Shown here: piece after piece, positions 1-64,000 of the stretch
Numbering within the stretch: position 1 is the stretch's first letter
Layout of the letters: every line of letters starts with the position of its first letter
From: a virus
Reading direction: 5' to 3' (one strand)
Length of the DNA stretch: 64,000 bases
IMG/VR virus record: IMGVR_UViG_3300043446_004155
Coordinates: 18,625 to 82,624 of that record
Notes under the pieces: model-generated
The model's input: only the letters and a program-made list of their open reading frames with translations
Databases searched by the model: none
Told to the model about the DNA's origin: nothing
Program-made: the position numbers and the translations under genes

Positions 1-1
1 C

Positions 2-442
2 GCAATTCTAAATAATTACGCCCTTCAGCTGGAAGGTCTTCTGGACAGTGCTGTTGCCTGGGGCCAGGAAATGACCGAGACTCTCCAGGGTTATGCAGAA
101 TTTGCCACCGAGTCTCACACTGAGAACCTGGCTTACAACGAGATCCTGACCAACCCCGATGTTCTGAGCGATTACACGCTCCGTTTCTTCGGTCCCGAAG
201 GTCCGTATCCTGTGCACGAAGGCGAAGCAGATCTGGAAGCTTATGGCTATCCAACTGAGCAAGTTGATCCCGCTCTCTATGGCGAGTTCCCTGCTCCTCC
301 TGCCGCAGCTGCTCCTCAGCAACCTGCCAACTTCTGGGGCACCTTCAACGAAATGATGGCGCGTGATCCCCAGAATGCATGGCGTGTTCTGAACCAGGCC
401 CAGCCTAACGTTGTGTCCAACAAACTCTTCGTGATGGAGTGA
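2..442 (+). CDS. Partial virion assembly protein, candidate scaffold (open at left edge)
   Basis: The frame is open from the left edge to a TGA at 440-442, so the N-terminus is outside the window; the internal ATG at 71 is not the true start. The visible 146 residues are acidic, rich in Glu, Tyr and Pro, with an Ala/Pro/Gln-rich stretch before a conserved-looking C-terminal end. I see no catalytic motif. Its place directly before the putative capsid gene suggests a scaffold or head-assembly protein, which is inference from gene order. The next gene starts 4 nt after its stop, so the two are probably co-translated. Confidence 0.6.
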   Translation, partial: AILNNYALQLEGLLDSAVAWGQEMTETLQGYAEFATESHTENLAYNEILTNPDVLSDYTLRFFGPEGPYPVHEGEADLEAYGYPTEQVDPALYGEFPAPPAAAAPQQPANFWGTFNEMMARDPQNAWRVLNQAQPNVVSNKLFVME

Positions 443-446
443 GGCA

Positions 447-1064
447 GTGGTAAAACTTGCTGGTAAGTATGCAAATGTAATCAGCAGGAATCCGATTGCT
501 TCTGCAGTGGCTGGCGGCCTTGGCGCCGCCGGCCTTGCTACGTTAGGGAACGTCCTTTCTGGCGAAGCTCAAACGGAACAAGGGGGTCGTCTTGGCCTTG
601 AAGCAGTGGGTGCTGGTGCCTTAGGTGCAGTCCTTGGAGCCCAAATTCCAGCCCTTCGAGGTAAAGCGTCTCAGCTTTATCGCAATATCGGCAACGTTAG
701 CCTGGAAAATCCAGGTGCAGTTGCGCGTAAAGCGCAAATGTCTCCAAGAGAAATTCAACAAGCTGAATTCATGCGAGACATTTTAAATGAGACAGTTAAA
801 ACTGGTGTGGTATCTCCGCAACAAATGCGTGACGATATTAAAACTAGCTTAAAGCGTTCCCAAGCCGGTATTAATGCCGGTGTTATTCCTGCCGGCGTGT
901 TGGCAGCAGGTGCCTTAGGTGGAATGACTGGTGGCGGCATTGCAAATCTTGCAGCTGGCATGGGTCTTCCAGGCATGGGCATTGACCCAGAGGGCTACGG
1001 TTCCAACAACACACCAAGCGCACAATTTGGCGTCAAATCGCTTGCATCCACACAATATGTGTGA
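447..1064 (+). CDS. Hypothetical virion-associated protein with Gly/Ala-rich hydrophobic stretches
   Basis: GTG start 4 nt after the preceding stop. The 205-residue protein has two Gly/Ala-rich hydrophobic segments near the N-terminus (about residues 17-37 and 55-68) and a third near residues 145-175, separated by a polar, charged middle. That pattern could be membrane-active or packed inside the head. I do not recognise a family. The position between a scaffold-like gene and the capsid gene argues for a head-associated or ejected protein. Confidence 0.6.
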   Translation: MVKLAGKYANVISRNPIASAVAGGLGAAGLATLGNVLSGEAQTEQGGRLGLEAVGAGALGAVLGAQIPALRGKASQLYRNIGNVSLENPGAVARKAQMSPREIQQAEFMRDILNETVKTGVVSPQQMRDDIKTSLKRSQAGINAGVIPAGVLAAGALGGMTGGGIANLAAGMGLPGMGIDPEGYGSNNTPSAQFGVKSLASTQYV

Positions 1065-1099
1065 TCTAAGCTAAGTACCTGCTAAAATTTGTGTTAGAT

Positions 1100-1115
1100 A
1101 AGACACACGTGTCTT
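1100..1115 (+). promoter_or_regulatory. Hairpin ahead of the capsid gene
   Basis: AAGACAC and GTGTCTT form a perfect 7-bp stem with a 2-nt spacer in the gap between the previous gene and the capsid start. It is followed by a T-rich but interrupted stretch, so it may attenuate or partly terminate transcription, or stabilise the abundant capsid mRNA. A GGAGG at 1146-1150 precedes the GTG at 1161 at a workable spacing. Confidence 0.35.
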
Positions 1116-1160
1116 TATCTTTCACCCGATAAAAACACTGACACTGGAGGATAAACCAAG

Positions 1161-1166
1161 GTGTTT
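1161..1166 (+). CDS. Putative major capsid protein, exon 1 (start codon and one residue)
   Basis: GTG TTT preceded by GGAGG. The proposed 5' splice site follows this TTT because GGTGTTT (1160-1166) can pair with GAACGCT (1763-1769) as a 7-bp P1 helix with the usual U.G pair at the splice site. Splicing to the frame beginning at 1994 gives a continuous protein starting Met-Phe-Glu-Asn-Asp-Phe-Pro. The exact junctions are inferred; a slightly later 5' site or a 3' site after 1996 would also keep frame. Confidence 0.5.
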
Positions 1167-1993
1167 ATTGATAGCTAGTTCAGATCCTGGTAGGTATGAC
1201 CTTTCAAGATTTGGTAAATAGCTCCGTGGTTACAGTCAAACTTTTCAGCAATCTTTCGATACGAGAGTCCTGCTTCTTTTAAAGCTTTGATTTGAATCAC
1301 GTCTTCCGAAGAAAACTTTCTCAAAGTCTTTTTCGGTTTCCCTTTACTGGCAAAGCCATTGTTTTTATAACAACCGGTTTCCCAGGCTCTTGTTAAGTTT
1401 TCTTGTTTGGTAACGATCTCAAGATTGTCAAGTCGATTATTCCTCTTGTCATTATCTTTGTGATCAACTTGAAGGGAAAAGTTACTGGTTCCATGAGAAC
1501 GCAGATCTAATCCCAAAAAAGCTACAGCCATCAAGACGTGAAGATGAAAACGTTTTCTCTTCCCATCAACAAGAACTGAAATACGGTCATAAACACTGGT
1601 TGAGCGAATAGGGATCTCTTGAAAATATTCTTGATTATCGGGATCAAGTTGTTTTTCAAAAGCTTTCCCCTCTTCCGTTAAGTAAAGATTACCAAATCCA
1701 GGAACAAGTTTTGGATTCATGTTGTTCATAAACAAGTTTCCAAAGCGTAGCATGCCTCAACTGAACGCTCAACGTTGTCACCCCACCGAGCAATCGATGG
1801 GTGCAAACCGGATGAATTCAGGGAAGCCCTAACGTTAAGACGAGGGTAATCCTGAGCCAAGCCAATCAAGCGTGATTGGAAGGTGCAGAGACTACTGGGT
1901 GTAACACGACCTTGTTACGTAATACCAGATTTAGCGTCCGGCATCCCACAGGGATGAAGAGATAGTCCACCCCTCTAAGAAACTAGAGACCAG
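1167..1993 (+). ncRNA. Group I self-splicing intron in the capsid gene
   Basis: The 3' part holds a full group I core in order. P2 is CACCC/GGGTG. P3 pairs CCGGAT (1808-1813) with GTCCGG (1936-1941). P4 is TCAGG/CCTGA and P5 is GCCCT/AGGGT. P6 carries an AATCA/TGATT hairpin. P7 pairs GACTA (1890-1894) with TAGTC (1963-1967). P8 is CATCCC/GGGATG and P9 is CTCTA/TAGAG just before the 3' end. The Q-, R- and S-like boxes read AATCCTGAGCCAAGCC, GTGCAGAGACTA and AAGAGATAGTCC. The large P1 loop is filled by an antisense HNH gene. The 3' splice site is G1993 or G1996. Confidence 0.85.
1175..1753 (-). CDS. HNH homing endonuclease, antisense inside the group I intron
   Basis: A 192-residue protein with an HNH_3-type core: a histidine-rich strand (HLHVLMAVAFLG, about residues 76-87), then VDHKDNDKRNNRLDNLEIVT (about 104-123), which carries the catalytic His and metal-binding Asn. 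It ends with a helix-turn-helix/NUMOD-like DNA-binding tail (GLSYRKIAEKF, about 166-176). It would cleave intronless alleles and spread the intron. It is oriented against the capsid gene and sits almost exactly between the two strands of the predicted P1 helix. ATGs at codons 9 and 12 are alternative starts. It must use its own promoter or incidental leftward transcription. Confidence 0.85.
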   Translation of the reverse strand: MLRFGNLFMNNMNPKLVPGFGNLYLTEEGKAFEKQLDPDNQEYFQEIPIRSTSVYDRISVLVDGKRKRFHLHVLMAVAFLGLDLRSHGTSNFSLQVDHKDNDKRNNRLDNLEIVTKQENLTRAWETGCYKNNGFASKGKPKKTLRKFSSEDVIQIKALKEAGLSYRKIAEKFDCNHGAIYQILKGHTYQDLN

Positions 1994-3148
1994 GAGAACG
2001 ACTTTCCAAAAATTCTTGGTGCGGAACTTTACCGTCCCCACCCTGCTTACATTGCTGAAATGGCAGTGGAGCCCGTGGTCGTCCACGACTTCACCCGTCA
2101 GCCTGGTCAAACCGTTCAGTTAGACCGCTACAAGTTCTGGGGTACCCCTGGCACCAAGGATAGCCGGGAGCGTATCGCTGACCAGACTATTGGTACCGCC
2201 AACAGCCGCAACATCACCAAAGAGAAGGTGCTTGTTGTGCTGAAAGAGTACACTGGCCCTGCTGACCCGGGTGATCCGACCCAGCCTTCGACCTTCAAGA
2301 TCGCTCGTGAAACCCTGATTACCGCCCAGCGCCTGCTGCTGGACACCGGTAACCTCAACATGTTCCACCAGTCGATCGGCAGCCTGACTCTGCTCGACGA
2401 CTATCGCCGTTGGCGTGACCGCGTGTTCATCGATGAACTCGCTAAAGCCGAAGCCAATGGTGAAGCTTCCAGCACCCAAGGTGGTTACTACTTCCCTGGT
2501 GGCAAGAACAAAGCTTCTAACGGTTCTATTGCTTACACTGCTGCTGAATACGCCGCTCAGGTGCAGCAGTTCCAGGTGCGTACCGACCTGCTGACCGTTG
2601 TTAAGGACCTGCGTAAGCGCAACGTTCCTACCTTCGCTGATGGTCTGTATCGTTGCATCTGCGATCCCACCTTCATGATGCACCTGCGTCGTGATCCTGA
2701 CTTCCGTGAGATCGCTCGTTACAGCGGCAACCCTGGCCAAGGCATGTACATGGGCAACCCCATGATGCCTAACAACGCCAGCTTCTACATGGGTCCCCAA
2801 GCTGGTCAGGGTTACTTCCTGGCTGGTGAGCCTGTGATGCCGACTGGTGTTCAGTTTGAAGGTGTGAAGTTCTTCGAGTCGACCAACTTCCCGACCAAGA
2901 CTGTTAGCGCAAGCTTCACCGACACCCCTTCGTACAGCAACCAAGAAGTTGCCCAAGGTTACTTCTTCGGTCCTCAGTCCATCGGTGTTGGTATCGGCGG
3001 TCCTAACGCTCAGGTGCTCATCAACAACAACGATGACTTCAGCCGTTTCATCATCCTGATCTGGCAACTGTACGCTGGCTTCGAGATCCTGAACAAGGAC
3101 TTCGTAACCACCGCCTTCAGTTTTGTTTCTGACGACGGCACCATCTGA
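1994..3148 (+). CDS. Putative major capsid protein, exon 2 (main body)
   Basis: The reading frame enters from the intron boundary and runs to a TGA at 3146-3148; an ATG at 2060 lies inside the conserved-looking start (…LGAELYRPHPAYIAEMAV) and is probably internal. The spliced product is about 386 residues, a normal capsid length. Codon use is biased to C/G-ending codons compared with most of the window, as expected for a highly expressed virion protein. It follows a scaffold-like gene and precedes another codon-biased structural gene. I do not see a diagnostic HK97 motif, so capsid identity rests on size, bias and order. Confidence 0.65.
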   Translation, partial: ENDFPKILGAELYRPHPAYIAEMAVEPVVVHDFTRQPGQTVQLDRYKFWGTPGTKDSRERIADQTIGTANSRNITKEKVLVVLKEYTGPADPGDPTQPSTFKIARETLITAQRLLLDTGNLNMFHQSIGSLTLLDDYRRWRDRVFIDELAKAEANGEASSTQGGYYFPGGKNKASNGSIAYTAAEYAAQVQQFQVRTDLLTVVKDLRKRNVPTFADGLYRCICDPTFMMHLRRDPDFREIARYSGNPGQGMYMGNPMMPNNASFYMGPQAGQGYFLAGEPVMPTGVQFEGVKFFESTNFPTKTVSASFTDTPSYSNQEVAQGYFFGPQSIGVGIGGPNAQVLINNNDDFSRFIILIWQLYAGFEILNKDFVTTAFSFVSDDGTI

Positions 3149-3181
3149 TAAAGATATAAATCCAACTTAACGGAGAAATAA

Positions 3182-3979
3182 ATGTCCTACTTGTCTTCTA
3201 AAAAGATCTATCCAGGTAACTGGACCAACGCCCTGAACGGCTGGTACAAGAACATTGATGTCGCCGCTGACGGCAGCAATGACTATTCCAAGGGTGGCCC
3301 CACTTCGGTGCTGGCCGTCCCTGGTTACCGCTACTTCCAGCAGCGTGGTTACGCCGTGGTGGATTGGGCCTCTGGTGATGCTGCCACCAAGGGCCAAACC
3401 CTGAACGTGATCGTTCCTTCGCCTTACCGCCAGGACGACACCCGCCCCGACATCACCGGCATGGTGATCTCTGGTAATGCCACCCAACCTGCTTTCGTGT
3501 ATCGCGCTGCGATCTCGGTTGCTTCTGGCTGGGGCGATGGTCGTGTTGCCACCGGCATCTATGCTGCCACCGGTAACATCATCACTTTCGGTGCTGGTCC
3601 TACCGCCGTGACTGGCGTGGGTGAGCCTATTGCTCAGGCCAACCTGACCTCCACCACTTCTGGTGACGCCGCCACCAAGATTGTGTTCGCTGCTGGTGCT
3701 CAAGCCCTCAGCTCCACTCCGTTCCTGACCGCTACCGGCGCAACCGGCCTTGGTCCTTCTGGTGTGTATAAGTCTCTGACTGGCGCTACCACCTTTAAGG
3801 TCTTCGCTCGTGGTGCCAACACTGACACTGGTGTGTCTGGTGGTATCTACCTCGCTGACGGTGATTACAACGCTGGTCTCAAGGGTTACCTCGTGGTTGA
3901 AGTGTGCTACATCCAACCTGATGATGCACCTGGCTACGAAGATATCGAAGAGTACATCATTGGCCGCACTGTTAGCTGA
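3182..3979 (+). CDS. Structural protein after the capsid gene (possible decoration or connector protein)
   Basis: ATG preceded by GGAG at good spacing. The 265-residue protein is rich in Gly, Ala and Thr with many short beta-prone stretches and has the same highly expressed codon style as the capsid gene. The C-terminus is acidic and Tyr-rich (EDIEEYIIG). No enzyme motif is visible. Placement directly after the capsid gene suggests a head decoration protein, a second shell component or a tail tube protein. I cannot choose between these. Confidence 0.6.
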   Translation: MSYLSSKKIYPGNWTNALNGWYKNIDVAADGSNDYSKGGPTSVLAVPGYRYFQQRGYAVVDWASGDAATKGQTLNVIVPSPYRQDDTRPDITGMVISGNATQPAFVYRAAISVASGWGDGRVATGIYAATGNIITFGAGPTAVTGVGEPIAQANLTSTTSGDAATKIVFAAGAQALSSTPFLTATGATGLGPSGVYKSLTGATTFKVFARGANTDTGVSGGIYLADGDYNAGLKGYLVVEVCYIQPDDAPGYEDIEEYIIGRTVS

Positions 3980-3991
3980 TTAGGTTAAACT

Positions 3992-4019
3992 AGGACCAGA
4001 AATTAAAACATCTGGTCCT
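3992..4019 (+). promoter_or_regulatory. Perfect 9-bp hairpin ending 1 nt before the start codon
   Basis: AGGACCAGA and TCTGGTCCT pair perfectly around a 10-nt A-rich loop, and the following gene's ATG lies at 4021. There is no poly-T tail, so it is not a standard terminator, and there is no Shine-Dalgarno for the next gene. A TTAAACT (3985-3991) directly precedes the stem. It is one of several rightward hairpins that abut or nearly abut a start codon. Confidence 0.5.
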
Positions 4020-4020
4020 C

Positions 4021-4431
4021 ATGCTTTATCAGCATCGTAAAACCGGCGCTCGCGTCAAAGTTGTAAGCGAATGGGATAACGGCGATTGGTTCATGGTCGA
4101 AGATCAGGACGGTCGCCTTTATACCGCTTACAAAAATGAATTGACCCCTGATGAAGCCGCAACTAAAAAAGTTGCTACTCTTCAGGTTAAGGATAAGGCA
4201 GCCCAAGAAGAGCCTCGTACTTTCCCACCCGAAACACGTTTAAACATTAATAGTGCCACCCCTCAAATGATCGCTGATCATATTAAGGGTATCGGTCTTA
4301 AGACAGCTCGAGAGATCAAAGATCTTCAGATGTCCTTATCGGGTGAGAAGTTTAATAGCCTTGAGCAGTTAAAACAGATTAAGCGTGTGGATTGGGAAGC
4401 TGTGCTTGCCGCCGACTTAATCAGGGTTTGA
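4021..4431 (+). CDS. Helix-hairpin-helix (ComEA-like) small protein
   Basis: The N-terminal 45 residues look like a small beta-barrel (GARVKVVSEW…DGRLYTAYKNEL). The C-terminal half is a ComEA-type tandem helix-hairpin-helix: LNINSATPQMIADHIKGIG (about residues 74-92) followed by KTAREIKDLQ and a second hairpin. HhH units bind DNA backbones non-specifically. In this virion cluster it may hold DNA at the head or connector, which is inference. A strong terminator follows. Confidence 0.65.
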   Translation: MLYQHRKTGARVKVVSEWDNGDWFMVEDQDGRLYTAYKNELTPDEAATKKVATLQVKDKAAQEEPRTFPPETRLNINSATPQMIADHIKGIGLKTAREIKDLQMSLSGEKFNSLEQLKQIKRVDWEAVLAADLIRV

Positions 4432-4450
4432 TCCATTTCACAAAAGAAAG

Positions 4451-4475
4451 CCCCTGGGAGACCAGGGGTTTTTCG
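4451..4475 (+). terminator. Rho-independent terminator
   Basis: CCCCTGG, a GAGA loop and CCAGGGG form a perfect 7-bp GC-rich stem followed by TTTTTCG. It closes the head-gene transcription unit that ends with the helix-hairpin-helix gene. Confidence 0.9.
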
Positions 4476-4499
4476 TTTTAAAATAAAAAGAAAAAGATA

Positions 4500-5132
4500 A
4501 TGGCCGAACGCTCTATTGTTGATATCGGTAAAGCTCTTCAACGTTACGGGCTTAACATCGGAGAGCATCCAGAATTTGGTGGTGTCGGCTCAGGGCACTC
4601 GCCCAAAGGTTATCATCCTGTTGGCCAAGCGATTGATGTGCGTGATTGGCGTGCAGATGTTGGACCTGCCTATGAAGGAGGCAAGCCAATTCCCTGGAAA
4701 CAAAGAACTGAAGAGTTGGCATGGCGTGCTAAAAAACTAGGACTGTTTAATGAAGCATTGGGGCCTGGCGATCCGGGGCACGATACGCACGTTCATCTTG
4801 CTTTAGCAGGGAAAAAGTTCATTACAGACCCTCAGCTTGAGTGGCTTGCCACTGGACGTTACAAAACTCCCGAGGGAAAACTAACAGACTTGATGCCAGG
4901 ATCTTCAAATGTCTCGGCAACCACTCTTCCGCTAGATCAAGCATCCGCTGGAGCAACTGGAGATGATCTTTCAACATTGATGTCACTTCTTCAGTTAACT
5001 AATCCAAAACAAAAAACTGTACAAGAATCATTACTTGAGCAGTCTTTGGGCGAGTTATTTTCTCCTCAGCAAAGTCTTGCGCAACAGTTTTTGATGGAGT
5101 ACATGAACTCTCCCATCCCAGGAGTGGGTTAA
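4500..5132 (+). CDS. Virion protein with M15/VanY-like peptidase fold
   Basis: The N-terminal half carries the zinc-peptidase pattern seen in D-Ala-D-Ala carboxypeptidase-like proteins: GSGHSPKGYHPVGQAIDVRD (about residues 30-49), with His and Asp in the usual H-x6-D style, and GHDTHVHLAL (about 93-102) supplying the later His-x-His. Such domains cut peptidoglycan cross-links. The C-terminal 80 residues are polar and Gln/Ser/Leu-rich and probably anchor the protein in the particle. Its place among virion genes suggests wall degradation during DNA entry rather than lysis. Confidence 0.7.
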   Translation: MAERSIVDIGKALQRYGLNIGEHPEFGGVGSGHSPKGYHPVGQAIDVRDWRADVGPAYEGGKPIPWKQRTEELAWRAKKLGLFNEALGPGDPGHDTHVHLALAGKKFITDPQLEWLATGRYKTPEGKLTDLMPGSSNVSATTLPLDQASAGATGDDLSTLMSLLQLTNPKQKTVQESLLEQSLGELFSPQQSLAQQFLMEYMNSPIPGVG

Positions 5133-5171
5133 ATTGATGCCTTTATAATTAAACTATAACGAAAGGTAGAC

Positions 5172-5633
5172 GTGCAATTATCTGAATTTGATAAAAGCAG
5201 GGTCAGGTATCACCTGGGCTACTTTACCGTGTCTGTTCCAGCGGGTGACTATGCCCGTCTGGAAGAAGCCATGAATACCATCCCGGATTCATACTTCTAT
5301 GACAAGGTTGTTATTCAACTTGGCCGTTGCGATACAGCCGAGAAGAAGACAGAAGTTGCATCGACACCTTCTACGCGAGTTGAAAGCATCCTCGGTGACG
5401 TGGATCGTACAATTCGCTCCAGCAATGCTAAAGAGTCATTAAAGGTTTGGGACGAGATTTATCTCTACGAAACCAACCGTCTTGCTGGCATCCTTTACGT
5501 TCCCAACTACAAGGATCCTTTCCAGGCCAGGTACCGTTATGAACGCTCTGGTGCTGAATTCATCCAGGCATTACCTGGTCCTGCCGACACTGCTGTTGGT
5601 TCACGTCTTTATTTACATGAGGTTTGGAGGTAG
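5172..5633 (+). CDS. Hypothetical virion protein (153 aa)
   Basis: GTG start preceded by GAAAGG. The sequence is compact and globular, with beta-prone N-terminal strands (GYFTVSVPAGDYARLEEAM) and an aromatic-rich C-terminal half (DEIYLYETNRLAGILYVPNY). Length, lack of enzyme motifs and position between virion genes would fit a head-tail connector or tail completion protein. I recognise no family. It ends within the ribosome-binding site of the next gene. Confidence 0.55.
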   Translation: MQLSEFDKSRVRYHLGYFTVSVPAGDYARLEEAMNTIPDSYFYDKVVIQLGRCDTAEKKTEVASTPSTRVESILGDVDRTIRSSNAKESLKVWDEIYLYETNRLAGILYVPNYKDPFQARYRYERSGAEFIQALPGPADTAVGSRLYLHEVWR

Positions 5634-5635
5634 TT

Positions 5636-6496
5636 ATGCCTATTCCCATTAATCGAAATACAGATACGTCCTATGGACTTCTTGGGGCGATTAGGAATTT
5701 TATTTCGCCTCCAGGTTACGTTTCCCGTGGACCCCTTGGCTCTTTACCAGCGGGTGCAGCAGCTGGCGGTCGTCCTCCAATGCCTGGCCTGCCTAGCAAC
5801 TATAAACAAACGGAATTAGCCGCAGGTGCCGCAGCTGAAGCGTTTCGCCCTGGAGCAGGATTCCCTGGTCAGCAAGCTGCTGCCGAACGTGATTACCAAC
5901 AGAAGAAATCTGAAATTGCTCAGTTAACCGCTCAGAACCCAGAGTTCCAACGTTACGAAAGAGCACGGGCTGTCGCCAAAAGTCAAGAGGAAATGAACGC
6001 TGTTCGTGACGAGGGCATGCGTATTTGGGCCGCAAATAATCCTGAATTAGCGGCAAAAGTAAAGCCTGGCTCCACGGGATATGAAGCCATCCAAGGCGCT
6101 ATTGGGGCTTCTCAGCCCTCCGCCTTAAGTGGTGAGCAAGTACCGGGTGTCATGAGCTTTGATCCCAATACAGTTCTTTCGACAACTCAAAACATTCAAG
6201 GGCAGTTCCGTCCGAATCAACCGTTAACAGATCAAGAAATCCTGGCGGCAATGAGCTTCGATCCGAACGTTGCCATGCGCAGTGCAGCTAACATTGGATT
6301 TGCTCCTATGTCTCCAGCGGAATCAGCCATGCTGCAAGCCGTGGGAGGAGCACAAGGTGAATACGTCACACCAATGCCTGCCGTTGGTGCATTAGATCAA
6401 GCTGGTCTTACCTTTACTACACCCGCAGAGAAACGTCGCCAAGAAAGCTCCGCTCTTTTCCAAGAGCTTTTGAAGCGGGCCTTAAGCGCCCAATGA
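5636..6496 (+). CDS. Ala/Gln/Pro-rich hypothetical virion protein
   Basis: I chose the ATG at 5636 because GGAGG at 5626-5630 precedes it at correct spacing; an upstream in-frame ATG at 5624 would bury that site. The 286-residue product begins with a Pro/Gly-rich segment, has a charged helical region in the middle (about residues 75-135) and contains the repeated phrase MSFDPN (near residues 165 and 203). It looks like a flexible internal or tail-associated protein. Function unknown. Confidence 0.6.
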   Translation: MPIPINRNTDTSYGLLGAIRNFISPPGYVSRGPLGSLPAGAAAGGRPPMPGLPSNYKQTELAAGAAAEAFRPGAGFPGQQAAAERDYQQKKSEIAQLTAQNPEFQRYERARAVAKSQEEMNAVRDEGMRIWAANNPELAAKVKPGSTGYEAIQGAIGASQPSALSGEQVPGVMSFDPNTVLSTTQNIQGQFRPNQPLTDQEILAAMSFDPNVAMRSAANIGFAPMSPAESAMLQAVGGAQGEYVTPMPAVGALDQAGLTFTTPAEKRRQESSALFQELLKRALSAQ

Positions 6497-6712
6497 TTTG
6501 AATCTGGCAGTGCTTCTCACGTAAGCCCAGCCGACTGGACACGAATCTTTTGATTCACGGGGGCCAGTGTTGTTGCTTTAAACCCATGATTCTCTGTCCC
6601 AAGTTTGTTAAACGAACCCTGACCCATCTCGCAACAGTACTAACGCTTCAAACAGTATTTGTTCCCGCACTCAGGGCAAGTTCAAACTGGGTAGCAAGTT
6701 AACAAGAAACCC
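6497..6712 (+). other. 216-nt intergenic stretch with small hairpin and a signal-peptide-like mini-ORF
   Basis: The gap holds a GAATC/GATTC hairpin near 6543-6556 and a 38-codon ORF listed separately. I see no clear terminator or promoter. Confidence 0.4.
6586..6702 (+). CDS. 38-aa signal-peptide-like mini-ORF
   Basis: [20 protein letters not shown] is followed by a hydrophobic stretch and then PALRASS. This resembles a Sec signal peptide: basic N-region, hydrophobic core and an A-x-A-like cleavage site. It ends 10 nt before the SLT transglycosylase gene and is one frame off from it. It may be a decayed export signal of a secreted ancestor, a small membrane peptide or chance. No good ribosome-binding site is visible. 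Confidence 0.3.
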
Positions 6713-7336
6713 ATGTCTTACAACACCGAACAACTAAAAGAAATTGCGCGGCAGAAGGCCCGTGATTTTGGTGTGAATGAAGACATTTTCTTGAAGCTTG
6801 TAGGCGCCGAATCAGGCTGGAATCCACGCGCCAAAAGCAGTGCCGGCGCCGAAGGGCTTGTTCAGTTGATGCCTGCCACCGCACAAGGTCTTGGTGTATC
6901 TAATCCCTATGATCCCGTTCAAAGCCTGACAGGTGGTGCTCGTTACTTGAGTCAACAACTCAAGCGTTTTGGTTCTTACGACAAAGCCTTGGCCGCTTAT
7001 AACTCTGGTCCAGGCACTGTTGAAAGGTATGGTGGTATTCCTCCCTTCAAGGAAACACAGAACTACGTGAAAAAAATCCTTGGAGGCGGAACTCCACCCG
7101 CAGCCAAGCCGCAAGCTCAAGTCGCAGAAGCCCCTGGAGCAAATCCACAAGATTTCTTAAAGGGTTACCTTTTGCAAACTTTGCTGATGGGCGCACAAAA
7201 CCCTGTTCCTTCACTGGGAGAACAGTTATTTAAGACTGCGTTCCAGCGGCCAATGACTCAAGCTGAGTCGGACATTTCAACGGCGTCTTTATTTACGCCT
7301 AGGACACCGTTCCTTGAATCGTTGACTCAGTTTTAA
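6713..7336 (+). CDS. SLT-type lytic transglycosylase, virion-associated
   Basis: The first 120 residues form a soluble lytic transglycosylase domain. The catalytic Glu is E33 in [10 protein letters not shown]. Then come the [15 protein letters not shown] motif (about 49-63) and the late [10 protein letters not shown] motif (about 98-107). These enzymes cleave the MurNAc-GlcNAc bond and leave 1,6-anhydro ends. The C-terminal 80 residues are Ala/Pro-rich and lack a known domain. The virion cluster suggests a role in penetrating the host wall during entry. Confidence 0.85.
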
Positions 7337-7342
7337 TTCATA

Positions 7343-7368
7343 GGCTCCACTTACCTGGGGCCTTTCTC
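7343..7368 (+). terminator. Probable terminator
   Basis: GGCTCCA and TGGGGCC pair over 7 bp (one G.T) with a 6-nt loop and a TTTCTC tail, directly after the transglycosylase stop. The tail is imperfect. Confidence 0.5.
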
Positions 7369-7443
7369 ATCTAAAGAGTTTTTACATTAAAATAGATTTT
7401 AAAGGCCCTGTACTTGGCAAAAGTTTAATACACGAGAACGCAC

Positions 7444-8223
7444 ATGTCATCGACGAGTTCGAACAAGCAACCCCTGTTTATTGACCGTCCGTTATTTGAC
7501 ACGGTCCGGGTTACTACGCAGACTGTTGGCAGTCAAGCCAGTAATACGATTTTCGTGCAGGGTGGCCAGGCTCCATCGATCCTGGTGGACATGGACGCTG
7601 CTCTTAGCGAAGACAATAACAATGGCGGTGTTGTTGATTCGATTACGATTGCACGTAACGACCGTTATCGAGATGCCGATTACACCGTCAATGCTTCAAC
7701 GTCTGGTACCGTTGTTGCATTGACGAGTGGGCAAGTCGTTTATATTCAATCTTCTGCGGTTCTTACCAATGGCACCGCAAGTGGCGTAGGTTACTACACC
7801 TATACCGGCTCGGGTACTTTAACCGGTGTCAATACTGCCTTGAATTATTCGGGTGCTATTGCAAGTGGTTTTCAATATCAAGGTGTCGCTTACGGGTATC
7901 AACCAGCCGTAACTTTTGTTTTCTATCAGACCCGTAATACGACCACTCCTATCCCAGCCAGTGGCGATTACCGTGTCCTGTTCGCCAAGACAGTCCCAGC
8001 TAACAGCGGCATTGTTGACTGCTCAGACGTGATGCCGCAATTGGCGATTCCGATGCCAACCGCAGGCAATACCAACGGTCTTGGTCCCAGCGCACCTCTC
8101 CGCAACAAGGGGATTTACCTGGAGCGCGGTGACCGTATTTATGTGGGTGTCTTTGCGGAAGGCCCCAACATTTCTGGTTATAACCCAGGCGCTCATGTGT
8201 ATGCACAAGGCGGATTCTTCTAA
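7444..8223 (+). CDS. Beta-rich structural protein (possible tail or spike component)
   Basis: 259 residues rich in Thr, Ser, Gly, Val and Asn with alternating hydrophobic strands and few charged residues, typical of phage tail, fibre or head-decoration beta folds. No catalytic motif is visible. It is followed after 6 nt by a 512-residue structural gene with a GTG start, so both are probably one unit. An AT-rich tract with TTAAAAT lies about 50 nt upstream. Confidence 0.55.
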   Translation: MSSTSSNKQPLFIDRPLFDTVRVTTQTVGSQASNTIFVQGGQAPSILVDMDAALSEDNNNGGVVDSITIARNDRYRDADYTVNASTSGTVVALTSGQVVYIQSSAVLTNGTASGVGYYTYTGSGTLTGVNTALNYSGAIASGFQYQGVAYGYQPAVTFVFYQTRNTTTPIPASGDYRVLFAKTVPANSGIVDCSDVMPQLAIPMPTAGNTNGLGPSAPLRNKGIYLERGDRIYVGVFAEGPNISGYNPGAHVYAQGGFF

Positions 8224-8229
8224 TGTGCT

Positions 8230-9768
8230 GTGACTAAATCAAAAGGTACGTTTGGATCCTTTGCGTCTTTCACTAAAGAAAAAGACAAGGGTCCATTTCG
8301 CTTGAAGCCGATCACAACCGAGTTCTCGAAGGGTTCGATCCCTGATTCCATAAGCACGGCCAATCGGGAATCAGCATGGTCCAGATGGCGTCGTGGCTAT
8401 GAGTTGGCCACGGCAACTTTTTACGATAACGATTTCACTTATCAATTTCAATATCAAATTCCTGTTCCTTCGGGAACTCCAAGTTCGGTAGCCAATCCAA
8501 ACCCTATTATTTCGGGTGCATTTGTTGGGTTCCCTACGACCAACAAAGAGCTCGGCATGCATTGGGCAGGTTGGCGTTACGCCGGTTCCATGAGAAGTGA
8601 TAAGTTAAAAGACCCCATTACAAACGACAGACTTTACATTGAATCAATTACACAGGACCAGAGCAACTGGTATGTAAAGCTTGCGGGTTCCTGGAGCGCA
8701 GCCAACCCACTTCCTCCTCCCTTTTATGTCGCCGTTCCAGGTGTGCCAGGAGGTTTAAAACCTTTAATTACTGAGATCCTGGAGGATCGCGTCATCACAA
8801 TTGATGGTGACATTATTGATAAAGATACAATTGACCCGACAACTCAAAAACGATATGGTTACGTTCAGGCTGTATTGACAGCCGTTAATCAAAACACAGG
8901 TATACTGACTTTCAAGAAAGCTGGTTCAGTGCAAGTGACACCGGACCAAGAATACTTAACTCCCTCTCCAGCTCAGTTTACCGTTGGGAGGTACTTAATT
9001 ACTGGCGCAAGATTCTGCTGTTCATGTCAAGATTTTACCCACAGGGATTATGCCTTCTTGACAAACCCTTCCGCTAAAGACAAGAAATTTTTTCCACGCA
9101 ATAACATTTCATCGGTTAAACCCGGACGTTATGAGGTCACAACACTGAGCGGAGTTGTTGATAACAATGCAATGAATCCGGCTACCGTCAATAGACAGAT
9201 GGATGTTTATGCACCTTCTGGATACAGCGTACCGTTTTCTTTATCCACTTCAACAACAATTGATAACAACGCCACTCGAGATAATGTTGGCGTTTATCGT
9301 GAATTTGGTGCAACGTATTTAAGAAGTACTTCGAACCCTGCAATCCCTGGATCAAAAGCAGAAGGGATGCCACTCTACGATGACTACACATCTGAACAAG
9401 GTGTTATCACGGCAATCACAGATAACTGGACGCCGTTATTAGATGAGATGCGTTATTGCAAACATATTTACGCACTTAAATTCAAAGACAATACGTTCCC
9501 TCCTGAGCCTTCTGATTTTCCTGTTCAAATCGGAAGCATGGCTGCGTGGGAACAAAAGCTAGTCGAAAATACCGAAAACGAACAGAAGGAAGCAGCATCA
9601 TTTGTGATGACCATGAGATCTCTTGCAGATATGGACGTTCCTCCATACAACTGCCAAAGCCCGATGATGATGCCAATGATGCAAAAACTATTTAATGTTC
9701 CTGCTGACTTTATCGTGATGCAAGGTTTTACCATGTTTGATAAAGACGGGAAACCATATAAGCCTTGA
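8230..9768 (+). CDS. Large structural protein with Cys-x-Cys motif
   Basis: GTG start six nt after the previous stop. The 512-residue protein contains RFCCSCQDFTHRDYAFL (about residues 258-274), a CxC-x(5)-H arrangement that could bind a metal, and a Met-rich C-terminus (about 470-490). The rest is mixed beta/coil with many aromatic residues. I associate this Cys motif with large structural proteins of cyanophages, though only from memory. A 35-bp stretch of this gene (8660-8694) is repeated exactly at 40572-40606. Confidence 0.55.
   Translation: MTKSKGTFGSFASFTKEKDKGPFRLKPITTEFSKGSIPDSISTANRESAWSRWRRGYELATATFYDNDFTYQFQYQIPVPSGTPSSVANPNPIISGAFVGFPTTNKELGMHWAGWRYAGSMRSDKLKDPITNDRLYIESITQDQSNWYVKLAGSWSAANPLPPPFYVAVPGVPGGLKPLITEILEDRVITIDGDIIDKDTIDPTTQKRYGYVQAVLTAVNQNTGILTFKKAGSVQVTPDQEYLTPSPAQFTVGRYLITGARFCCSCQDFTHRDYAFLTNPSAKDKKFFPRNNISSVKPGRYEVTTLSGVVDNNAMNPATVNRQMDVYAPSGYSVPFSLSTSTTIDNNATRDNVGVYREFGATYLRSTSNPAIPGSKAEGMPLYDDYTSEQGVITAITDNWTPLLDEMRYCKHIYALKFKDNTFPPEPSDFPVQIGSMAAWEQKLVENTENEQKEAASFVMTMRSLADMDVPPYNCQSPMMMPMMQKLFNVPADFIVMQGFTMFDKDGKPYKP
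8660..8694 (+). repeat. 35-bp exact direct repeat, copy 1
   Basis: Identical over 35 nt to 40572-40606. Here it is internal coding sequence encoding QSNWYVKLAGSW, which looks like original context. Flanking bases differ on both sides. Confidence 0.95.
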
Positions 9769-9797
9769 CATAATTCTTAATAAGGTATACTTATGTT

Positions 9798-9873
9798 AAG
9801 TCTCACGAGACTTATTAGGAATTCCTTAAGAAATCGCGCCCCGTGACGTACCATTCCTAGGTTCTGGTCACGG
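9798..9873 (+). promoter_or_regulatory. Two hairpins in the gap before the integrase-like gene
   Basis: AAGTCTC/GAGACTT (9798-9813) and CCGTGAC/GTCACGG (9841-9847 with 9867-9873, plus an inner ACC/GGT) form two strong stems in a 119-nt gap. The second ends 14 nt before the next start. Neither has a T tract, so a regulatory leader or RNA-processing site is more likely than a terminator. Confidence 0.45.
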
Positions 9874-9887
9874 AGACTGTTTTAACC

Positions 9888-10310
9888 ATGACTCAGCCCA
9901 TCCCTGTTGACCAGAGGATTGTTGACGAGTTTTTTCAGTTGAGCTCCCAGCGTGCCCACAAGGGAGTTGCCTGGTTGTTTGGTATGATTGCAACTTATGG
10001 CGTTAAGCCAGAAGAACTTTCTTCCTTTGACTGGGGACCGGAGAGCACGTTGATCGTGACCAACAAAAAACGTCCGATCCGCCCGCTGCACCCACAGTGG
10101 GTCTTTCTATTTGACCTACAGAAAAAACGGCCTTGCGAAATGCAAGACCGTCTACCCATCCTTTCGTCGAGTCTATACAGGCTGATGGCTCACCAGGTCA
10201 TCAGCGTTAACATCACAGATTTACTGTTGGCTCATAGGCTACGGAAACAACACTACAAGCAAATCAAGCAACAGCAGCAAGCTTCTCCTGCTTACGCAGG
10301 TGCTTTCTGA
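9888..10310 (+). CDS. Tyrosine-recombinase-like protein, truncated
   Basis: Residues about 25-80 (HKGVAWLFGMIATYGVKPEE then LSSFDW, a beta-hairpin and RPIRPLHPQW) resemble the start of an integrase catalytic domain: the helix-L-x-YG-x-RPxEL stretch followed by the beta sheet. The place of the first catalytic Arg is taken by Lys (GVKPEEL), and the later H-x-x-R and Tyr box are absent in the 140 residues. It is therefore a remnant or a repurposed DNA-binding relative, not an obvious active integrase. An excisionase-like gene overlaps its 3' end on the opposite strand. Confidence 0.5.
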   Translation: MTQPIPVDQRIVDEFFQLSSQRAHKGVAWLFGMIATYGVKPEELSSFDWGPESTLIVTNKKRPIRPLHPQWVFLFDLQKKRPCEMQDRLPILSSSLYRLMAHQVISVNITDLLLAHRLRKQHYKQIKQQQQASPAYAGAF

Positions 10311-10482
10311 CTGCTTCCACATTCCAGCGGTAACCATCCCTGGAACGAGTCTCCGGGAATGCGGCGAAATGGGGACCGAGCTTTAGCGTGCCATTGTCCC
10401 GCATGCGGAAGAGTTCCTTGCGGTCAATACCGAGGAGTTCTTCGGCGCGGGTAACGGAGACCCAGCCTGTGTTTTGAGCCAT
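10264..10482 (-). CDS. Excisionase/MerR-like helix-turn-helix protein
   Basis: 72 residues with a winged-helix excisionase pattern: WVSVTRAEELLGIDRKELFR (residues 7-26), then a wing (GPHFAAFPETRSRDGYRWNV) and a C-terminal helix (EAVRKHLRKQ). Such proteins bend DNA in recombination directionality complexes or act as small regulators. It converges on and overlaps the integrase-like gene by 47 nt. GTAACGG occurs near its end, in its upstream region and before the next gene, and could be an operator. Confidence 0.7.
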   Translation of the reverse strand: MAQNTGWVSVTRAEELLGIDRKELFRMRDNGTLKLGPHFAAFPETRSRDGYRWNVEAVRKHLRKQEKLAAVA

Positions 10483-10622
10483 GACTTAGGCGTCAGGGTG
10501 AACAACTCTCGTACGGTAACGGTTTAGAGCCTTGGGTCAAGGGCATTCATACTTTTTTAATGCTCGCATGAAGAACTGTAAAGCTTAAGGAAATTAAAAT
10601 AAGGTAACGGCAACTAAAGAGC

Positions 10623-11117
10623 ATGTATTACAGCGAGCATGAGCCCATTGCCCTTCTCGTTGAAATCACGCCAAAGTTAGCAAAGAAACGTTTTAGGGAT
10701 GAGATCTATAAGTCCTGGAACCACAAATGCGCTTATTGTGGAGACGATGCAACAAGCTTGGACCATGTGATTCCGCGTCATAAATCAGGTGAGACAACTC
10801 GCAAAAATTTAGTGCCAGCCTGCAGGCGCTGCAATGCTTCCAAGGCATCTTACAAGTTACACGAGTGGTACTTAAATCAAGATTTCTTTTCTAAAGCTAG
10901 GCTCAATAGAATTGAGAGATGGATTGATCAGAATCCTTTCCAGGTATTGCATTGGGAAGAAGAAACAGATTCATCATTAGTACGAGTTAATTATGTCGGA
11001 CAAACCAAGGAAAGCTGTGGCTGCTGCCAAGCGATACCAGAAGGACAAGATGAAATGCAACTCGCCGCAGCGTACCCCCGGTCACAAGACCAAATCTCAT
11101 ATTGTCAAAGCTTGTGA
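10623..11117 (+). CDS. HNH endonuclease
   Basis: A classical zinc-stabilised HNH: CAYC (about residues 36-39), LDHVIPRHKSGETTRKNLVP (about 46-65) with the catalytic His in DHV and Asn in KNL, then CRRCNASK (about 67-74). The C-terminal 40 residues are in another frame relative to the overlapping basic gene and look like read-through, so the functional part probably ends near residue 125. It could be a free-standing homing-type nuclease or part of DNA processing. Confidence 0.8.
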   Translation: MYYSEHEPIALLVEITPKLAKKRFRDEIYKSWNHKCAYCGDDATSLDHVIPRHKSGETTRKNLVPACRRCNASKASYKLHEWYLNQDFFSKARLNRIERWIDQNPFQVLHWEEETDSSLVRVNYVGQTKESCGCCQAIPEGQDEMQLAAAYPRSQDQISYCQSL

Positions 11118-11295
11118 AGGAGGTGAGGAGAAGATCATTCGCTTTGGACAGCAAGGCGTAGAAGGCGCCGGCAAGAACCCCAAAACAGAAAAGGACAAAG
11201 CCCGCAAGAAGTCGTATTATGCACGACATAATGCCCAGGATCCCAATCCTGACAAGATGTCTGCACGGTACTGGAGTCATAAAACGAAATGGTAA
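10993..11295 (+). CDS. Highly basic small protein (100 aa)
   Basis: Lys/Arg-rich throughout, with the conserved-looking core KIIRFGQQGVEGAGKNP and KSYYARHNAQDPNPDKMSAR and a terminal YWSHKTKW. Proteins of this look are common in aquatic phages. The charge suggests binding to DNA or RNA, perhaps packaged with the genome. It overlaps the 3' end of the HNH gene by 125 nt in another frame. Confidence 0.65.
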   Translation: MSDKPRKAVAAAKRYQKDKMKCNSPQRTPGHKTKSHIVKACEGGEEKIIRFGQQGVEGAGKNPKTEKDKARKKSYYARHNAQDPNPDKMSARYWSHKTKW

Positions 11296-11407
11296 ATAGC
11301 GTCAAGTGGTATAATGTTCGATGGGTCACTCCTAAGGAACAATCCAACAACAGGCGTGCCAGGAACTCAGTTTGCCGCTAAACTGCGTGGGCTGATTTCT
11401 TTCCAGC

Positions 11408-11533
11408 ATGGCAAAACCCAAATCCTCCGGCTCCATCAAAATTCAATCCAAGCCCAAAAAAACTCGTCAGGGACAGGGAATGAATTCACTTCCTAATCAC
11501 GGACGTAAACAACGTCGCGGTCAAGGGAAGTAA
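11408..11533 (+). CDS. 41-aa basic mini-protein
   Basis: MAKPKSSGSIKIQSKPKKTR is followed by QGQGMNSLPNHGRKQRRGQGK. I recall similar short KTRQG proteins in marine and freshwater phages; function unknown, nucleic-acid binding is likely from charge. Chosen over the longer overlapping frame beginning at 11314, which has no recognisable composition. No Shine-Dalgarno is visible. Confidence 0.6.
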   Translation: MAKPKSSGSIKIQSKPKKTRQGQGMNSLPNHGRKQRRGQGK

Positions 11534-11548
11534 TTATTTGTGTATATT

Positions 11549-11569
11549 GGGGGTAATTAAGTTACCCCC
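11549..11569 (+). promoter_or_regulatory. Perfect hairpin directly abutting the lysozyme start codon
   Basis: GGGGGTAA and TTACCCCC form a perfect 8-bp stem with loop TTAAG, and the stem's last base is immediately followed by ATG at 11570. There is no free Shine-Dalgarno, so the hairpin would have to open, or ribosomes must initiate at its edge. Confidence 0.6.
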
Positions 11570-12235
11570 ATGTCTGATTTTTCTGCTGCAATTGAACTAA
11601 TCAGAAAATACGAAGGGTATAACGAGAAGGCTTACCCAGATCCAACCACTGGTGCCGAGCCGTACACCATTGGTTATGGCACCCAGTTTTATCCGGACGG
11701 CTCTCCAGTCAGGCGCGGACATCTTTGCACAAAACGCAAAGCTCTGGAGTACCTGTACCACGAATTAGAAGTCCTTGATACAGAGCTAAAGAAACTAAAT
11801 CTTGGCCTTGATGATTCAATGCATCAAGCTTTGCTTTCGTTTTGTCATTCCGTAGGCTGGAGCTCCTTCCTGTACAGCAATATCATCGATTGCCTAGAAC
11901 GAGAAGACTGGCGTGGTGCAAGCCAAGAGATTCCCAAATGGGTCTTTGATCAAGACCATAAGATGGTTGGCGCCCTTTTGCACCGCCGCCAGGAAGAGGT
12001 AGCGCTGTTCTTGCGTCAGGCCAATGACAACCCCTGGATCTCTGCAGAGATTCTCTTGACGGCTTTCCGTAATTACAGCGCAGCTGCCCACCAGGTACGT
12101 GCAATCCGCATCCTTGAGGAATCCATCAATCCTTACACCTTGTCTGAATTTGCTAATAACTACAGGATTGACGAAGACCCCTGGTGCGCCTCAGAGTACG
12201 AGGATTTCGATCCTCAAGGCATCTGTGACATTTAG
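11570..12235 (+). CDS. GH24 phage-type lysozyme
   Basis: The N-terminal 150 residues match the T4/P22 lysozyme fold. The catalytic Glu is E15 in RKYEGYNEKAYPD, with Asp at D24 nine residues later and the catalytic-cleft strand TIGYGT (33-38) after a small insertion. It hydrolyses the MurNAc-GlcNAc bond. About 70 extra C-terminal residues (from NPWISAEILL) form a helical, acidic domain that may bind the wall. No signal peptide is present, so a holin would be needed if it acts in lysis. Confidence 0.9.
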   Translation: MSDFSAAIELIRKYEGYNEKAYPDPTTGAEPYTIGYGTQFYPDGSPVRRGHLCTKRKALEYLYHELEVLDTELKKLNLGLDDSMHQALLSFCHSVGWSSFLYSNIIDCLEREDWRGASQEIPKWVFDQDHKMVGALLHRRQEEVALFLRQANDNPWISAEILLTAFRNYSAAAHQVRAIRILEESINPYTLSEFANNYRIDEDPWCASEYEDFDPQGICDI

Positions 12236-12259
12236 CCCTAGAATAGTTCTAATTGAAGT

Positions 12260-12559
12260 ATGAAACCAGGAATGGACAGATCGGTTGAACCTCACCAATT
12301 TGAGCTTCCTTTAGAGCTTCAATTCTCGATGCGCAAGGCCGAGCTACAGGCTCAGGAGATGACGTGGGATCAGCTTTATTCCGCACTTCTGAATTTGTAC
12401 CACCAACGCCTGATGGAGTGGTATGCGGTTAAATCATTGATGGCCGATGAGAATGTCAATATCGAGTTTGACATCCCCACCGACCTTGAATTAGCAGAAC
12501 TTGCCGCCGCATGCATTTACGACGACGAGGATGATGACGACGAACTTCAGCCGTTCTGA
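12260..12559 (+). CDS. nblA: NblA-like phycobilisome degradation protein with acidic tail
   Basis: Residues 14-63 follow the NblA pattern: FELPLELQFSMRKAELQAQE, an amphipathic helix, then ALLNLYHQRLMEWYAVKSLM. NblA dimers tether the phycobilisome to the Clp protease, causing antenna breakdown. The protein is 99 residues against about 55-65 for typical NblA; the extra C-terminus (DYDDEDDDDE-type acidic run, about 87-95) is unusual. Cyanophage nblA genes are known, for example in Microcystis phage Ma-LMM01. A TAGAA/TTCTA hairpin lies 8 nt upstream of the ATG. The 3' end overlaps the convergent DUF3310 gene. Confidence 0.8.
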   Translation: MKPGMDRSVEPHQFELPLELQFSMRKAELQAQEMTWDQLYSALLNLYHQRLMEWYAVKSLMADENVNIEFDIPTDLELAELAAACIYDDEDDDDELQPF

Positions 12560-12837
12560 GCTTCGTCAAATTGAATGAGGCGATCCAAGTACCACTGAGC
12601 TTTTTTCAGGGACTTTGTACCGCCTTTCAGTCGTTCACGCCATCCATATTTCATCAAATTGCCTTTGCAGTAACCACGGAATTCTTCCGGAGTTAACGAA
12701 GCCTCAATAGCTTCAATGCACTCAATTTCACCATCGGTGTAGTGCGGAGGATGGTTCACCTCGTCTGGTTGAACCACAGGTGCTTCTTCCTTGACAGCCC
12801 AAGGTACCGGGCAGACGCCGTCTTTACATTCCATCTT
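12547..12837 (-). CDS. DUF3310 (SaV-like) protein
   Basis: The core EVNHPPHYTDGEIECIEAIE then GYCKGNLMKYGWRERLKGG and LKKAQWYLDRLI is the DUF3310 signature, a small phage family often found with nucleotide-metabolism genes. I chose the internal ATG (MECKDGVCPVPW) because the frame upstream of it is Gly/Ser-rich, overlaps a better-looking gene and would add 73 atypical residues; an extended start at 13056 is possible. Dcd lies nearby. Confidence 0.75.
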   Translation of the reverse strand, partial: KMECKDGVCPVPWAVKEEAPVVQPDEVNHPPHYTDGEIECIEAIEASLTPEEFRGYCKGNLMKYGWRERLKGGTKSLKKAQWYLDRLIQFDEAQNG

Positions 12838-12854
12838 GAGAGTATCGTCAGTTT

Positions 12855-13211
12855 CTACCGGAGCAAACCACGCCTTTTCTGGGACAGAAGCAGTTCTTCC
12901 TCCGGAGCCATTCCCAAGTCCAGCACTAAGGTCTTTGGTCGTGGAGATGAAGCTGGGTACATCTCCACTGCTTCCTCCATCGATGGGATATAACCCGTCA
13001 TTCCAGGCCGTGCCCCCTCGAGTTCCAGTGGATTCCTCTCCAGTCCCTCTTCGCATAACGTCAAGCCGCGATTGTACTGGTCATATAATGGCACATCATT
13101 TTCTTCATTGTCGAGATCAGTGCCAAATGTTGCCTGATTCAGACAACGGCACATGACTTCATCAATGATGCTTTGACCGAGACCGTCGCGGTAATCAGCA
13201 GGGCTATGCAT
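12855..13211 (-). CDS. Hypothetical acidic protein (118 aa)
   Basis: Starts MHSPADYRDGLGQSIIDEVM, then CRCLNQATFGTDLDNEENDV. The composition is acidic and ordered, unlike the competing frame over the same bases. It ends 17 nt before the DUF3310 start, consistent with an operon. No domain is recognised. Confidence 0.5.
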   Translation of the reverse strand: MHSPADYRDGLGQSIIDEVMCRCLNQATFGTDLDNEENDVPLYDQYNRGLTLCEEGLERNPLELEGARPGMTGYIPSMEEAVEMYPASSPRPKTLVLDLGMAPEEELLLSQKRRGLLR

Positions 13212-13252
13212 GGAAATATCCTGGCCTAAATTGCCTCGATTACAATATTAAC

Positions 13253-13714
13253 ATGGCAAGATTCTATAACCCACGTCGAGAAAATATCGACCAACCGGTG
13301 GATACACCAGTTGGTTACAAAGGTCGGCTTGAGTACGACCCACGCCATGATTCTGGTTCTTCTGGTGGTGAAGTCAGTGACCTTACGCCGGAACGTCAAT
13401 ATGACGTTGACTTACGTCGACTAGATCGAGAGGAGCGCGATACAGCTGCAGCCGCTGATACCGCCAACGTTATTCAGCAGGGTCGTGTTTCGCGTTACCT
13501 CAATGCAGCACGTTTGGCCGAGAAGTATAAATCTCAGGCCGATACAAAGTATCCAATCATTGGTAATTCCGTGGGACGTTATCCATCAGGCCGACAGGGT
13601 GTTGTTCTACCAAGCTTGGGTGATGCTCCAGGGGCTCGTGGAAGTGTCAACTATCCCAACAAGCCCCAGCCGCGTACAGGCCGTGCTTACAACTGGCTTG
13701 ATTCCTTTGCTTGA
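13253..13714 (+). CDS. Hypothetical Arg/Asp-rich protein (153 aa)
   Basis: A polar protein with an N-terminal Arg/Tyr/Pro-rich segment, a charged helical middle (about residues 42-95, rich in Arg, Asp and Ala) and a Gly/Pro/Arg-rich C-terminus. It resembles low-complexity internal virion proteins elsewhere in the window (for example the products beginning at 5636 and 39399). Its stop is immediately followed by the stop of the convergent dCTP deaminase gene. Confidence 0.55.
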   Translation: MARFYNPRRENIDQPVDTPVGYKGRLEYDPRHDSGSSGGEVSDLTPERQYDVDLRRLDREERDTAAAADTANVIQQGRVSRYLNAARLAEKYKSQADTKYPIIGNSVGRYPSGRQGVVLPSLGDAPGARGSVNYPNKPQPRTGRAYNWLDSFA

Positions 13715-14302
13715 TCAGACCTTACTGAAGACAACTTCAGGGGCTTGATTCTGGTATTTACCCTTGCGGTCCTGGTAGCTAACTTCGCATGGGTTACCGC
13801 GATAGAAGAGGAGTTGGGTCACACCTTCATCTGCGTAAATACGGTTGAACAGTCCCGTGCAGTTACTGATTTCAAGCGTCAGGTAACCTTCCCAGCCACT
13901 CTCAGCAGGAGTGATATTAACCAGGATTCCCGATCGGGCATACGTAGATTTGCCAACGGCAACGACAGTCACATCACGGGGGAGCTTGAGTCGCTCTCGT
14001 GCCACACCCAGGCAATACCCGTAGGGAGGAAGCAGGAAGTATTTGCCCTTCTCGTCTTCCAGCAATTCGGCATTAGTTAGGATCTCTGGCTTGAAATCCT
14101 TTGGATCGCATTCACCCTCTGAGATGCGTCCAAAAATAAGACATTGCTCCGGCGATAAACGAATGTCGTACCCATAAGAGCTCAGTCCATAGCTGAGAAT
14201 ACGGCGGCCATCTTCTTTGCTGACGAGGCGATCCTGGAACGGAACGATCATCTCCTCATCTTCCGCCAGCTGACGGATTTCCTTATCGCAGAGAACGCTC
14301 AT
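13715..14302 (-). CDS. dcd: dCTP deaminase
   Basis: 195 residues matching Dcd from end to end: SYGLSSYGYDIRLSP near residue 37, GKSTYARSGILVNITPAESG carrying the catalytic Glu (ITPAESGWEG), LTLEISNCTG, and the C-terminal lid YADEGVTQLLFYRG with CEVSYQDRKGKYQNQ. It deaminates dCTP to dUTP, feeding dTMP synthesis. ThyX in the right arm would methylate dUMP; a dUTPase was not seen here. Confidence 0.95.
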   Translation of the reverse strand: MSVLCDKEIRQLAEDEEMIVPFQDRLVSKEDGRRILSYGLSSYGYDIRLSPEQCLIFGRISEGECDPKDFKPEILTNAELLEDEKGKYFLLPPYGYCLGVARERLKLPRDVTVVAVGKSTYARSGILVNITPAESGWEGYLTLEISNCTGLFNRIYADEGVTQLLFYRGNPCEVSYQDRKGKYQNQAPEVVFSKV

Positions 14303-14334
14303 AGACCCTTTAAAGCTTTTTCAATATAGATCAT

Positions 14335-14922
14335 TTAGCAAAGAACACGCCCTTTTTCAGCGTAAATGTCGATAAATTTCTGGGTTGCTTCACCGACATT
14401 GTCCTTGGGTTGCAGATAAACCAAGAATGAAGTACAGGTGTTGTGTTTCTTGATTCCTTCGTTTGTTCGTGCAACAAGCGTTGGTACAGTACGGAGAATG
14501 CACACAGGAAAATCAAAGAGACGCTGCTCGTACCTAAACATATCGGGGCAGTTGGAGAAATAAAGTCCTTCCTCAATCTCGTTGTGGTACCAAGCTTTGA
14601 AAAGACGCCGAAACCAAACGGCATGGGACGATGTCAAAGTCGCAGAGCATGCCCTGGTCATTTTCCACCGCTCGTTCTTCTTATCCCAAAAGTACGTTCC
14701 GCTGGGTGGGAATAAGTAAACTTTGCCGAACCATTCTTGATCGTTCAGTCCATCATCCGTAGGTGTAAAGAAGTTTTTTGCGTTGATGTATTCATTGGCA
14801 AAAGCAGAGCTGGCTACATCAAGGTCGATGTGACCCATTAGGCCGTGCGCTGCTGCAACGAGATCTGCATTAGTCACAAGCTCCAGATCTTCACGGCGCA
14901 TGCCGCTTTTTGTAATTGCCAT
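14335..14922 (-). CDS. Dam-like phage DNA N6-adenine methyltransferase with altered motif
   Basis: The pattern DLDVASSAFANEYINAKNFF (about residues 33-52) followed by TPTDDGLNDQEWFGKVYLFP (53-72) matches the phage Dam/DNMT family, where the motif is normally (D/N)PPY. Here it reads FPPSGTYF: the acidic or amide residue is Phe and the Tyr is displaced. It may therefore have lost catalysis, or use Tyr further along. The last codon region overlaps nothing; the start shares one base with the upstream gene's stop. Confidence 0.6.
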   Translation of the reverse strand: MAITKSGMRREDLELVTNADLVAAAHGLMGHIDLDVASSAFANEYINAKNFFTPTDDGLNDQEWFGKVYLFPPSGTYFWDKKNERWKMTRACSATLTSSHAVWFRRLFKAWYHNEIEEGLYFSNCPDMFRYEQRLFDFPVCILRTVPTLVARTNEGIKKHNTCTSFLVYLQPKDNVGEATQKFIDIYAEKGRVLC

Positions 14923-15308
14923 TACGAGTTGGTTGCTTTGTTGTAATCCACTTCAAAATATCGAATGCCCTCGTCATCATTAATGACGTATCCAGCTTTT
15001 TCAGTTGGATCAATTTTTTGTGCTGCAGAGAGAATACGACGGAAGCTCTCGGCTAAATCACCGTCATTTGCCCGTTCACACTCCTCTTGTGCTGAGTGAA
15101 TTTCTTTAAGTGTCCAGAAGAACATCGAGCGTTCTTTGTTCCTTGGCTGGAACACCATCACGCCAGGCCCCTCTGCATCCCACATTTTGCAGTAATGTTC
15201 GCCCATGTCACCAAGGATTAAACGCACTGTGGCATCCAGCATGCGGACCTTGGTATCGTCCATGTCAGGACCGATGGCCTGAGCAATTAATTTCTCGCGC
15301 CTATTCAT
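14922..15308 (-). CDS. Hypothetical protein (128 aa)
   Basis: A soluble, mixed-charge protein (MNRREKLIAQAIGPDMDDTK start). It has an aromatic patch around VMVFQPRNKERSMFFWTLKE and an acidic C-terminus. No family recognised. It overlaps the gene upstream by 8 nt and the Dam-like gene downstream by one nt, so the four leftward genes here form one translationally coupled unit. Confidence 0.6.
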   Translation of the reverse strand: MNRREKLIAQAIGPDMDDTKVRMLDATVRLILGDMGEHYCKMWDAEGPGVMVFQPRNKERSMFFWTLKEIHSAQEECERANDGDLAESFRRILSAAQKIDPTEKAGYVINDDEGIRYFEVDYNKATNS

Positions 15309-15783
15309 TGGATGCTAACCCTTGCTTTTGGAGGACTTCTTGGAGTTTGGGCAGTGGTTGATAGATGACAACCAACTTGCCAAGAACCCCGCGTTTTTTA
15401 ATAAGCTTACCGCTTTCGTCCCGAAGTTTGTCAAATTCACCGGAACGGATCAGATATTCGGCAACACAACGCAACCTCCGCTTAAGAGGAAGTTCTGCCG
15501 CTGGGAACTTGCTACAAATGGTATCGGGCTTCATGTCGCGGAAAGCAACACGTAATCGATTGGCCAAGGTCATGTTGGAATTCACGTCTTCTTCCTCGTA
15601 GTTCCTGATCACTTCCAGATAACGACGCAGGCAACCACCATCAAAAGACCCCTCGGGTGGCATAAAACATTCCACCTGCAGAGCCAAGGAAACTGGAAGG
15701 AGTTCTTTGTAATTCTCCAGGCTGACTTCCTCGATTAGAAAGGTTTCGAACCTATGAGCCAGAGGTACTGTTTTCTTCTGCAT
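15301..15783 (-). CDS. Hypothetical protein (160 aa)
   Basis: A basic, helical protein with FETFLIEEVSLENYKELLPV at the N-terminus and a Lys/Arg-rich middle (LPLKRRLRCVAEYLIRSGEF). No known motif is visible. It overlaps the HTH gene upstream by 32 nt and the next gene by 8 nt. The coupled context with HTH and Dam-like genes suggests DNA-related regulation, which is inference only. Confidence 0.55.
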   Translation of the reverse strand: MQKKTVPLAHRFETFLIEEVSLENYKELLPVSLALQVECFMPPEGSFDGGCLRRYLEVIRNYEEEDVNSNMTLANRLRVAFRDMKPDTICSKFPAAELPLKRRLRCVAEYLIRSGEFDKLRDESGKLIKKRGVLGKLVVIYQPLPKLQEVLQKQGLASNE

Positions 15784-16228
15784 CTGGAGAGTTTTCTAAG
15801 GAAGCCAAGTAAGCATCAATGGAATGCTCGTTAATTCGATAAGCGTGAGAATTTCTTTCTTTGTAGTCTCGATTAGTCAGTTCAGGGTTTTTGGCAAAAG
15901 AACGCACCAGGTGATTCCAGGGGATCCGAAGCTTGTTCTTTTTGCCGGCACCTGGATTGATGTTGACGTAATGAACACCCTCCGTCCAGCCAGCGCCTCT
16001 TGTACTGGTTTTGCCAATAGAAATCCAGTTGCGAATTGTTTGGTCAGACACTGACAAACGCCTGGCACACTCCTCGGTTGAAATGTATTCGTCTGCATAC
16101 ATCTCAGGGTTCGGACTGTTTTTATCTTTGGCACCTTGCTGTAGAGCCCAAAGACTGCCAAGAATGTTACGAATTCCTTTTAATTCGTAAGCGATGTCCT
16201 CTAGGCCTTTGCGAATTCCGTACGACAT
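15752..16228 (-). CDS. Excisionase/MerR-type HTH protein
   Basis: An N-terminal helix is followed by an HTH at YISTEECARRLSVSDQTIRN (about residues 49-68) and a wing with GWTEGVHYVNINPGAGKKNK. The later segment (LRIPWNHLVRSFAKN) resembles the C-terminal part of excisionase-like folds. It is the second such protein in this accessory block and heads a leftward four-gene unit, so it may autoregulate. The C-terminal tail is acidic and Ser-rich. Confidence 0.65.
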   Translation of the reverse strand: MSYGIRKGLEDIAYELKGIRNILGSLWALQQGAKDKNSPNPEMYADEYISTEECARRLSVSDQTIRNWISIGKTSTRGAGWTEGVHYVNINPGAGKKNKLRIPWNHLVRSFAKNPELTNRDYKERNSHAYRINEHSIDAYLASLENSPDAEENSTSGS

Positions 16229-16276
16229 ACCTCAACTGTTTTGGCTAAATGCTAATGTATTTGAACAAGAGTTGTA

Positions 16277-16627
16277 ATGACCATGGACGAACAAGTCCAA
16301 AACAGCATTCCACCTGAGTTTCGTCAGCTGCCAAAACTATCGGCGGAACAAATTGAAATGCTGAAAGCTGTCGCCAAGGAACGTGCGATTGCCCAAGCAG
16401 CCGCCGAAGCACCTCCTCAACCGCCCCAGAATCAACGACTTGCTGCACCGCCACCGTCCATGGTGCCACCCCAAACGCAACCTCAGATCATCTATTTGCG
16501 ACGCAACTTTACGGTTGCAGAACTCCTGTTGGTTCTTCTCCTATCCTGTGGCTTGGTTGCTGGGACACAAGCATTATGGGGAATTGGATCGCGCATCTTA
16601 CCTCAGATCGAAATAAAGGTCAAATAA
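16277..16627 (+). CDS. Single-span membrane protein with Pro/Gln-rich stalk
   Basis: Residues about 1-70 are soluble and become Pro/Gln-rich. One clear transmembrane helix follows (FTVAELLLVLLLSCGLVAGT, about 78-97) with a short basic tail. The topology could serve as a spanin, an antiholin or a host-membrane modulator; I cannot decide. It directly precedes the fibre genes. An ATG two codons in (MDEQVQ) is an equally good start. Confidence 0.55.
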   Translation: MTMDEQVQNSIPPEFRQLPKLSAEQIEMLKAVAKERAIAQAAAEAPPQPPQNQRLAAPPPSMVPPQTQPQIIYLRRNFTVAELLLVLLLSCGLVAGTQALWGIGSRILPQIEIKVK

Positions 16628-16634
16628 AAATACG

Positions 16635-16670
16635 GCAAACCTAAACTATAATTTTAGTTATAAGGTTTGC
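16635..16670 (+). promoter_or_regulatory. Nested hairpin before the tail-fibre start
   Basis: GCAAACCT and AGGTTTGC pair perfectly (8 bp) around an inner AACTA/TAGTT stem. CTAAACTATAAT inside it resembles the TTAAACT element found before other late genes. The structure ends 10 nt before the GTG start at 16681, with a short AGG in between. On the opposite strand it is followed by a T-rich tract, so it could also terminate leftward transcripts. Confidence 0.55.
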
Positions 16671-16680
16671 AGGCGTATAC

Positions 16681-19101
16681 GTGGCCAACAGGCGGATTTC
16701 TGATCTACCAGCAATTACTTCGATCGACATCAATGATGCCGATCTATTTACTGTTGTCCACGTTGCAGAGGTTGATCCTGGTCTAAAGAATAAGCGTTTT
16801 ACGGTAGCAGAACACAAAACTTATCTAAACAATTACTACCTCCAACTCAGTGGTGGAACCATCGTCAATGATTTAGTCATTGGTGATGATCTGAGTGTTT
16901 CCGGAGATTTAACAGTCGCCCAAAACATGGCGATTGTTGGGACCGGTACATTTGGAACCCTTATTATCAGCGGTTTCACAAGCACTGGTGTTATTAGCGG
17001 TGTAACAATTACTGGTACCAATATTCTTGGTGTCAACGTCAACGGCAACAACGGTTACTTTGCGTCTCTCCAGGCACCTGCAGCAGCCCTTGGCGCAGCC
17101 ACAGCCACGACATTAAGCGGCGGAGCGATCACTGGTAACACAATTGCCGCAAGTGGAATTACCGGTCAAACAATCACTGGAAATAACGTTTTTGGTCTAA
17201 GCATCAGCGGCACCACGATCACAGGTGTTACCGGTGTTTTTACTACGTCTTTATCCGGTGCGACAATCACTGGCAATGTAGGAAACTTTGCAAATCTAAC
17301 TGGAGTTTCTGGGACCTTTACAAGCCGCCTGTCTGGTGCTGTTATCACAGGAAACACCGGTACGTTTAGCCGGATTACAGGTGTTTCTGGTGCTTTTACT
17401 TCTAACCTGTCTGGTGCCGTTATTACCGGTGTCACCGGTCAGTTTACGCAACTTAATGGAGTTACCGGCCAATTTACCGTTGTTTCTGGTACGACTGTTA
17501 CAGGTGCAACTGGTCGATTTACTAATATCACTGGCCAGAGTATTTACGGAGTCACCTTGTCGGGTGAAACCATCAATGCTTCAACTGGCAACATTCTTGA
17601 TCTCTTAACCGTTACTGGCGTTTTCCTTGACCGCCTCTCTGGTGCTGTTATTACAGGTCAAACTGGTCTATTCAATTCGTTAACAGTTGGTGGAATCAAC
17701 ATCACCGGAAGTGTCAGCGGTGGAACTGTTACCGGTACCAGTGGTCAATTCATTACCATCACTGCTCAAACCGGTATCTTTACCGATACCATCTCGATTC
17801 CTTCTATTACGACCACGGGCAATTTGTCTGCCAGTGGCGATTTAATTGTTGAAGGCAGCGGTTACATTACTTCCGGCCTTGTTGTTTCCGGAACCATCTC
17901 TGGAAACACCGTAACAGGCGAGACTTTTATCTTTAACACGGCTACTGGCTCTTCACTCAACGCCACTGGCTTAATTTCTGGTGTTTTAATTACTGGAGAT
18001 GTCATCCAGGCAGCATCTCTTACGGGTGTTACTGGTACGTTTACGTCTTTAAGCGGAGCTTCCATTACTGGAAGTACGGTTTCCGCCACCACCGGCACGT
18101 TTGTATCCGGTATTTTCACAAATCTATCGGGAACGACCGTTACTGGTGCAACTGGTTTATTTGGCAGCGTTACAGGCGCAACAGGTACCTTCACAACCAG
18201 GGTCTCTGGTGCAACCGTAACTGGCAATACAGGTCTGTTTGGAAACCTCTCTGGCATTTCCGGTACATTCACCAATCTTTCTGGTAACGCAATTACCGGT
18301 AATACGTTCAGTGGAACCGTAGGTACATTTACAACCCTTAATGCAACCTTTGTTAATTTCACCGCTACGTCAACGGGCAATATTGTTGCCAGCGGTAGTG
18401 GTATTTTTGCCTCTGGACTCTTAACAAGTGGTGATTTATTTGTCAGTGGCTCGGGTTATTTTGCGTCTGGCGTCAATATTACCGGAACCCTATCCGGCAC
18501 CACTGGAATCTTTACTGCCTTAAGTGGGGATTTAATTTCAGGTGTTTCTGGTACGTTTACAACACAACTTTCTGGCGCGTTAATTACTGGCAATACGATT
18601 CAAGCAACATCCATCACTGGTGTTTCTGGTACGTTTACAACACGACTTTCTGGCGCGTTAATTACTGGCAATACGATTCAAGCAACATCCATCACTGGTG
18701 TTTCTGGAGTTTTTACGACTCTTACTGGCACTACAATCCAATCAACAACAATTAACACATCTAGTGGCGTTCGTTGGTTAGATGCTGATGCCAGCAATTG
18801 GGTTGCTTTCCGTGCCCCCACTGTTGTTCCCGCAGATGTTACTTGGATTCTGCCATCTGGCGATGCCACGACATCAGGCTATGCATTAATCAGTGATGCC
18901 TCCGGAAACCTGACATGGGGTGAAGCCGGCGGTGGCGCAAAAGGCGGTGGCACAGACGAAGTGTTTTATGAGAACGATCAGTTTGTTACCGCGAATTACA
19001 CGATTACCACCAACAAAAATGCCATGACAGCAGGCAGGATTAGTATTAATTCTGGAATATTTGTCACAGTGCCCAGTGGCAGTAATTGGGTTGTGGTCTA
19101 A
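16681..19101 (+). CDS. Tail fibre with TG-rich beta repeats
   Basis: 806 residues, GTG start. The N-terminus (RRISDLPAITSIDINDADLF) is the usual attachment segment of cyanophage fibres. Residues about 70-715 are degenerate repeats of roughly 25 residues, of the form SGA-x-ITGNTG-x-F-x-x-LTGVSGTF, predicted to form an extended trimeric beta structure. The C-terminus has a coil (RWLDADASNWVAF…TWILPSGD) and a terminal knob. It contacts the host surface. Two 78-bp units near the 3' end are an almost perfect tandem duplication. Smaller paralogues start at 19165 and 22817. Confidence 0.85.
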   Translation: MANRRISDLPAITSIDINDADLFTVVHVAEVDPGLKNKRFTVAEHKTYLNNYYLQLSGGTIVNDLVIGDDLSVSGDLTVAQNMAIVGTGTFGTLIISGFTSTGVISGVTITGTNILGVNVNGNNGYFASLQAPAAALGAATATTLSGGAITGNTIAASGITGQTITGNNVFGLSISGTTITGVTGVFTTSLSGATITGNVGNFANLTGVSGTFTSRLSGAVITGNTGTFSRITGVSGAFTSNLSGAVITGVTGQFTQLNGVTGQFTVVSGTTVTGATGRFTNITGQSIYGVTLSGETINASTGNILDLLTVTGVFLDRLSGAVITGQTGLFNSLTVGGINITGSVSGGTVTGTSGQFITITAQTGIFTDTISIPSITTTGNLSASGDLIVEGSGYITSGLVVSGTISGNTVTGETFIFNTATGSSLNATGLISGVLITGDVIQAASLTGVTGTFTSLSGASITGSTVSATTGTFVSGIFTNLSGTTVTGATGLFGSVTGATGTFTTRVSGATVTGNTGLFGNLSGISGTFTNLSGNAITGNTFSGTVGTFTTLNATFVNFTATSTGNIVASGSGIFASGLLTSGDLFVSGSGYFASGVNITGTLSGTTGIFTALSGDLISGVSGTFTTQLSGALITGNTIQATSITGVSGTFTTRLSGALITGNTIQATSITGVSGVFTTLTGTTIQSTTINTSSGVRWLDADASNWVAFRAPTVVPADVTWILPSGDATTSGYALISDASGNLTWGEAGGGAKGGGTDEVFYENDQFVTANYTITTNKNAMTAGRISINSGIFVTVPSGSNWVVV
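18541..18696 (+). repeat. 78-bp tandem duplication inside the fibre gene
   Basis: Two consecutive 78-bp units start at 18541 and 18619 and differ at only one base (Gln versus Arg codon), far closer than the other fibre repeats. Each encodes 26 residues. A third, diverging unit begins at 18697. Confidence 0.9.
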
Positions 19102-19122
19102 TTTTCTAATCTATTGAGTAGA

Positions 19123-19140
19123 ATTGAATTAAACTAAACA
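19123..19140 (+). promoter_or_regulatory. TTAAACT-type element before a fibre paralogue
   Basis: ATTGAATTAAACTAAACA, nearly identical to the element at 22780-22796 in front of the paralogous fibre gene. The TTAAACT core lies about 30 nt before the start codon. TAAACT keeps the TA…T of a bacterial -10 box. No -35 box is evident. Confidence 0.5.
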
Positions 19141-19164
19141 GTAAGGAAACACTGAGAAGAAAAG

Positions 19165-19794
19165 ATGGCTTACGGTAACCTGGCGGTTGACTATATTACT
19201 TATACATTCAATAGCAATGACGCGATTGCAACCGTAAGCAGTGTCGTTAACGGAAGTTTTCCTAATATTACAACTACCGGAACCCTTTCTGGTGCAACGG
19301 TCACAGGAACGAGCGGACAGTTTACGACCGTTAGAGCTGTTACAGGCATCTTTACAACAACCCTTAGCGGCGCAACGGTTACTGGTACAACTGGAAACTT
19401 TACAACCTTAAACGCATCATCGATCCCAGGTTTTGCAGTACTATCAGGCACTCAAACTTTTAGTGGTGGACAGATTGGACGTGTCAGTGTTGTTAGTTTT
19501 GCCACTGGGATTGCCTTGGATCTAGCTACAAGTAATAATTTTCAAATTACGTTGACGGGAAATACGACCCTTCAAAACCCAACTAATGCTGTATCTGGTC
19601 AAGCTGGTATTGTTACAATTATCCAAGGCACTGGGAACAATACAATGGCGTTTGGATCTAACTGGAATTATCCCGGTGGATCAGGCAGTGTTCCAGCCTT
19701 GACAACAACCAGTGGGGCCAGAGATGTTTTGGCATATTACTGCATAAGCTCCACCCAAGTTGCTTATCGTTTAATCCAGGATATTAAAGCTTGA
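19165..19794 (+). CDS. Short fibre paralogue with TG repeats
   Basis: Starts MAYGNLAVDYITYTFNSNDA, matching the gene at 22817 (MSYGTVKVDTIIYTSGG). It has two to three copies of the SGATVTGTSGQFTTVRAVTG-type repeat and a C-terminal globular beta domain with GNTTLQNPTNAVSGQAGIVT, a motif shared by many phage tail proteins. Probably a second fibre or fibre tip. The next gene starts 1 nt after its stop. Confidence 0.75.
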   Translation: MAYGNLAVDYITYTFNSNDAIATVSSVVNGSFPNITTTGTLSGATVTGTSGQFTTVRAVTGIFTTTLSGATVTGTTGNFTTLNASSIPGFAVLSGTQTFSGGQIGRVSVVSFATGIALDLATSNNFQITLTGNTTLQNPTNAVSGQAGIVTIIQGTGNNTMAFGSNWNYPGGSGSVPALTTTSGARDVLAYYCISSTQVAYRLIQDIKA

Positions 19795-19795
19795 T

Positions 19796-22237
19796 ATGTC
19801 TATCATCAACGGAGGCTCTACTTTAGGTTTTTTTGGTGGATCAACACCTTACGAAATCTCTCGTTCGTTGCGGTTTAATTCAGCAGATTCGGCGTACCTG
19901 AGCCGCACCCCCGCATCCGCCGGCAACCGCAAGACGTGGACCTGGGCGGGGTGGGTGAAGCGGAGTTCGCTGGGAACCGAACAGACGTTGTTTTGTTCAA
20001 CTGATTTAACAGCAAATACAACATATCTAGGGTATAACGCTACTACAAATTGCCTTGATTTCTACCAGAATACAAGCTCGGCTATCGTCGCCAGAAAAAC
20101 TACTACTGCCGTATTTAGAGACTCAGGCGCATGGATGCATGTTTGCGCTATTTGGGACACTACAAACAGCACTGCCACAGATCGCATGCGGCTCTATGTC
20201 AATGGTAGTCGTATTACAGTGTTCAACACAACTACTGATCCAGCGTCTAGTACAGATAGCAGAGTCAATAGTACATTAGAGCACAATATCGGCAGAGCCG
20301 GCGCATCAACTTACCATTTGGATGCTTACCTTGCCGACATCCACTTCATCGACGGCCAAGCGTTAGACCCCACCAGCTTCGGTGAGTTCTCCGCCACCAC
20401 CGGCGTCTGGATGCCGAAGAAGTACACCGGCACCTACGGCACCAACGGTTTCCACCTGGACTTCAGCGATAACTCCGCCGCCACTGCCACCACGCTGGGT
20501 AAAGACAGCTCCGGCAACGGCAACAACTGGACGCCGAATAATCTCAGTGTCACCGCTGGTGCAGGCAACGACAGCCTGGTGGATGTACCCGTCAACGGCA
20601 CGCAGACCGACACCGGCGCCGGCGGTGAGGTGAGGGGGAATTACTGCACTTGGAACCCGCTGGACCTTGTTTCTACAACGCTGGCTAACGGGAATCTTCA
20701 AGCGTCTGGGTCAACTGATGTAGCAGGGGTTTCTGGAACGATTGGAGTCAGCTCTGGTAAATGGTACTGGGAAGTCACTGCAGGTTCTACTTACGATGTT
20801 ATTGGAATCTGGTCGACAACATCACGGGTTACTAGCTACCCAGGCGACACATCAAGTTCTTACGGCTATTTTGGGTCAACTGGTAACAAGATAAACAGCG
20901 GTGCCGGCTCTGCGTACGGCGCAACATTTACAACTAACGATGTTATTGGTGTTGCTTTAGATCTAGATGCTGGCACCCTAACTTTTTACAAGAATGGAGT
21001 CAGTCAAAGCACTGCATTTTCAAGTTTGGCAGGAGGTTTTAGACCGGCGGTTCGTGCTGGAAGCGCATCTGGGGCTAGTACCGCAACCTACTTAAATGCA
21101 GGCGCTCGTCCCTTTGCCTACACAGCCCCCAGCGGCTTCAAGGCGCTCAATACCAGCTCGTTACCGGCCCCAGTAGTCACGAAGCCCTCCACGGTTTTTG
21201 ATACATACTTATGGTCTGGCAATGGTGGCACTCAAACAATATTCACCAGCTTTAGTCCAGATTTCGTCTGGGTCAAGCAACGCGATAACACCAATGTCGC
21301 ATCTCATGTTCTGGTTGACATAGTTCGTGGCAATAACAACGTGCTTCGGACCAACGGAACTGATGCAGAAAATGCAGCCGGTATTGATCCAGCGCTGTAT
21401 GACGGGGTTACAAACTTAAGCACTGCATCTTTCGATGTAGTCAAGGGATCCAGTGGAACGTATAACGGAACCAACGGCTCAGGTAAATCGTACGTGGGCT
21501 GGGCCTGGGACGCCGGCAGCAGCACCGTCACCAACCCCGCTGGCACCATCTCATCGCAGGTGAGGGCGAATACAAGTGCTGGGTTTTCGATTGTTACTTA
21601 TACGGGAAATGGAACAAATGGGGCGACAGTTGGACATGGATTAGGCGTCGCGCCTTCTTTTGTTATTTGGAAGAGAAGAGACACAGCTTCTAATTGGTTG
21701 AGCTACCATGTCTCACTTGGTAACAATCAATACTTTTACTTAAGTAGTACAGCGGCGGCGGCAACAGCATCCGGCATCTTCGGATTTAGCTCGGCAACTG
21801 CGACGCTTCAGAATTACACCGATTACAACGCAAGCAGCGGTACATACGTCGCCTACTGCTTCGCCCCAGTCGCGGGCTACAGCGCCTTCGGTTCCTACAC
21901 CGGCAACGGCAACTCGGATGGGCCGTTTGTTTACACAGGACATAGAAGTCGCTGGATAATGATAAAAGCGTCTTCTGGCACTTCTGCCGGAAGTGCTAAC
22001 TGGATGATCATTGATACTGCCAGAGATGCGTATAACTTGTCTGTCTACAAACTTGCTCCCAATCTCAGCGACGCTGAAAACTCCATAAATATAGGCAACA
22101 CAACTCAAAACACAATGGACATTTTAAGCAATGGCTTCAAATTGAGAAGCACCACTGCCAGCACTAATGAAAGTGGTACGACGTATGTGTGGGCAAGCTT
22201 TGCTGAAAATCCCTTCTCCCTGGCTCGTGCCAGGTAA
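19796..22237 (+). CDS. LamG/SPRY-domain adhesin (tail spike or fibre tip)
   Basis: 813 residues. A concanavalin-like LamG domain occupies about residues 20-210 (SRSLRFNSADSAYLSRTPAS, then TWAGWVKRSSLG). It is followed by a conserved link (FSDNSAATATTLGKDSSGNG), a SPRY-like domain about 300-430 (GKWYWEVTAG…GVALDLDAGTLTFYKNG) and two or three further jelly-roll units with the YTGNGTNGATVGHGLG phrase. These domains bind glycans, so this is a receptor-binding candidate. Base composition alternates sharply: linkers near 19900-19970, 20340-20650, 21110-21190, 21490-21560 and 21840-21930 are GC-rich while the domains between are AT-rich, which suggests domain exchange. Confidence 0.8.
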   Translation: MSIINGGSTLGFFGGSTPYEISRSLRFNSADSAYLSRTPASAGNRKTWTWAGWVKRSSLGTEQTLFCSTDLTANTTYLGYNATTNCLDFYQNTSSAIVARKTTTAVFRDSGAWMHVCAIWDTTNSTATDRMRLYVNGSRITVFNTTTDPASSTDSRVNSTLEHNIGRAGASTYHLDAYLADIHFIDGQALDPTSFGEFSATTGVWMPKKYTGTYGTNGFHLDFSDNSAATATTLGKDSSGNGNNWTPNNLSVTAGAGNDSLVDVPVNGTQTDTGAGGEVRGNYCTWNPLDLVSTTLANGNLQASGSTDVAGVSGTIGVSSGKWYWEVTAGSTYDVIGIWSTTSRVTSYPGDTSSSYGYFGSTGNKINSGAGSAYGATFTTNDVIGVALDLDAGTLTFYKNGVSQSTAFSSLAGGFRPAVRAGSASGASTATYLNAGARPFAYTAPSGFKALNTSSLPAPVVTKPSTVFDTYLWSGNGGTQTIFTSFSPDFVWVKQRDNTNVASHVLVDIVRGNNNVLRTNGTDAENAAGIDPALYDGVTNLSTASFDVVKGSSGTYNGTNGSGKSYVGWAWDAGSSTVTNPAGTISSQVRANTSAGFSIVTYTGNGTNGATVGHGLGVAPSFVIWKRRDTASNWLSYHVSLGNNQYFYLSSTAAAATASGIFGFSSATATLQNYTDYNASSGTYVAYCFAPVAGYSAFGSYTGNGNSDGPFVYTGHRSRWIMIKASSGTSAGSANWMIIDTARDAYNLSVYKLAPNLSDAENSINIGNTTQNTMDILSNGFKLRSTTASTNESGTTYVWASFAENPFSLARAR

Positions 22238-22280
22238 TTAACAGACATTGAGCTAAAATAAAAGAAAACGATTTAAAAAT

Positions 22281-22757
22281 ATGTTTATTCTTGATGGGAA
22301 AACTTTATCTCCAGATGTACCGTTTAGCCATGACGGTGTAAATTACCCAGCGAATTGGCTGCGTTTATCCAGCCTGGAAGAGAAAGAAGCTATTGGTATC
22401 CAGGAAGTACCCGATCCTCCAACCTGGGATCAAAGGTTCTACTGGGGATACGATCAAGATGGCAACTTAATTCCCAAGGATCACGGCCAGCTTGTTGAGC
22501 AGTGGACTCAACAAACTCGGCAGACGGCCAACACATTACTCTTTCCAAGTGATTGGATGGTAGTACGAGAGGTCGATAACGGCATCCAGGTTGATCCAGC
22601 CTGGCGTACATGGCGAGAAAGCATCCGTTTAGCAGCAGGAAGCAAGGTTTACGAAATTGAACAGACCACAACCACCGATCAATTAGCTGCTTATATCACT
22701 GGTCCTGACTACAGCGCATGGCCGGCAGATCCCTCGCAACCTCAGCCAACTGTTTGA
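22281..22757 (+). CDS. Tail-fibre assembly-like protein
   Basis: 158 residues. The C-terminal half has LLFPSDWMVVREVDNG, then a W-x-x-W-R-x-x-I-R pattern (WRTWRESIRLAA), as in phage tail-fibre assembly and DUF4376-type proteins that end fibre operons. These help fibre folding or form fibre tips. Its place between adhesin genes agrees. A CTAAAAT tract lies about 25 nt upstream. Confidence 0.65.
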   Translation: MFILDGKTLSPDVPFSHDGVNYPANWLRLSSLEEKEAIGIQEVPDPPTWDQRFYWGYDQDGNLIPKDHGQLVEQWTQQTRQTANTLLFPSDWMVVREVDNGIQVDPAWRTWRESIRLAAGSKVYEIEQTTTTDQLAAYITGPDYSAWPADPSQPQPTV

Positions 22758-22779
22758 ATAAAATAAAGGATAAAAACTC

Positions 22780-22796
22780 TTGAATTAAACTAAAAC
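22780..22796 (+). promoter_or_regulatory. TTAAACT-type element before a fibre paralogue
   Basis: TTGAATTAAACTAAAACA, shared with the region before the gene at 19165. The core is about 25 nt upstream of the ATG at 22817, where an AAAAAGAG weakly resembles a ribosome-binding site. Confidence 0.5.
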
Positions 22797-22816
22797 ATAG
22801 GAAAGTATAAAAAGAG

Positions 22817-23572
22817 ATGAGCTACGGAACTGTAAAAGTTGATACTATTATTTACACCTCCGGTGGCTTAGATGCGTCTGGAACAATAAGCGGAATTGTT
22901 AATGGTAATTTCCCAAGTGTTCAAACAACTGGTGTAATTAGCGGATCAACCGTTACAGGTGCAACTGGAAATTTTACTGTTATTAATGCTGTTACAGGTG
23001 TTTTTACTTCTACATTAAGCGGTACTACGTTTACCGGCACTACGGGTAACTTTGCATCAATTAACTCTGCAACGGGGTCGTTTAGTTCTGGTTTAACGCT
23101 TCAAAGTGGTAATGCAACTTTAAACTCTCAATCCGAAGCGCGTTTTGCAGATAGTGACAGTAGTAATTGGGTTGCCTTTAAAGCATCTGCAACTATTGCA
23201 AGCAATGTAACTTGGACATTGCCAAGTGGAGATGGCACAAGTGGCCAAGTTCTACAAACAAACGGATCAGGAGTTTTTGGCTGGACAACTCCCCTTGGTG
23301 ACTATATAATTACAGTTACGGCTACAGGAAAAACACTTACAAATCGAGAGCGTTGTACAATAACAGCATCAGGTCAAACATTAACTTTACCTGCGTCACC
23401 CAGTGCAGGCAATGAGGTAACAGTAACCATTGCTGGTACATTTCTTGATACTGTTGTCGCTAGAAACGGATCAAATATTATGTCACTTGCCGAAGACCTC
23501 ACTGTGGACAAGGGAAATATCTCCGTTACCCTCTACTACGTTGATGCCACTCGCGGCTGGAGGATTATCTAA
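22817..23572 (+). CDS. Fibre paralogue with TG repeats and coil
   Basis: 251 residues, paralogous to the gene at 19165 at the N-terminus and to the large fibre in its coil region (RFADSDSSNWVAFKASATIA and TWTLPSGDGTSGQVLQTNGS). The C-terminal domain (ITVTATGKTLTNRERCTITA) is a small beta fold with a SLAEDLTVDKGNISVTLYYV ending. Its stop shares a base with the next ATG, so the two are coupled. Confidence 0.75.
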   Translation: MSYGTVKVDTIIYTSGGLDASGTISGIVNGNFPSVQTTGVISGSTVTGATGNFTVINAVTGVFTSTLSGTTFTGTTGNFASINSATGSFSSGLTLQSGNATLNSQSEARFADSDSSNWVAFKASATIASNVTWTLPSGDGTSGQVLQTNGSGVFGWTTPLGDYIITVTATGKTLTNRERCTITASGQTLTLPASPSAGNEVTVTIAGTFLDTVVARNGSNIMSLAEDLTVDKGNISVTLYYVDATRGWRII

Positions 23573-23886
23573 TGTCTACGCTTAGTCAATTTGTTGGCGG
23601 AAGTCCAATTAAATCAATTCAAAGAGGAGTAATCAGTACTGGAACCAATGATTCTAGTGCAACAGCTACAATTTCTTCCGTCGATACAACAAAAGCAATT
23701 GTCAACTATTTAGGATCAAGATTGCCCATTAACAACACAAGTGCAGTTGTTGTAAATGATTTTGGCAATACCCTTGCTCATGTTGCCCTTACAAACGCTA
23801 CTACAATAACCATCACAAGAGGCAGAGCACCTGGAGGTGGATGGGGGGCTATTAATATTTCTTACGAAGTCATTGAGTACAACTGA
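23572..23886 (+). CDS. Small tail-tip-type protein (104 aa)
   Basis: Starts MSTLSQFVGGSPIKSIQRGV, then GTNDSSATATISSVDTTKAI. The pattern of a repeated-strand beta domain ending in GAINISYEVIEYN is common in short phage tail or fibre proteins. Coupled (TAATG overlap) to the preceding fibre gene, so probably an accessory of the same fibre. Confidence 0.65.
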   Translation: MSTLSQFVGGSPIKSIQRGVISTGTNDSSATATISSVDTTKAIVNYLGSRLPINNTSAVVVNDFGNTLAHVALTNATTITITRGRAPGGGWGAINISYEVIEYN

Positions 23887-23887
23887 A

Positions 23888-24055
23888 ATGGAAATTTTTT
23901 ATTACGCACAAATTGACGGCAATAGCATTTGCTATGCAGTCACCCAAACGGCGGGGGAAATTATCCAAAACGATATGATTCGTATAAATTCATATGACAT
24001 TAATCTCCTTGGTAAAAAATGGGAAAACGGAACTTGGGTTGACCCTGACGTTTAA
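23888..24055 (+). CDS. 55-aa small fibre-cluster protein
   Basis: I chose the ATG two nt after the previous gene's stop (MEIFYYAQIDGNSICYAVTQ) rather than an in-frame start at 23837 inside that gene. The C-terminal phrase LLGKKWENGTWVDPDV is typical of small proteins at the end of phage fibre operons. Role unknown, possibly fibre tip or chaperone. Confidence 0.6.
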   Translation: MEIFYYAQIDGNSICYAVTQTAGEIIQNDMIRINSYDINLLGKKWENGTWVDPDV

Positions 24056-24081
24056 ACGCCACAGCACAAAGATCATGGACC

Positions 24082-24112
24082 TGACCTAGAGTTAATAAAA
24101 ATAGTTAGGTCA
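24082..24112 (+). promoter_or_regulatory. Hairpin abutting the endolysin start codon
   Basis: TGACCTA and TAGGTCA pair perfectly (7 bp) around an AT-rich loop, and the last paired base is immediately followed by the ATG at 24113. This is the same arrangement as before the lysozyme at 11570. The only Shine-Dalgarno-like AGG lies within the stem. Confidence 0.55.
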
Positions 24113-25123
24113 ATGACAATAAAATTTACGGATGCAGCCAAATTCTACGAAGAGCTTCCACATCAAAAAGAAGCCTGGGACTGGCTTCAAAATGTAGTAT
24201 CTGCTGAAACCTTGGCGGAATTTGCCAAGCGTTATCGCAAAGAAACAAAAGCGGCAATTGAAAATACCTGGGAAGGTGTACGTGCAGCGGCCAAAAAAGC
24301 CGGAGCTGCATTTCCTGATGTTGTTTGTGCACAATGGGCACTTGAGTCGGGATGGGGGAAACATTTTTCAGGTAAATGGAATGCATTTGGTCTGAAAGGA
24401 TCAGGTAGTGCGGTTAGCACCCAGGAATTTATCAATGGCAAGTGGATCACAATTACAGATAGCTTTATTGATTTCCCTGATTTAGAGACTTGTGTTTTCT
24501 ATTTAGTTGATCGGTGGTACAAAGATTTTGGCCGGTTTAAAGGTGTTAACCGTGCCAAGACTCGCAATGAATGCGCTCAGCTATTGGTCGTTGAAAAATA
24601 TGCAACTGATCCCGATTACAGCACAAAATTAATTCAGATCCTTGACCGACAGCTTGGTACAGCTGGAAACATTGAGAAGAAACCAGAAGCAGAAAAGAAA
24701 GATCGGTTTAATCCCTGGAGCCCATTTACATTTAAAGTAACGCCCAACATTACGTATGGCGAGCTCACACTCAACCAAGAGGCAAGGCGGTTTACCAAAC
24801 AGTACCAATGCGACACAGCACTGGAGATTTGCGAGTTTCTTGAAAAAGTGCGTAGTGCGTTCGGCAATAAACCTTTGATCATTACCAGTGCCGCTCGACC
24901 GGAGCCCATCAATACACAAGTTGGTGGCGCCAAAAATAGCGAACATACCTACAACGCTCCCTCTAAAGGTGCGGTTGATTTTTATATCGAAGGCGCCAAC
25001 ATTTATGTCGTGCAAGATTGGTGCAACAAGAATTGGCCGTACTCATTGGGTTACGGCGCATTAAAAGGTTTTGTGCACATCGGTATTAGGGAAGGACGGC
25101 AACGTATTCGCTGGGACTACTGA
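24113..25123 (+). CDS. Two-domain endolysin: GH73-like glucosaminidase + M15A peptidase
   Basis: 336 residues. The N-terminal domain (about 55-185) has the glucosaminidase pattern: AQWALESGWGKHFSGKWNAF with catalytic Glu in ALESGWG, then a late YATDPDYSTKLIQIL. The C-terminal domain (about 205-336) is M15A-like: ITSAARPEPINTQVGGAKNS, then EHTYNAPSKGAVDFYI with the His and Asp zinc ligands, and GYGALKGFVHIGIREGR with the last His. It would cut both sugar backbone and peptide stems. A small membrane-protein gene (possible holin) lies convergently just downstream. Confidence 0.85.
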   Translation: MTIKFTDAAKFYEELPHQKEAWDWLQNVVSAETLAEFAKRYRKETKAAIENTWEGVRAAAKKAGAAFPDVVCAQWALESGWGKHFSGKWNAFGLKGSGSAVSTQEFINGKWITITDSFIDFPDLETCVFYLVDRWYKDFGRFKGVNRAKTRNECAQLLVVEKYATDPDYSTKLIQILDRQLGTAGNIEKKPEAEKKDRFNPWSPFTFKVTPNITYGELTLNQEARRFTKQYQCDTALEICEFLEKVRSAFGNKPLIITSAARPEPINTQVGGAKNSEHTYNAPSKGAVDFYIEGANIYVVQDWCNKNWPYSLGYGALKGFVHIGIREGRQRIRWDY

Positions 25124-25124
25124 G

Positions 25125-25286
25125 ATGAAAAAATACAGGGAACCGCTCATTAGAGTGAATGTTTGCTGGCAAGTTGGAGACGAAAAAAAGTGCGTAACCC
25201 TGCCGAAAGAGCAGGCCTACGCAACAAGGGATTGGGTTGAAAGAGAAGGGGGCGTTTGCTTTTGGTTTCAAGCTTTGCCTGATTAA
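25125..25286 (+). CDS. 53-aa hypothetical protein
   Basis: Starts at the ATG right after the endolysin stop (MKKYREPLIRVNVCWQVGDE); an upstream in-frame start lies inside the endolysin gene. It reads as a small beta protein with a Cys/Trp-rich end (GGVCFWFQALPD). Function unknown. Its stop abuts the stop of the convergent membrane-protein gene. Confidence 0.5.
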   Translation: MKKYREPLIRVNVCWQVGDEKKCVTLPKEQAYATRDWVEREGGVCFWFQALPD

Positions 25287-25451
25287 TCAACGTTGTTTGG
25301 CGCGACCAATGACCAGAGCTGCGATCTCGATCAACTTATAGAGCTTGCCCACGAGTTTATCGTCGGAAGGAGTGGGGGTTAAAGCGCAAATTGCAGAAGC
25401 AGCGGCATGAATAGCCAGTGCAACTTCCAGATACTGATTAAGGTGTTCCAT
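25287..25451 (-). CDS. 54-aa small membrane protein, holin-like
   Basis: MEHLNQYLEVALAIHAAASA is followed by a short polar turn (LTPTPSDD) and a second hydrophobic helix (LYKLIEIAALVIGRAK). Two short hydrophobic helices with a basic C-terminus fit a class II-like holin or other small membrane protein. Its location beside the endolysin supports a lysis role. Its stop directly abuts the convergent 53-aa gene, leaving no gap. Confidence 0.6.
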   Translation of the reverse strand: MEHLNQYLEVALAIHAAASAICALTPTPSDDKLVGKLYKLIEIAALVIGRAKQR

Positions 25452-25502
25452 GACTGATCTATAGATCTGTTTACATTCTAAAGCTTGGTGTAAAGACTTT
25501 AT

Positions 25503-25640
25503 TTAATCTTCATAAATACGGCAGCTTCTTTCCCAGGGATTGTTGTCACAGTACGTTTTGAATCTCTTTGCGGGACTTGGTGTACCCAGATGAAAGCGCC
25601 TGGAAAGTTTACAGACAATCCAGTTGTAAAAATTAATCAC
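25503..25640 (-). CDS. 45-aa mini-protein ending in the CP12 GAPDH-binding motif
   Basis: The protein ends YCDNNPWERSCRIYED. This matches the CP12 C-terminus pattern [FY]-C-x3-P-x4-C-R-x-Y-E-D, including the 8-residue spacing of the redox Cys pair and the terminal YED. In CP12 this end inserts into the GAPDH active site and switches off the Calvin cycle. The N-terminal PRK-binding part of CP12 is absent; the first 29 residues are basic. The GTG start overlaps the upstream stop as GTGA, a classical coupling arrangement. Full-length CP12 genes are known in marine cyanophages. Confidence 0.7.
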   Translation of the reverse strand: MINFYNWIVCKLSRRFHLGTPSPAKRFKTYCDNNPWERSCRIYED

Positions 25641-26377
25641 GGTACCGTTGCGAAGGGCACAAGAAAAGCAGGGAATCTGTCATCAACTTGATGTTCACGT
25701 TGCCAGGCTGCTTCCCATTCAGCTAACGAATGATCGTGCGCATCTTGACCATCATAAGTTTCTGTGTGGTCATTCAGAATAAAGTCATTGTTTTCTAACA
25801 GAATGTAGGCAAAATCTTCCAGCAATAAATTGAAATCTCCCGAGAGAAACTCAAGGACTACGGCAACTTCATAATCGAGCGGTTCATTACGTGTTGTAGA
25901 TATGCACAACAGATAACTCCCAGGAGGCAACGGGTAGTAACGCTCGTCTCCTTTGTCTAATCTGTTGGGATCAAAGGTGTTGTATAGGTCTGACTGGGCA
26001 TCCATCACGTGTCCAACGTATGGGTTGTACACTTTCCCGTCAATTGTTGTCGTGATGCTGTCATCCTGAAAGATTCCGCGTCCCTGGATGGGATTGAGAT
26101 TCAGGTCATACACAGACGTATTGATGTACTTAGGCCTTGGACCGCCTTTAACCACAATGATCCAGGCCTGTGCCGTGATCGTAAAACTAAACCAGTGGTT
26201 ATAGGTTCCACCTCCATAACCACCATTGGAATTTAAACTTGTATCACGACGACCAACAACCTGGTTCTTGGGCCCCAGGCTTCCTTTTAAGTTACGAATG
26301 GATAGTTGACTGAATTGACCCATGTTTAATGGGTTGTCTTGAGTTCGTTGCCGTTGAATATCTTGATTACGGGCCAT
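25637..26377 (-). CDS. Hypothetical structural protein (246 aa)
   Basis: An Asn/Gln-rich N-terminus is followed by a beta domain about residues 58-180 (HWFSFTITAQAWIIVVKGGP, NTSVYDLNLNPIQG, GSYLLCISTTRNEPLDYEVA) resembling a pre-peptidase or jelly-roll fold, and an acidic Asn/Asp-rich C-terminus. Probably a virion or surface protein. It is coupled by a 4-nt overlap to the CP12-like mini-gene, so it is the upstream partner in that operon. Confidence 0.55.
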   Translation of the reverse strand: MARNQDIQRQRTQDNPLNMGQFSQLSIRNLKGSLGPKNQVVGRRDTSLNSNGGYGGGTYNHWFSFTITAQAWIIVVKGGPRPKYINTSVYDLNLNPIQGRGIFQDDSITTTIDGKVYNPYVGHVMDAQSDLYNTFDPNRLDKGDERYYPLPPGSYLLCISTTRNEPLDYEVAVVLEFLSGDFNLLLEDFAYILLENNDFILNDHTETYDGQDAHDHSLAEWEAAWQREHQVDDRFPAFLVPFATVP

Positions 26378-26405
26378 TTATTACAGTTGAACCAATCAAA
26401 CTATT

Positions 26406-27068
26406 CTACTCGTTCGGTATTTCTATATTTTCTGGAAACGTAATGGTATTACGAAACGCTTTATTGAACACCAGGGGTTGATCTTTGTTCTTGCCGTAAG
26501 CCATCAGCTTTTCCGCTTTGAACTCAATTTCAAATGGTTGGATGTCTTCTGGATAAAAGAGTTTGTTCCAACTTGAAATCAAGTGCAGTGGGTTGCCACA
26601 TCTTGGGTTCCCGCATAGGTGTGTGACGACCATATTCCCGATGTCGCCCCAGGCACAGTTGTAAATAGCTTTATGAAAACTTAAGTTTTCAGCCTTTTGG
26701 TGGCTGTAGGCCGACCGATAGGACGGCATACAAATACGCTTGGGTGTGTACGGGCCAGGTGATTCGATTGTCCAGCACTCATCCGCAGATCCTCTGGTGA
26801 CCTTTTGCCACAACTTTTGGTATCTGGCTTTGTACTCAACATTGAGGTAGTTAATGTCAAAACCACAGAGGTTTGATTGGATCTTGTGAACGCAGTGGTA
26901 GCACCAGTGGCGTTCCTTATCCCGTATGTAGTGGTTGTGTGGACAAACAAAACCCCGGTAGTAGCCCTTGACATCAAGCTCTTCATCGGAGAGATCGTCG
27001 ATACCAACAACAAAACGAAAGTCCGTTGCTTTGGATGCCCTGCGTTCAGAACGATGGAGGTTTGCCAT
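26406..27068 (-). CDS. His-Me finger/HNH-like nuclease with zinc-binding loop
   Basis: The C-terminal part has THLCGNPRCGNPLHLISS (about residues 152-169 of this start), the H-x-C-x3-C-x3-H zinc-binding loop of I-PpoI-like and related HNH proteins. An upstream CPHNHYIRDKERHWCYHC cluster may bind a second zinc. The ATG at 27068 lies 1 nt after the upstream gene's stop; an in-frame start at 27089 would overlap that gene. Together with its neighbour it forms a two-nuclease leftward unit, perhaps a mobile pair. Confidence 0.65.
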   Translation of the reverse strand: MANLHRSERRASKATDFRFVVGIDDLSDEELDVKGYYRGFVCPHNHYIRDKERHWCYHCVHKIQSNLCGFDINYLNVEYKARYQKLWQKVTRGSADECWTIESPGPYTPKRICMPSYRSAYSHQKAENLSFHKAIYNCAWGDIGNMVVTHLCGNPRCGNPLHLISSWNKLFYPEDIQPFEIEFKAEKLMAYGKNKDQPLVFNKAFRNTITFPENIEIPNE

Positions 27069-27069
27069 T

Positions 27070-27453
27070 TTAGAAAAGGGCAGGTGCACTAGGAATCATT
27101 CGCTCTCCCCTGGGCTTCACAACGTTTGCGTGACGTTTTTTGTTGAATTTTTGAGTTGGAATTAATTGTTTTCTGTTGTCTTTGTCAAAGTTCTTGTATT
27201 CATGCATGATATCTAGCTCAATGGGATCCTCTTGCGTACGCAGGAAATAAACGAGTCGGTGCGCCAGATAGACCGTGTTGTCGATGCAGACCATATAAAA
27301 GCCTGTCACCTTGTTCATGCGTCCAGCTTGAGTCCCAGCCTTATTACAAGCCTTGTCGACCACCCACTCCAAACCACTGGGGTACCGATCCGAAAGTTTG
27401 ATCAGTTCTTGGACGCGCCAGAGGGGCGGCATGGGCTTGCGGTTACGAGACAC
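27070..27453 (-). CDS. Degenerate HNH_3-like protein
   Basis: GTG start. The region GFYMVCIDNTVYLAHRLVYF (about residues 51-70) followed by LDIMHEYKNFDKDNRKQLIP is the AP2/HNH_3 layout (Y-x-V-x-I-D…HRLV…D-H-x-N…DNR-x-x-NL), but the catalytic DH is MH and the terminal NL is absent. It may be inactive or divergent. An AT-rich upstream region with TATATATAGAATAAT on this strand could hold its promoter. Confidence 0.55.
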   Translation of the reverse strand: MSRNRKPMPPLWRVQELIKLSDRYPSGLEWVVDKACNKAGTQAGRMNKVTGFYMVCIDNTVYLAHRLVYFLRTQEDPIELDIMHEYKNFDKDNRKQLIPTQKFNKKRHANVVKPRGERMIPSAPALF

Positions 27454-27730
27454 GGCCTGTGAGTTGAGTGTTCCGAGATTTTACGGCGAACCAGCCACGG
27501 TGTCTAGTGCAGCAAAAAACTAAGAATCAAATAGGATTATTCTATATATAACTTAAATGACGCCGCTTGACCAAAGTGTATGTACTTTATTTCTCTTCAC
27601 CCTCTTTTGCACCTTCTGAAACTTACAGTATTTTCCTAAAGTGTCATTTGTCTATAGGGGGGATATAGCGGGGTCTGATTCTTAGTTCTTATGCACCGCA
27701 CCTAAGTCTCAACCTAAGACTCGTTATCCA
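27454..27730. other. Noncoding gap with a 12-bp inverted repeat
   Basis: No gene found over about 280 nt. AACTAAGAATCA (27518-27529) and TGATTCTTAGTT (27676-27687) are exact inverted copies about 150 nt apart, and AAAAACTAAGAAT recurs at 35481-35493. The interval is pyrimidine-rich with AT-rich tracts. It lies between two leftward operons and could hold a promoter, operators or an origin; nothing decisive is visible. Confidence 0.5.
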
Positions 27731-27761
27731 TAAAAAAGGAGCCCCTGGCGGGACCCCTCCT
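27731..27761 (-). terminator. Rho-independent terminator of the sugar/replication operon
   Basis: On the minus strand AGGAG…CTCCT encloses a GTCCC/GGGGC stem (with bulged Gs) and is followed by TTTTTT. It closes the leftward unit that begins near 33.5 kb and ends with the cupin gene. Confidence 0.8.
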
Positions 27762-27783
27762 TCGCGACCTCGGAACTTTAGGG

Positions 27784-28125
27784 CTACTTCCGCCCGTAGT
27801 CGTCTTCCAGGCGAGTGATGTCCCCCTCATACAGGAGGTTACCCCTCTGGACCTCGATTAACCTGAGCTCGCAATCCCCTGCTTCCAAGCGGTGCCACTG
27901 GTCTTTGGGGATTGTGACGGTGACACCAGGGGCGGCGGGGATCGTCTCCTCACCAACGGTGATGGTCCCGGAACCACCAACAACCACCCAGTGCTCATCT
28001 CGATACTCATGCTTTTGCAGACTGAGACGCTGCTTGGCATGAACAACGATCACCTTCACCTGGTACTGAGGACCCGTGAGTATGCTCTCAAACCATCCCC
28101 AGGGTCTGGTCTCCGAATAGGTCAT
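27784..28125 (-). CDS. Mannose-6-phosphate isomerase type II / ManC C-terminal cupin
   Basis: 113 residues equal to the stand-alone cupin domain of type II phosphomannose isomerases: RPWGWFESILTG, VVHAKQRLSLQKHEYRDEHW (metal-binding His and Glu), VVVGGSGTITVGEE, IPKDQWHRLEAG, LIEVQRGNLLYEGDITRLED and DYGR. It interconverts fructose-6-phosphate and mannose-6-phosphate, the entry to GDP-mannose. Gmd at 35861 would use GDP-mannose. ATGA overlap with the glycosyltransferase upstream. Confidence 0.85.
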   Translation of the reverse strand: MTYSETRPWGWFESILTGPQYQVKVIVVHAKQRLSLQKHEYRDEHWVVVGGSGTITVGEETIPAAPGVTVTIPKDQWHRLEAGDCELRLIEVQRGNLLYEGDITRLEDDYGRK

Positions 28126-29393
28126 GCCGTGACCTCTGCCAGTTCCTTGGCCTTAGTAATGGCGGCCTTCTTCTTGCGCTTGCTGGTCTTAATTTGAGGC
28201 TCATCCACCTTGGTCAAAACTTCCTGGAACACATCGTTGAAGTCAGATGCGACCGTATCCCAGTTGAAGCAAGGATCCGTGACGCGGTCGTAGCACTTCT
28301 GCGCCACTTCATCAAGCATCTCACGGTTTTCGTAAAGATCTGTAAGGATGCTTGCCAGATGGTTGTCATCCGGGCATGGCATGATGCGACCAAAGTTGGT
28401 GTCCACATCTGCGTGGAGGTTGCGAATCAGAGGGCCGCAGCCGTCAAAGATTTCTTTACAGGAGGTGTGATCGGGTACCACCTGGGCCACACGGCAGGCA
28501 GCGTGTTCGAAGTTAACCAGACCCCAGCCTTCCCCTTTACAGGTGTTAACACCTACGTCAGCAACGTTGTAAATGGTGTTGAGTAGCTCCACATCCACGG
28601 AGGGACCATGGGGAGTGGGCGCTGTCATGATGATGCGACCGTTGGGATCCAGACCTTGACGGGTCATTTCCCGGTGGAAGAGGGGCATGATGTCCCAACC
28701 TTGGTCCTTTTGCCCCATGTGCAGGTAAAGCTTGGCGTCTGGCCTACCGACAGCAAATTTGGCAAAAGCGGAAATGGTGAGGTCAATCCGTTTGCGGAAC
28801 TGGTTTCGATTCCCGTTGAAAACAATGAAGTCGTTGGGGTCCAGGTTGAGTTTTTTCCGTGCCTCTACCTTGTCAATGGGATAGAACTGACCAGCAGTCA
28901 CACCGTGAGGCACCACCCAAATCGGCTTTTCAACCCCAGCCTTAATCGTTTCTTCTGCACCGAATTTGGTGTAGCAGATCGCTGCATCCCACTCATTCAT
29001 GGTATCGGTCAAGCAGCCGTACCACCCATAGGAATCCATGGGGTAGTAACCCACAAACTTAAAACCGATCTGCTCCCTGAGATCTTTGATCTGACCCCAC
29101 TGGTTGTTGATGATCCAACAGTCGTTAATCGTGAAGATCACATCGGGACGAATGCGTTCAGTGATTTCACGAATCCGGGCCTCACCAAAAGGCTGGTTTT
29201 GGTACATGTTGGAGGCGGGGTACATGAAGTACTCCTTTTGCAGCGGCGTGTAATCACCGTGCCAGTTGCAACCCAGTACATGGATTTCGTACTGATCCTT
29301 CAGGCGGCTCAGCACGTTTTCAGTTACACGAGCAAAGCCAGTGGTTGCAACAATGTCACCAACCCACAGCAGTTTGGGTTTATTTTCAGCCAT
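28122..29393 (-). CDS. GT-B glycosyltransferase (family 4-like)
   Basis: 423 residues. The N-terminal Rossmann half starts KLLWVGDIVATTGFARVTEN. The C-terminal half has FIVFNGNRNQFRKRIDLTIS (donor-side K/R), AKLYLHMGQ, and GVNTCKGEGWGLVNFEHAAC, the GT4 E-x7-E-like active-site region. The last 20 residues are Lys-rich. It probably transfers a sugar to a phage or host surface molecule, or to DNA; the acceptor is unknown. A TATACT box lies about 25 nt upstream of its ATG. Confidence 0.85.
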   Translation of the reverse strand: MAENKPKLLWVGDIVATTGFARVTENVLSRLKDQYEIHVLGCNWHGDYTPLQKEYFMYPASNMYQNQPFGEARIREITERIRPDVIFTINDCWIINNQWGQIKDLREQIGFKFVGYYPMDSYGWYGCLTDTMNEWDAAICYTKFGAEETIKAGVEKPIWVVPHGVTAGQFYPIDKVEARKKLNLDPNDFIVFNGNRNQFRKRIDLTISAFAKFAVGRPDAKLYLHMGQKDQGWDIMPLFHREMTRQGLDPNGRIIMTAPTPHGPSVDVELLNTIYNVADVGVNTCKGEGWGLVNFEHAACRVAQVVPDHTSCKEIFDGCGPLIRNLHADVDTNFGRIMPCPDDNHLASILTDLYENREMLDEVAQKCYDRVTDPCFNWDTVASDFNDVFQEVLTKVDEPQIKTSKRKKKAAITKAKELAEVTA

Positions 29394-29426
29394 TTAATTA
29401 ATTATTGACTGAAAATAGTATACGAA

Positions 29427-29777
29427 TTATTGAGGAGTTATAGACCTTACCAGCTCTTTCTCCTCTGATTGTTTCGCTTTTAGTTTCGTCTTTAAGAATT
29501 CGGCTGCCTTGTGAGTATTGGTTGTATCACCACAGGTGTAGAGATCAATAGCCGCATAACCCAACTCCGGCCAGGAGTGGATGGATGCATGGGATTCGGC
29601 CAACAATGCCAGAAGTGTTACCCCTTGCGGCTGAAATTTCTCACCAAAAACACGCAGGATTTTGGCACCCGCCATGTTGAGGGCTACCTGGAGTAGCCGC
29701 TCAAGCTCATCGTAATCATCGAGGAGTTCTTGATCACAGTCATAAAGATCAAGAATCAGGTGCCGCCCGTTGCTCAC
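29427..29777 (-). CDS. speD: S-adenosylmethionine decarboxylase proenzyme
   Basis: 116 residues of prokaryotic (class 1B) type. The self-cleavage site is E61-S62 in LLAESHASIHSWPE, where Ser becomes the pyruvoyl cofactor; YAAIDLYTCG follows with the conserved Cys. It makes decarboxylated AdoMet for spermidine synthesis. speD is a known auxiliary gene in cyanophages. Its start overlaps the end of the primase-helicase gene by 4 nt. Confidence 0.9.
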   Translation of the reverse strand: MSNGRHLILDLYDCDQELLDDYDELERLLQVALNMAGAKILRVFGEKFQPQGVTLLALLAESHASIHSWPELGYAAIDLYTCGDTTNTHKAAEFLKTKLKAKQSEEKELVRSITPQ

Positions 29778-32401
29778 AGTTCGTTTGCTACCTCTTCCAT
29801 TGTCGCACTAGATGCTTTATCTATCACGTCACCATAGAACGTACGCCATTCTTCCTTATTAAGACCCACTTCTACAAGGGATGGATATTGTTCGTACTTC
29901 GGACTGGACGCCCGCAGTGCGATGTTGACTACCCGCATGCCGCGACTGTTCTTGAATTGATAGACATTTAGCTTCAGCTGGTGAACACATACGTCCATCA
30001 ACAGGGATTCAAAACGGCTACGGCCCAGGATGTTGCTGTTGGAACCACGAGAGAACTCACAGTAGCTGGCATACAACCACTTGTCCCAGTTGATGTACAG
30101 GTTTGAGACACCACCAGGTGCGTGCTTAGCCAGACCCACCGGAGACGAAATACCTGGATCAAAGACCACACAGTGCTGCATCCAATCCAAGATCTGGTTG
30201 GATTTCAGGATCTGCTCTTTGTGATGCTTGGCAAAGAAGTCAACTTTTTCGTTGGTCTCCATCAGATATTCCCGCATCTCAGCTTCCGTCATATCAAGAA
30301 CCCAATTCACAAGTCCTGGAAGCAAAGCAGCAAATTCACCGAAGGGACGACCGTGATCATCCATATCGATGAGGGTACGTTGCTCGGCAGAGCTACCGGT
30401 GAAAGGCCGATCAAAAGGAATGGTGAGACGACGACGTGCCAAACCAGAAGTCGGATCAGTCGTTTGAATGGGTTCGTTGGCGGTGATCATGACCAGACCA
30501 TTGAACTTAAACGGCTTCTGGCTCCCAGCCTGGAACTTGCGCTCATTACGAATTAGGTCACGACCGGTGATTGCTTTCAATACGGATACCGAACCGCCGT
30601 AACGTTCCACATCATTGAAGAGCAGAAGTTTTTTCTTATAGAGGTTGGCAGTTTCAAATCGGTTCTTCTCTAGATGCTCCAGCGAAGAAATCATGGCATT
30701 GTCATCACCCACCAGTGCGTGAGCCAAGTTGCTGTAGGTGGACTTACCGGACTTACCAGGTCCAACAATCTCAACAAACTTCTGGATATCGGAGTGACTC
30801 AGTAGTACCGCCCGCAACCAAGCCCTCAACACCTGGACTCGACCCCAGCTGTCATTTTGTGTGGACTTCAGCCACTTAATGATGGGCTCACATGCGGCGT
30901 AGGGATCGTATTCGTATGGCAATTGTTGTGTGATGTAGAGCTCACGGTTGAACGGCATGAGTTCCCGCGTCTCAACATTCAAGATTCCATTAGTAAACAA
31001 CAGGTATTCATTCCCTTCATACCAATCGTCAAAAATAGTTGAAATCCTCAATTGCTCCATTAAGTCGGAGATGAGGTTCATGGAGTAACCGCTGTGCAGC
31101 AAACCATCCTTGATGGAATCCAACCGGCCTTTGATGTCGCCTTTGACTTCATATTCCGACAGTTGAGACCACAGCCCCTTCCGTTGATATTGATACATAA
31201 AGAATGCGCCATGCGATTGGCTGTAGCGCAGATTTCCCTGGTAATCCTGCAACAAGATTCCAGCGATCACATCAGAGGATGGATTACGTGTCTTTTGTTC
31301 TTTACCGTTGCGTCCCTTAGCCGCCTTTACTTTCCAGCCGCCTTGAATCACAGGTTTCTCTTCTGTCTCCACGGAATCTCCAGACGAGAGTCCCAAGTCT
31401 TCTTCCAGTTCTGTTAATAATTTTGCAACGTGATCAAGCATGGCATCATCTACATTCATTGACTTGTGATTTTGAGAGGGCTCCCAACCGTTCTCTTTGG
31501 CAACGTGCACGAGCGAACCAATGCCACGTCCACCACCTTTCGAGAAAGAACGCCAGCGCCTATGACATTCACCCTCTTGATACTTTTCTGATTGGCGAGA
31601 CCATTCATCCCAGTGATCAAGCAGGGATTCATCTAGTGAATGGAGCGATTGACCCACCATGATCCAGATGTCGTAATCATCTGTTGCTTCTGGCGGCATG
31701 CCCCACATGGCTTCCAGTGCCAACTGCATATCCCTTTCCAAGGAGACTTCAGCGTTGATGGCAAAGGATGGACCAATGATGCGAGTGGTCTCTTTGGCGG
31801 GAACACCCTGCTTGACATTCTTCTGGATAATGCAATTCAGCAGCCAATCCGGAAACTCAGGCAGCTCCTGGATCCACTCAAACCCTTGGTCAGAAGCGGT
31901 GAAATATCCTTCCGTCTCTGGATGCAGTCCCATCAGCACCCCTTGGTGCCGCTTCCAGAGAATTTCTAGTTTTTCCTTTTCCCCTTCCGCGTGCCAGGTG
32001 TATTTGTTGCGGACAAGATGCTTGTGTTGATCGCGGGAAAGGCGATACAGTTTCCGCTCCCGACCTTCTTTACCACTGAGGATTGTCAGGGTATTGGGCA
32101 GTGCCTCATTAAATGACAGTTCCGACAGTGACTCAATGAGTGCGTAGACGGTTGGACCGTCAACATCAACCCAGATCAAACCATAGGGATGGTTGTAGAC
32201 AGGACCACCAAGCAGACCAACTGCTTTGCAGCGGCCCAGCAACATTTCATTTTCTATCTCTTGCGGGCTGAATGGTTTGTTCTGCCACCCCGCGATGTAT
32301 GGGTCTTTGTTTGGACCCAATGGAGTCAGGGGCCAATCAATGGGGATGTAATCGAGCCGAATTTCACCGGGCTTGAGAGCTTGCTGGTTGGTATTGGTCA
32401 T
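29774..32401 (-). CDS. Primase-helicase: Prim-Pol + PriCT + D5/SF3 helicase
   Basis: 875 residues. A bifunctional primase-polymerase-like N-terminus (about 1-200) carries LIWVDVDG with D79 and D81. A PriCT-2-like linker follows (about 235-305, DDYDIWIMVGQSLHSL). Then comes a D5_N segment (about 375-500) and an SF3 helicase with Walker A GPGKSGKST (547-555), Walker B-like KKLLLFNDVE and sensor-type VMITANEP. It primes and unwinds DNA at the fork. It is coupled to the small gene upstream and to speD downstream by ATGA overlaps. Confidence 0.9.
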   Translation of the reverse strand: MTNTNQQALKPGEIRLDYIPIDWPLTPLGPNKDPYIAGWQNKPFSPQEIENEMLLGRCKAVGLLGGPVYNHPYGLIWVDVDGPTVYALIESLSELSFNEALPNTLTILSGKEGRERKLYRLSRDQHKHLVRNKYTWHAEGEKEKLEILWKRHQGVLMGLHPETEGYFTASDQGFEWIQELPEFPDWLLNCIIQKNVKQGVPAKETTRIIGPSFAINAEVSLERDMQLALEAMWGMPPEATDDYDIWIMVGQSLHSLDESLLDHWDEWSRQSEKYQEGECHRRWRSFSKGGGRGIGSLVHVAKENGWEPSQNHKSMNVDDAMLDHVAKLLTELEEDLGLSSGDSVETEEKPVIQGGWKVKAAKGRNGKEQKTRNPSSDVIAGILLQDYQGNLRYSQSHGAFFMYQYQRKGLWSQLSEYEVKGDIKGRLDSIKDGLLHSGYSMNLISDLMEQLRISTIFDDWYEGNEYLLFTNGILNVETRELMPFNRELYITQQLPYEYDPYAACEPIIKWLKSTQNDSWGRVQVLRAWLRAVLLSHSDIQKFVEIVGPGKSGKSTYSNLAHALVGDDNAMISSLEHLEKNRFETANLYKKKLLLFNDVERYGGSVSVLKAITGRDLIRNERKFQAGSQKPFKFNGLVMITANEPIQTTDPTSGLARRRLTIPFDRPFTGSSAEQRTLIDMDDHGRPFGEFAALLPGLVNWVLDMTEAEMREYLMETNEKVDFFAKHHKEQILKSNQILDWMQHCVVFDPGISSPVGLAKHAPGGVSNLYINWDKWLYASYCEFSRGSNSNILGRSRFESLLMDVCVHQLKLNVYQFKNSRGMRVVNIALRASSPKYEQYPSLVEVGLNKEEWRTFYGDVIDKASSATMEEVANEL

Positions 32402-32583
32402 GCCTGGTTACTCGTTCGAACTTCTACTTTAAAGTTTTTATCTGCAAAACTTGCCTCTTTCAATAGCCAGAAGGCGTGAAGATGCATGTCAGTGGGCAGA
32501 TAAAAACAGTCCCCATCCGCCGCATTCATCATGCGACTCATGAGACTATTCATCCACTCACCCATACAGACGTTGATGTCCAA
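32398..32583 (-). CDS. 61-aa hypothetical protein coupled to the primase gene
   Basis: Starts MDINVCMGEWMNSLMSRMMN and ends VRTSNQA. It is Met/Asp-rich and helical. Its stop overlaps the primase-helicase start (ATGA) and it begins 1 nt after the endonuclease gene's stop, so the coupling supports a real gene. It could be a small helicase partner; unproven. Confidence 0.6.
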   Translation of the reverse strand: MDINVCMGEWMNSLMSRMMNAADGDCFYLPTDMHLHAFWLLKEASFADKNFKVEVRTSNQA

Positions 32584-32584
32584 C

Positions 32585-33028
32585 TTAGGAAGCCTCCCGA
32601 AGGTATTGGATTGCCTGAGAAAGGAGGTTTATGTCATCCTTAAAGAATCCAATGCCTTTATTGCACCGAGTACACAAAAGGCCACGGACCCTCCCGGTTG
32701 CATGACAGTGATCGACAGAAAATCGTTTGACGTGCCCATAGGAAGGGTTTTCAGTCTTGCATATCGCGCATTTATTCTGTTGGTTTTTTACTTTCTCTTC
32801 ATATTCTGAAAGTGTAATTCCATACCTTTGTTTTAATTGAGTACTTGATTGTGTTTTTAAGTATTTTTCTCTATTTTTTTGCCTGTACAATGCTGATTCT
32901 TTTCGAGCACATTCTTTACATTGTGTTTTATATTTTTTGTTTCTTTTATGAAAACCGTATTTTTGAAGCTCTTTTGTTTGTTTACAGACGCGGCAGATTT
33001 GCCACAAACCGTTGAGGCCTGTGTCCAT
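32585..33028 (-). CDS. Endonuclease VII-like (recombination endonuclease) protein
   Basis: 147 residues. A zinc-finger-like N-terminus (CRVCKQTKEL…CKECARKE) precedes the T4 endonuclease VII core RYGITLSEYEEKVKNQQNKC, then FSVDHCHATGRVRGLLCTRC and NKGIGFFKDD, with the His-Asp-His active site and Cys pairs. It cuts branched DNA, or acts as a homing nuclease. The coding sequence near 32780-32960 is visibly more AT-rich than its neighbours, which suggests recent acquisition. Confidence 0.8.
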   Translation of the reverse strand: MDTGLNGLWQICRVCKQTKELQKYGFHKRNKKYKTQCKECARKESALYRQKNREKYLKTQSSTQLKQRYGITLSEYEEKVKNQQNKCAICKTENPSYGHVKRFSVDHCHATGRVRGLLCTRCNKGIGFFKDDINLLSQAIQYLREAS

Positions 33029-33142
33029 GGTGAGGGCTTGACTTGTTTGTCTTCTTATCCTACGGCGACCAATCCAGACGATCCATTACGAGTTTCTAAA
33101 AATCAGTAAGTCTCATCAGACTCATCTAGAGGATCAATCTTT

Positions 33143-33499
33143 TCAAATTGTTTCATTAGTCTCTGATACACCAGCAGAGCATCCTCCTTTGTCACCACGG
33201 CAGTTTGGCAGGCCACATCCCAGGCATGCCGTTTTCGATTCTCCAGTTTGTTCATCTTTGTACCACGGTGCAGTCAGCTGCATTGCTCCACCCAGTTTTT
33301 GTGATTCACCTGTTTGGAGCACAGGATCAATCGGATGTTCTCTATAGATTGGTTTGTTTTGTTTTTCAAGCTCAATCTCAGCCTGGATCCGATTATCCAA
33401 CTCGATCATATCAAGCCTGGCTTTAAGTTTTGCCTCAAACCAAATACGTTTCCACCATTGAACAATGGCGTCAATCATGAGAAATAACAGTTGTTTCAC
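33143..33499 (-). CDS. Hypothetical protein with hydrophobic N-terminus and Cys cluster
   Basis: 118 residues. MKQLLFLMIDAIVQWWKRIW is an amphipathic or membrane-associating start, followed by a charged helix. The C-terminal CLGCGLPNCRGDKGGC has four Cys that could bind zinc or iron. Function unknown. The 114 nt between its stop and the endonuclease start hold no clear gene. Confidence 0.5.
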   Translation of the reverse strand: MKQLLFLMIDAIVQWWKRIWFEAKLKARLDMIELDNRIQAEIELEKQNKPIYREHPIDPVLQTGESQKLGGAMQLTAPWYKDEQTGESKTACLGCGLPNCRGDKGGCSAGVSETNETI

Positions 33500-33554
33500 G
33501 GAATGACCCTAAGTATCTTTAATTTAAAATAAGAAAATAGAAAAGCATAGTCAC

Positions 33555-34235
33555 ATGGCTGCTCCACGCCCCACTCCTGGCCGCGACCATTTAAATCGTT
33601 TGCGCTCAAGCCGCGCACAACAAAGATCTGCATCACCAAGCAGCCCAGATCAAGGGGATACCACTTGGAATTCGTATGACTGGGGACAAGGATGGGCCAA
33701 ATCACCAGGTGGAGTAGGGCGTCAGCTTGGTTTATCGGGTCGTTCTTTAGGCGAATTTGCGCGTTTTGTTAATGCACAACAACGGCTTGCCAACGAACAG
33801 GAACATGGAGGCGATTGGGGATACAATCCTAAATACTCGGTTGAGAATATGCCGAGCTGGATTAAAGAGTTGTACGCATCTAAAGGCGCCTCTGGAGTTG
33901 ATCAGGCTACTGGGACTAGTGGTACCGGCCAACGTGTAACAGGAGGCGGCTCCTCCAGTCAAGGAGCAAGCGGTTTAAGCTATGACCCTGCAGCAAAACC
34001 AGATTGGGAGCAACGTTACACGGGCGGTTATACAAATGTACTTCCATATGTCCGCAACACTTTGGGTTTAAAGGGCCGCGATCTTGGTAGGGTGATGCGT
34101 GCGTACAACCAACAATATCGCCGCAACCCAACCGAAAAATTTATTAATAACGATTTATTACAGAGCATGGGACTTTACAACCCCTATGCCCCAAACAACC
34201 CAGGCGGAATGCAACGAGGCTCAGGTCACTGGTAA
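33555..34235 (+). CDS. Hypothetical low-complexity virion protein (226 aa)
   Basis: An Arg/Ser/Pro-rich N-terminus is followed by two related segments: VGRQLGLSGRSLGEFARFVN (about 55-74) and VRNTLGLKGRDLGRVMRAYN (about 165-184). They look like an internal duplication joined by a Gly/Ser/Thr linker. A TTTAAAATAAG tract lies upstream. Likely virion-associated from composition; no known family. Confidence 0.5.
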   Translation: MAAPRPTPGRDHLNRLRSSRAQQRSASPSSPDQGDTTWNSYDWGQGWAKSPGGVGRQLGLSGRSLGEFARFVNAQQRLANEQEHGGDWGYNPKYSVENMPSWIKELYASKGASGVDQATGTSGTGQRVTGGGSSSQGASGLSYDPAAKPDWEQRYTGGYTNVLPYVRNTLGLKGRDLGRVMRAYNQQYRRNPTEKFINNDLLQSMGLYNPYAPNNPGGMQRGSGHW

Positions 34236-34266
34236 CAACACAGACAATTTTTTTTGAGGTTTAAAC

Positions 34267-34587
34267 ATGGCCACCCCAACACCCGCTCCATCGTTGAGTT
34301 CCTATCAGAGTTTACTTAATAAATTAAAGGCATCCAGAGCACAAACGTCGACAGGATCTACGACAACTTCTACGCCAGCCCCTACCGGCGGAAGTTTTAT
34401 TGGTGGAAATTTTGCCAATGCATCCACTAGTCCAACTTCTGGGCTGCCCAAGAAACCAACACCTTCTCCTACGCCAAATCCATCATTTCCTTCTACGGGC
34501 GGTGGTTTTATTGGCGGTAATTTTGCTACTGCATCCACTCGTCCAATTAGCGGATTACCTCGCAAGCCATCACCTTTTCCCCGTTAA
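34267..34587 (+). CDS. Pro/Ser/Thr-rich protein with internal repeat
   Basis: 106 residues. After a helical start (LSSYQSLLNKLKASRA) come two copies of GG-x-FIGGNFA-x-AST-x-P-x-SGLP-x-KP, about 48 residues apart, separated by a Pro-rich linker. It looks like a flexible structural or attachment protein. It ends 1 nt before the stop of the convergent nuclease gene. Confidence 0.5.
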   Translation: MATPTPAPSLSSYQSLLNKLKASRAQTSTGSTTTSTPAPTGGSFIGGNFANASTSPTSGLPKKPTPSPTPNPSFPSTGGGFIGGNFATASTRPISGLPRKPSPFPR

Positions 34588-34588
34588 T

Positions 34589-35443
34589 TTAAATTAAGTC
34601 AGGATCGTAAACATTACAGTTCTCAATTTGGGAATAGTATTCGGCTACGATCTTGCACCAATCTTCCCTTAACGAATCCAGGAATCGCCTGGAGATCTTA
34701 AAGACTTGAGTACGAACAGGCGTCGATACCAAGATGGCCGCCTGTTGTACTTTCATTCCAAGGGTCTGCTCGATAGCAATATCATACGCAGCAAGTTGCT
34801 TGCAAGTCTTTTTGAATTTCATGTGACCGCCTAAAAGATCACGCCATTCAGGCGAACCTTTCTCCAGGTCTTTGGGCCACTTGCGGCTATATGGTTTAAC
34901 GCTGGTTTTTAAGTCAGCCAGCGTTAGTTTGTTATTGGCAACAGCAATAATATCAGGAGCACCAGCCCAAGCACGGCCTTCGTCATCACAACCCCAGACG
35001 CGAGCAACGTCATCAGCACCAATAGTAAAATCAAATTTATCCAGAACAGGGGACTCTGCCCAGAGAACTTCCTGGAATTGATCCAGGATTTTTGGCATTC
35101 CCGCCCAAAAGTCCGCATATTCTTCTTTGATCTCTGGATTTTTATTCCCCTTTAGATACTGTTCCATTCCATAGTGGATAGCAGTACCACGTTCCGCTGC
35201 GGCTTCTTTAACGCCTGGATTTGCCTTTGACCACATTTCAAGCTTCCGTTTGTTTGCTTCGGAAGCTGTTTCGCTGATGATTGTGGTTACGGACGGCGCA
35301 GGTCCAGTGGGTAACGGAGTTGTATAGTGACGTTTTCCGTTAAGTGTTATCCTGGCTGCGGTCCGATTAATTGACCGCATAACTTCTGGTTGCTCATCCT
35401 TGGCTTTAATCCAAGGATCCTCGTTATTTAGTTTAGCAACCAT
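34589..35443 (-). CDS. PD-(D/E)XK nuclease (RecB/Cas4-like)
   Basis: 284 residues. The nuclease core is seen as RGTAIHYGMEQYL (motif I His/helix, about 85-97), the GAPDIIA strand (about 160-166) and LADLKTS (about 173-179) giving the D-x-K pair, then KQLAAYDIAIEQ with the QxxxY motif. This is the single-domain phage exonuclease layout used in end resection and recombination. No Cys cluster typical of Cas4 iron-sulphur proteins is visible. No CRISPR array lies nearby. Confidence 0.8.
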   Translation of the reverse strand: MVAKLNNEDPWIKAKDEQPEVMRSINRTAARITLNGKRHYTTPLPTGPAPSVTTIISETASEANKRKLEMWSKANPGVKEAAAERGTAIHYGMEQYLKGNKNPEIKEEYADFWAGMPKILDQFQEVLWAESPVLDKFDFTIGADDVARVWGCDDEGRAWAGAPDIIAVANNKLTLADLKTSVKPYSRKWPKDLEKGSPEWRDLLGGHMKFKKTCKQLAAYDIAIEQTLGMKVQQAAILVSTPVRTQVFKISRRFLDSLREDWCKIVAEYYSQIENCNVYDPDLI

Positions 35444-35491
35444 TAACAGGTTTTGTATATTGTCTATAATTTAGCAGGTTAAAAACTAAGA

Positions 35492-35581
35492 ATGATTGAA
35501 TTTGGGCGCATTGTTCTGACAATTCTGTCGGCTATGCTAATCACAGCACTGATTGAGCTAGTCCCACATTGGATCCGTTAA
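35492..35581 (+). CDS. 29-aa single-span membrane peptide
   Basis: MIEFGRIVLTILSAMLITAL is followed by IELVPHWIR: one hydrophobic helix with short polar ends. TATAAT at 35464-35469 and the repeated AAAAACTAAGAAT lie directly upstream. It is too short to classify and no Shine-Dalgarno is strong. It is supported mainly by context, as a tandem pair with the next membrane peptide. Confidence 0.4.
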   Translation: MIEFGRIVLTILSAMLITALIELVPHWIR

Positions 35582-35619
35582 CCAAAACACGGCTTTTCAT
35601 CCAAGGTTGGTGGTCCTGC

Positions 35620-35733
35620 ATGAGTGTATTGATGCAAATCTTGTGGAATTGCATTAAGGTGAACTGGGTTTGGGTCCTGGCATGGTGTGCAACATTAGCC
35701 GTTTTTATTACTGTGATCCTGACATTGACGTAA
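35620..35733 (+). CDS. 37-aa single-span membrane peptide
   Basis: MSVLMQILWNCIKVNWVWVL is followed by AWCATLAVFITVILTLT, a Trp-rich, strongly hydrophobic peptide that could span the membrane. GGTGG precedes the ATG by about 7 nt. It overlaps the next gene by 52 nt in another frame. Possible holin, toxin or membrane modulator. Confidence 0.4.
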   Translation: MSVLMQILWNCIKVNWVWVLAWCATLAVFITVILTLT

Positions 35734-35864
35734 AAACGTTCATCCGCCTGGAAGAACACAGCAGAAACGGTGTCGCTTTTGACGATATCGAGACGCTAGA
35801 AGCGGATGAGTTTGAGGCAAAGCTCCTGGAAGAGCAGGAGCCTTACCTGCGTGTTGATCTTTAG
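35682..35864 (+). CDS. Acidic hypothetical protein (60 aa)
   Basis: ATG chosen at MVCNISRFYYCDPDIDVKTF. The rest is acidic (DDIETLEADEFEAKLLEEQE). It ends 1 nt inside the convergent Gmd gene's stop region. A CD-x-D-x-D pattern might bind a divalent metal, but it is too short to be sure. An in-frame TTG at 35670 is a possible alternative start. Confidence 0.45.
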   Translation: MVCNISRFYYCDPDIDVKTFIRLEEHSRNGVAFDDIETLEADEFEAKLLEEQEPYLRVDL

Positions 35865-36883
35865 ACGGTCGCCAAATCGTAGGTGATCATCTCTTTGACC
35901 ATGTCTTCAAAGGAGATGCGAGGCTCCCAGTTAAGCTCCCGGTAAGCCTTGGTGCAATCCCCCAGGAGAGTATCGACCTCAGCCGGACGATAGAACTGTG
36001 GGTTGATACTGATAATCGTTTTATCAAGCGTCCTACTAAAACCAATTTCATCAACGCCCTCACCTCGCCATTCCAAGTTGAGGTTCAGATAGTCCGCAGC
36101 AATCTCACAGAATTGACGAACGCTGTGTTGCATGCCCGTTGCGATCACATAATCTTTAGGCGTTTCTTGCTGCAGGATTAGGCGCATGGCATCCACATAG
36201 TCTTTGGCATGTCCCCAATCCCGTTTGGCCTCCAAGTTTCCCAGCTCAAGCACCGGGATTTTGTGGCGCATGACACCAACCAATCCCTTGGTGATCTTCT
36301 TAGTTACAAAATTGTCGCCCCGGATTGGGCTCTCATGGTTAAAGAGGATTCCGTTGGCGGCAAATAGGTCGTAGCTCTCGCGGTAATTGACGGTCAACCA
36401 ATAGCCAAACAGTTTGGCCACACCGTATGGACTCCTGGGATAGAAACCTGTCTCTTCATTTTGAGGAAACGACTGCACCTTCCCAAACATTTCGGAGGTA
36501 GATGCCTGGTAGAACTTGGGCGACTTGGCTGCAGCACGGCATGCCTCTAGGACATTCATCACACCAATTGCGTTAGCCGATGCGGTGCTGACAGGAGACT
36601 TAAAGCTGACACCCACATGACTTTGGGCAGCCAAGTTGTACACCTCATCAGGAGCAAAGTCCTGGATAACCCTGGTCAAAGAAGGTGCATCAGTCAGGTC
36701 AGAATATTCAATTGTCACATCCTTGGGAATTTCACCACCAAAAACCCATTTGAGTTTGTCGAGATGGTTGGGTTGGGTATGGTTTCTTACGACGCCACAA
36801 ACTTTGTAGCCATTATCGATCAGGTTACGCGCCAGATAGGAACCATCTTGGCCAGTGATTCCAGTGATCAGTGCTTTTTTCAT
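35861..36883 (-). CDS. gmd: GDP-mannose 4,6-dehydratase
   Basis: 340 residues from MKKALITGITGQDGSYLARN; about 49 extra upstream codons in frame reach into the divergent promoter region and are not part of the family. Short-chain dehydrogenase features are the NAD-binding GITGQDG (8-14), STSEMFG (128-134) and catalytic Y153/K157 in SPYGVAK, then NHESPIRGDNFVTKKI and RDWGHAKDYV. It forms GDP-4-keto-6-deoxymannose, the substrate of the ColD-like enzyme encoded divergently. Confidence 0.95.
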   Translation of the reverse strand: MKKALITGITGQDGSYLARNLIDNGYKVCGVVRNHTQPNHLDKLKWVFGGEIPKDVTIEYSDLTDAPSLTRVIQDFAPDEVYNLAAQSHVGVSFKSPVSTASANAIGVMNVLEACRAAAKSPKFYQASTSEMFGKVQSFPQNEETGFYPRSPYGVAKLFGYWLTVNYRESYDLFAANGILFNHESPIRGDNFVTKKITKGLVGVMRHKIPVLELGNLEAKRDWGHAKDYVDAMRLILQQETPKDYVIATGMQHSVRQFCEIAADYLNLNLEWRGEGVDEIGFSRTLDKTIISINPQFYRPAEVDTLLGDCTKAYRELNWEPRISFEDMVKEMITYDLATV

Positions 36884-36932
36884 TTGCAATATCTGCGTGG
36901 TTAAAGTATAACCATTAAAAAGACTATTAGTT

Positions 36933-38108
36933 ATGACGGTGTTTGATTGGCCTCTCCAGAAAAATACGATTGGATGGAAGGAGCGCCTGGCACTGGCAAA
37001 ATTTATCCTTACTTCTGATCGCTTCACCAACGGTCCCGAGTGCCGTCAATTTGAAGAAGAATGGAGCCAATGGCAAGGCGTACCGTATTCCTTGTATGTA
37101 GCCAATGGATCGGTCGCCAACTTCCTACTGCTTGATGCAGTACATGAATACTACTTTCCAGAGAAGGAGCAGCTGACCATTTTTGCGCCAGCCATCAACT
37201 GGGCAACAAACATCTCAACTTTCTGCCAGCAGCATCACAACGTTTACTTCTACGACATCGATTACGAAACCTACAGCCCCACCGTTGAATCAGCCAATCA
37301 ACTCTCGGCCAAAGGCCTGGAGCCAGATGTTGTTTACTTGACGCACGTCCTTGGTATCTCCAATGACATGCAAAGGGTCAAGGAGTTGTGGCCTAATGCA
37401 ATGATCATCGAGGATTGCTGCGAATCCCATGGCGCGCGTGACCTTAAGAGCGGAGTAAAAGTCGGTACAACAGGCGTTGGTTCAACCTTCTCCTTTTACT
37501 TTGGGCACCACATGACGACTGTCGAAGGTGGCATGGTGTGCATCAAGAACGAAGGATTGTACAACCTATTGCGTGCCAAGCGATCTCACGGTTTATCACG
37601 CGAGATGATTCCGTCCTATCGCGTTGAACTTCAAGATCGATACCCCGACGTTGACCCGACTTTCCTGTTCCCGACCAAGGGATACAACTTCCGCAACGTA
37701 GAAACAGGAGCTGTTTTGGGCCGCATCCAGCTGAAAAAGCTCGACGCTTGGAACGAGCAGCGTGCCAAGAACTATGAGTTGTTCCGCAAGGAAATGCTAA
37801 AGCGTCCTTGGTTTGAAACCTTACCCAAGGCGAAGGGCAACAGTGCCATGACCCTACCGTTCCATTGCACGGACGAAACAATTGCCACTGAAGTCAAGAA
37901 GTTTCTCCAGTTAATCGGTATTGAGACGCGCCCATTTCTGGTTGGTAATCTCTTGCGTCAACCCTTCATGGAGGACTATGAATCGGTCATCCCTCTTCCC
38001 AATAGTGAACGGATGCATACCAATTCTTTCTACATTGGCAACAACCACTTCATTAACGAAGCCGACATCTACAAACTTTCGGAGCAATTGGACAAATGCG
38101 GATACTGA
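36933..38108 (+). CDS. ColD-like GDP-4-keto-6-deoxymannose 3-dehydratase (DegT fold)
   Basis: 391 residues of the DegT/DnrJ/EryC1/StrS aminotransferase fold (VANGSVANFLLLDAV, IIEDCCESHGA, FRNVETGAVLGRIQLKKL). The PLP-lysine position is His: FYFGHHMTTVEGGMV has H192 where aminotransferases have Lys. That replacement is the hallmark of ColD, which removes the C3 hydroxyl of GDP-4-keto-6-deoxymannose. With Gmd this points to a 3,6-dideoxyhexose such as colitose; a ColC epimerase/reductase is not in the window. Divergently transcribed from gmd. Confidence 0.8.
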   Translation: MTVFDWPLQKNTIGWKERLALAKFILTSDRFTNGPECRQFEEEWSQWQGVPYSLYVANGSVANFLLLDAVHEYYFPEKEQLTIFAPAINWATNISTFCQQHHNVYFYDIDYETYSPTVESANQLSAKGLEPDVVYLTHVLGISNDMQRVKELWPNAMIIEDCCESHGARDLKSGVKVGTTGVGSTFSFYFGHHMTTVEGGMVCIKNEGLYNLLRAKRSHGLSREMIPSYRVELQDRYPDVDPTFLFPTKGYNFRNVETGAVLGRIQLKKLDAWNEQRAKNYELFRKEMLKRPWFETLPKAKGNSAMTLPFHCTDETIATEVKKFLQLIGIETRPFLVGNLLRQPFMEDYESVIPLPNSERMHTNSFYIGNNHFINEADIYKLSEQLDKCGY

Positions 38109-38833
38109 TTTGTAGCATCATCCGGAACCGGGAACCATTCTTGTTTGGATGGAAGGATCAAATCTTATGCCTCAAGGATGAAAACCCTGGCATTACGTTT
38201 GATCTTTCTGTCTTTGAGAATGACTCTACCGATGGAACGGTTGAGTACCTGCAAGAAATTGAGCCCGAGCTCAAGGAGGAACTAAACAAGGTCTGGATCC
38301 AAACCCGCAAAAAGGACTGGCCTTATTTCGGTTCAATTCGAGCCGAGGATCGGGTGAAGTACCTGGCCATGGCACGCAACGAATGCCTGGATCGAGCAGA
38401 CAAAGAAGTTGGCCTCCAGTATTACGACAAGGTTGTTTTCATTGAACCTGACGTTGACTATGACCCCGAGCAGGTCAGCCAACTTTTTTGGGTGGACGAC
38501 GACATTGCGTCGCCCTATAGCGTGCATCCCATGAACGTCCAGAGTCATCGCTGGATCTATGACAGCTGGGCAACCCGCATCAATCCAGAGGATGACATCT
38601 TCAAGGGTCCCCGCATCTTCGAGATGCCGCCCCGCCTTGACGTAGCATCAACCTTCAATTGTTTCTGCGTTTATCGTGCCAAGCCACTTGAGGAAGGTGC
38701 ACGTTTCTCCGGCATCAACCCATATACCGATTCCTGGGACTGCGACACCACAAACATTTGTTATGAGTTTGCAGATCGAGGTTATGACAAGATTGGGCTC
38801 TACAATATTCTTTTAACCCACTTAGGAAACTAA
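38096..38833 (+). CDS. Glycosyltransferase, CAP59-like
   Basis: 245 residues. An N-terminal GT-A strand pattern MRILICSIIRNREPFLFGWK leads to SVFENDSTDGTVEYLQ (about 39-54) and VVFIEPDVDYDP (about 110-121) with acidic metal-binding residues. This resembles CAP59/alpha-1,3-mannosyltransferase-type proteins. It overlaps the ColD-like gene by 13 nt, so it is probably the transferase for the dideoxy sugar. Confidence 0.75.
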   Translation: MRILICSIIRNREPFLFGWKDQILCLKDENPGITFDLSVFENDSTDGTVEYLQEIEPELKEELNKVWIQTRKKDWPYFGSIRAEDRVKYLAMARNECLDRADKEVGLQYYDKVVFIEPDVDYDPEQVSQLFWVDDDIASPYSVHPMNVQSHRWIYDSWATRINPEDDIFKGPRIFEMPPRLDVASTFNCFCVYRAKPLEEGARFSGINPYTDSWDCDTTNICYEFADRGYDKIGLYNILLTHLGN

Positions 38834-38876
38834 GGCAAACCGTACTGTTTATTCAGGTTCACCGTATTTACGCATC

Positions 38877-39083
38877 ATGGAAAAACTCCCAGAATATATG
38901 CAGGTGATTGAAGAGGGTAAAACCCTGGTCGCCAACCACAACAAACTTTTGGAAAGTTTATTGCTATCGAGGCAAGCTAATGACAACAACATTTATACTG
39001 ACCAAACAACCAACGGAATCGCAGATGGCTCTTTCAGCGCAGGTGAAGGAATCAGTAGCACAGGCGACGGCACACCTGCGTGA
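38877..39083 (+). CDS. Hypothetical small protein (68 aa)
   Basis: MEKLPEYMQVIEEGKTLVAN is followed by HNKLLESLLLSRQANDNN, a convincing amphipathic helix. The last 30 residues are Gly/Ser/Thr-rich and overlap the next gene in another frame, so they may be non-essential. Unknown function. Confidence 0.45.
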   Translation: MEKLPEYMQVIEEGKTLVANHNKLLESLLLSRQANDNNIYTDQTTNGIADGSFSAGEGISSTGDGTPA

Positions 39084-39252
39084 CGCCCTTGCGTTTGCTG
39101 CACGATCCGAACATCCGATTACAATTAGTTCATTGTCAGATCTTTTGATTCGTTGTGAATCATTAGAGCAGATGGATGAGATCATGCAGAAGTTTGGCTC
39201 ATCCTCCAGTCGATCAGGCAACTTGCCCTCCCAAAACTTTGGCAAAGAGTGA
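38980..39252 (+). CDS. Helical hypothetical protein (90 aa)
   Basis: I chose the ATG giving MTTTFILTKQPTESQMALSA, because the region before it in this frame is basic and aromatic without order. The core VKESVAQATAHLRDALAFAA and LSDLLIRCESLEQMDEIMQK is amphipathic and helical, then a Ser-rich tail. It overlaps the genes on either side by about 100 nt and 14 nt. Confidence 0.5.
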   Translation: MTTTFILTKQPTESQMALSAQVKESVAQATAHLRDALAFAARSEHPITISSLSDLLIRCESLEQMDEIMQKFGSSSSRSGNLPSQNFGKE

Positions 39253-39406
39253 ACGGTATCGCTTAACAGAAGAGGATCGACTCCTCAGATACTTCGCGGA
39301 GCTGGAGCGGTTGATACCCAATCCTCCGGCCAATTGGGCTGTGAATGCTAAAGAATGTAAGTGGGCTAAAATATTGAAAGAAAGAAACAATAAGCCAGAT
39401 GGCTGA
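39239..39406 (+). CDS. Hypothetical small protein (about 55 aa)
   Basis: The TTG-started version reads MAKSERYRLTEEDRLLRYFA then ELERLIPNPPANWAVNAKEC, a charged helix followed by a Pro-rich turn. An ATG at 39176 in the same frame would add 21 unstructured residues overlapping the previous gene. Its stop overlaps the next gene's start by 8 nt. Confidence 0.45.
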   Translation: MAKSERYRLTEEDRLLRYFAELERLIPNPPANWAVNAKECKWAKILKERNNKPDG

Positions 39407-40589
39407 TATTAACCAACAGATTCTTGGTCAAGCGCTAGGCGGTCAGTTTGATGCCGCATCTTTTTATCGCGCTAAGAAGGCCGGTTTTTCTGACAGAGAT
39501 ATTATTAACGCAATCAACGCGTCGCCTTCATCTGCCACAGGCCAGATGAAGTTTATTGCACAAAACTATGAAAAAGCGTTATCGCAGACAGGTCCATCCA
39601 GATATCGCAGCGGTTCTTATAGCGCAGGCGGGCAGGAGTGGGGTCCTCAGTTGATGGTTACTCCTAACAAATACAACCCTCTTCTCGGCGGACGAGATCC
39701 TTACGGTGGAAAATTTTCAAACGTAATGACTGGCGAGGACCCTGGACAAAATTTTGCAAAACGCGGCATGAGTTTTGCGTACGGTCCCGTAAACGCACAG
39801 GATTATGTAAACGAGCAATATTGGAAGGGCCAAGTCAATGTAAACCCAGAAGTTAACTACCGCTGGAATACCGGAGACAGTTTGGACCCAGAACGCGACA
39901 TCGACAATCAGTACGGTCGCCTTGCTGAGATGGACCTGGCTGGCCTAGGGGGCACCGAAGAATATAAAAAATTAGCGAGGCAGCGGGCAGAAGCATACGA
40001 AAAAGGAGGTACGTTAGCGGTTAATGAGTGGGGGGCCGGCTTACATGAAAGCGACCCTCGATTTGCTCAAATTGCACAAGATCCAAAAGCATATGCTGCT
40101 TACTTTACAGAAACGAGCCCGACTCGCGGTAGCTCTGAAGCAGCGCGTTGGATGGAAGAAGCACTTGGTGGTAAGGTCATGACACCTTTAGCAGGGGCAC
40201 CAGGCAAGACAACAACCCCTGGCACACAACCCACCCAGCTTGCCGGCAAAGATTACAAGAATGTTCAAAGTGCTTTTAAAGCAGCACAAGAAACCGGACA
40301 GCGTTTTGGTACGGAAGACATCCGCGCTTTGCGTGAAAGCACTGGCCAAAGCACAAAACAAATTGTGAGGGGGCTGCGTGAGCAACGTGACGAGGCTGGT
40401 CAAACCGGTGGTGTATTGACGCAAGAAGCACGTGATATGTTCCGTGCAATCAAAGAGCCTCGCGGTGAAAGGCCAGAAGATAAGCCAACGCCAGAAAAAA
40501 TGGAGAAGCGTCGGCAAGCAGCAAAAGTTGCCGGTAAAGTCGCTGGTGAAAAAGCAGCGCAAGGCGCTTCTAGAGCAACTGGTATGTAA
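39399..40589 (+). CDS. Hypothetical virion/internal protein (396 aa)
   Basis: A polar Ala/Gln/Gly-rich protein with an N-terminal segment like a UBA-type small helical bundle (SFYRAKKAGFSDRDIINAIN), a long Tyr/Asn/Asp-rich middle and a Lys/Arg/Glu-rich C-terminal helix (about residues 330-390). It resembles other presumed internal proteins of this phage. Its last five codons and stop lie inside the 35-bp sequence copied from the gene at 8230, so its C-terminus may be newly formed. Confidence 0.55.
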   Translation: MADINQQILGQALGGQFDAASFYRAKKAGFSDRDIINAINASPSSATGQMKFIAQNYEKALSQTGPSRYRSGSYSAGGQEWGPQLMVTPNKYNPLLGGRDPYGGKFSNVMTGEDPGQNFAKRGMSFAYGPVNAQDYVNEQYWKGQVNVNPEVNYRWNTGDSLDPERDIDNQYGRLAEMDLAGLGGTEEYKKLARQRAEAYEKGGTLAVNEWGAGLHESDPRFAQIAQDPKAYAAYFTETSPTRGSSEAARWMEEALGGKVMTPLAGAPGKTTTPGTQPTQLAGKDYKNVQSAFKAAQETGQRFGTEDIRALRESTGQSTKQIVRGLREQRDEAGQTGGVLTQEARDMFRAIKEPRGERPEDKPTPEKMEKRRQAAKVAGKVAGEKAAQGASRATGM

Positions 40590-40606
40590 AGCTTGCGGGT
40601 TCCTGG
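40572..40606 (+). repeat. 35-bp exact direct repeat, copy 2
   Basis: Identical to 8660-8694. Here it supplies the last codons (RATGM) and TAA stop of the preceding gene plus 17 nt of spacer, read in a different frame from copy 1, so this copy looks derived. Confidence 0.95.
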
Positions 40607-40617
40607 TTTGAATAAAA

Positions 40618-40899
40618 ATGACTGAAGAAAACAAATATACAAAACCAGGATTGCGCAAGAGTATCAAAGATCGCGTGATGGCTGGTTCCAAGGGCGGCAA
40701 GCCGGGCCAGTGGAGTGCACGCAAGGCTCAGCTTGTTGCACAGGAATACGAGAAAGCAGGTGGCGGATACAGGGGTGGCAAAGACGAAAAGCAAAAGTCC
40801 TTAGAGAAGTGGGGCAAGGAGAAGTGGATGACCAAGGACGAATACGAAAAGCGCGGTAAAGCTAAAGCTGCCGCCAAGAAATATAAAGAAAGTAAATAA
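40618..40899 (+). CDS. Basic protein, N-terminal half of a DUF5872-like protein
   Basis: 93 residues: YTKPGLRKSIKDRVMAGSKG, GKPGQWSARKAQLVAQEYEK, GGGYRGGKDEKQKSLEKWGK, EKWMTKDEYE, then a Lys/Ala-rich tail. I recognise this as the first part of a basic family (DUF5872, from memory) usually continuing with TKRYLP-x-x-AW-x-x-LS. That continuation is encoded by the next, separate gene. DNA or RNA binding is likely from charge. Confidence 0.7.
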   Translation: MTEENKYTKPGLRKSIKDRVMAGSKGGKPGQWSARKAQLVAQEYEKAGGGYRGGKDEKQKSLEKWGKEKWMTKDEYEKRGKAKAAAKKYKESK

Positions 40900-40905
40900 A
40901 GGTCA

Positions 40906-40920
40906 AGTATTAGGAATACT
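40906..40920 (+). promoter_or_regulatory. Small hairpin 3 nt before a start codon
   Basis: AGTATT and AATACT pair perfectly with a 3-nt loop, and the AGGA that could serve as Shine-Dalgarno for the ATG at 40924 starts in the loop. Translation of the downstream half-gene may thus depend on opening this stem. Confidence 0.45.
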
Positions 40921-40923
40921 GTT

Positions 40924-41127
40924 ATGGCAGACAAGGCTATACAAAAGGGATATACCAAGCGTTATCTACCAGAATCCGCCTGGGCCTCATTGTCCAAAGA
41001 GGAACGTCAAGAGACCGACCAAAAGAAACGCGCTGCTAGCCGCGAAGGAAAACAATTTGTACCAAATACTAGAAAAGCAAAACTTGCTGGACGCGCAGCC
41101 CGCCGTTACCGCGACAGTAAATCCTGA
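40924..41127 (+). CDS. Basic protein, C-terminal half of a DUF5872-like protein
   Basis: 67 residues: GYTKRYLPESAWASLSKEER then QETDQKKRAASREGKQFVPN and a Lys/Arg/Ala tail. This corresponds to the C-terminal part of the family whose N-terminal part is encoded just upstream, so a normally single protein appears split here, with a fresh ATG and a hairpin between. Confidence 0.65.
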   Translation: MADKAIQKGYTKRYLPESAWASLSKEERQETDQKKRAASREGKQFVPNTRKAKLAGRAARRYRDSKS

Positions 41128-41138
41128 TATGCTGACAC

Positions 41139-41237
41139 ATGGAGCAATACCGCTCTGGGACTAATAGTCGAAAAGTCCCTCCACGTTACAAACGTGGTGC
41201 TCAACAAAGCGCGGAAGGAAGTATGACCCCGGCTTAG
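41139..41237 (+). CDS. 32-aa basic mini-protein
   Basis: MEQYRSGTNSRKVPPRYKRG is followed by AQQSAEGSMTPA. It starts 11 nt after the previous stop and its own stop lies within the terminator stem, an arrangement common for the last gene of an operon. It is Arg/Lys-rich like the two genes before it. Too short for family assignment. Confidence 0.45.
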   Translation: MEQYRSGTNSRKVPPRYKRGAQQSAEGSMTPA

Positions 41238-41253
41238 TACACCGGGGTTTTTT
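41227..41253 (+). terminator. Rho-independent terminator
   Basis: CCCCGG, a 9-nt loop and CCGGGG form a perfect stem followed by TTTTTT. It closes the rightward unit ending with the basic mini-proteins. Confidence 0.9.
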
Positions 41254-41256
41254 ATG

Positions 41257-41262
41257 TATAAT
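41257..41262 (+). promoter_or_regulatory. -10-like TATAAT
   Basis: A consensus TATAAT right after the terminator and about 125 nt before the Cys-cluster gene. No clear -35 box is visible, so it is a possible promoter only. The transcript would begin with a structured leader containing two ATCGTAG repeats (near 41347-41365). Confidence 0.4.
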
Positions 41263-41388
41263 ACTTACGTTCCCGCTCTCTTTTAATCGGGCTGCAAGGG
41301 TACGACAAGGAACGTTGTATTAAATGAAGAGTCCCCTAGGCCGCATCGTAGATCATCGTAGGCGGATACTCTCGCCCTTCCAACAATA

Positions 41389-41733
41389 ATGTCAGACTTT
41401 CCTTGTACTGGTTGCGGACTTTGTTGCAAAATGGTTGCCAATGTTCTGGCTAACGCAGCAAATGTACATGAGCCAATACTTAAAGATGCGTTAAATAGTT
41501 TTCCGTATCAAGCCAAGGAAGATGGAAGTTGCGAAATGCTAGTTGACGACCGTTGCTCTGTATACGAGAACAGACCTACGATCTGCAATATTGAAAGCAT
41601 GCAAAAAATTTACGAGAAAACACAAGGCATCTCCAAGGAAGATTACTACACCCTTAACATTTCAATTTGCAATGCTTTGATTAAGGAGCAAGGATTGCCC
41701 CAAAAATATTTTATTCCCCATTTAGGCTCTTAA
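41389..41733 (+). CDS. YkgJ-type Cys-cluster protein
   Basis: 114 residues with CTGCGLCCKMV (residues 6-16), SFPYQAKEDGSCEMLVDDRC (about 38-57) and SVYENRPTICNIESM (about 58-72): the zinc or iron-sulphur binding C-x2-CG-x-CC … C-x6-C-x-Y-x-x-RP-x-x-C arrangement of the YkgJ family. Enzymatic role unknown. tRNA-Pro follows 20 nt later and may share its transcript. Confidence 0.75.
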   Translation: MSDFPCTGCGLCCKMVANVLANAANVHEPILKDALNSFPYQAKEDGSCEMLVDDRCSVYENRPTICNIESMQKIYEKTQGISKEDYYTLNISICNALIKEQGLPQKYFIPHLGS

Positions 41734-41753
41734 TAGGGTAAGCTGTTTTTATC

Positions 41754-41828
41754 CGGGGATTAGCTCAGTTTGGCCAGAGCGCTGCGTTTGGGACGCAGAT
41801 GCCGCAGGTTCAAATCCTGCATCTCCGA
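41754..41828 (+). tRNA. tRNA-Pro (anticodon UGG)
   Basis: Full cloverleaf: acceptor CGGGGAT/ATCTCCG (one G.U), D-stem GCTC/GAGC, anticodon stem CTGCG/CGCAG with loop TTTGGGA giving anticodon TGG, T-arm GCAGG-TTCAAAT-CCTGC, discriminator A. C1-G72 is the bacterial tRNA-Pro identity pair. CCA is not encoded. It reads CCA, CCG and other Pro codons by wobble. Confidence 0.95.
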
Positions 41829-41881
41829 TATCAACAATTCCAATAAATGCCTTATATTAATTACACGAATAAAAACTATGA

Positions 41882-42208
41882 ATGCCCTGGAGAGATTCCA
41901 AGGAACGCATCAACAAGAATCGACAGAAGCTTCTGGAGTACAAGAAGACTCTGCAATGCGAGCAATGTGGGTTGAACGATCATCGTGTCCTTGAGTTTCA
42001 CCACATCAAGGATAAGGATCAAAACGTTTCACGGATGGTGAGCACTGGGTTAAGCTGGCAAAGAATTGAAAATGAAATTAAAAAATGTATTCCATTGTGT
42101 TGTAACTGTCACAGGATAGAACACTTTAGACTGATACAAAAGGAAAAAACAAATGCTGTCAACCGATACACGCCTGAAGGTTCAGTTCATTTGCGATTGT
42201 ATTGGTAA
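41882..42208 (+). CDS. HNH endonuclease
   Basis: 108 residues. CEQCG (about 26-30), then VLEFHHIKDKDQNVSRMVST (HH catalytic pair), NEIKKCIPLCCNCHRIEHF with the second Cys pair and last His. It is a small free-standing HNH of the type scattered through phage genomes. It sits right after tRNA-Pro and overlaps the next gene by 56 nt in another frame; the C-terminal 18 residues may be read-through. Confidence 0.8.
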   Translation: MPWRDSKERINKNRQKLLEYKKTLQCEQCGLNDHRVLEFHHIKDKDQNVSRMVSTGLSWQRIENEIKKCIPLCCNCHRIEHFRLIQKEKTNAVNRYTPEGSVHLRLYW

Positions 42209-42470
42209 GGGCGCACCAGTTGAATTAAAGGATATGGCATGGGTGCAAAAACTTGCCACCCGTAATCCAACGGTGGATACCTGGCTTCGGCAAGCAAGAC
42301 GCAAAGCTATACAGGCCGATCAACCCAGCAATGACCTGGATGATTTCTGTAATGCCTTGGACCTTGGTGAACCAGACCCCAGTGATCACCTAGTGGGACC
42401 ACAAGATCCAGTGACATTAGCTGAGTGGTTTACCAGCAGACAGAAATGGTTTCGTGGACAAGCTGATTAA
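42153..42470 (+). CDS. Hypothetical protein (105 aa)
   Basis: MLSTDTRLKVQFICDCIGKG then APVELKDMAWVQKLATRNPT: a small helical, partly acidic protein with Trp-rich C-terminus (WFTSRQKWFRGQAD). No family recognised, though it reads as a genuine soluble protein. It converges on the large leftward gene. Confidence 0.55.
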   Translation: MLSTDTRLKVQFICDCIGKGAPVELKDMAWVQKLATRNPTVDTWLRQARRKAIQADQPSNDLDDFCNALDLGEPDPSDHLVGPQDPVTLAEWFTSRQKWFRGQAD

Positions 42471-42477
42471 ATTTTTG

Positions 42478-44763
42478 TCAACGGAAGAATAGTCCACCTG
42501 CTTCTGAGATACCCAACTCTGGAATGCTTAACGTACCAAATGGAGTTGGAAATTTCCATTTACTTCCCCGGCGACGAGCAGCTTCTGCCCGTGCCAACTG
42601 TGATTTAGCTGCTTGTTCGTCTGCTTTCTTATTTAATTTAGTTGAACCGCCTAGTTGCGAAACAACAGCAAGAGGATTAGCAATACGAAGACCACCAGCA
42701 ACTGCTGGAAGAACAGCAGCAGTTGTTGCAGGCGCTAAGCGTTGAGCAAGTCCTGCTCCTGCACCAATGACTGGAGCGGCCGCTGTTCCAATTGCATATT
42801 CGGTAGCAACTTGTTGAGCCGCTTTGCGAAGATTGCCGGTTTCAACAGCTTGCCTGAAGGCGGGATCAAATAATGGAACAGAACCTGCTAAATCAGTTGT
42901 AGTATTAAAACCAGTCCCTATAGCTTGAGAAATTTTTGGTAGAGCTTTGTTGTATACTTCTGCTTGTTTTGCTTTAGCAGCAATATCAAGTAAAAGATCA
43001 GAAGAATTAACACCAGCGCTTTCTAAAACGCGCACAGTGTCACTATCCATCTGAGGACGTTGAATTGTTCCTTGAGGATTTGCGCCTAAATTTGCGGGGT
43101 TAAGATACGTTCTACCGCCTTCTCTAAAATCCATTGGCGCGGCAGACGTAAAACCTCCCATGCCTACACCACGCGCTTTATCAATTGCAGATCTAATAGA
43201 ATTATCCGCATAAGTTAAGGCGTCTTCAAAAAAGTCAGGATCACTAGGAGGTGTCCAGCTTCCAAGAAGTGAATTTGTTGCTCTTGTTACAGGAGGTCTT
43301 TGGGGAGTTGAGGGACGCTCTCCCAACGTGTCTTCTAAAATTTGGAAGTTTTTAGGATTAGCTTTAGCTAATGCTTCATAAACGCGTCGATCTCGCTGGA
43401 ACTCAGGGGAGTCAATATCTAAACCCTGTTCTGCATAATTTTGACGAACAAAATTTATATAACCAGGGTCTGTTTCACCCATTAGCTTTATCAAAGCATT
43501 CTTTTTAACATCCCATTCACCGCTTAATGCTCTTGCTTTAATTTGCTCAGGAGAGTTATAAGTAATTTGTTCTTGGGTTATTTTTTCTTTTAATGCAGGG
43601 ACTGCGATTTCAGCAGCTTTATTGAGTTCTTGTTGCCACAAATTAGTGTCAACTGTAGGCACTAAAGGAGCATTCATCAACGAAAGAGGATTGCCATATG
43701 GAATCCCACCAGTGTTGTATCCACCTGCAATTTGTTGTGTAATTACCCGTGGCGGCCCATATTCATTATTCATGAATTGGTTAGCAGCCTCTGAGCGTAT
43801 TGTTCTGCCTTGCCAGTTATCTTTATCAGACCACTCAACACTGCCTCCCCTCTTAAAAGCGTCCCAATTTGCCTGGACCTGATCGTAAAATTCTTGCCCT
43901 CTTTGGGCCATTGTATTAAATTCTTCTTGACTGATTGGAGGACTCAAGAAAGAAGCAACATTATTTGCGTCCCTAAACAAAGAACTTCCTTGTGCTGCAC
44001 CACGTTGTTGCACAAGAGTACGTCCACTCATTCGTGCATTTCGCTTTGCATCTTCAATCCCTGCTTCATATGCAAGCGAAGGATCAGATGTAAATACCGG
44101 CGCTTGTTGAGTTAAATTTTCTAAGCCAATATTTTGAGCTGCCAGCGGTGTAGCACCAACATTTTCTGCAATCGTAATAAGTTCCTCGCCACGCAACGTA
44201 TTTCCAACGTTGGCAAAGTCATGCATTGCATCGTGTAGTTTTAGCTCATTACCATAAGCCCTTCCTGTTGCCGGATTAATTACTGGCCCTGGATCTTGCC
44301 CCTCAAAATATTGATTAAGAAAACGTTTAGCTTTTTCTTGTACTGATTCAGTATCACGAATATTTACAGGTGGTTGTGTAAAATCAAACTCTCTGCCAAA
44401 AGGTTGATTTGAATTACTAGAAAATAAACCAGCTTCGTTTGGATTAACAGGAACTACTTTAGGATACAGCTCTTCCCAATCCGTAACAGGAAGACTACTT
44501 GCCGGACCAGAGTGAGGAACAATCTGTACGGCAGCGCCTGGTTTGTTAAAACGAATACCCTGACTTGTATCAACTGTTTTATCCCAAATTATATCGGATA
44601 CATTACGAGTTGGGTATTGAGGTTGCGCAAGTCTTACTTGCTCTGTTTCGGCTGCTCGGTTATACAAACTTTGCAGATCAGGAGAGAGAGGTTCGCCTGT
44701 TTTAGTTGAACGAAGAATTGCAGCGTTTAATTTTACGCGTTCTGCAGGAGTTAATTCCATCAA
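42478..44763 (-). CDS. Large internal virion protein candidate (761 aa)
   Basis: Polar, Asn/Gln/Pro/Ala-rich over most of its length, with a late hydrophobic Ala/Gly-rich region about residues 660-710 (YAIGTAAAPVIGAGAGLAQR and TTAAVLPAVAGGLRIA) and a basic tail (AEAARRRGSKWKFPTP). Size, low complexity and a membrane-active C-terminal segment fit an ejected internal protein. Start may be the second Met (MELTPAERVK). It is coupled (ATGA) to the Dps-like gene upstream. Confidence 0.55.
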   Translation of the reverse strand: MMELTPAERVKLNAAILRSTKTGEPLSPDLQSLYNRAAETEQVRLAQPQYPTRNVSDIIWDKTVDTSQGIRFNKPGAAVQIVPHSGPASSLPVTDWEELYPKVVPVNPNEAGLFSSNSNQPFGREFDFTQPPVNIRDTESVQEKAKRFLNQYFEGQDPGPVINPATGRAYGNELKLHDAMHDFANVGNTLRGEELITIAENVGATPLAAQNIGLENLTQQAPVFTSDPSLAYEAGIEDAKRNARMSGRTLVQQRGAAQGSSLFRDANNVASFLSPPISQEEFNTMAQRGQEFYDQVQANWDAFKRGGSVEWSDKDNWQGRTIRSEAANQFMNNEYGPPRVITQQIAGGYNTGGIPYGNPLSLMNAPLVPTVDTNLWQQELNKAAEIAVPALKEKITQEQITYNSPEQIKARALSGEWDVKKNALIKLMGETDPGYINFVRQNYAEQGLDIDSPEFQRDRRVYEALAKANPKNFQILEDTLGERPSTPQRPPVTRATNSLLGSWTPPSDPDFFEDALTYADNSIRSAIDKARGVGMGGFTSAAPMDFREGGRTYLNPANLGANPQGTIQRPQMDSDTVRVLESAGVNSSDLLLDIAAKAKQAEVYNKALPKISQAIGTGFNTTTDLAGSVPLFDPAFRQAVETGNLRKAAQQVATEYAIGTAAAPVIGAGAGLAQRLAPATTAAVLPAVAGGLRIANPLAVVSQLGGSTKLNKKADEQAAKSQLARAEAARRRGSKWKFPTPFGTLSIPELGISEAGGLFFR

Positions 44764-45311
44764 CCGTTCCGCAATGTAGCTTTAACAAACCAAGCAGCCT
44801 TAAAGGCTTGACCACACAGCTCAGCCATGTAGTTTTGGATATCAATGGCACCCACCTTGGCAGCAACGGGCTCCAACTTTTTGGTCTTCATGCCCAGCTC
44901 TTCCAGGTTTTTGTAGTACGTGGTGAGCTGATCGGTTCCCTTATAGCTGGTAACGTGTTGGATGCCAGGACCAGCATCAGCCAGCCCCCTGGCGCACATA
45001 GGCATCAGGTAGTCCATGGACCTGATGAATTCCGACAAAGTATCGAACTGAGTTTGATGAGCCTCGTACTGATCTCCAAGGAAGGCATGCACCCCGAGGA
45101 AGTTCGACCCCTCGTAGTTCAGGTGAATGAGATGGGCTTGTGTCTGAAGTTCCTTGAGGTAGGAAGCCAGGGAGATGCACTGCTGGATAAAAGCCCCGAC
45201 ATCACCATTCTTTGAACGGGCAGGACCTTTTGGTTTGGATTGAGGCTCTGGAACAGCTTGCATCGGCGCTGTTTCAGGAGCAGGAACTGTTTGAGGACCA
45301 GGAGTATACAT
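44760..45311 (-). CDS. dps: Dps-like miniferritin with intact ferroxidase site
   Basis: 183 residues. Residues 60-100 follow Dps exactly at the intersubunit ferroxidase centre: H63, H75, D90 and E94 keep the H-x11-H-x14-D-x3-E spacing (HLNYEGSNFLGVH, then FDTLSEFIRS). A Pro/Lys-rich 36-residue N-terminal tail may bind DNA, as in other Dps proteins. Dps 12-mers oxidise Fe(II) with hydrogen peroxide and store iron, protecting DNA. Phage copies are unusual. It is coupled to a large virion gene, so packaging in the particle is conceivable. Confidence 0.75.
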   Translation of the reverse strand: MYTPGPQTVPAPETAPMQAVPEPQSKPKGPARSKNGDVGAFIQQCISLASYLKELQTQAHLIHLNYEGSNFLGVHAFLGDQYEAHQTQFDTLSEFIRSMDYLMPMCARGLADAGPGIQHVTSYKGTDQLTTYYKNLEELGMKTKKLEPVAAKVGAIDIQNYMAELCGQAFKAAWFVKATLRNG

Positions 45312-45337
45312 GGTTTTTAATCAGTAATAGCAGTCTA

Positions 45338-46657
45338 TCAAAGAGAAATTTCTTCCCAATCTAAAGCTGCATAGACATCGTCACCTGCAACTCTTGTTTG
45401 AACAAGCAAAGTAAATTCCTCTGGCGTACCAGCCAGACCATCACGTTGCAGCTGAAACTGGAAGAGTGCTTCTTTCAAGATGTCAAGTGCATTGGCACTC
45501 TGAGTAGTGGATGAGATGTAACCTTTGGCAAGAGTACGCCCCCCACTGGAACTAACGCCGCTTAAGTTGTATTCAACAGAAGACGTATCTCCTGCGCTGG
45601 TCCAAGTACCACCCGATGTTGTGGCGTTGGCTTGCAGTCTCCATTCAAAGAACGCATTATTGCCATCGCCCAAGATGCTTACCGCAGTTGGGATAACAAT
45701 GGCATCAAGTCGATTAGGACTTGTTTTAAGACGAATGGAAACAACAGGATATTGCACACCGGTTGCAGTCAAGTCTCTTGGAGTACTGATTGGAGTACCG
45801 ATAGCATTTTGCCTACCACGCAACTCGTACCCACCTTCTGAAATAACTGTTGAGCAAACTTGTTTTAATGTGCTAATACTTGCAGTCGTATTTAAGTTTT
45901 CAATTTCATAACGCAACGGAAGTGATGCCGTAGTGATGTAAGTAGCAGTGATGAAGTTAGCGTGGTGGAATGAATGACAATGAATAAAAATACCATCAAT
46001 TACAAAACCAAGGCGAACAGTACCAAGACCAAGCCACTCCACATCCATCCAGAGGATTTGTGCTTTGGTAATATCTAACGTTTTACCAGAAGGACCGGTG
46101 CCATCTAGTTTGTCAATATTCCAGCTGCTTTGATTTACTACAGTTTCTGTAGCTGCACCAGTTACATAACTTCTTTCAACAAAACTCAGAGTTGAATTTT
46201 GTAATTGTAAGTAAAGCCCATTGTCACTACCAAAGTAACCAACCCGCTGACGCAGGTTGGTCTTAGCAGGATTCATAACAAAAGTTGTAAGAATTAAAAG
46301 TGACTTCCCTGGCTGGTAAGAAAATACTTTTTTGGTTTCACGTTTGACGTATGCACCTGAGGTGGTAGGTACATTAAGAGCAACAAGACCAGCATTGGCA
46401 TCAAACGTTGCATCGGATCCAACACCAGTAGCTGTAGCCCAAAGACCATTGTCTTGATAACGATGACTGGAATCAAAAAGAGTTAGTGGATTAGATACGC
46501 GAGCACGACCAAAAGCATCAGCAGCCGTAGTGCCAGCAGGTGTTATAGAAACAGGATATCCACTGACTGTTGTGACTTCTAAAGGGCGCCCACTACAGGT
46601 CTGAACCTTTTCAACGTGATACAAGTGTGTATCAGTTGGGTCTCTGTAATTAGGCAT
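45338..46657 (-). CDS. Virion structural protein (439 aa)
   Basis: The N-terminal phrase DAFGRARVSNPLTLFDSSHR (about residues 47-66) is typical of a structural protein family found in many aquatic phages. The rest is Thr/Ser/Asn-rich beta sheet (SGAYVKRETKKVFSYQPGKS, WNIDKLDGTGPSGK). Probably head fibre, decoration or tail surface. It lies upstream of dps in the leftward unit; a terminator precedes it. Confidence 0.7.
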   Translation of the reverse strand: MPNYRDPTDTHLYHVEKVQTCSGRPLEVTTVSGYPVSITPAGTTAADAFGRARVSNPLTLFDSSHRYQDNGLWATATGVGSDATFDANAGLVALNVPTTSGAYVKRETKKVFSYQPGKSLLILTTFVMNPAKTNLRQRVGYFGSDNGLYLQLQNSTLSFVERSYVTGAATETVVNQSSWNIDKLDGTGPSGKTLDITKAQILWMDVEWLGLGTVRLGFVIDGIFIHCHSFHHANFITATYITTASLPLRYEIENLNTTASISTLKQVCSTVISEGGYELRGRQNAIGTPISTPRDLTATGVQYPVVSIRLKTSPNRLDAIVIPTAVSILGDGNNAFFEWRLQANATTSGGTWTSAGDTSSVEYNLSGVSSSGGRTLAKGYISSTTQSANALDILKEALFQFQLQRDGLAGTPEEFTLLVQTRVAGDDVYAALDWEEISL

Positions 46658-46702
46658 AACGTGTTTACACTTTTTATTATTCTAAGTTGAATAAGTTAAT
46701 AC

Positions 46703-46730
46703 AAAAAAGCAGTGACCTAACGGCCACTGC
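46703..46730 (-). terminator. Rho-independent terminator
   Basis: On the minus strand GCAGTG and CACTGC form a perfect stem with a 10-nt loop and a TTTTTT tail. It ends the leftward unit that includes the gene at 46751. Confidence 0.9.
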
Positions 46731-46750
46731 AAAGTAAACGTTTCAATGAA

Positions 46751-47155
46751 TCAATCGTTATTTACATTCTGCAGTAGTTTGATTAGTTTTTGGTTTTCAT
46801 CAGCATTCTTTTGGTAGAACTGCCAGTTGTCATAGACCACTTCAAGTAGTACTTCAAAGAATTCATCACCAGACAGGACGTTGGTATCAACAAATTCACT
46901 GACGGTATCTGCCAGATATTCACGCAGCCGTTCTTTTGACTTGGCCTTGGACTCTTGGAAGAACATGGAAGTCTTAGTACCAGCACCTAAGAGCACGTCA
47001 GCTTCTGGTTTGAAGTTGTTTTTGATGTAGTTGCTCATTTGCTCAGAAGATTCACGAGCACTTTTGGCGTCTTGAGGAGCGGGAGTCTTTAGTTTATTTG
47101 GAAACTCGTTAAAGGCTTCTTTATAGATTTGATCAAGATTGGTAATGCTTTCCAA
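46751..47155 (-). CDS. Hypothetical helical protein (134 aa)
   Basis: MESITNLDQIYKEAFNEFPN… with a TTG start; no nearer ATG exists before residue 40. A charged, helical protein with ERLREYLADTVSEFVDTNVL and FFEVLLEVVYDNWQFYQKNA. The first codons overlap the end of the 58-aa gene by 23 nt. No family recognised. Confidence 0.6.
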   Translation of the reverse strand: MESITNLDQIYKEAFNEFPNKLKTPAPQDAKSARESSEQMSNYIKNNFKPEADVLLGAGTKTSMFFQESKAKSKERLREYLADTVSEFVDTNVLSGDEFFEVLLEVVYDNWQFYQKNADENQKLIKLLQNVNND

Positions 47156-47309
47156 AGTAAGTGGCGAGATCGGTTACAGCTTGATGATACCCCTCTAGCC
47201 AACCATCTGGTTTTGGATGTTTACATTTCGGATCATTTTGTTGTGTTACATAGGAGATGTAATTAATGTCCAGTTGCCTTAGGGCACCTGTAAAAGATTG
47301 ATCATCCAT
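47133..47309 (-). CDS. 58-aa hypothetical protein
   Basis: MDDQSFTGALRQLDINYISY then VTQQNDPKCKHPKPDGWLEG and a helical end. Ordered composition and tight packing between a strong terminator upstream and the next gene support it. Its ATG lies directly after the terminator, so its promoter would have to be inside or before the terminator, or it depends on read-through. Confidence 0.5.
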   Translation of the reverse strand: MDDQSFTGALRQLDINYISYVTQQNDPKCKHPKPDGWLEGYHQAVTDLATYFGKHYQS

Positions 47310-47345
47310 AAAAAAAAGAGGATGCTTCTATGTTGAAACACCCTC
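47310..47345 (-). terminator. Rho-independent terminator
   Basis: On the minus strand GAGGGTG pairs with CATCCTC (one G.T), with an inner TTC/GAA, followed by eight Ts. It ends the transcript of the genes at 47376 and 47659. Confidence 0.85.
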
Positions 47346-47375
47346 CCATTCTAAGTTGTAGTCAAGATTACGTTC

Positions 47376-47666
47376 TTAAGAAACAATGACTTCCTGACTT
47401 TCAAACTTACCAGCTTCTAGGTCTGCAACAAATTGAAGGCGACGGAAATATTCATCACGGCAGTAAGGAGCTGCTTCATTAATGGCAAAGGCTGTCCACA
47501 GTCCAGTGTACAAACCATCTTGCCGTCTGGAGCACTGGTACATATGCTCCATGAAATCAGCCTTGCGTTGTTCCGCAGCTGCATCCCAGTTGGCAAGTTG
47601 CTCTTTTAGCCAAGGCGTATCAAAAGCACCAGCAGTATTCAGTTTCTTAGCGAGGTCTTCAGTCAT
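47376..47666 (-). CDS. Hypothetical protein (96 aa)
   Basis: MTEDLAKKLNTAGAFDTPWL then a helical, aromatic-rich middle (YTGLWTAFAINEAAPYCRDE). Acidic, soluble. It overlaps the gene upstream by 8 nt. No family recognised. Confidence 0.55.
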   Translation of the reverse strand: MTEDLAKKLNTAGAFDTPWLKEQLANWDAAAEQRKADFMEHMYQCSRRQDGLYTGLWTAFAINEAAPYCRDEYFRRLQFVADLEAGKFESQEVIVS

Positions 47667-47856
47667 TGAAATTGATTGCTGTTACAGAAGTATAGACACC
47701 TTTGACGCTGGGGCTCGCTTCAAAGAGAAGATTATCAAGTTCTTCTTGAAGGCCTTCTGCGATTTCATCGGCAGTCTTGCCACCGAAAGAATTGTATTCA
47801 ACGTCCAGGTCAACCGCAAACGATACAGTTAACGTTGGTACAGCAACCTTTTCCAT
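47659..47856 (-). CDS. Hypothetical protein (65 aa)
   Basis: MEKVAVPTLTVSFAVDLDVE reads as two beta strands, then a helix (KTADEIAEGLQEELDNLLFE) and a final strand, a ferredoxin-like small fold. Acidic. A TTACTG/CAGTAA hairpin lies 20 nt upstream of the ATG, the same spacing as the leader hairpins of other units. Function unknown. Confidence 0.6.
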   Translation of the reverse strand: MEKVAVPTLTVSFAVDLDVEYNSFGGKTADEIAEGLQEELDNLLFEASPSVKGVYTSVTAINFND

Positions 47857-47876
47857 TGAGAGAAGTAAAGACTTAG

Positions 47877-47891
47877 TTACTGTAGCAGTAA
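47877..47891 (-). promoter_or_regulatory. Leader hairpin (no conserved loop)
   Basis: TTACTG and CAGTAA pair perfectly with a 3-nt loop, 20 nt before the start of the 65-aa gene; position resembles the conserved leader hairpins but the loop does not. Confidence 0.35.
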
Positions 47892-47899
47892 TTTAATTT

Positions 47900-48163
47900 T
47901 TACTGACCGTACAGACGCTCAAGCGAATGAGCTTGATGATCCTGGTAATAACCAAGCCGTTGTTGAATAAGGTTGTAGTAATTGATGGCGGCATCGACCA
48001 TCTCTTCTGCGTCCATAGATGCAGCAAGGTTTTCATTAGAAAGCATGGCTGCCGTCAAAATGACAACACCATGCTCAATCTTGGAACCAATGGTTGCAGA
48101 CAGGGGAGTCCCATCGCTGGTAAACCCAGCAATCATTTTGTTGAGAACTGGATCACCGCCCAT
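47900..48163 (-). CDS. Hypothetical protein (87 aa)
   Basis: One of the few right-arm genes with a strong Shine-Dalgarno: AAAGGAG ends 5 nt before the ATG. The protein has MIAGFTSDGTPLSATIGSKI followed by a helical half (MDAEEMVDAAINYYNLIQQR). No family recognised. Confidence 0.6.
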   Translation of the reverse strand: MGGDPVLNKMIAGFTSDGTPLSATIGSKIEHGVVILTAAMLSNENLAASMDAEEMVDAAINYYNLIQQRLGYYQDHQAHSLERLYGQ

Positions 48164-48199
48164 AAGACTCCTTTGCGTGTCTACTTATTGTATTGCAGC

Positions 48200-48424
48200 T
48201 TATTTATCTCCCCGTGCGGTGACATACCAATAAGCATGACGTGCATTCTGGTGGAACCGTTTGCCAGATAACAACTTGAGCTTGCGTTCTTCTAGCTCAT
48301 CCAACTTGGATTCTTGGTAAAGAGGCAAGTCTTTACCATCTTCACAGATCATGCTGATCTCGATATCAATCATGTCGATTTGCATCTGGAAGTCATCGAC
48401 CGATTGCTGGTGACAACACATCAT
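48200..48424 (-). CDS. Hypothetical protein (74 aa)
   Basis: I start at MMCCHQQSVDDFQMQIDMID, 19 nt after the Gp157-like gene, because the longer in-frame extension overlaps that gene and has Ser/Arg-rich shadow composition. A coiled-coil-like Glu/Leu helix (ESKLDELEERKLKLLSGK) precedes a basic aromatic end (HAYWYVTARGDK). Unknown function. Confidence 0.5.
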   Translation of the reverse strand: MMCCHQQSVDDFQMQIDMIDIEISMICEDGKDLPLYQESKLDELEERKLKLLSGKRFHQNARHAYWYVTARGDK

Positions 48425-48443
48425 GATATGTGCGTCTTCTAGA

Positions 48444-49157
48444 TCAGTCGGCGGAGTCAAGTTCCGGTAGAAACTCTCCGTGATATTCGGGTGCTTGTGC
48501 TTCCATCCGCTTGGTAGAGAAGAGACGGTTTTTTCGGATTGCATACTGTTGTTCAACTTTGACTCCTTGGGGGAGGTGTTCACCGTTTTGGTAAGCGTCA
48601 CGGATGGCATCAAGATTGGGGAGGGTTTCGAGTTTTGTTTTGGGTTCAGTTCGTTCTGAGAGAACTTCTCCTGACATTGAACGTACCACGATTCTCTTGG
48701 TTGTGGTGACTTCCTGCTGGATGCAGTATTTAGATCTTTCGTCAGTGTGCCAAAACTCCGGATCCGATGTGATCTCGACCGTGAGCTCCTTCTTTTTGGA
48801 GAGGACAAACTCATAGTTTCTGCCTTGGATTCGATTTGAGTCAAGCGGCAGTGCCCGCCGCAACCAGCTTAGTAGATTTTTCAATTGGTTAAGCTGGCTC
48901 TCATGATGGCGCTTGGCCTGGCTAATGAGGTCGCCTTCCTTCTTGATGCGCTCTAGGGCGTCCTCGTGGGAAGCCATTGCGTAATAGATGCGATCAATCT
49001 TTTCAGATCGCATGAGTGCACAAGCTTCCAGCTCAGCCTTTGCCAATTCTTGGGACTCAGGAGTGAGGAGAGGAAGAGAGCGTTCCAGGGCACCATAGTG
49101 CTCGTAAAGCTTGATGATGTTGAGATCTTCAAGTTTAGTTTGAGTGATCTTGGACAT
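48444..49157 (-). CDS. Gp157-like phage protein
   Basis: Starts MSKITQTKLEDLNIIKLYEH; the in-frame extension upstream overlaps a small membrane gene. A long coiled helix (HEDALERIKKEGDLISQAKR, then HESQLNQLKNLLSWLRRAL) followed by a beta segment (RNYEFVLSKKKELTVEITSD) matches the siphovirus Gp157 family, which has been linked to phage resistance and often sits in recombination or SSB operons. Confidence 0.7.
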   Translation of the reverse strand: MSKITQTKLEDLNIIKLYEHYGALERSLPLLTPESQELAKAELEACALMRSEKIDRIYYAMASHEDALERIKKEGDLISQAKRHHESQLNQLKNLLSWLRRALPLDSNRIQGRNYEFVLSKKKELTVEITSDPEFWHTDERSKYCIQQEVTTTKRIVVRSMSGEVLSERTEPKTKLETLPNLDAIRDAYQNGEHLPQGVKVEQQYAIRKNRLFSTKRMEAQAPEYHGEFLPELDSAD

Positions 49158-49159
49158 GA

Positions 49160-49279
49160 TCAAATGGTGTTGAATTGGGATTGAAGTTTGTTGAGCACAT
49201 AGGTCAGCAGCATTCCTGCCGCTGCCCAAAGTAAATCTTTAACAACAGGAATAACAATGCCAAGGATGGATTCAAACAT
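49160..49279 (-). CDS. 39-aa membrane mini-protein
   Basis: MFESILGIVIPVVKDLLWAA is followed by AGMLLTYVLNKLQSQFNTI: one long or two short hydrophobic helices with amphipathic ends. It is the first gene after leader element A and ends 2 nt before the Gp157-like start, so operon position supports it. Holin-like or membrane-modulating; unproven. Confidence 0.55.
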   Translation of the reverse strand: MFESILGIVIPVVKDLLWAAAGMLLTYVLNKLQSQFNTI

Positions 49280-49300
49280 GATGAAATGAAATGAGTTGGA

Positions 49301-49328
49301 TGGTCAGTTTAAAGTCATGACCAGGACC
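49301..49328 (-). promoter_or_regulatory. Conserved leader hairpin, copy A
   Basis: Stem arms TGGTCA/TGACCA enclose the loop GTTTAAAGTCA (plus-strand reading) next to GGACC. The gene starts 21 nt further on, with a G-free leader and no Shine-Dalgarno. It shares loop and flank with copies B-E but has different, still complementary, stem arms. Confidence 0.75.
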
Positions 49329-49333
49329 ATGAA

Positions 49334-49717
49334 TCAATCGTTGGCAATACCGTTAAGACCAGCTTTGGTAATGGTTACCAAGTTACTGATGTAATCAGTA
49401 AGTGCATCAACCTTTGCACTAAGTGATTGGACTTCTGCCATTAGCTCTTCCCTGGTGGGAGTGATACCAAAGATCTCAACCGTTGCTTCTTTCAAAGCCT
49501 CCGGATTGTTGCTCTTTTGGTAACGCCGACAGTCATCATTGGTTGTGTACACAGCTTCCTGGTACAGATCCAAGATTGTTTTGAAGTCTGCATTACCAAC
49601 ACCTTCTTCTGCCATGATGTTGCAGGTGTCTAAGTACAGCTTGGCAGAAGCACGAATGTTCTTATTAAAGAACTCACTGTACTGTTCAGACGTTAAACCG
49701 TAAGTGTCAATCGACAT
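49334..49717 (-). CDS. Hypothetical helical protein (127 aa)
   Basis: MSIDTYGLTSEQYSEFFNKN: this ATG overlaps the upstream gene's last codons by 11 nt, a natural coupling; the longer frame inside that gene is a shadow. Helical and acidic with a Leu-rich C-terminal heptad segment (LMAEVQSLSAKVDALTDYIS). No family recognised. Confidence 0.6.
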   Translation of the reverse strand: MSIDTYGLTSEQYSEFFNKNIRASAKLYLDTCNIMAEEGVGNADFKTILDLYQEAVYTTNDDCRRYQKSNNPEALKEATVEIFGITPTREELMAEVQSLSAKVDALTDYISNLVTITKAGLNGIAND

Positions 49718-49898
49718 GAGAGTCAAGAGCATTGTGTAATGCGTCAAGCATAAAGGCTTTTTGACCTTCTTCACCAAGGGATGTCCAGTACTCCATCTCT
49801 GGATCTGTTTCATCCCAGGTGACGGTGATAGTCATGGTGCCATCCGGCTCATCAAGGCATTCAATCTTGAGCTTTTCGATCCAGTTCAGATTCGACAT
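49707..49898 (-). CDS. Hypothetical protein (63 aa)
   Basis: MSNLNWIEKLKIECLDEPDG then TMTITVTWDETDPEMEYWTS: a small beta-alpha protein, acidic. The beta-strand-then-helix layout resembles the product at 52674 (TRITVTFNAVF…). An in-frame ATG five codons earlier is possible. It overlaps its neighbours on both sides. Confidence 0.55.
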   Translation of the reverse strand: MSNLNWIEKLKIECLDEPDGTMTITVTWDETDPEMEYWTSLGEEGQKAFMLDALHNALDSHVD

Positions 49899-50091
49899 GG
49901 CTAATGAGGACATTGATTGCGTAGTCTTCGTGGTGCATCTTAAGGTCAGCGGCTAGCTTGACAAGCTCCCAGTGGGTGTCTTCAGGGATTTCAAGGTCAT
50001 AACATTTGTCGCCAGGGATTGATGAAATGCGTGGTTGCATGGCTAGTTGACGTGCGTATTCAAGGATGTCATCAAAGATTAAATCACTCAT
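49861..50091 (-). CDS. Hypothetical protein (76 aa)
   Basis: MSDLIFDDILEYARQLAMQP then a compact domain with DTHWELVKLAADLKMHHEDY. Acidic and helical. ATGA overlap with the upstream 313-aa gene and a 38-nt overlap with the next gene indicate a coupled operon. Function unknown. Confidence 0.6.
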   Translation of the reverse strand: MSDLIFDDILEYARQLAMQPRISSIPGDKCYDLEIPEDTHWELVKLAADLKMHHEDYAINVLISHVESELDRKAQD

Positions 50092-51029
50092 TTCTTAATT
50101 GCAGACTTGAGTTGTGGTAATGAGGTGCCAGGAAATGGAGCATAACCAGCCTCCATCATATTGAAGAACAGATCCCAGGCATCGTTCTGTGTGAACACCT
50201 CCTTAGGTTTGTAGGTACGCCAATGGCTAAGCGGAGCCTGCGCACCAGATTTGGTGTGAAGCAAAACAAAGCGTCCATCACTGGTGTGATCCACAGGCGG
50301 TGCATACCACCAAGCCACACACTTATCAGGTGTGCCACTGGGGCTGGCATTCCTTACTTCCGTGCGTTTGCATAGAAGCTCCCTGTACTTGTTGAACCAA
50401 GTCAGGTGGATGCACCAGGGCTTGAATCCCTGGATCTCTTCTTTGAAAGTAGCAAGGTTACCGAGCTGACGTTGAAAGGACCCACACGAGCATGTAGGTT
50501 CGCCAAAGATGGGCCGTTGTTCAGAACTTTCATCCAGTTCAGAGTCCATATCAAGCGGCCGATCCGCAAGCCGCATTCCGTCTGGCGCAACCAAATGGCC
50601 CAGGTCGGTCTGATCAGACTGAAGAAGGGTCGTGACTTTAGCTGGGTCTGACAGATGAATGAATTTGTCAGCCCAATGCGCCTGAAGCTTGGCATTGGAA
50701 CTCAGGTGTCCGAGTGCGTGCGTGTAGTTCCAGCCCTTAAACAGTATATAAGCATTGTGATGCCATACACTAGGGCCACGATAGTTGGGGCCAAGATACG
50801 AAAAGAAATCCTTAATACGGTTAGTGTAATGCTGGAATGCCTTGCAAATTAATTCCCGGTTGTAAGTCTGCTGACTACCATCATGACGCACCACAAGGCA
50901 ATCATCACCTCGCAGATAGATCCCAGCAATGCCGGTGTCATCAAAATCCTGGTAGGCACGGCGGATGTTCGTGCGTGTGTAGATACACGCCTGCGCCGCA
51001 TTGAGTTCCGTCTGGAGTGGAGTGGACAT
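50088..51029 (-). CDS. SWIM-like zinc-finger protein (313 aa)
   Basis: The middle contains CSCGSFQRQLGNLATFKEEI then QGFKPWCIHLTWF (about residues 184-216): a C-x-C-x(n)-C-x-H SWIM pattern that binds zinc and contacts DNA or protein. The N-terminus is a helical and beta mix (IRRAYQDFDDTGIAGIYLRG). The ATG is preceded by an unusually long G-free leader of about 35 nt with CTCAACCC repeats. Role unknown. Confidence 0.6.
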   Translation of the reverse strand: MSTPLQTELNAAQACIYTRTNIRRAYQDFDDTGIAGIYLRGDDCLVVRHDGSQQTYNRELICKAFQHYTNRIKDFFSYLGPNYRGPSVWHHNAYILFKGWNYTHALGHLSSNAKLQAHWADKFIHLSDPAKVTTLLQSDQTDLGHLVAPDGMRLADRPLDMDSELDESSEQRPIFGEPTCSCGSFQRQLGNLATFKEEIQGFKPWCIHLTWFNKYRELLCKRTEVRNASPSGTPDKCVAWWYAPPVDHTSDGRFVLLHTKSGAQAPLSHWRTYKPKEVFTQNDAWDLFFNMMEAGYAPFPGTSLPQLKSAIKK

Positions 51030-51059
51030 TGGGTTGAGTTGGGTTGAGTGAATGAGGAG

Positions 51060-51269
51060 TTAGACGTGCCAGAAGGAGTCGTCCTCCTGGTTCCTCTCCT
51101 TGAGCGTAGCATCATGCTTGGCCTTTTGGTAGGCGGCTTTCCCCATTCGATAGGTTCCATAAAGAACGGCTGCCCAGCAAACGGGGTTACCAAGGATAGC
51201 TGCAATTGAACCAGCGACAACTGCTGTTGCGCCTGCGGTTTTGAGAGCGGACTTTTCTTCAGGTTTCAT
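51060..51269 (-). CDS. Small membrane protein (69 aa)
   Basis: MKPEEKSALKTAGATAVVAG leads into a hydrophobic hairpin (SIAAILGNPVCWAAVLYG) and a charged C-terminus. One or two short membrane helices. Located between SWIM-like and unknown genes; possible membrane modulator. Confidence 0.55.
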   Translation of the reverse strand: MKPEEKSALKTAGATAVVAGSIAAILGNPVCWAAVLYGTYRMGKAAYQKAKHDATLKERNQEDDSFWHV

Positions 51270-51349
51270 TGTGTGATTGTTAACACAAACGGAAAGTTTG
51301 AATGTGTTTTAAATAGATGAGTAGAATTAGTGTAACAATTTAATACACA

Positions 51350-51607
51350 ATGGACGAAATCAAGTACGTACCGTTAACCAAATTCCAGATTGAACCAACG
51401 CTTGATGATAAGTTTTGGTTAGAAAAAATCAAACGGTCAATTCAGGATTGTGATTCGGTAAGTGCCTTGAAAGAAATGGCGACCTTGCTTGCGCAGATCG
51501 CCACGAATCGTCAAGGTGTTATTCGTGGGTTGGTCCAAGACATGTTCATCTTCAACAATGTTTCAGTTGAACCTGACGGTTTGGCCAACCCAGAAATCAA
51601 ACCTTAA
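51350..51607 (+). CDS. Hypothetical protein, isolated rightward gene
   Basis: 85 residues: MDEIKYVPLTKFQIEPTLDD, then a helical section (DSVSALKEMATLLAQIATNR) and a hydrophobic end. It is one of few rightward genes in the leftward right arm and overlaps the convergent gene by 4 nt. Codon pattern and ordered helices suggest it is real. Function unknown. Confidence 0.6.
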   Translation: MDEIKYVPLTKFQIEPTLDDKFWLEKIKRSIQDCDSVSALKEMATLLAQIATNRQGVIRGLVQDMFIFNNVSVEPDGLANPEIKP

Positions 51608-52620
51608 AGACCCTCGTCCTCACCAGTCATGGGGTCACGAGCAGGCAGTGCCTTGACTTCAAGTGCATCCGTGGTACGGGACACAGGAAGAATCTCAACA
51701 CCTTGCTTGATGCCATAGGCACCACCCAGCTTCTCAGCATCCTGCTTGGCATGCTGATTGATGTAATCGTTGAACATCTCCTGGAACTTCCAGGTTGATT
51801 CACGATCTTCATCGGGAATCGAGAGACGGCTCAGTGATTCAATCGCTGCATCCTGATTGCTGTAATCAGGAATCTCAAAGGATTCAATGGCGCAGATCTC
51901 TACGTTGTTTGCACCACGCATGTCATTGACAAGCACCGGGCAGAACACCGTAGTGGCATAAAACTTCTCATTGAAGCTCAGCGGAATCTCAGAGTCCAGT
52001 GCTTTTGACAGACACTTGGACATCTCCTTTTCATACATCCGAATCTTCTCAGATGCATCAGTGCCATTGAGACCCTTCAGCGTGAGCACCATGGGGATGT
52101 CATGGGCACGCTTGTTGTCCTGGGTAACGATATAGATCAGATACTTTGTACGCACACTGTACTTACGCTTGTACATCTCGCCCTTGCTGTTGGCAAGGTC
52201 GGCTGCAATCTTATCGGCTTCCCAAAGTTCTTTGACTTCAGGTGAATCAAATGTGCCAACCACCTGTCGCATTCCAGTGGTTTCTTCCACCATCAAAGGT
52301 GAACGCAGCAGAACCTGAACACGTGGCTCAGTAAAGTTCAGTCCTTCCTCGATGGAAGTATTAGGCGCCATGCCAAAGGTTTGTTTGTAGTCCCAGATGA
52401 CAGAGCCCTTGACAAAATCCGATTCAGTGGCTGTCCACTTGCAGTTGTCCAGATCAGATTTACGAACAAACCAACCGCGTGTTTTTGATTTGTTGAGGGG
52501 TTGAATGGTGACAAGGTTTTGGTAGCCAGATACAAATTCCTTGGATTGAAACATCCGGAAGGAATCAAGTCCTCGGGTTGCAAGCGCAGTGGTTTTCTTG
52601 GTGGTCATGGAAGAGGTCAT
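51604..52620 (-). CDS. Hypothetical protein, cyanobacterial/cyanophage type (338 aa)
   Basis: I start at the ATG giving MTSSMTTKKTTALATRGLDS; the 18 codons upstream in frame coincide with leader element B and are therefore untranslated. The body has GWFVRKSDLDNCKWTATESD and KYLIYIVTQDNKRAH with alternating beta strands, then an acidic C-terminus. It follows the SSB gene group and may bind DNA, from context only. Confidence 0.55.
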   Translation of the reverse strand: MTSSMTTKKTTALATRGLDSFRMFQSKEFVSGYQNLVTIQPLNKSKTRGWFVRKSDLDNCKWTATESDFVKGSVIWDYKQTFGMAPNTSIEEGLNFTEPRVQVLLRSPLMVEETTGMRQVVGTFDSPEVKELWEADKIAADLANSKGEMYKRKYSVRTKYLIYIVTQDNKRAHDIPMVLTLKGLNGTDASEKIRMYEKEMSKCLSKALDSEIPLSFNEKFYATTVFCPVLVNDMRGANNVEICAIESFEIPDYSNQDAAIESLSRLSIPDEDRESTWKFQEMFNDYINQHAKQDAEKLGGAYGIKQGVEILPVSRTTDALEVKALPARDPMTGEDEGL

Positions 52621-52640
52621 TGTTAGTTCGTAGTCAGGAG

Positions 52641-52668
52641 TGGACAGTTTTACGTCATGTCCAGGACG
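52641..52668 (-). promoter_or_regulatory. Conserved leader hairpin, copy B
   Basis: Stem arms TGGACA/TGTCCA around loop GTTTTACGTCA, flank GGACG. The proposed start is 20 nt away. Its presence inside the annotated-looking N-terminal extension of the downstream gene decides that gene's start. Confidence 0.75.
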
Positions 52669-52673
52669 TGCCA

Positions 52674-52922
52674 TCAGGTTAGTTGGTCTTGCTGCAAAGG
52701 CAAAGCAGTGACTAGATTTTCTTTACATTCAAAGTAATCTTTAGCAGCTTGGGCCATAGCGCCATAGATGTTGTCATCATGATGGCCGCAGCCACGCATG
52801 AAGTCCACCATTTGCCGCACTAATTCGTCCGTAAAAACCGCATTGAAAGTTACGGTGATACGGGTGGTTCCATCAATGTGCTGCAGAACAAACTGATCGT
52901 TGGTTGTTTGCACCTCAGTCAT
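52674..52922 (-). CDS. Hypothetical protein (82 aa)
   Basis: MTEVQTTNDQFVLQHIDGTT then TRITVTFNAVFTDELVRQMV: a strand-helix protein similar in layout to the product at 49707. GCGHHDDNIYG may bind a metal. Its ATG shares a base with the SSB gene's stop, so translation is coupled. Confidence 0.55.
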   Translation of the reverse strand: MTEVQTTNDQFVLQHIDGTTRITVTFNAVFTDELVRQMVDFMRGCGHHDDNIYGAMAQAAKDYFECKENLVTALPLQQDQLT

Positions 52923-53737
52923 CAGAAGGGAGCCTCTTCAAGATCGGGTGCATTGCCGTAGTGTCCTGGCAGGTCTGGCAGTCCACCACCGGAAGCAACG
53001 TTCCAGGGGTCTTGGTTGTCTTCAGCAGTGCGGCCACCCCAGAGCGGTGCCACGTTGTCAGAACTGGCAACCACAGTTTGAGATCGGATGGTTTGTGATG
53101 CTGTATCACCGGATGCTTTTGGAGCAAGGGTCATGGATACCAGCTGGATCTTGGTGGCGTAGCGCCGCTGGTTGCTTTCTTTGTCTTGCCACGCATCAGT
53201 CACCAATCTGCCATTGATAGTCAGGCCAGTTCCTTTGCGCGTGAAGTCAACAAGCAGTTGAGCATTATTCAGTTTGTCGTTGTGTGAATTGATGGCATAG
53301 AAATTGAAGAGGTCAGCTTGATTCCGGCCAGTGTTCACAGACAGCGTCTGATTGCAAATCATCAGACCATCTGCCGTTGTCTTGAAGGCACGGGCATCGT
53401 CCTGCTGGATGTCCTTGACACAACGTCCACTAAGGATAACTGTATTTAAGATGGGGAATGCTTCTGTGACAGGAGCAATGACACCACCGTGAAGTGAATA
53501 GGTGCGTGACTCCAGATCAAAACGCAGCTTGGCGCCATGGATGTAGATCAATGCACCTTTTGGTGTACGTGCAAAACGCTCAGAGTTTTTGCCATAAACA
53601 TTGAGTTCGATTGGAGTTGCAGCTTTGTTACCTACTGGAGGCAACAAAACATTACAGCGCAGTGCAGTTGAAGTAGCCGAGGTATAAACCTCACGCGGTT
53701 CTTCAGTGGTCTGCGCACAAACAAAAGCTTGGTTCAT
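52922..53737 (-). CDS. Single-stranded DNA-binding protein with two OB-like parts
   Basis: 271 residues. The second half (ILNTVILSGRCVKDIQQDDA, LSVNTGRNQADLFNFYAINS, TGLTINGRLVTDAWQDKESN, RRYATKIQLVSMTL) is an SSB OB-fold; the first half (TSATSTALRCNVLLPPVGNK) looks like another. The disordered tail ends DLEEAPF, close to the bacterial SSB acidic tip that recruits replication proteins. Leader element C precedes the start. It coats ssDNA for the neighbouring polymerase and primase. Confidence 0.75.
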   Translation of the reverse strand: MNQAFVCAQTTEEPREVYTSATSTALRCNVLLPPVGNKAATPIELNVYGKNSERFARTPKGALIYIHGAKLRFDLESRTYSLHGGVIAPVTEAFPILNTVILSGRCVKDIQQDDARAFKTTADGLMICNQTLSVNTGRNQADLFNFYAINSHNDKLNNAQLLVDFTRKGTGLTINGRLVTDAWQDKESNQRRYATKIQLVSMTLAPKASGDTASQTIRSQTVVASSDNVAPLWGGRTAEDNQDPWNVASGGGLPDLPGHYGNAPDLEEAPF

Positions 53738-53759
53738 GATGTTCCAAAGGGTTGTGTGA

Positions 53760-53789
53760 GAGGCAGTTTAACGTCTTACCTCAAGGACG
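53760..53789 (-). promoter_or_regulatory. Conserved leader hairpin, copy C
   Basis: Stem arms GAGGCA/TACCTC (one G.T pair) around loop GTTTAACGTCT, flank AGGACG, 22 nt before the SSB start. It overlaps the end of the zinc-ribbon gene. Confidence 0.7.
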
Positions 53790-54027
53790 AGACCACAACT
53801 TCACCATTTGAATCTATGGGTCGACCTTCTCGATCCCAACATTGATGACAATCAGGACACTGATAATGATGACAGCGGTCAGTGCCGAGATACTCCACGC
53901 CAAATACACGACTAAAGAACTTCGAATCGGGTGAATAATAACCCTTATCAATTGACTCTTGTGGGATATAAGAAATTACCCAGTTTGCATTACAGCTGGG
54001 ACAGTTCTCTAGCTTGGTGATGTCCAT
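53776..54027 (-). CDS. Zinc-ribbon protein (83 aa)
   Basis: CPSC near residue 9 and CPDC near residue 58 frame a small beta domain, a zinc-ribbon layout; HHYQCPDCHQCWDREGRP adds a further Cys. It starts 4 nt after the polymerase gene's stop. Possible transcription or replication cofactor; no family named. Confidence 0.6.
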   Translation of the reverse strand: MDITKLENCPSCNANWVISYIPQESIDKGYYSPDSKFFSRVFGVEYLGTDRCHHYQCPDCHQCWDREGRPIDSNGEVVVSSLR

Positions 54028-54031
54028 GGTG

Positions 54032-55858
54032 TTAGTGCGTTTCTGCCCATGACGAGCCTACGCGAGAGTCGCCTTCTATAAGACAACGGAACTTAAAGAA
54101 TTCCTGAGCTTGCGGGAAAGCAAGCATGGCTTGTTCTCGGATTGCTTCAGTGTGTTGAGGCTTGCATGCAATCTGAACTTCATCATGCACCATCAACAGT
54201 TGTTGCCAGTCATTGTCATACTCCAAACCAAGATTGTTCTTGATGTTGTTTTGGATGTTGATGACAACTTGCTTCATCAAGATTGCACCAGCTGATTGCA
54301 ACAACACATTCAATCCTTTAAATGCAGAACGGCAATACAACTGACGGCGATCCAAACCAATGAGGTAACCACGTAGACCAATTGTTTTATCAATCTCCAA
54401 CTTCAATGCTTTCAATGCTGGTACACCACGCATGAAACCATCGATAGCATCACGGCCAAGCATGCGGAGTTCATCTTCATCTTTCAAGTTGGGATCAATG
54501 ATTGAACCAGCCTTGACAGATCCACATCCATAGAGCATGCCGTAGAGCAAACGCTTGCTGATGTCCCTGGTCTCTACACCAAATTGTTTTTGGTTGTAGG
54601 TATGGATGTCAATGGATTCATCAGTTACCAGACGAGCGTATTCTCCGTCATCCCAGATTGCCAAGTATCCAGCAAGGCAACGTAACTCAAGTGCTTTAGC
54701 GTCAATACCAATGAGATCCCACCCGTCAGGAGGAGTGAACAAACTTCGACACTCCTTTCCATAGGGGGAGTAACCTGCTGGGACCTGACCCATATTTGGA
54801 TTGCGGTGTGAACAGCGCCCAGTAATGCAACCGTTAGTAATAACGTCGCCGTGGATACGACCAGTGTCATTGTTGTACAGCTTGATCCAAGAGTTGTTGC
54901 CACTAGCAATTTGACCAAGACGCTTTTTGACCAACATGTATTCAGTCAGAGGTTTGGCTTCTGGATAAGGCAGTTGTTCTAGTACCTCATCATTAACAAT
55001 TGGATTTCCTTTCTCAGTAAACTTCTCTGGTTTCCATCCGTACTTGCTGCCAAGTCGATCAACAATCTGCTCACGAGATCCTGGATTGAACTCTTCGTAG
55101 CTGACTTTGGTGAAAGGTTGTCCTTTGACATAACCACGTTTAACGTTGTTGACCTTTGGTACAAACACCTGTTCGTGTTTGATAGGTGGAAAAATTTGTT
55201 TTAGCTGTGCCTCAAGTTCTGTTTCTTTTGCTCGCAGCACATCCACCAAATCAAGAGCAGCATCCAAATCGAAAGGAACACCTGATCGAATTTGTTTGTT
55301 AATCGCCAAAGCAAAGTCGTGCTCCAAGAGTAGGGATGATTCCGGGTAGTTTTGCGTGGCGATGAGCTGCCAAAGATTGAAGGTAACTGCCACGTCTTGG
55401 ACGCAGTAGTCAAGCATCTCTTGGCTGTACTCCGTAAAGTCTTTGAAGTCGATCTTATGGGTGGCCAAGCGCCATCCCCAAGCCTTAAGTGATGCGGATC
55501 CACATAGGTTCTTTGGAACCTGCGGATATTGTTCCGTGTCAAGTTCATAGAGTACCTCCTTGGGCCAGATCAAACGAGTGCAGATGAGTGTGTCAATAAT
55601 GCGTGCGTTGATTTCTACATCAGGAAATAGTTTCTTTAAGACTGGGATGTCATAAAAACAAATGTTGTGGCCAATAAGAACATCAGCACGACTGAGATGC
55701 TCAAGAGCAGAGTCGATGCTGCCAGGATCAAAAGACAAAAAGTTCCCACTGTGGATGTCATAGAGGACAATGCAGTGAACTTTGGAAGCTTTGTCATAAA
55801 GTCCATCCGTCTCAATGTCAAAGACGTACCAAGTTTCACTTTCTGAACTGGGCTTCAT
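54032..55858 (-). CDS. Family A DNA polymerase, T7-like
   Basis: About 608 residues. The 3'-5' exonuclease comes first: FDIETDG (D14, E16), then GHNICFYDIPVL and a YCVQDV late motif. The polymerase follows: motif A as DLIGIDAKALELRCLA, motif B RLLYGMLYGCG, motif C MVHDEVQ. This is the layout of T7 gp5 and cyanophage polymerases. I chose the ATG giving MKPSSESETWYVFDIETDG; a start 13 codons earlier is also possible and lies in the same overlap with the upstream gene. Confidence 0.9.
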   Translation of the reverse strand: MKPSSESETWYVFDIETDGLYDKASKVHCIVLYDIHSGNFLSFDPGSIDSALEHLSRADVLIGHNICFYDIPVLKKLFPDVEINARIIDTLICTRLIWPKEVLYELDTEQYPQVPKNLCGSASLKAWGWRLATHKIDFKDFTEYSQEMLDYCVQDVAVTFNLWQLIATQNYPESSLLLEHDFALAINKQIRSGVPFDLDAALDLVDVLRAKETELEAQLKQIFPPIKHEQVFVPKVNNVKRGYVKGQPFTKVSYEEFNPGSREQIVDRLGSKYGWKPEKFTEKGNPIVNDEVLEQLPYPEAKPLTEYMLVKKRLGQIASGNNSWIKLYNNDTGRIHGDVITNGCITGRCSHRNPNMGQVPAGYSPYGKECRSLFTPPDGWDLIGIDAKALELRCLAGYLAIWDDGEYARLVTDESIDIHTYNQKQFGVETRDISKRLLYGMLYGCGSVKAGSIIDPNLKDEDELRMLGRDAIDGFMRGVPALKALKLEIDKTIGLRGYLIGLDRRQLYCRSAFKGLNVLLQSAGAILMKQVVINIQNNIKNNLGLEYDNDWQQLLMVHDEVQIACKPQHTEAIREQAMLAFPQAQEFFKFRCLIEGDSRVGSSWAETH

Positions 55859-56069
55859 CTCGAACCTGGAGTTCTTCACTGGCAAGGCTGGTGTCATTTT
55901 TGTTAATCCACGTCAAGATCTGTTGTGCCCCAGCGCGATATGGATGGGAAAAGATCTTGCTCAGAGCTACTTCTGAATCTAGCGGAATTAACTGAAAAGA
56001 ATTAGAGGAGGCACAGGCGGTAATAGCAAATGGCATGCCGTCCTTCCATGTAGCAATGACGTAAGACAT
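55836..56069 (-). CDS. Hypothetical protein (77 aa)
   Basis: MSYVIATWKDGMPFAITACA then SSNSFQLIPLDSEVALSKIF: strand-rich start, helical end with INKNDTSLASEELQVRDEAQ. It overlaps the polymerase start. A hairpin with T-rich tail precedes it. Function unknown; possibly a polymerase accessory. Confidence 0.55.
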   Translation of the reverse strand: MSYVIATWKDGMPFAITACASSNSFQLIPLDSEVALSKIFSHPYRAGAQQILTWINKNDTSLASEELQVRDEAQFRK

Positions 56070-56078
56070 AAGAAATGA

Positions 56079-56105
56079 AAGACCGGACAGATGATATCCG
56101 ATCTT
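56079..56105 (-). terminator. Hairpin with T-rich tail
   Basis: On the minus strand AAGATCGGA and TCCGGTCTT pair over 9 bp (one G.T) and are followed by TCATTTC. It sits after the GP88-like gene and before the 77-aa gene, a weak terminator or attenuator ahead of the polymerase unit. Confidence 0.45.
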
Positions 56106-56124
56106 CCATTCGTGGCAAGTGCCT

Positions 56125-56895
56125 TCAAGTTATCTTCTGGTTTGATTTGCCGTATCCAACAAATCCCCCCTCCTTCTTACGTTGAGATATGGCTTGGCTT
56201 GCTTCGCTGCCAGCCTTCTGGGAACCATGGACCAACAGTGCAAAGTGCTTGTCGCCCAAGCAATGGCTGTCGTCATGGTCAATCTCAAGGCCAAGCTCTG
56301 CGGCCTGTTCTTCTGTGTACACAACGTGAGAAACCCGTTGGTACACATCGGGATACTTGTCAAGCAAGTAGTCAAGCGTACCACCGTGCGATGCCGTGAG
56401 ATAAAAGTTGGATGGGATCATGTCCCGCAGGTTGTACCACATCCCAAGGGACTTGGTGTAGGCATAGAACTTTTGTTCGGGTCTGCCTTGAGCAACCATC
56501 ATCCAAGCCTTCATGTAGTTCTCAGTCCAGAAATCACCAGATTCATGGATACGAATCAGTTTCTTGGGTGGGTGCATCAACAGTGAAAGGTCAATCAGAT
56601 CACGCAACAGCATGGCCTGGTTCCCATTCATGTGAATGGTTTCACGCAGCAAATCCCAGTTGTGCCAGCGTGCTTCTCGTACGTTAGGCCGTACCTCTGA
56701 CATAGCAGCAAAGCAACGAAAGTCCCGTTCTGCTGTGACGCCTGTGTACTGAGGCAGATCAGTGATGGCACCAGTGGTGCGATCAGCAAAGGTCTTGCAC
56801 ACACCGGCGTGTGGGCAGGAATAGCCAGCGGGCAGGCTAAAGATCAAGCGGTTGCTGAGCTTGCCATTGCCCTTGGAAAACTTGAGTAGTTTCAT
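56125..56895 (-). CDS. GP88-like cysteine protein
   Basis: 256 residues. SLPAGYSCPHAGVCKTFADR then FRCFAAMSEVRPNVREARWH, and LIRIHESGDFWTENYMKAWM with FYAYTKSLGMW match the phage GP88 domain family (named after mycobacteriophage gene 88-type proteins). The Cys cluster suggests metal binding; function unknown. Leader element D precedes the start. Confidence 0.75.
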   Translation of the reverse strand: MKLLKFSKGNGKLSNRLIFSLPAGYSCPHAGVCKTFADRTTGAITDLPQYTGVTAERDFRCFAAMSEVRPNVREARWHNWDLLRETIHMNGNQAMLLRDLIDLSLLMHPPKKLIRIHESGDFWTENYMKAWMMVAQGRPEQKFYAYTKSLGMWYNLRDMIPSNFYLTASHGGTLDYLLDKYPDVYQRVSHVVYTEEQAAELGLEIDHDDSHCLGDKHFALLVHGSQKAGSEASQAISQRKKEGGFVGYGKSNQKIT

Positions 56896-56915
56896 GGTTG
56901 AGTTGAGTTGTGGGG

Positions 56916-56943
56916 TAAGCAGTTTAACGTCATGCTTAGGACG
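56916..56943 (-). promoter_or_regulatory. Conserved leader hairpin, copy D
   Basis: Stem arms TAAGCA/TGCTTA around loop GTTTAACGTCA, flank GGACG. The 20 nt between stem and ATG read CCCCACAACTCAACTCAACC on the coding strand: G-free, no Shine-Dalgarno. Confidence 0.8.
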
Positions 56944-56957
56944 AAATTTAATTGTTA

Positions 56958-57347
56958 TTAGTTGCGCATGTAATACTCTTTTTGTATATTAAGGGGCACA
57001 CCGGCGTCATCAAAATCTTCAGGGTGTATTCCCTGGACAGTTAATTCATCTTCTTCGTCAACTCCTGGGATAACCAACCCAGTACCAATAGCATCAAGCA
57101 GTGACGAATCAAGGGCCAAATCCCTTAACTTATATGCCAAAAGAGCAACCTCTCTTGCACCTGCCATTTGCAAATCGTTTTCTTTGGATCCATACATGAG
57201 AAACAAACCAGCTGCTTGGTAATACAATGTTTCATTCTCCTCAGAATTTGGAGACATTGGATTTGCTTTAGCCAAAAGATCTCTGGCTTGTTGCAAAGCG
57301 TCTGCACGGGTAACACCCTCTTTGCGTTGAAAGAATGTGGCACTCAT
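56958..57347 (-). CDS. Hypothetical protein (129 aa)
   Basis: MSATFFQRKEGVTRADALQQ, then helical repeats (ARDLLAKANPM, YYQAAGLFLMYGSKEN) resembling TPR-like pairs, and an acidic C-terminus. Soluble. Starts 25 nt after leader element F with a G-free spacer. Function unknown. Confidence 0.55.
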   Translation of the reverse strand: MSATFFQRKEGVTRADALQQARDLLAKANPMSPNSEENETLYYQAAGLFLMYGSKENDLQMAGAREVALLAYKLRDLALDSSLLDAIGTGLVIPGVDEEDELTVQGIHPEDFDDAGVPLNIQKEYYMRN

Positions 57348-57372
57348 TGTGTTGAATGATTAGTTTTATTTA

Positions 57373-57400
57373 TGGGTGAGTTTAAGGACATCCCAGGTCC
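57373..57400 (-). promoter_or_regulatory. Leader hairpin, copy F (divergent)
   Basis: TGGGTG pairs with CATCCCA if one base is bulged; the loop keeps GTTTAA and the flank is GGTCC. Same position relative to its gene as copies A-E, but the loop and spacing have drifted. Confidence 0.5.
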
Positions 57401-57590
57401 ATAATGGTATGGGGTGTAGAAGAGCAGCGTCAACCCCGAGGGAATCAGAGTTTCTGCTGCTTCCTCTGGTTGGTAACTGAATGACCTTGCGGCTTGATCA
57501 CCGTGAGGTCACACCCTCATATGTTACGGCACGAACGACATCAGATACATCAATCGTCATATAGTTTCCGTATCAATAAATACAGAACCC
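57401..57590. other. Divergent intergenic region without a gene
   Basis: About 190 nt between a leftward and a rightward unit. GTGA-GG-TCAC is the only compact dyad. It must contain the rightward promoter for the DUF4278 gene, but no clear -35/-10 pair stands out. Confidence 0.4.
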
Positions 57591-57743
57591 ATGACGTTAA
57601 CGTATCGTGGTTGCAAATACAACCAAGAGGAGCAGGCACAGAAAGACAGAGCCTGGTGGAACTTGGCCCACCGTCCCTGGCTTTGCCTGACGTACCGTAA
57701 CATCTGCTACTTTCCTTTTGTTACTGGAGGTCAAATCAAATGA
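57591..57743 (+). CDS. DUF4278-like protein (50 aa)
   Basis: MTLTYRGCKYNQEEQAQKDR, then Trp-rich WWNLAHRPWLCLTYRNICYF. The opening (M-x-LTYRG-x-x-Y) is the DUF4278 signature of cyanobacterial and cyanophage proteins, and LTYRN repeats it. Its stop overlaps the next start (ATGA), so the pair is coupled. Function unknown. Confidence 0.65.
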   Translation: MTLTYRGCKYNQEEQAQKDRAWWNLAHRPWLCLTYRNICYFPFVTGGQIK

Positions 57744-57856
57744 ACAAAGCACTGATCGTCTACCTGGTGGACAAGCGGAAAAAGCAAGTACGCAAAAATG
57801 TGGAGTCCAAGCATGCCGTCACTGCATTAAAAAAACAAAGCGCCGCGACCTTCTGA
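57740..57856 (+). CDS. 38-aa basic mini-protein
   Basis: MNKALIVYLVDKRKKQVRKN then VESKHAVTALKKQSAATF. It begins in the ATGA overlap with the DUF4278-like gene, which strongly supports translation. Short strand followed by a basic helix. It ends 19 nt before the convergent thyX stop. Confidence 0.55.
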   Translation: MNKALIVYLVDKRKKQVRKNVESKHAVTALKKQSAATF

Positions 57857-57875
57857 TCGCCACTCTTTGAGTTCA

Positions 57876-58514
57876 TCAGTCTTCTGCAAAGGCTGCTTCT
57901 CCAATGATGGGGAATTCTTTGCAGAAGATTCTTTTGATTTCTCTGGCAATTTGTTGGTGCTCGAGTTGGGTTCCATTGGAGCAGCGGAGATCAAGATAGT
58001 GGATCCACGACCTGAGTGTACCGTTCATGAACAGACGGGTCTGTGTCGATAATGGCAGAATGGAGCGAGCACATTCCTTAGCAATACCATTGCTTACCAT
58101 CTCGCGATACAAATGTTCTGCGTTTTCATACAATTCACTGATGCGTCGATAATAATTACCAACAAGATCAGGAGATAAGTCATCAATACTGTTTTGCCTG
58201 TTTTTCTGATCTTGTCTACGTAAATGCGGAATAACAGCTGAGCCCAGTTCATTTGTGTCTGCATAACGCTGACTAAATTCCTGGAATGAGAATGACCGAT
58301 GACGAAGAATCTGTGGTGAGATTGCACGCGTCGTTTCAATCTCCACGCACATCCCTGCCATCTCAAATGGACTCCAGTGTTTGTGCTTGATCAGATACTG
58401 CAACAACCGTGGAGCAGTATCCATGTTGTCTTGGTTCTTGGGTGCAGAAACTCTTGCCATCTTGACAATGAGTTCTTCTGCGTTGGGTGTAACCCAGGTC
58501 AAGTTAACATGCAT
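57876..58514 (-). CDS. thyX: Flavin-dependent thymidylate synthase
   Basis: 212 residues. The ThyX motif RHR-x7-S is at 71-81 (RHRSFSFQEFS), followed by SQRYAD, and the later SILPLSTQTRLFMNGTLRSW with HYLDLRC carries FAD/dUMP-binding residues. It methylates dUMP to dTMP using FAD, NADPH and methylene-tetrahydrofolate. Works with the phage dCTP deaminase. ThyX is usual in cyanophages. Confidence 0.95.
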   Translation of the reverse strand: MHVNLTWVTPNAEELIVKMARVSAPKNQDNMDTAPRLLQYLIKHKHWSPFEMAGMCVEIETTRAISPQILRHRSFSFQEFSQRYADTNELGSAVIPHLRRQDQKNRQNSIDDLSPDLVGNYYRRISELYENAEHLYREMVSNGIAKECARSILPLSTQTRLFMNGTLRSWIHYLDLRCSNGTQLEHQQIAREIKRIFCKEFPIIGEAAFAED

Positions 58515-58517
58515 GAG

Positions 58518-58820
58518 TTACTCCACCTCAAATCCATAGCCTTCAGATTGTAGCCGTTGAAGTTGATCAACAGGACAGATCCTCATCTGTGCATGTTCGG
58601 TTGGAGTTTGGAGATGATCCCATCTGATCATCAAAAACTTTTGCTTGGCACCTGATTTATTTGGCTTGAGTTTGATGCCAACAACAGTGCCATAGCGCTG
58701 GGACCTGTACTGTTGAACACGCTCTTTGGTTTCATTGCGTACAGCAAAGATGCCATGAGCTTTAGGACGTTCTGCTACGCGATCACCAATCACGTAATCG
58801 TATTGACGTTTGGTAGTCAT
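58518..58820 (-). CDS. Hypothetical basic protein (100 aa)
   Basis: RQYDYVIGDRVAERPKAHGI then RYGTVVGIKLKPNKSGAKQK and a strand FLMIRWDHLQTPTEHAQMRI: a small SH3/KOW-like beta barrel with basic loops. It ends 3 nt before the thyX start and overlaps the next upstream gene by 4 nt. Nucleic-acid binding is plausible. Confidence 0.6.
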   Translation of the reverse strand: MTTKRQYDYVIGDRVAERPKAHGIFAVRNETKERVQQYRSQRYGTVVGIKLKPNKSGAKQKFLMIRWDHLQTPTEHAQMRICPVDQLQRLQSEGYGFEVE

Positions 58821-59221
58821 TTGGATTTCCAGAGTTGAAAGTGATTGCAGTCGTACGACTCAGCAGTGTCGTACTCAGGAAAGTCAAAGGCGCAGTAACA
58901 ACCATCAACGTTGTGCTGGCAATCACTGCATTTGTTAAGTGCTCTGAATTCAGATGGACTCACCCCAGAATGGGGTGGAACCACCCCGGATGTGAGTGGT
59001 TGATTTGTCATGAGCTTGTGGAGCTGCTCAACAAGATAGAGGTTGCGCTTGGCTTCTTCAAAGAAATCTGCTGATACTTCATGGGTTGTAACCCTGTAGC
59101 TACAGCAGTCGCATTTCTTGCGGCGCCTTGTTGATAGACCAGTCTTCCTGGATTCAATAACCCTGAGTCCAGGTTGATTGCATTGTGGACAGTCAGGAAG
59201 GATTGCCTTCTGAAACGCCAT
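58817..59221 (-). CDS. NrdR-like zinc-ribbon protein with second Cys cluster
   Basis: 134 residues. CPQCNQPGLRVIESRKTGLS then TRRRKKCDCCSYRVTTHEVS is close to the NrdR zinc ribbon (CP-x-C…V-x-x-SR…RRR-x-C-x-x-C-x-R-x-TT-x-E). The C-terminus has CSDCQHNVDGCYCAF, a second metal site. The ATP-cone of NrdR is missing. It may regulate transcription; overlaps its neighbours on both sides. Confidence 0.65.
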   Translation of the reverse strand: MAFQKAILPDCPQCNQPGLRVIESRKTGLSTRRRKKCDCCSYRVTTHEVSADFFEEAKRNLYLVEQLHKLMTNQPLTSGVVPPHSGVSPSEFRALNKCSDCQHNVDGCYCAFDFPEYDTAESYDCNHFQLWKSK

Positions 59222-59522
59222 TGCTTTCTTGAATGTTCAGTGAATCAAGTAGATCAGTCGTTTGCTCTGGTCCGATCAAACTAAATGCATCAACAATCAA
59301 TTGAACATTGGGCACCTCTTTGTAATGTGTGTTGAGGAATAGTTCGGCATACTCAAAATCATCAACTGATCTGGTTAATTTCAACATGATGTCTGACGGC
59401 ATCTCATCAACAATGCGTTGAACAATTGCTGTACGCACTTGATCCCATGCATGATCAGGGATTGCATCAGCAATAAGTTGAGTAATGTCAGTTGTTGATT
59501 CAGGTTGAAGTGGTGTGATCAT
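59193..59522 (-). CDS. Hypothetical acidic protein (109 aa)
   Basis: MITPLQPESTTDITQLIADA is the start; twelve codons upstream in frame run through the terminator and are excluded. Helical and acidic (DQVRTAIVQRIVDEMPSDIM, YAELFLNTHYKEVPNVQLIV). It overlaps the NrdR-like gene by 29 nt. No family recognised. Confidence 0.6.
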   Translation of the reverse strand: MITPLQPESTTDITQLIADAIPDHAWDQVRTAIVQRIVDEMPSDIMLKLTRSVDDFEYAELFLNTHYKEVPNVQLIVDAFSLIGPEQTTDLLDSLNIQESNGVSEGNPS

Positions 59523-59524
59523 GA

Positions 59525-59552
59525 AGAAAAGACCCCTGTCAAAGCAGGGGCC
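59525..59552 (-). terminator. Rho-independent terminator
   Basis: On the minus strand GGCCCCTG pairs with CAGGGGTC (one G.T) around a 6-nt loop, followed by TTTTC. It ends the transcript carrying tRNA-Leu and the gene at 59571, and lies 2 nt before the next start codon. Confidence 0.8.
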
Positions 59553-59570
59553 AAACATTCCGCATGAATC

Positions 59571-59933
59571 TTAGGCAGGTTCAGCCTGTGTGTCCAGGAC
59601 CTGGTCCATTAATCCTGACTCTTTGAGTCGATCCAACATGCCGCACATGATGGTGGCATGGGCATGGGTCTGTTCCATGAACAGCTTTGCCCGCTCTGCC
59701 GACATGGTATGGATACGGCCGGAGGGTTCCACATAACGCCAGCTGCCATCAGGCTGGGGATCACCCTGGAGGGCAAGACGTTCTGAGTTGTGTACGTACC
59801 GTAGTTCGAGGTTGTGATAGTCCTTAAGACCGTCAGCCGCTGTCCAGGTTGCTCCAAGGTTGTAACGCTGATCGTCATCAGTGTATGCGTGGAACTCAGG
59901 AATGAGATGTTTGAATGCAGCAAAGATTTGCAT
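59571..59933 (-). CDS. Hypothetical protein (120 aa)
   Basis: MQIFAAFKHLIPEFHAYTDD then YHNLELRYVHNSERLALQGD, beta-rich, and a helical C-terminus (MSAERAKLFMEQTHAHATIM). It lies 20 nt after tRNA-Leu on the same strand and is closed by a terminator. Function unknown. Confidence 0.6.
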   Translation of the reverse strand: MQIFAAFKHLIPEFHAYTDDDQRYNLGATWTAADGLKDYHNLELRYVHNSERLALQGDPQPDGSWRYVEPSGRIHTMSAERAKLFMEQTHAHATIMCGMLDRLKESGLMDQVLDTQAEPA

Positions 59934-59953
59934 GACTTGAATTGAGTTTGGGT

Positions 59954-60029
59954 TGGTAGCCGACCCCGGATTCGAACCGGGACTTGAGCGATTTTAAGTC
60001 GCTTGCCTCTGCCGTTGGGCTAGTCGGCC
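59954..60029 (-). tRNA. tRNA-Leu (anticodon UAA), class-I-shaped, CCA encoded
   Basis: Acceptor GGCCGAC/GTCGGCT (first pair G.U), D-stem GCC/GGC, anticodon stem AGCGA/TCGCT with loop CTTAAAA giving TAA, T-arm CCCGG-TTCGAAT-CCGGG, discriminator A and genomic CCA. The variable region is only CAAGT (5 nt), whereas bacterial leucine tRNAs normally have a long variable arm. The 5' end overlaps the stop region of the gene at 60020. Confidence 0.9.
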
Positions 60030-60238
60030 TCACTTGGACTTACGCTTACGTCAATTGACGCATGCTGCCAAGTGTGATCTTGAGGCAGGACTTCCATTCC
60101 GTAAGTCCAGCTATCGTAGTCATCCTCATTACGAGGATCTTCATCGATCAAGATGTACTGTGGTGAGTTGTCATGAATGTACTCACCAATGTTAGCCATG
60201 GCCATGGCGAGTAGTTGATCATCGGTGTAATCGGTCAT
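60020..60238 (-). CDS. Acidic hypothetical protein (72 aa)
   Basis: MTDYTDDQLLAMAMANIGEY then IHDNSPQYILIDEDPRNEDD. Strongly acidic, possibly a DNA mimic or host-protein binder. Its last codons and TAG stop lie inside the 5' end of tRNA-Leu (10-nt overlap), so tRNA processing would cut the message at its end. Confidence 0.6.
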   Translation of the reverse strand: MTDYTDDQLLAMAMANIGEYIHDNSPQYILIDEDPRNEDDYDSWTYGMEVLPQDHTWQHASIDVSVSPSEAD

Positions 60239-60246
60239 GGGTAGAA

Positions 60247-60276
60247 ACCAGCCCTAGTATCGAGGCTAAGGCTGGT
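60247..60276 (-). terminator. Hairpin between two leftward genes
   Basis: ACCAGCC and GGCTGGT form a perfect 7-bp stem with a long loop, followed by TTCTACCC on the minus strand. A weak terminator or attenuator after the PcfJ-like gene. Confidence 0.4.
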
Positions 60277-60289
60277 AAACCGTGCGGGC

Positions 60290-62014
60290 TCAGGCAGATT
60301 GTAGCTGCTTCTCCCGTTGTTGCAAGACCTCACGGAAGGCTTCCGTATAAGCCTCACGTTGGTCTTCAGTGAGCCGCTGGTTAGCGACACCAGCGATTTG
60401 TTTGACGGACATCAGGCCCATGTCAACGACCAGCTGGATGGTGAATGTGGGCTTACCATCAATCATGCATAGCACGATGAAGTGCTTACGCTTCTTGATG
60501 TCATCGGCATAGTGGGATGCAGAGCCGACGCAGTTACGTACGGCCTGGCCCCACATAGCCAACTGATGTGTGTCAACAGGCTGGAAGAACGACCAGGTCT
60601 CACCATTGCGTGTAACCCTGATTGGTTCAGGGAATAGATCTTGACGCAATGATTCGTTTGGATTCTGAATCTTCCAGGACTCAGCTTGCACATAGTCATG
60701 GAACTCATTGATGCGCCACCGTTTGGGTGGTGTGAGTTCATTGCCATGGTCAAGGATACGGATTGCCATGGAGAATGTGTCATTTAGTTCATAGAATCCA
60801 ATACGTGCATAACCAACTTCTGAGTCAGGACGAAGTAAATCTTGTGATTCAAGATACTTACGCAGCATTGTGAACATCGATGCAACTGGCATGTGTTCAC
60901 GTAACCAACTAACAAATGCATTTGAGCTGGTGCTGATGCTGCTTGTACGTACTTGACTCAGCCTGATGTAACGGAGTTCTTTGTAATAGGTTTGGTAGTA
61001 ATCAAGTGGGCAGTCAGGCCATATCTTGTTAATCCAGTCAATTGAATCAATGACATGGACAAAGGTTTTAAAGCCTTGAGTAATTGGCTTGCGCTGAGTA
61101 TTACCTGGGTCACTATATGCAAGTGTGCAGCGATCAAGCTCTGCTTGTAACAGCTTCTTAATTGCTGACTTGGAAATGATGTGACTGATTCTTTCCAATA
61201 CGCAAAACGTTGATGACGGGAAGTTAGGGTTCTTATTGAATTCAATTGTTGCATTAAGTAAGTTATCAACAGTTAGACCTTGCTTTAGGTCAAAACACTT
61301 TGCCATCATCGGAGGAAGGTCGGCTGCATCAAAAATGTTCTTGCAGCGCATACGATCAAACAATCCACGGGAGTCAGACCATGTAGGCATGTCTTCCCGT
61401 AGGCTTGCTTCGTATGGACGGATGCAATGCTCAATGATCTCGCGTCCTTTCTGGCAGTAAAGGTTAAAGGCTTGCCACTGGTAGGCACGCCAGCCACTGC
61501 CTTCACTTGATTCAATGTCACCCTTGGTGATGTTCATTGAGTAAGTAAAGGTCTGGACGCCACGAGCACCTTCGTGCTCGATGCACTTATCTTTGCTGGT
61601 CCAGATGTGGTGTGGTGCAGTCTTGGCAGCAGCCGCTGTGTTCTTGAATGCGTAGGCGTGGCCGTACACATACTGATCAGCTTCCTTCTTTGGAGGAAGC
61701 CATGCTGCATACCACACCTGTTCATAGTGATACAGGATGGCAATAACTTTGAGGCGAGCCTGCGGAGTTGCTACGTCCACAGGCGTGGTAAATACTCTGT
61801 AACGATCTGGCGCAGACTGCTGATTGATGTGATCAATCGCAGCTTGCTGATCTGATTCACGCACCACGTTATGTGGGATGAGGTGCGGAATGTTACCGAG
61901 TGGGTACTTAGCTTTCTTGGTTGATGTGGTCTTAGCCTGCTTAGCCAACACCTTTAGTGTTGGGTCATAAGCCAAGAGTTCGGTTTGCAGGTTGGAGGGA
62001 AGTTGGAATTGCAT
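60290..62014 (-). CDS. PcfJ-like protein (574 aa)
   Basis: The C-terminal 130 residues have WSFFQPVDTHQLAMWGQAVR then NCVGSASHYADDIKKRKHFI and GKPTFTIQLVVDMGLMSVKQ, the PcfJ-type domain (N-C-V-G…I…G-x-P-x-x-T-I-x-L…Q-x-x-G-x-x-N) known from conjugative plasmids and phages. The N-terminal 400 residues are unique. Role unknown. Leader element E precedes the start with a G-free spacer. Confidence 0.7.
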   Translation of the reverse strand: MQFQLPSNLQTELLAYDPTLKVLAKQAKTTSTKKAKYPLGNIPHLIPHNVVRESDQQAAIDHINQQSAPDRYRVFTTPVDVATPQARLKVIAILYHYEQVWYAAWLPPKKEADQYVYGHAYAFKNTAAAAKTAPHHIWTSKDKCIEHEGARGVQTFTYSMNITKGDIESSEGSGWRAYQWQAFNLYCQKGREIIEHCIRPYEASLREDMPTWSDSRGLFDRMRCKNIFDAADLPPMMAKCFDLKQGLTVDNLLNATIEFNKNPNFPSSTFCVLERISHIISKSAIKKLLQAELDRCTLAYSDPGNTQRKPITQGFKTFVHVIDSIDWINKIWPDCPLDYYQTYYKELRYIRLSQVRTSSISTSSNAFVSWLREHMPVASMFTMLRKYLESQDLLRPDSEVGYARIGFYELNDTFSMAIRILDHGNELTPPKRWRINEFHDYVQAESWKIQNPNESLRQDLFPEPIRVTRNGETWSFFQPVDTHQLAMWGQAVRNCVGSASHYADDIKKRKHFIVLCMIDGKPTFTIQLVVDMGLMSVKQIAGVANQRLTEDQREAYTEAFREVLQQREKQLQSA

Positions 62015-62036
62015 TGATTTGAGTGAGTAAATAGAA

Positions 62037-62064
62037 TGGGCAGTTTAACGTCATGCCCAGGACG
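62037..62064 (-). promoter_or_regulatory. Conserved leader hairpin, copy E
   Basis: Stem arms TGGGCA/TGCCCA around loop GTTTAACGTCA, flank GGACG, 22 nt before the ATG. The intervening leader is G-free and has no Shine-Dalgarno. The loop and flank are identical to copy D although four of six stem positions differ. Confidence 0.8.
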
Positions 62065-62069
62065 GTTGA

Positions 62070-62321
62070 TCAATCTAGGTCGTCATGTTCGACCAGTTCC
62101 CATTGAGGATCGAGCTGATCAAGATAGGCACAGAAGCCATCTTCATCAAGAGGGATTGGTTCCTCTGGATCCAACTCAACAGTTGTTGTGCATAGTGCAG
62201 GAGCCCATTCTTCAGGGTCGAGATGAGTTGCGTGATAGAGCAAACGCATCTCGTCAACAACTGCTGTAACAGTGACATGGGTATCAGTGAATGAGGTGTG
62301 TTCGATTGCAAGGACAGTCAT
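62070..62321 (-). CDS. Acidic hypothetical protein (83 aa)
   Basis: MTVLAIEHTSFTDTHVTVTA then strands and an acidic loop (LDPEEPIPLDEDGFCAYLDQ). It starts 2 nt after the preceding gene's stop and ends 5 nt before leader element E. Function unknown. Confidence 0.6.
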   Translation of the reverse strand: MTVLAIEHTSFTDTHVTVTAVVDEMRLLYHATHLDPEEWAPALCTTTVELDPEEPIPLDEDGFCAYLDQLDPQWELVEHDDLD

Positions 62322-62323
62322 TG

Positions 62324-62506
62324 TTATTCCTCAATGTAGGAATAGTTTGGTGTGTTGACGCAGCGGTACTTCATCCACAGCTGAGCTGTGTGGTACTCGC
62401 CTTCAAATCGTGTTGTGTCCAGCACGTTTGCACTTGCTCGGCGCTTGGCGCAATCAGCAAGATTGATGCGGTCAAACAAGTTGATAGTGTCAATGAATGC
62501 AGCCAT
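62324..62506 (-). CDS. Hypothetical protein (60 aa)
   Basis: MAAFIDTINLFDRINLADCA then KRRASANVLDTTRFEGEYHT: helical start and a beta end (AQLWMKYRCVNTPNYSYIEE). First gene after leader element G. Similar short proteins of this kind are typical of cyanophage early regions; no family recognised. Confidence 0.55.
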   Translation of the reverse strand: MAAFIDTINLFDRINLADCAKRRASANVLDTTRFEGEYHTAQLWMKYRCVNTPNYSYIEE

Positions 62507-62532
62507 GGTTTGAATTGAGTTAGTGAACAGGA

Positions 62533-62562
62533 CCTGGGACTTACACCTTGCGGATGCCCAGG
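62533..62562 (-). promoter_or_regulatory. Leader hairpin, second class (copy G)
   Basis: CCTGGG and CCCAGG arms are 18 nt apart. The segments CCTGGGACTTACAC and GATGCCCAGG are shared exactly with copy H at 63378-63418. About 26 nt before the start of the 60-aa gene. Confidence 0.6.
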
Positions 62563-62566
62563 ATCT

Positions 62567-62764
62567 TTAGATTAATTTAATGTTTGGAATGCTAACTCCT
62601 GTGCCAGGAACACTGAGTGATCCTTTGACACCATTGGGATTTGCATTGAGAGTTAGTTGGAATGGACCAAGCTTGATTGCTTTAGTCACTGATTTGATTC
62701 CATGTTCTGTGATGTTCACACCATGAATGGTGCGATCAAAACTAATGAGGGATCGTTTAGTCAT
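62567..62764 (-). CDS. DUF4236-like small protein (65 aa)
   Basis: MTKRSLISFDRTIHGVNITE then KLGPFQLTLNANPNGVKGSL and SVPGTGVSIPNIKLI. The last part resembles the G-x-x-(S/V)-x-x-PGTG-x-S motif of DUF4236 domains. A compact beta fold. It overlaps the next upstream gene by 4 nt (ATGA). Confidence 0.55.
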   Translation of the reverse strand: MTKRSLISFDRTIHGVNITEHGIKSVTKAIKLGPFQLTLNANPNGVKGSLSVPGTGVSIPNIKLI

Positions 62765-62967
62765 CGCAGGTCATCCGGAAGCAATGCTTGGGAATCTTCA
62801 TCATCCATATTTGTCATTACAAACTTCTCTCCATTGGGGGCAATAAAGCCCCCAATGAATCCCATGCCAAGACGATCGGATGTTTCCTTCATCTTGGCTA
62901 CGAGTTGCATAGCTTCAAGTCTTTGCATATCCATGGAGTCTGGTATGCGAGGAGTGTTGTCAGTCAT
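62761..62967 (-). CDS. Hypothetical protein (68 aa)
   Basis: MTDNTPRIPDSMDMQRLEAM then QLVAKMKETSDRLGMGFIGG and FIAPNGEKFVMTNMDDEDSQ. Met-rich, helical then beta. The ATG is preceded by a G-free leader of about 27 nt with ACTCAACTCA. The 125 nt before it contain G/C runs near 63073-63095 but no clear terminator. Confidence 0.55.
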   Translation of the reverse strand: MTDNTPRIPDSMDMQRLEAMQLVAKMKETSDRLGMGFIGGFIAPNGEKFVMTNMDDEDSQALLPDDLR

Positions 62968-63092
62968 TGAGATGAGTTGAGTAGGTGTGTGAAGTCTATC
63001 AGGGTTGTCAAGGAATGGATGGGGAGTAACACATAAGTTTATCTAATAGAATTAAATGAACTCCTGGTACTCCCCTCCGGGGGTCTGGGGGA

Positions 63093-63353
63093 TCAGCTGT
63101 GCATAGCTTGATGTTCTTTCCATGCAGCAGTATGCATCTCAGCCATCGTGATAGGCGGTTCGCCTACCTCGTCTGGTGCGTAGTCAACATCAAGTTCATT
63201 CTCAATCATGGGAATGATCTCGTCATCGAGCAGTGCAAGCATGCTCGGAGTGAGATGCTGATCCATTTCGTGACGCTTTGCTTCACGTTCGCTGATTGCT
63301 TTGAGCAGAGTCAAAGCTTCTTGAACGTAAACGTATTCGTTCTTGTAAGTCAT
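63093..63353 (-). CDS. Acidic helical hypothetical protein (86 aa)
   Basis: Start chosen at MTYKNEYVYVQEALTLLKAI, 24 nt after leader element H with a G-free spacer; the 25 codons upstream in frame run through that element. Helical and acidic with DDEIIPMIENELDVDYAPDE. Function unknown. Confidence 0.6.
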   Translation of the reverse strand: MTYKNEYVYVQEALTLLKAISEREAKRHEMDQHLTPSMLALLDDEIIPMIENELDVDYAPDEVGEPPITMAEMHTAAWKEHQAMHS

Positions 63354-63377
63354 GGTTTGGTTTGAAGTGAGTGAATG

Positions 63378-63418
63378 CCTGGGACTTACACACCAAGTTG
63401 GCGTTGGTGATGCCCAGG
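63378..63418 (-). promoter_or_regulatory. Leader hairpin, second class (copy H)
   Basis: Outer arms CCTGGG/CCCAGG with an inner ACCAA/TTGGT stem. Shares its ends with copy G. It lies 24 nt before the start of the 86-aa gene. Confidence 0.6.
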
Positions 63419-63424
63419 TTATTG

Positions 63425-63670
63425 TCATCGTACTGGTTTAGGTAACGTCATGATCCAGCCTGTGTAGTTATCACTGCTGCGATCAACATGAACTAAACCA
63501 TACATCTCAAGCTTGACCAATGCCTGAAGGTATTGATCAATCCTTGACATGGTTGTAGGACACCTCGGTACAAAGCATGGTGCATTCCCATGCTTCTTCT
63601 TGTGATTCAAGAAGTAAGTGTAGAGGTTCCGTTGATTGATGCTGAGTGCGGGCAGTGCTGTGGCTGACAT
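63425..63670 (-). CDS. Winged-helix-like hypothetical protein (81 aa)
   Basis: LSINQRNLYTYFLNHKKKHG then RCPTTMSRIDQYLQALVKLE and LVHVDRSSDNYTGWIMTLP: three helices and a beta wing, the layout of a small winged-helix DNA-binding protein such as MarR or replication-initiator types. Could be an early regulator. The stop of the next upstream gene is 3 nt away. Confidence 0.55.
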   Translation of the reverse strand: MSATALPALSINQRNLYTYFLNHKKKHGNAPCFVPRCPTTMSRIDQYLQALVKLEMYGLVHVDRSSDNYTGWIMTLPKPVR

Positions 63671-63673
63671 GAC

Positions 63674-64000
63674 TTAGCAATAGTACGGACGTGACTCAGG
63701 ATACACACGAGCTAGTTTGTTGGAGAATCCAAGCTCGTAGTTCGAGCTAGTTGTTGTATCTCCAAGAGAGGGCTGACCTTCGATTTCGTACTCTTCGAAG
63801 TACTCGATGTAGGTTTGGATCGCCTGCTTCTTGGAGAAGATGCAGTGGCTACGGACTGGGTATCCTGCCTGGTACCACCATCCACCTTCCTCTGGACCGC
63901 CGTAGTTGAGCGTCGTTTCGTGGATGGTGATGACCGTTGGATCTTCGTGTTCGAAGTACTTGTGAGTTTTGTAGGCTCCGATTGCGTATCGGGCTTTGTA
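63674..64000 (-). CDS. Partial hypothetical protein, open at right edge
   Basis: The minus-strand frame is open from the right edge to a TAA at 63674-63676; 108 residues are visible. Tyr/His/Glu-rich, with TVITIHETTLNYGGPEEGGW then WYQAGYPVRSHCIFSKKQAI and a C-terminal YPESRPYYC. The WWY-x-x-G-x-P pattern recalls small early proteins of cyanophages. Function unknown. Confidence 0.6.
   Translation of the reverse strand, partial: YKARYAIGAYKTHKYFEHEDPTVITIHETTLNYGGPEEGGWWYQAGYPVRSHCIFSKKQAIQTYIEYFEEYEIEGQPSLGDTTTSSNYELGFSNKLARVYPESRPYYC

Follow-up and report, generated by a model that had tools for sequence, protein, structure and literature searches.

Guanine-free leaders and compact covarying folds at gene borders of an S-EIV1-like cyanophage

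In the replication module analyzed here, start codons on the minus strand are preceded by guanine-free leaders far more often than other positions are, and compact folds, a covarying pseudoknot (motif A) and a hairpin (motif B), lie close upstream of such leaders. The window, that is, the whole 64,000-nt stretch of viral DNA that was analyzed, is from an S-EIV1-like cyanophage, a virus of cyanobacteria. We propose that fold and leader form a modular gene-border cassette, composed of a structured RNA insulator and an accessible start-site leader that is independent of a Shine-Dalgarno (SD) sequence, a reading that we hold with slightly less than even confidence.

Guanine-free leaders of the replication module

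Thirty minus-strand genes between 46 and 64 kb of the window were listed by hand, with start calls of our own, and leaders were counted for the 18 of these 30 genes in which the 20 nt upstream of the start are fully intergenic; the other 12 overlap another gene and were excluded. Eight of the 18 leaders have no G over 20 nt, versus 166 of the 16,220 other 20-mers on the minus strand (1.0%; binomial p ~5e-12; in random draws, no more than 3 of 20,000), which confirms that such leaders are enriched at starts relative to nonstarts. The original prediction had named seven of them, and all are G-free right up to the start codon, over 25 nt (gene start 49279), 35 nt (51029), 24 nt (56895), 41 nt (57347), 26 nt (62014), 28 nt (62967), and 24 nt (63353); the eighth precedes 62506. 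For the plus-strand genes of the structural module, 0 of 17 leaders are G-free over 20 nt. The minus strand contains 41 G-free runs of at least 20 nt, 32 of which end at no listed start. In the annotated S-EIV1 genome, 8 of 40 intergenic leaders are G-free on the minus strand versus 1 of 35 on the plus strand. The elements of the module are as follows.

49280..49304, minus strand: G-free leader of a 40-residue peptide gene (start 49279)
49301..49328, minus strand: motif A pseudoknot, stem 2 TGGTCA/TGACCA, before the same gene
51030..51064, minus strand: G-free leader of 35 nt, ACTCAACCCAACTCAACCCA (gene start 51029); another hairpin, neither A nor B, lies upstream
52641..52668, minus strand: motif A pseudoknot with loop TAAAAC and stem 2 TGGACA/TGTCCA; the previous stop codon lies 5 nt upstream, and the DUF5895 gene follows (start set at 52620, giving a 20-nt leader with 2 G)
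53760..53789, minus strand: motif A variant, stem 1 CGTC/GACG, 10-nt loop, stem 2 GAGGTA/TGCCTC (read by eye, missed by the scans), before the SSB gene (start 53737; 2 G in the 20-nt leader)
56896..56919, minus strand: G-free leader (gene start 56895)
56916..56943, minus strand: motif A pseudoknot, stem 2 TAAGCA/TGCTTA, before the GP88-family gene starting at 56895
57348..57388, minus strand: 41 nt without G, immediately before the start codon at 57347
57373..57400, minus strand: motif A variant, stem 1 GGAC/GTCC, stem 2 TGGG/CCCA, 7-nt loop, before the gene starting at 57347
59954..60029, minus strand: tRNA-Leu (TAA), with almost no G in the leader between it and the start at 59933
62015..62040, minus strand: G-free leader of 26 nt, overlapping the 3' strand of stem 2 (gene start 62014)
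62037..62064, minus strand: motif A pseudoknot, CGTC C TGGGCA T GACG TTAAAC TGCCCA, before the PcfJ-like gene starting at 62014
62507..62527, minus strand: G-free leader (gene start 62506), absent from the original prediction
62533..62562, minus strand: motif B hairpin, CCTGGGCATCCGCAAGGTGTAAGTCCCAGG, before the gene starting at 62506
62968..62995, minus strand: G-free leader (gene start 62967), with no clear structure upstream
63354..63377, minus strand: G-free leader (gene start 63353)
63378..63418, minus strand: motif B hairpin whose inner hairpin is longer, before the gene starting at 63353

Exceptions to the joint occurrence of fold and leader are thus the motif A copies at 52620 and 53737, whose leaders contain G, and the G-free leader of 62967, which no fold precedes.

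We retrieved 85 unique leaders located behind the pseudoknot in S-EIV1-like contigs. Their mean G content is 4.7%, 31 of the 85 lack G entirely, and none has any of the six SD-like tetramers that were sought; leaders behind motif B contain 2.3% G. The predicted recurrence of CTCAA repeats holds for the leaders that follow the pseudoknot in these contigs (24 leaders versus 5.9 in shuffles), where the commonest 5-mers are AACTC, CAACT, and ACTCA. Between positions -20 and +6, the predicted mean unpaired probability is 0.69 for 17 G-free leaders versus 0.42 for 71 leaders with at least 3 G (p 4e-8), and in 15 of the 17 the leader's own sequence is predicted to be more open than random 20-mers substituted in its place. 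No SD and low predicted structure at the start, the traits of leaders for SD-independent initiation, are thus both found, and the predicted openness is consistent with an SD-independent landing site. Rho-utilization sites, which are C-rich, G-poor RNA, were set aside because cyanobacteria are not known to have Rho.

The gene starting at 48163 (47900-48163) does possess an SD (AAAGGAG), as originally noted. The contrast between SD-less and SD-bearing genes was nevertheless dropped, since SDs are rare throughout S-EIV1, where a match of at least 4 nt is found in 5 of the 40 and 3 of the 35 intergenic leaders counted above; a missing SD is therefore not distinctive of these genes. Other genes of the phage group also lack an SD, and the suggestion that such leaders separate early from other translation found no support. 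The view of the leaders as unstructured and SD independent is retained insofar as they are G depleted, SD-less, and predicted to be unpaired, whereas the absence of an SD as a trait separating genes is abandoned.

Two conserved folds and their placement

The structures upstream of the leaders, initially taken for hairpins, are present but prove to be two motifs, the first of them a covarying pseudoknot. This motif A, 28 nt long, is of the compact H type, with a 4-bp stem, a 6-bp stem, and the loop UUAAAC. The descriptor used to scan the window and polA loci demands pairing and misses variants such as 53760-53789; covariation was therefore assessed only on pattern matches in which the core stem-2 pairs were left free. 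(i) We aligned 100 of the 127 distinct viral 28-mers from pattern matches; column invariance in this alignment is built in, because the search pattern itself fixes those columns. Paired cells amount to 93.1% versus 83.4% in shuffles, double-sided changes number 119 versus 46, and the covariation score is 0.385 versus 0.195, with 0 of 500 shuffles as high. (ii) All three of the free core stem-2 pairs form in 183 of 224 matches (shuffle mean, 87; maximum, 107), and G-U cells outnumber A-C cells at these pairs, as RNA would predict. Descriptor matches in polA loci number 127 versus 1 in Markov-resampled sequence, and 80 of the 83 unique copies there are on the polA strand. A broad pseudoknot scan of the window gives ~150 chance matches per strand and was used only together with the conserved core. 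Strongly conserved letters of motif A are the C of L1, AAAC, and the A-U of S2; they could indicate a site for a protein or ligand. In motif B, a hairpin containing a conserved internal loop, the outer four pairs are standard in 34 of 58 cases versus 10.7 in shuffles (maximum, 19).

In S-EIV1-like phages, both motifs tend to sit 2 to 6 nt past the previous stop and ~20 to 25 nt before the next start. Among the listed S-EIV1-like copies of motif A, the distance to the start codon is 18 to 35 nt in 82 of 89, and 37 of 89 lie exactly 5 nt from the stop codon, as do 34 of 129 other viral copies. Of the 29 non-S-EIV1 viral copies that have no next start within 60 nt, 18 are within 12 nt of the upstream stop, so the element there may serve the upstream gene. 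In 13 of 14 tRNA contexts with motif A or B nearby, the motif is located 1 to 4 nt before the tRNA; about 7 of these contexts represent one tRNA-Asn family. Motif A also occurs at gene borders in many other phages, upstream of many unrelated gene families, including scaffold genes of Firmicutes phages, which have an SD. In phages of Lactococcus, Leuconostoc, Streptococcus, and Enterococcus, a terminator-like hairpin instead of a stop codon precedes it, and several Firmicutes phages have a hairpin and U-run immediately upstream of it. In anaerobe genomes (bacterial chromosomes), it adjoins a micro-ORF. The collection scans covered at least 120 and at least 118 loci, and the counts therefore show distribution, not abundance.

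Searches of the whole window, its 46- to 64-kb part, 18 other loci, and one element alone against Rfam 15 gave no match to motif A or B at the gathering score or at a low E value. The P1 and UUAAA of motif A pointed to a kinship with the Pistol ribozyme; this was rejected, as Rfam gave no match at gathering for the 18 loci and none at E 10 when a single full element was searched. The open-access literature yielded no description of the motif A fold and likewise none of the micro-ORF motif, and none of the annotated database matches that were opened has any feature over the 28-nt fold.

A proposed border cassette and competing explanations

Fold covariation, placement, G depletion, and predicted leader openness emerge from computation, and it is from these that we infer the functions of insulation and landing site. 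In the proposed cassette, a stop codon would be followed closely (for motif A, mostly after 5 nt) by a compact fold, A or B, and then by a G-poor C/A/U leader of ~20 to 25 nt that leads to an SD-less start codon. The fold would act as an RNA insulator that remains folded next to the terminating ribosome, would prevent base pairing between upstream coding RNA and the downstream unit, and would probably protect the border from exonucleases after transcript cleavage. The leader would offer the 30S subunit a single-stranded, SD-independent landing site, and the fold would be used alone when the downstream unit is a tRNA or an SD-bearing gene. Motif A may be an unrecognized RNA border element. More tentatively still, A and B could be interchangeable members of an unrecognized class of boundary RNAs that punctuate polycistronic transcripts in phages whose hosts belong to several phyla, setting mRNAs apart from one another and from tRNAs; cyanophages would add to them a guanine-free landing strip for SD-less starts. 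If so, a simple 28-nt fold ignored by current annotation would serve phage transcripts as a portable punctuation mark, allowing transcript borders and highly expressed genes to be predicted from sequence. The guanine-free leaders would provide a clean natural system for start-codon choice without an SD in bacteria, above all in cyanobacteria.

Alternatively, in an extension of the S1 role originally suggested for the leaders, the pseudoknot might dock the ribosome via S1, with the C/A/U leader as the S1 footprint for SD-independent initiation. This agrees with leaders that are SD-less and predicted to be open, and passages of PMC3858243 report that Escherichia coli ribosomes or free S1 preferentially selected pseudoknots as binders and that the rpsO pseudoknot is melted by S1 on the 30S subunit. 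S1 is a plausible partner, but we consider this reading as a whole rather unlikely, given that both folds also precede tRNAs and that motif A precedes SD-bearing Firmicutes scaffold genes; for the same reasons, any reading as a pure translation enhancer leaves the folds uncovered.

Rather improbable, too, is a nuclease roadblock, in which the fold would mark processed RNA ends and block exonucleases (the 5'-3' enzyme RNase J and, for the upstream mRNA, 3'-5' enzymes). It would account for the tight placement at junctions, for the hairpin and U-run in several Firmicutes phages, and for the tRNA contexts, where RNase P processing would put the fold 1 to 4 nt from the mRNA 3' end. The exact motif A pattern was found in 15 of 299 genomes of the Bacillus phylum sample (seed genome counted; control pattern, 1) versus 1 of 398, the seed itself, in the sample drawn from the phylum of a Rhodobiaceae MAG (control, 0), which is no more than suggestive. 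However, this contrast does not follow RNase J cleanly, an enzyme that is present in some alphaproteobacteria, and many of the Bacillota matches are of the chromosomal micro-ORF kind.

A translational operator, on which SSB or another phage protein would nucleate before spreading over the leader and shutting off a regulon, is very doubtful. The SSB gene itself bears motif A, in the window and in many relatives, and T4 gene 32, as presented in passages of PMC535899, has the same layout of a ~28-nt pseudoknot and an unstructured leader. However, genes other than SSB make up most of the carriers, scaffold genes and tRNAs of unrelated phages have motif A upstream, it also occurs in bacterial chromosomes, UUAAA repeats are not prominent in the leaders, and motif B is interchangeable with motif A.

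We give very little credence to a small-molecule riboswitch or to an element acting as DNA, either a promoter or a repressor operator. In favor are two interleaved inverted repeats and the fact that aptamers can be compact pseudoknots, but two-sided changes and G-U tolerance fit RNA, the polA-locus copies are strand biased, the downstream gene families are unrelated, and the stretches searched have no Rfam match. In a translational riboswitch the 3' strand of the pseudoknot would cover the SD or start; the fold ends upstream at the distances given above, with no SD. Stimulation of readthrough or frameshifting of the upstream gene, already disfavored, can practically be dismissed: the 5-nt gap resembles the spacer characteristic of recoding pseudoknots, but among 100 copies at 5 to 6 nt the stops are mixed (TAA 45, TGA 44, TAG 11), just 26 of 97 have the next start in frame, readthrough would add a median of 18 codons, with several extensions terminating at once, and no conserved open frame was found beyond the stop.

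Relation to known systems

The gene-border cassette can be compared with four known systems. (i) manA, wcaG, PhotoRC-II, glnA, and Downstream-peptide, all named candidates in passages of PMC2864571 and most with Rfam accessions, are likewise leader structures of cyanobacteria and, in some cases, cyanophages; cmscan found none of the five in the window. (ii) Like motif A, the pseudoknots of E. coli rpsO (S15) and those selected for S1/30S binding are located in mRNA leaders, where they are recognized by the ribosome or S1; according to the passages of PMC3858243 concerned, the rpsO pseudoknot includes the ribosome-binding site and coding sequence, whereas motif A lies entirely upstream, with the start site left free. 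(iii) The T4/RB69 gene 32 translational operator, as far as it is described in passages of PMC535899, shares with our elements a ~28-nt H-type pseudoknot upstream of the start region, an adjacent leader that is unstructured (here by prediction) up to the start codon, and its association with a phage replication gene, the SSB gene being among the carriers here. It concerns one gene, whose leader contains UUAAA/UAAA repeats and an SD, whereas here UUAAA lies inside the pseudoknot and not as leader repeats, motif A is carried by many gene families other than SSB, and we find G-poor, CTCAA-rich, SD-less leaders of 18 to 35 nt, an alternative fold (motif B), and use at tRNAs. (iv) SD-independent unstructured translation initiation regions have in common with our leaders the lack of an SD and an open leader around the start codon; what distinguishes the elements described here is that G is almost excluded and that the leader comes attached to either of two conserved folds.

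G-free leaders in the replication module

The IMG/VR virus record containing the 64-kb window comprises 82,624 bases. The encoded DNA polymerase A shares 67% identity with its counterpart in Synechococcus phage S-EIV1 (KJ410740), and relatives are encoded at 69 IMG/VR loci, mostly near ones. The window contains the following features:

~42 to 64 kb, minus strand: SSB, polA, thyX, GP88, PcfJ-like, and DUF5895 genes, a block labeled here the replication module
49157-49279, minus strand: 40-residue peptide (MFE...PVVKDLLWAAAGMLLTYVLNK), probably membrane-spanning
1748-1989, plus strand: group I intron (RF00028, 90 bits), within the plus-strand block

Leaders are named by the position of their start codon. 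The seven leaders originally described as G free indeed contain no G over the 24 to 41 nt to the start codon, and an eighth precedes 62506. A hand-compiled list of 30 minus-strand genes yielded 18 fully intergenic 20-nt leaders, of which 8 lacked G, compared with 166/16,220 in the same-strand background outside leaders, so that the predicted enrichment over non-starts holds; 32 of the 41 G-free runs of at least 20 nt on this strand end somewhere other than at a listed start. None of 17 leaders of plus-strand structural genes was G free. In S-EIV1, the annotation of which was made by others, G was absent from 8/40 intergenic leaders on the minus strand and 1/35 on the plus strand.

The original description also had these leaders lacking a Shine-Dalgarno (SD) sequence. 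None of six SD-like tetramers was found in the 85 unique leaders that follow motif A, the pseudoknot described below, at S-EIV1-like loci. However, SD motifs are scarce throughout S-EIV1 (5/40 minus-strand and 3/35 plus-strand intergenic leaders), and the distinctive trait is therefore the absence of G and not that of the SD. In these 85 leaders, C makes up 36% of the bases, A 32%, T 27%, and G 4.7%; G is missing altogether from 31, and CTCAA is present in 24 (5.9 in shuffled sequences). The 17 G-free leaders examined had a predicted openness around the start of 0.69, compared with 0.58 in 22 leaders with 1 or 2 G and 0.42 in 71 leaders with at least 3 G; replacement by random phage 20-mers reduced the openness for 15 of the 17.

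Two folds upstream of the leaders

Motif A is an H-type pseudoknot with a 4-bp stem 1, a single C, a stem 2 no longer than 6 bp, one further nucleotide, and the loop UUAAAC. It precedes six window leaders (49279, 52620, 53737, 56895, 57347, and 62014), the copy before 53737 being a variant identified by eye; four of these leaders are G free, and those of 52620 and 53737 contain two G each. Its descriptor matched 127 copies in the polymerase loci and 1 in Markov-resampled sequence. Covariation was assessed on matches to a sequence pattern that leaves the stem-2 core unconstrained; the pattern itself dictates one pair of stem 2 and all but one of the four pairs of stem 1, which are therefore uninformative. 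All three free core pairs were standard in 183 of 224 distinct 28-mers among the matches listed (shuffle mean, 87; maximum, 107) and, for viruses alone, in 104/127 (shuffles, 44; maximum, 56); G-U cells were frequent and A-C cells rare. In an alignment of 100 of these 127 viral sequences, 93.1% of cells were paired, with 119 double-sided changes (46 when shuffled) and a covariation of 0.385 (0.195 when shuffled), which no shifted register approached; the outermost stem-2 pair was weak, being unpaired in 34/100.

Motif B, a hairpin with a conserved internal loop (NNTGGGC[A/G]TC-hairpin-G[G/T]TGTAAGTCCCANN), precedes 62506 and 63353 in the window and 40711 and 41408 in S-EIV1. When the core was held constant and the four outer pairs were left to vary, full pairing was found in 34 of 58 distinct matches (10.7 when shuffled; maximum, 19). 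The leaders that follow contain 2.3% G, and 17/33 have none.

Placement and distribution

Among the 89 copies of motif A in the S-EIV1-like set, 37 begin exactly 5 nt past the preceding stop codon, and 82 end 18 to 35 nt before the next ATG. The latter spacing is kept even when the previous stop is distant, and in this set motif A therefore belongs to the downstream gene. Among 247 downstream proteins, the most frequent family is the 40-residue peptide (35 cluster members), followed by PcfJ-like protein (29), SSB (28), DUF5895 (15), GP88 (14), and small proteins. On other viral contigs, the 5-nt spacing occurs in 34/129 copies among the matches listed and the downstream distance is loose; 29 of the copies listed have no start within 60 nt, and 18 of these are still no more than 12 nt away from the upstream stop. 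Motif B begins 2 to 6 nt past the stop of an upstream frame in 17/34 copies. The window and viral loci contain 115 unique tRNA contexts, of which 10 are directly preceded by motif A (gaps of 1 to 4 nt in nine and 10 nt in one; seven belong to one tRNA-Asn family) and 4 by motif B (gaps of 2 to 3 nt).

Short BLAST matches (E values, 4e-5 to 0.8) placed motif A or a degenerate form between the portal/minor-head and scaffold genes of Lactococcus BM13, Leuconostoc LLC-1, Streptococcus Javan11, Enterococcus phiFL4A, and thermophilic phage D6E, upstream of a tRNA-like gene in Nostoc phage NMeng1, and in the gap after the last annotated gene of a single-stranded DNA microvirus (L321; Sigmofec virus UA08Rod_4626, Microviridae). 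Inspection confirmed the pseudoknot in BM13, D6E, NMeng1, and the microvirus, stem 1 of BM13 (TGCC/GGCA) being a further covariation; parts are missing in LLC-1, Javan11, and phiFL4A. Firmicutes (pro)phages L194, L161, L115, L240, L111, and L287 carry a second conserved hairpin (GYGU-YYYGGUU...GAGUC-RRR-GGGCAA) between motif A and the scaffold-gene SD; in L194, this scaffold gene belongs to phrog_172/DUF4355. Viral contig L176, perhaps another cyanophage lineage with the same cassette, has several copies with stem 1 AGTC/GACT and CTCAACTCAACTTG leaders.

Among the bacterial-genome matches listed, at least three stem-2 pairs are kept in 110/120, and motif A overlaps a conserved micro-ORF or follows it in 80/139. 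The product, of ~20 to 40 residues, ends in AHCxxG[C/H], or more fully (V/I)AHC(K/S)(E/D/G)GC (e.g., L195, L201, L207, L211, L230, L258, and L301). Its hosts include Omnitrophota, deltaproteobacteria, Moorella, and other anaerobes, and the downstream genes vary (e.g., Rrf2 regulators, FMN reductase, or a GRDB-family fragment). A search of the open-access literature found no paper on this terminal motif.

Putative role of the folds

Rfam 15 gave no match over the motif A and B elements in the stretches searched, and a description was not found in the open-access literature, including passages of PMC2864571, PMC535899, PMC8040213, PMC3858243, and PMC10783764, although one may still exist. Because the elements fit tightly to both neighbors and two unrelated folds are exchanged, a border function is likelier than ligand binding. 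We favor a putative insulator, in which the fold would persist beside the terminating ribosome and hold neighboring RNA units apart; in cyanophages, it would be coupled to an open leader that takes the place of the SD. Close rivals to this reading are a nuclease roadblock and S1/30S recruitment, either of which could overlap with an insulator. Readthrough is disfavored by the frames and stop types. Among known systems, an operator like that of T4 gp32, formed by motif A and its leader, would account both for the layout and for SSB as a carrier but leaves the non-SSB carriers unexplained.

Follow-up and report, generated by a model that had tools for sequence, protein, structure and literature searches.

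Six leftward genes of an S-EIV1-like cyanophage share a short structured sequence just ahead of their start codons, which raises the question of what this element is and at which level it acts. The window, i.e., the whole 64,000-nt stretch analysed here, spans positions 18,625 to 82,624 of the IMG/VR virus record IMGVR_UViG_3300043446_004155. A preliminary description had seen at the six sites a hairpin with a 6-bp stem, an 11-nt loop and a separate conserved flank (GGACG/GGACC), 20-25 nt before a start codon, and had proposed a hairpin promoter, a 5'-UTR regulatory RNA or a processing site. The coordinates, stems and loops are all as claimed, as is the distance to the start codon at the six sites, while the strand required correction: the functional strand is minus, the sense of the leftward genes. 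The elements, named for their predicted fold, and the genes that follow them are:

Pseudoknot 6, 62037..62064, minus strand: CGTC-C-TGGGCA-T-GACG-TTAAAC-TGCCCA (covariance model E 3e-9); stem 1 pairs 62064-62061 with 62052-62049, stem 2 pairs 62059-62054 with 62042-62037.
Spacer from pseudoknot 6 to the start codon, 62015..62036, minus strand: 22 nt, an unstructured, G-poor example.
Gene g6, 60290..62014, minus strand: 574 aa, PcfJ-like (PF14284).
Pseudoknot 5 (the "weak sixth" site), 57373..57400, minus strand: GGAC-C-TGGGA-T-GTCC-TTAAAC-TCACCCA (E 0.1).
Gene g5, 56958..57347, minus strand: 129 aa, without a match in a family search.
Pseudoknot 4, 56916..56943, minus strand: CGTC-C-TAAGCA-T-GACG-TTAAAC-TGCTTA (E 6e-9).
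Gene g4, 56125..56895, minus strand: 256 aa, GP88 family (PF17338).
Pseudoknot 3, 53760..53789, minus strand: CGTC-CTT-GAGGTA-A-GACG-TTAAAC-TGCCTC (E 0.0016).
Gene g3, 52922..53737, minus strand: single-strand DNA-binding protein (SSB; PF00436, phrog_44), 271 aa.
Pseudoknot 2, 52641..52668, minus strand: CGTC-C-TGGACA-T-GACG-TAAAAC-TGTCCA.
Gene g2, 51604..52620, minus strand: 338 aa, DUF5895 (PF19247).
Pseudoknot 1, 49301..49328, minus strand: GGTC-C-TGGTCA-T-GACT-TTAAAC-TGACCA.
Gene g1, 49160..49279, minus strand: 39-aa hydrophobic protein, conserved across 40 related loci.

The 6-bp stem is real but does not form a hairpin alone, as a 4-bp second helix had been overlooked. Because CGTC in the loop base-pairs with the conserved GGACG flank, that flank is not a separate motif but the other half of this helix, and the element is almost certainly a 28-nt H-type pseudoknot with a stem 1 of 4 bp and a stem 2 of 6 bp (consensus on the coding (minus) strand: YGUC-C-UNNNYA-N-GACR-NWAAAC-UGNNNA). 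With the second helix, the weak sixth site (GGAC/GTCC) and site 49301 (GGTC/GACT) are explained as well. In pseudoknot 5, stem 1 is a double compensatory change that is also found in loci L021, L022, L038-L040 and L048, and stem 2 has a 2-nt bulge; in pseudoknot 3, loop 1 is 3 nt long.

The claimed covariation was borne out and extends to both stems, with 98.0% of cells paired versus 87.4% in shuffled data (0/500). Paired cells amounted to 99.1% for stem 1 and 97.3% for stem 2, double changes occurred in 5 pairs (112 double-change cells versus 38 shuffled; 0/500), and pairing fell to 18-48% of cells when the helices were slid out of register. Other versions of stem 1, from a set chosen for pairing, include GGAC/GTCC, AGTC/GACT, GGTC/GACC, ACAC/GTGT and CTAC/GTAG. 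The stems are maintained by compensatory changes and the loop of the hairpin pairs with the flank, as in an H-type RNA pseudoknot; a simple hairpin was rejected, and the earlier preference for a structure over a plain operator was upheld. U.G pairs far exceed A.C combinations (36 versus 7 in stem 1, 38 versus 9 in stem 2), which indicates sense-strand RNA. Folding energies are ordinary (z between -1.7 and +0.9); it is therefore covariation, and not stability, that supports the structure.

A covariance-model search of relatives, as the preliminary description had advised, recovered all six sites (E = 3e-9, 6e-9, 1.4e-8, 4e-7, 0.0016 and 0.1, the four best-scoring sites, E 3e-9 to 4e-7, being in or near the training set) and found the structure outside the window. 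The 11-nt loop word is shared by the sites as described, but taken alone it shows just a modest excess in the window (29 matches with up to 2 mismatches versus 16.8 +/- 4.2). The complete structure is far beyond chance: across 1.18 Mb (the window together with relatives anchored on the polymerase), a descriptor matched 105 elements, each of them on the coding strand, whereas five Markov-shuffled copies and the reversed sequence of this set gave no match. Relatives of the window's phage carry 4-7 copies each, and the element precedes the SSB gene both in the window and in S-EIV1 (the proteins are 71% identical).

The element is not specific to cyanophages, contrary to how it had been framed. 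It lies ahead of scaffold/capsid genes in Firmicutes phages, of a Microviridae capsid gene and of gene 32 in the T4-like cyanophage S-CRM01, and stem 1 is kept before gene 32 in S-H34 (GGTC/GACC), S-CREM2 (GGAC/GTCC) and S-B68 (TGAC/GTCA). Terminase and RNA polymerase genes are also found downstream, and bacterial operons carry the element too, with ribosomal protein L11 and Rrf2 among the targets. Apart from SSB, the targets are mostly genes of expected high expression (scaffold/capsid, the Microviridae capsid, L11). Matches in the E. coli phage phiEcoM-GJ1 and in Vibrio phages look like chance or coding matches. A host survey detected the element in 5/251 Bacilli, 0/229 Gammaproteobacteria and 20/145 Omnitrophota genomes. 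Such a distribution would fit a host factor absent from Gammaproteobacteria, but the Bacilli difference is too small for use and the Omnitrophota copies represent one conserved locus type. Rfam 15 at curated thresholds gave no family at the elements (in the window, with E up to 10, and at 29 other loci), and literature searches turned up no prior description.

The position of the element relative to genes constrains its function. A stop codon lies at -8..-6 in 105/262 elements, versus 7-33 at other offsets, and is the only fixed feature upstream, where no promoter-like motif was found. The modal gap from stop codon to knot is 5 or 6 nt (53/110 upstream/downstream family pairs) and it is almost never shorter. 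In the window, pseudoknots 6, 2 and 1 each begin 5 nt past the stop codon of an ORF (62070-62321, 52674-52922 and 49334-49813, respectively), while pseudoknot 3 overlaps that of ORF 53776-54027. At a distance of 5-6 nt from the upstream stop, the knot must work in untranslated RNA. The element stays with PcfJ-like genes across at least five different upstream families and with GP88 genes across several, which links it to the downstream gene. The spacer between knot and start codon is G-poor (6% G in S-EIV1-like loci; in S-EIV1 4% versus 17-19% before other genes). A replacement for the Shine-Dalgarno sequence was rejected, as only 17/104 non-element genes of S-EIV1 have one and the Firmicutes copies sit far upstream of a normal site. 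In loci L222, L224, L250 and L228, a terminator-like hairpin directly 3' of the knot would suit a 3'-UTR function more than one as a 5' leader. Another point against a leader is that the Omnitrophota knot runs over the stop codon of a small, conserved ORF.

The closest known counterpart is the leader of T4 gene 32, where a pseudoknot of ~28 nt has an unstructured leader behind it (PMC535899). The T4 sequence (NC_000866) parses as TGCC-A-GCTATG-A-GGTA-AAGTGT-CATAGC, which is the identical 4-1-6-1-4-6-6 layout in 28 nt. As in our element, the T4/T2/RB69 pseudoknot lies ahead of the SSB gene with an unstructured leader after it, and can extend with its 5' part into the upstream ORF. However, neither the invariant C of loop 1 nor the AAAC of loop 3 is present in the T4 leader, covariance model R1 gave nothing above noise on it, and our element comes in repeated copies ahead of several genes and is scattered across unrelated phages and bacteria. 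Gene 32 RNA is processed by RNase E at -71, which yields the most stable T4 mRNA, and a 2010 review noted that its pseudoknot may be the sole viral case in translational autoregulation (PMC3014915). STAXI RNA (RF01728) is also a pseudoknot near SSB and DNA-handling genes but is tandem with frequent UUCG tetraloops, and had no match above cut-off in four records.

On balance, we favour a cis-acting mRNA pseudoknot at intercistronic borders, at the head of the downstream gene's leader, which probably sets the stability and translation of that cistron by analogy with T4 gene 32; the 5'-UTR regulatory RNA proposed earlier holds up. Sequence comparison indicates that the knot forms in sense RNA outside the translated zone and, in S-EIV1-like phages, that it travels with the downstream gene; a post-transcriptional action is what we infer from the T4 leader. 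Placed just behind the upstream stop codon, the knot would demarcate the downstream cistron. It may block or delay 5' nucleases (after processing) or scanning ribosomes, leaving the unstructured leader to ribosomes or a coating protein, so that the downstream segment would gain its own stability and translation rate within a long operon transcript. Before SSB/gp32 genes, it may nucleate autogenous repression by SSB/gp32. More tentatively, the knot might be a general phage and bacterial mRNA insulator that would have to lie just beyond the terminating ribosome and would guard downstream mRNA from 5'-end-dependent decay. If so, it would be a bacterial counterpart of exonuclease-resistant RNAs, reused in tailed DNA phages, ssDNA phages and host operons.

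Loops 1 and 3 are strongly conserved in sequence (invariant C and AAAC, respectively), which could alternatively mean a specific ligand or protein. A dedicated protein operator, where a phage SSB or other regulator binds the knot and represses a gene regulon strictly as in T4 gp32 autoregulation, would explain the T4 geometry, the presence of the element ahead of SSB/gp32 genes of S-EIV1-like phages and S-CRM01, and the G-poor unstructured leader. We consider it rather unlikely, as scaffold, terminase, RNA polymerase, L11 and Rrf2 genes also follow the element, in organisms without a common SSB type, and no common protein regulator is apparent.

Small H-type folds in leaders are known from the preQ1-I riboswitch and other small H-type pseudoknots. 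A minimal ligand-sensing riboswitch of this kind, with interchangeable expression platforms, would suit a small pseudoknot with invariant loop bases and the varied modules downstream: terminators, hairpins with their own conserved loops, and DUF2800 RNA (RF02960), a separate structure directly 3' of the element in some Firmicutes mobile elements, whose Rfam match begins at the base after the knot. It seems improbable, however, since the conserved bases of preQ1-I differ, stem 2 did not overlap a Shine-Dalgarno sequence or anti-terminator where examined, the regulated genes are structural or replicative and not metabolic, and no Rfam riboswitch matched in the window or at 29 other loci. Equally hard to sustain is a transcription element, be it an N4-type hairpin promoter, an antiterminator RNA or a terminator. 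Most copies have no U-run behind the knot, although a few phages do (80, Lj771 and the microvirus), and BPROM predicted a promoter in B236 but there is no fixed promoter motif upstream. N4-type promoters are short-loop DNA hairpins that a virion RNA polymerase recognises and that keep a set distance to the start site; here, pseudoknot covariation and the U.G bias point to RNA, the 11-nt loop is engaged in the second helix, and the wide host range rules out a single phage polymerase. Least probable is a readthrough or frameshifting signal, which we rejected: the compact H-type fold and the distance from the stop codon do resemble luteovirus and retrovirus recoding pseudoknots (typical spacing 5-9 nt; PMC5009743), but upstream and downstream genes keep no fixed frame relative to each other, common variants (TAAAAC, TGACCA) contain zero-frame stops and there is no conserved slippery site.

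A pseudoknot of T4 layout is found repeatedly ahead of SSB, scaffold/capsid, RNA polymerase and other genes, both in phages with unrelated genomes and in several bacterial phyla. This recurrence, for which no RNA family matched, suggests that a post-transcriptional part may be reused to set cistron-level expression inside operons. The element is small enough for full testing by compensatory mutation, and offers a convenient marker for the annotation of leaders currently labelled promoters or left blank.

The window derives from an 82.6-kb virus record whose nearest isolate is Synechococcus phage S-EIV1 (67% identity in DNA polymerase A and 71% in SSB). All six leader elements of the preliminary description (49301, 52641, 53760, 56916, 62037 and the weak 57373) were found in place. 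They are oriented with the leftward genes, whose sense strand is the minus strand; read this way, five of the six match the consensus CGTC/GGTC-C(TT)-6 nt-N-GACG/GACT-TWAAAC-6 nt, with an ATG 20-25 nt 3' of the element. The GGACG flank, described as separate from a hairpin, is conserved but belongs to the structure: its reverse complement is the 5' CGTC(C), and the GACG within the loop is its pairing partner. The structure is therefore an H-type pseudoknot rather than a hairpin, with a 4 bp stem 1, a loop 1 of one C, a 6 bp stem 2, a single base at the junction and a loop 3 of 6 nt. In the weak sixth site stem 1 is GGAC/GTCC, a double compensatory change. The phage genome also carries two tRNA genes:

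Window 41754-41828: tRNA-Pro(TGG) gene
Window 59954-60029: tRNA-Leu(TAA) gene

A full-pairing descriptor matched 105 copies in 1.18 Mb (the window and polymerase-anchored relatives), all on the coding strand, with zero matches in five Markov shuffles and zero in the reversed sequence. Covariation was assessed on sequence-pattern matches, from among the matches listed, plus seven window and stem-1 variants; in that pattern the central positions of stem 2 could be unpaired, and stem 1 was free between U.G and C.A at its outermost pair. Across 81 distinct sequences, 98.0% of cells were paired, compared to 87.4% when shuffled (a control that loses phylogeny) and 18-48% when slid (a control that keeps it), and the covariation score was 0.471 against 0.244, confirming the covariation proposed from the sequence alone. 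Stem-1 swaps were found repeatedly, in unrelated phages. The outer pairs of stem 1 (CG 68, UA 39, UG 36, CA 7) and the free columns of stem 2 (G.U 38, A.C 9) hold far more UG and G.U than CA and A.C, which shows that the folding strand is the sense strand.

Searches with R1, a covariance model of the pseudoknot, found 4-7 copies per record in thirteen S-EIV1-like records, with all copies of a record on the same strand; S-EIV1 has six, one of them directly before the SSB gene. A pattern scan of GTDB (one genome per species) returned 67 stretches against about 4 expected, by our estimate from base counts (5e11 positions, about 37 bits); findings from the IMG/VR pattern scan were taken from among the matches listed. 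The element lies in front of scaffold and capsid genes, in intervals with no annotation, in Staphylococcus phages 80 and B236, Lactobacillus Lj771, Streptococcus Javan271 and phage D6E. In a microvirus it sits between the genes for peptidase and capsid, and in S-CRM01 it precedes gene 32. Pfam and PHROG scans placed it before further genes for scaffold (several families), terminase, T7-like RNA polymerase, ribosomal protein L11, and Rrf2 and YHS proteins. Because the pattern fixed several bases, the family is more diverse than reported. No Rfam match to the elements was found in the window and 29 other loci, nor any prior description of the pseudoknot family in open-licence papers.

Individual loci have features of their own. 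KP893290 (L265:2493-2531) lists the B236 pseudoknot as a promoter called by BPROM (P5R). Where the element lies upstream of the L11 gene (L204:2853-3360), the end of the upstream ORF is NusG-like, as judged by eye. A tandem pair of pseudoknots precedes a YHS-domain gene (L246:4948-5003), the second with stem 1 GGTC/GACC. Six Firmicutes phage or prophage loci (L104, L139, L200, L209, L220, L264) have a second hairpin 3' of the pseudoknot, immediately before the Shine-Dalgarno site, with a conserved CWACCATA loop and stems that differ yet remain complementary; an extra copy seemingly lies inside the gene start in L200 and L220. Another hairpin 3' of the pseudoknot, in which the GTT...TGAGT loop is conserved and the stems change, precedes DUF4355 scaffold genes (L198, L258, L106, L203, L230). 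The DUF2800 RNA of Rfam begins directly after the pseudoknot in two loci (L239:1691-1877 and L202), which suggests that the published motif may be without its 5' domain.

The sole conserved upstream signal is a stop codon at -8..-6, i.e. 5 nt before the knot, present in 105 of 262 elements (7-33 at other offsets). Among 110 pairs of upstream and downstream protein families, 34 have a modal gap of 5 nt between stop and knot and 19 have one of 6 nt, and almost none is shorter than 5 nt. With a 5-6 nt spacer, recoding pseudoknots reach the site at which the ribosome unwinds RNA (PMC5009743). Reading frames are not conserved from upstream to downstream gene and stops are present in common element variants; we therefore infer that a ribosome terminating on the upstream gene leaves the knot intact at 5-6 nt but no closer. 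The element goes with the downstream gene in S-EIV1-like phages: PcfJ-like genes retain it while the genes in front of them belong to five or more families. The spacer from knot to start codon is only 6% G at S-EIV1-like loci, and in S-EIV1 4% compared to 17-19% before other genes, so that it is almost G-free and thus unstructured. At loci where terminators follow the knot, the element may instead have a 3'-UTR role. A conserved small ORF (M...RPVAHCKEGCSxLSxxRR), mainly from Omnitrophota, has its stop codon inside the pseudoknot, often with an Rrf2 gene next (L199, L212, L214, L233, L235, L282-L290, L292-L301).

Among known elements the T4 gene 32 operator comes closest; it is described as a ~28-nt pseudoknot followed by a leader that is unstructured and has UUAAA repeats (PMC535899). 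RNase E cuts T4 gene 32 mRNA at -71, adjoining the knot at -67, and no other T4 message is as stable (PMC3014915). The T4 leader parses as TGCC-A-GCTATG-A-GGTA-AAGTGT-CATAGC, a 4-1-6-1-4-6-6 layout identical to that of the element but without its conserved loop bases, and R1 does not detect the T4 leader. Four cyanophage gene 32 leaders have a comparable stem 1:

S-CRM01: stem 1 TGTC/GACA, then YTAAAC
S-H34: stem 1 GGTC/GACC, then YTAAAC
S-CREM2: stem 1 GGAC/GTCC, then YTAAAC
S-B68: stem 1 TGAC/GTCA, then YTAAAC

We regard these as weaker members because stem 2 is shorter or irregular in all four and R1 gives no score at the latter three. Knot-less gene 32 leaders of the cyanomyoviruses S-T4, S-SRM01, S-SCSM1 and Sf-CH8 (L308, L310, L312, L313) have a TATAAT-like box close upstream in its place.

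The element may sense a ligand or be bound by a protein. The T4 precedent and the cyanophage gene 32 leaders led us to favour, with a little more belief than doubt, a post-transcriptional leader. Structure, strand, position and distribution are shown by the comparisons; what the element does is inferred: the leader would confer on the downstream cistron a stability and translation of its own, and SSB autoregulation would be one use of it.
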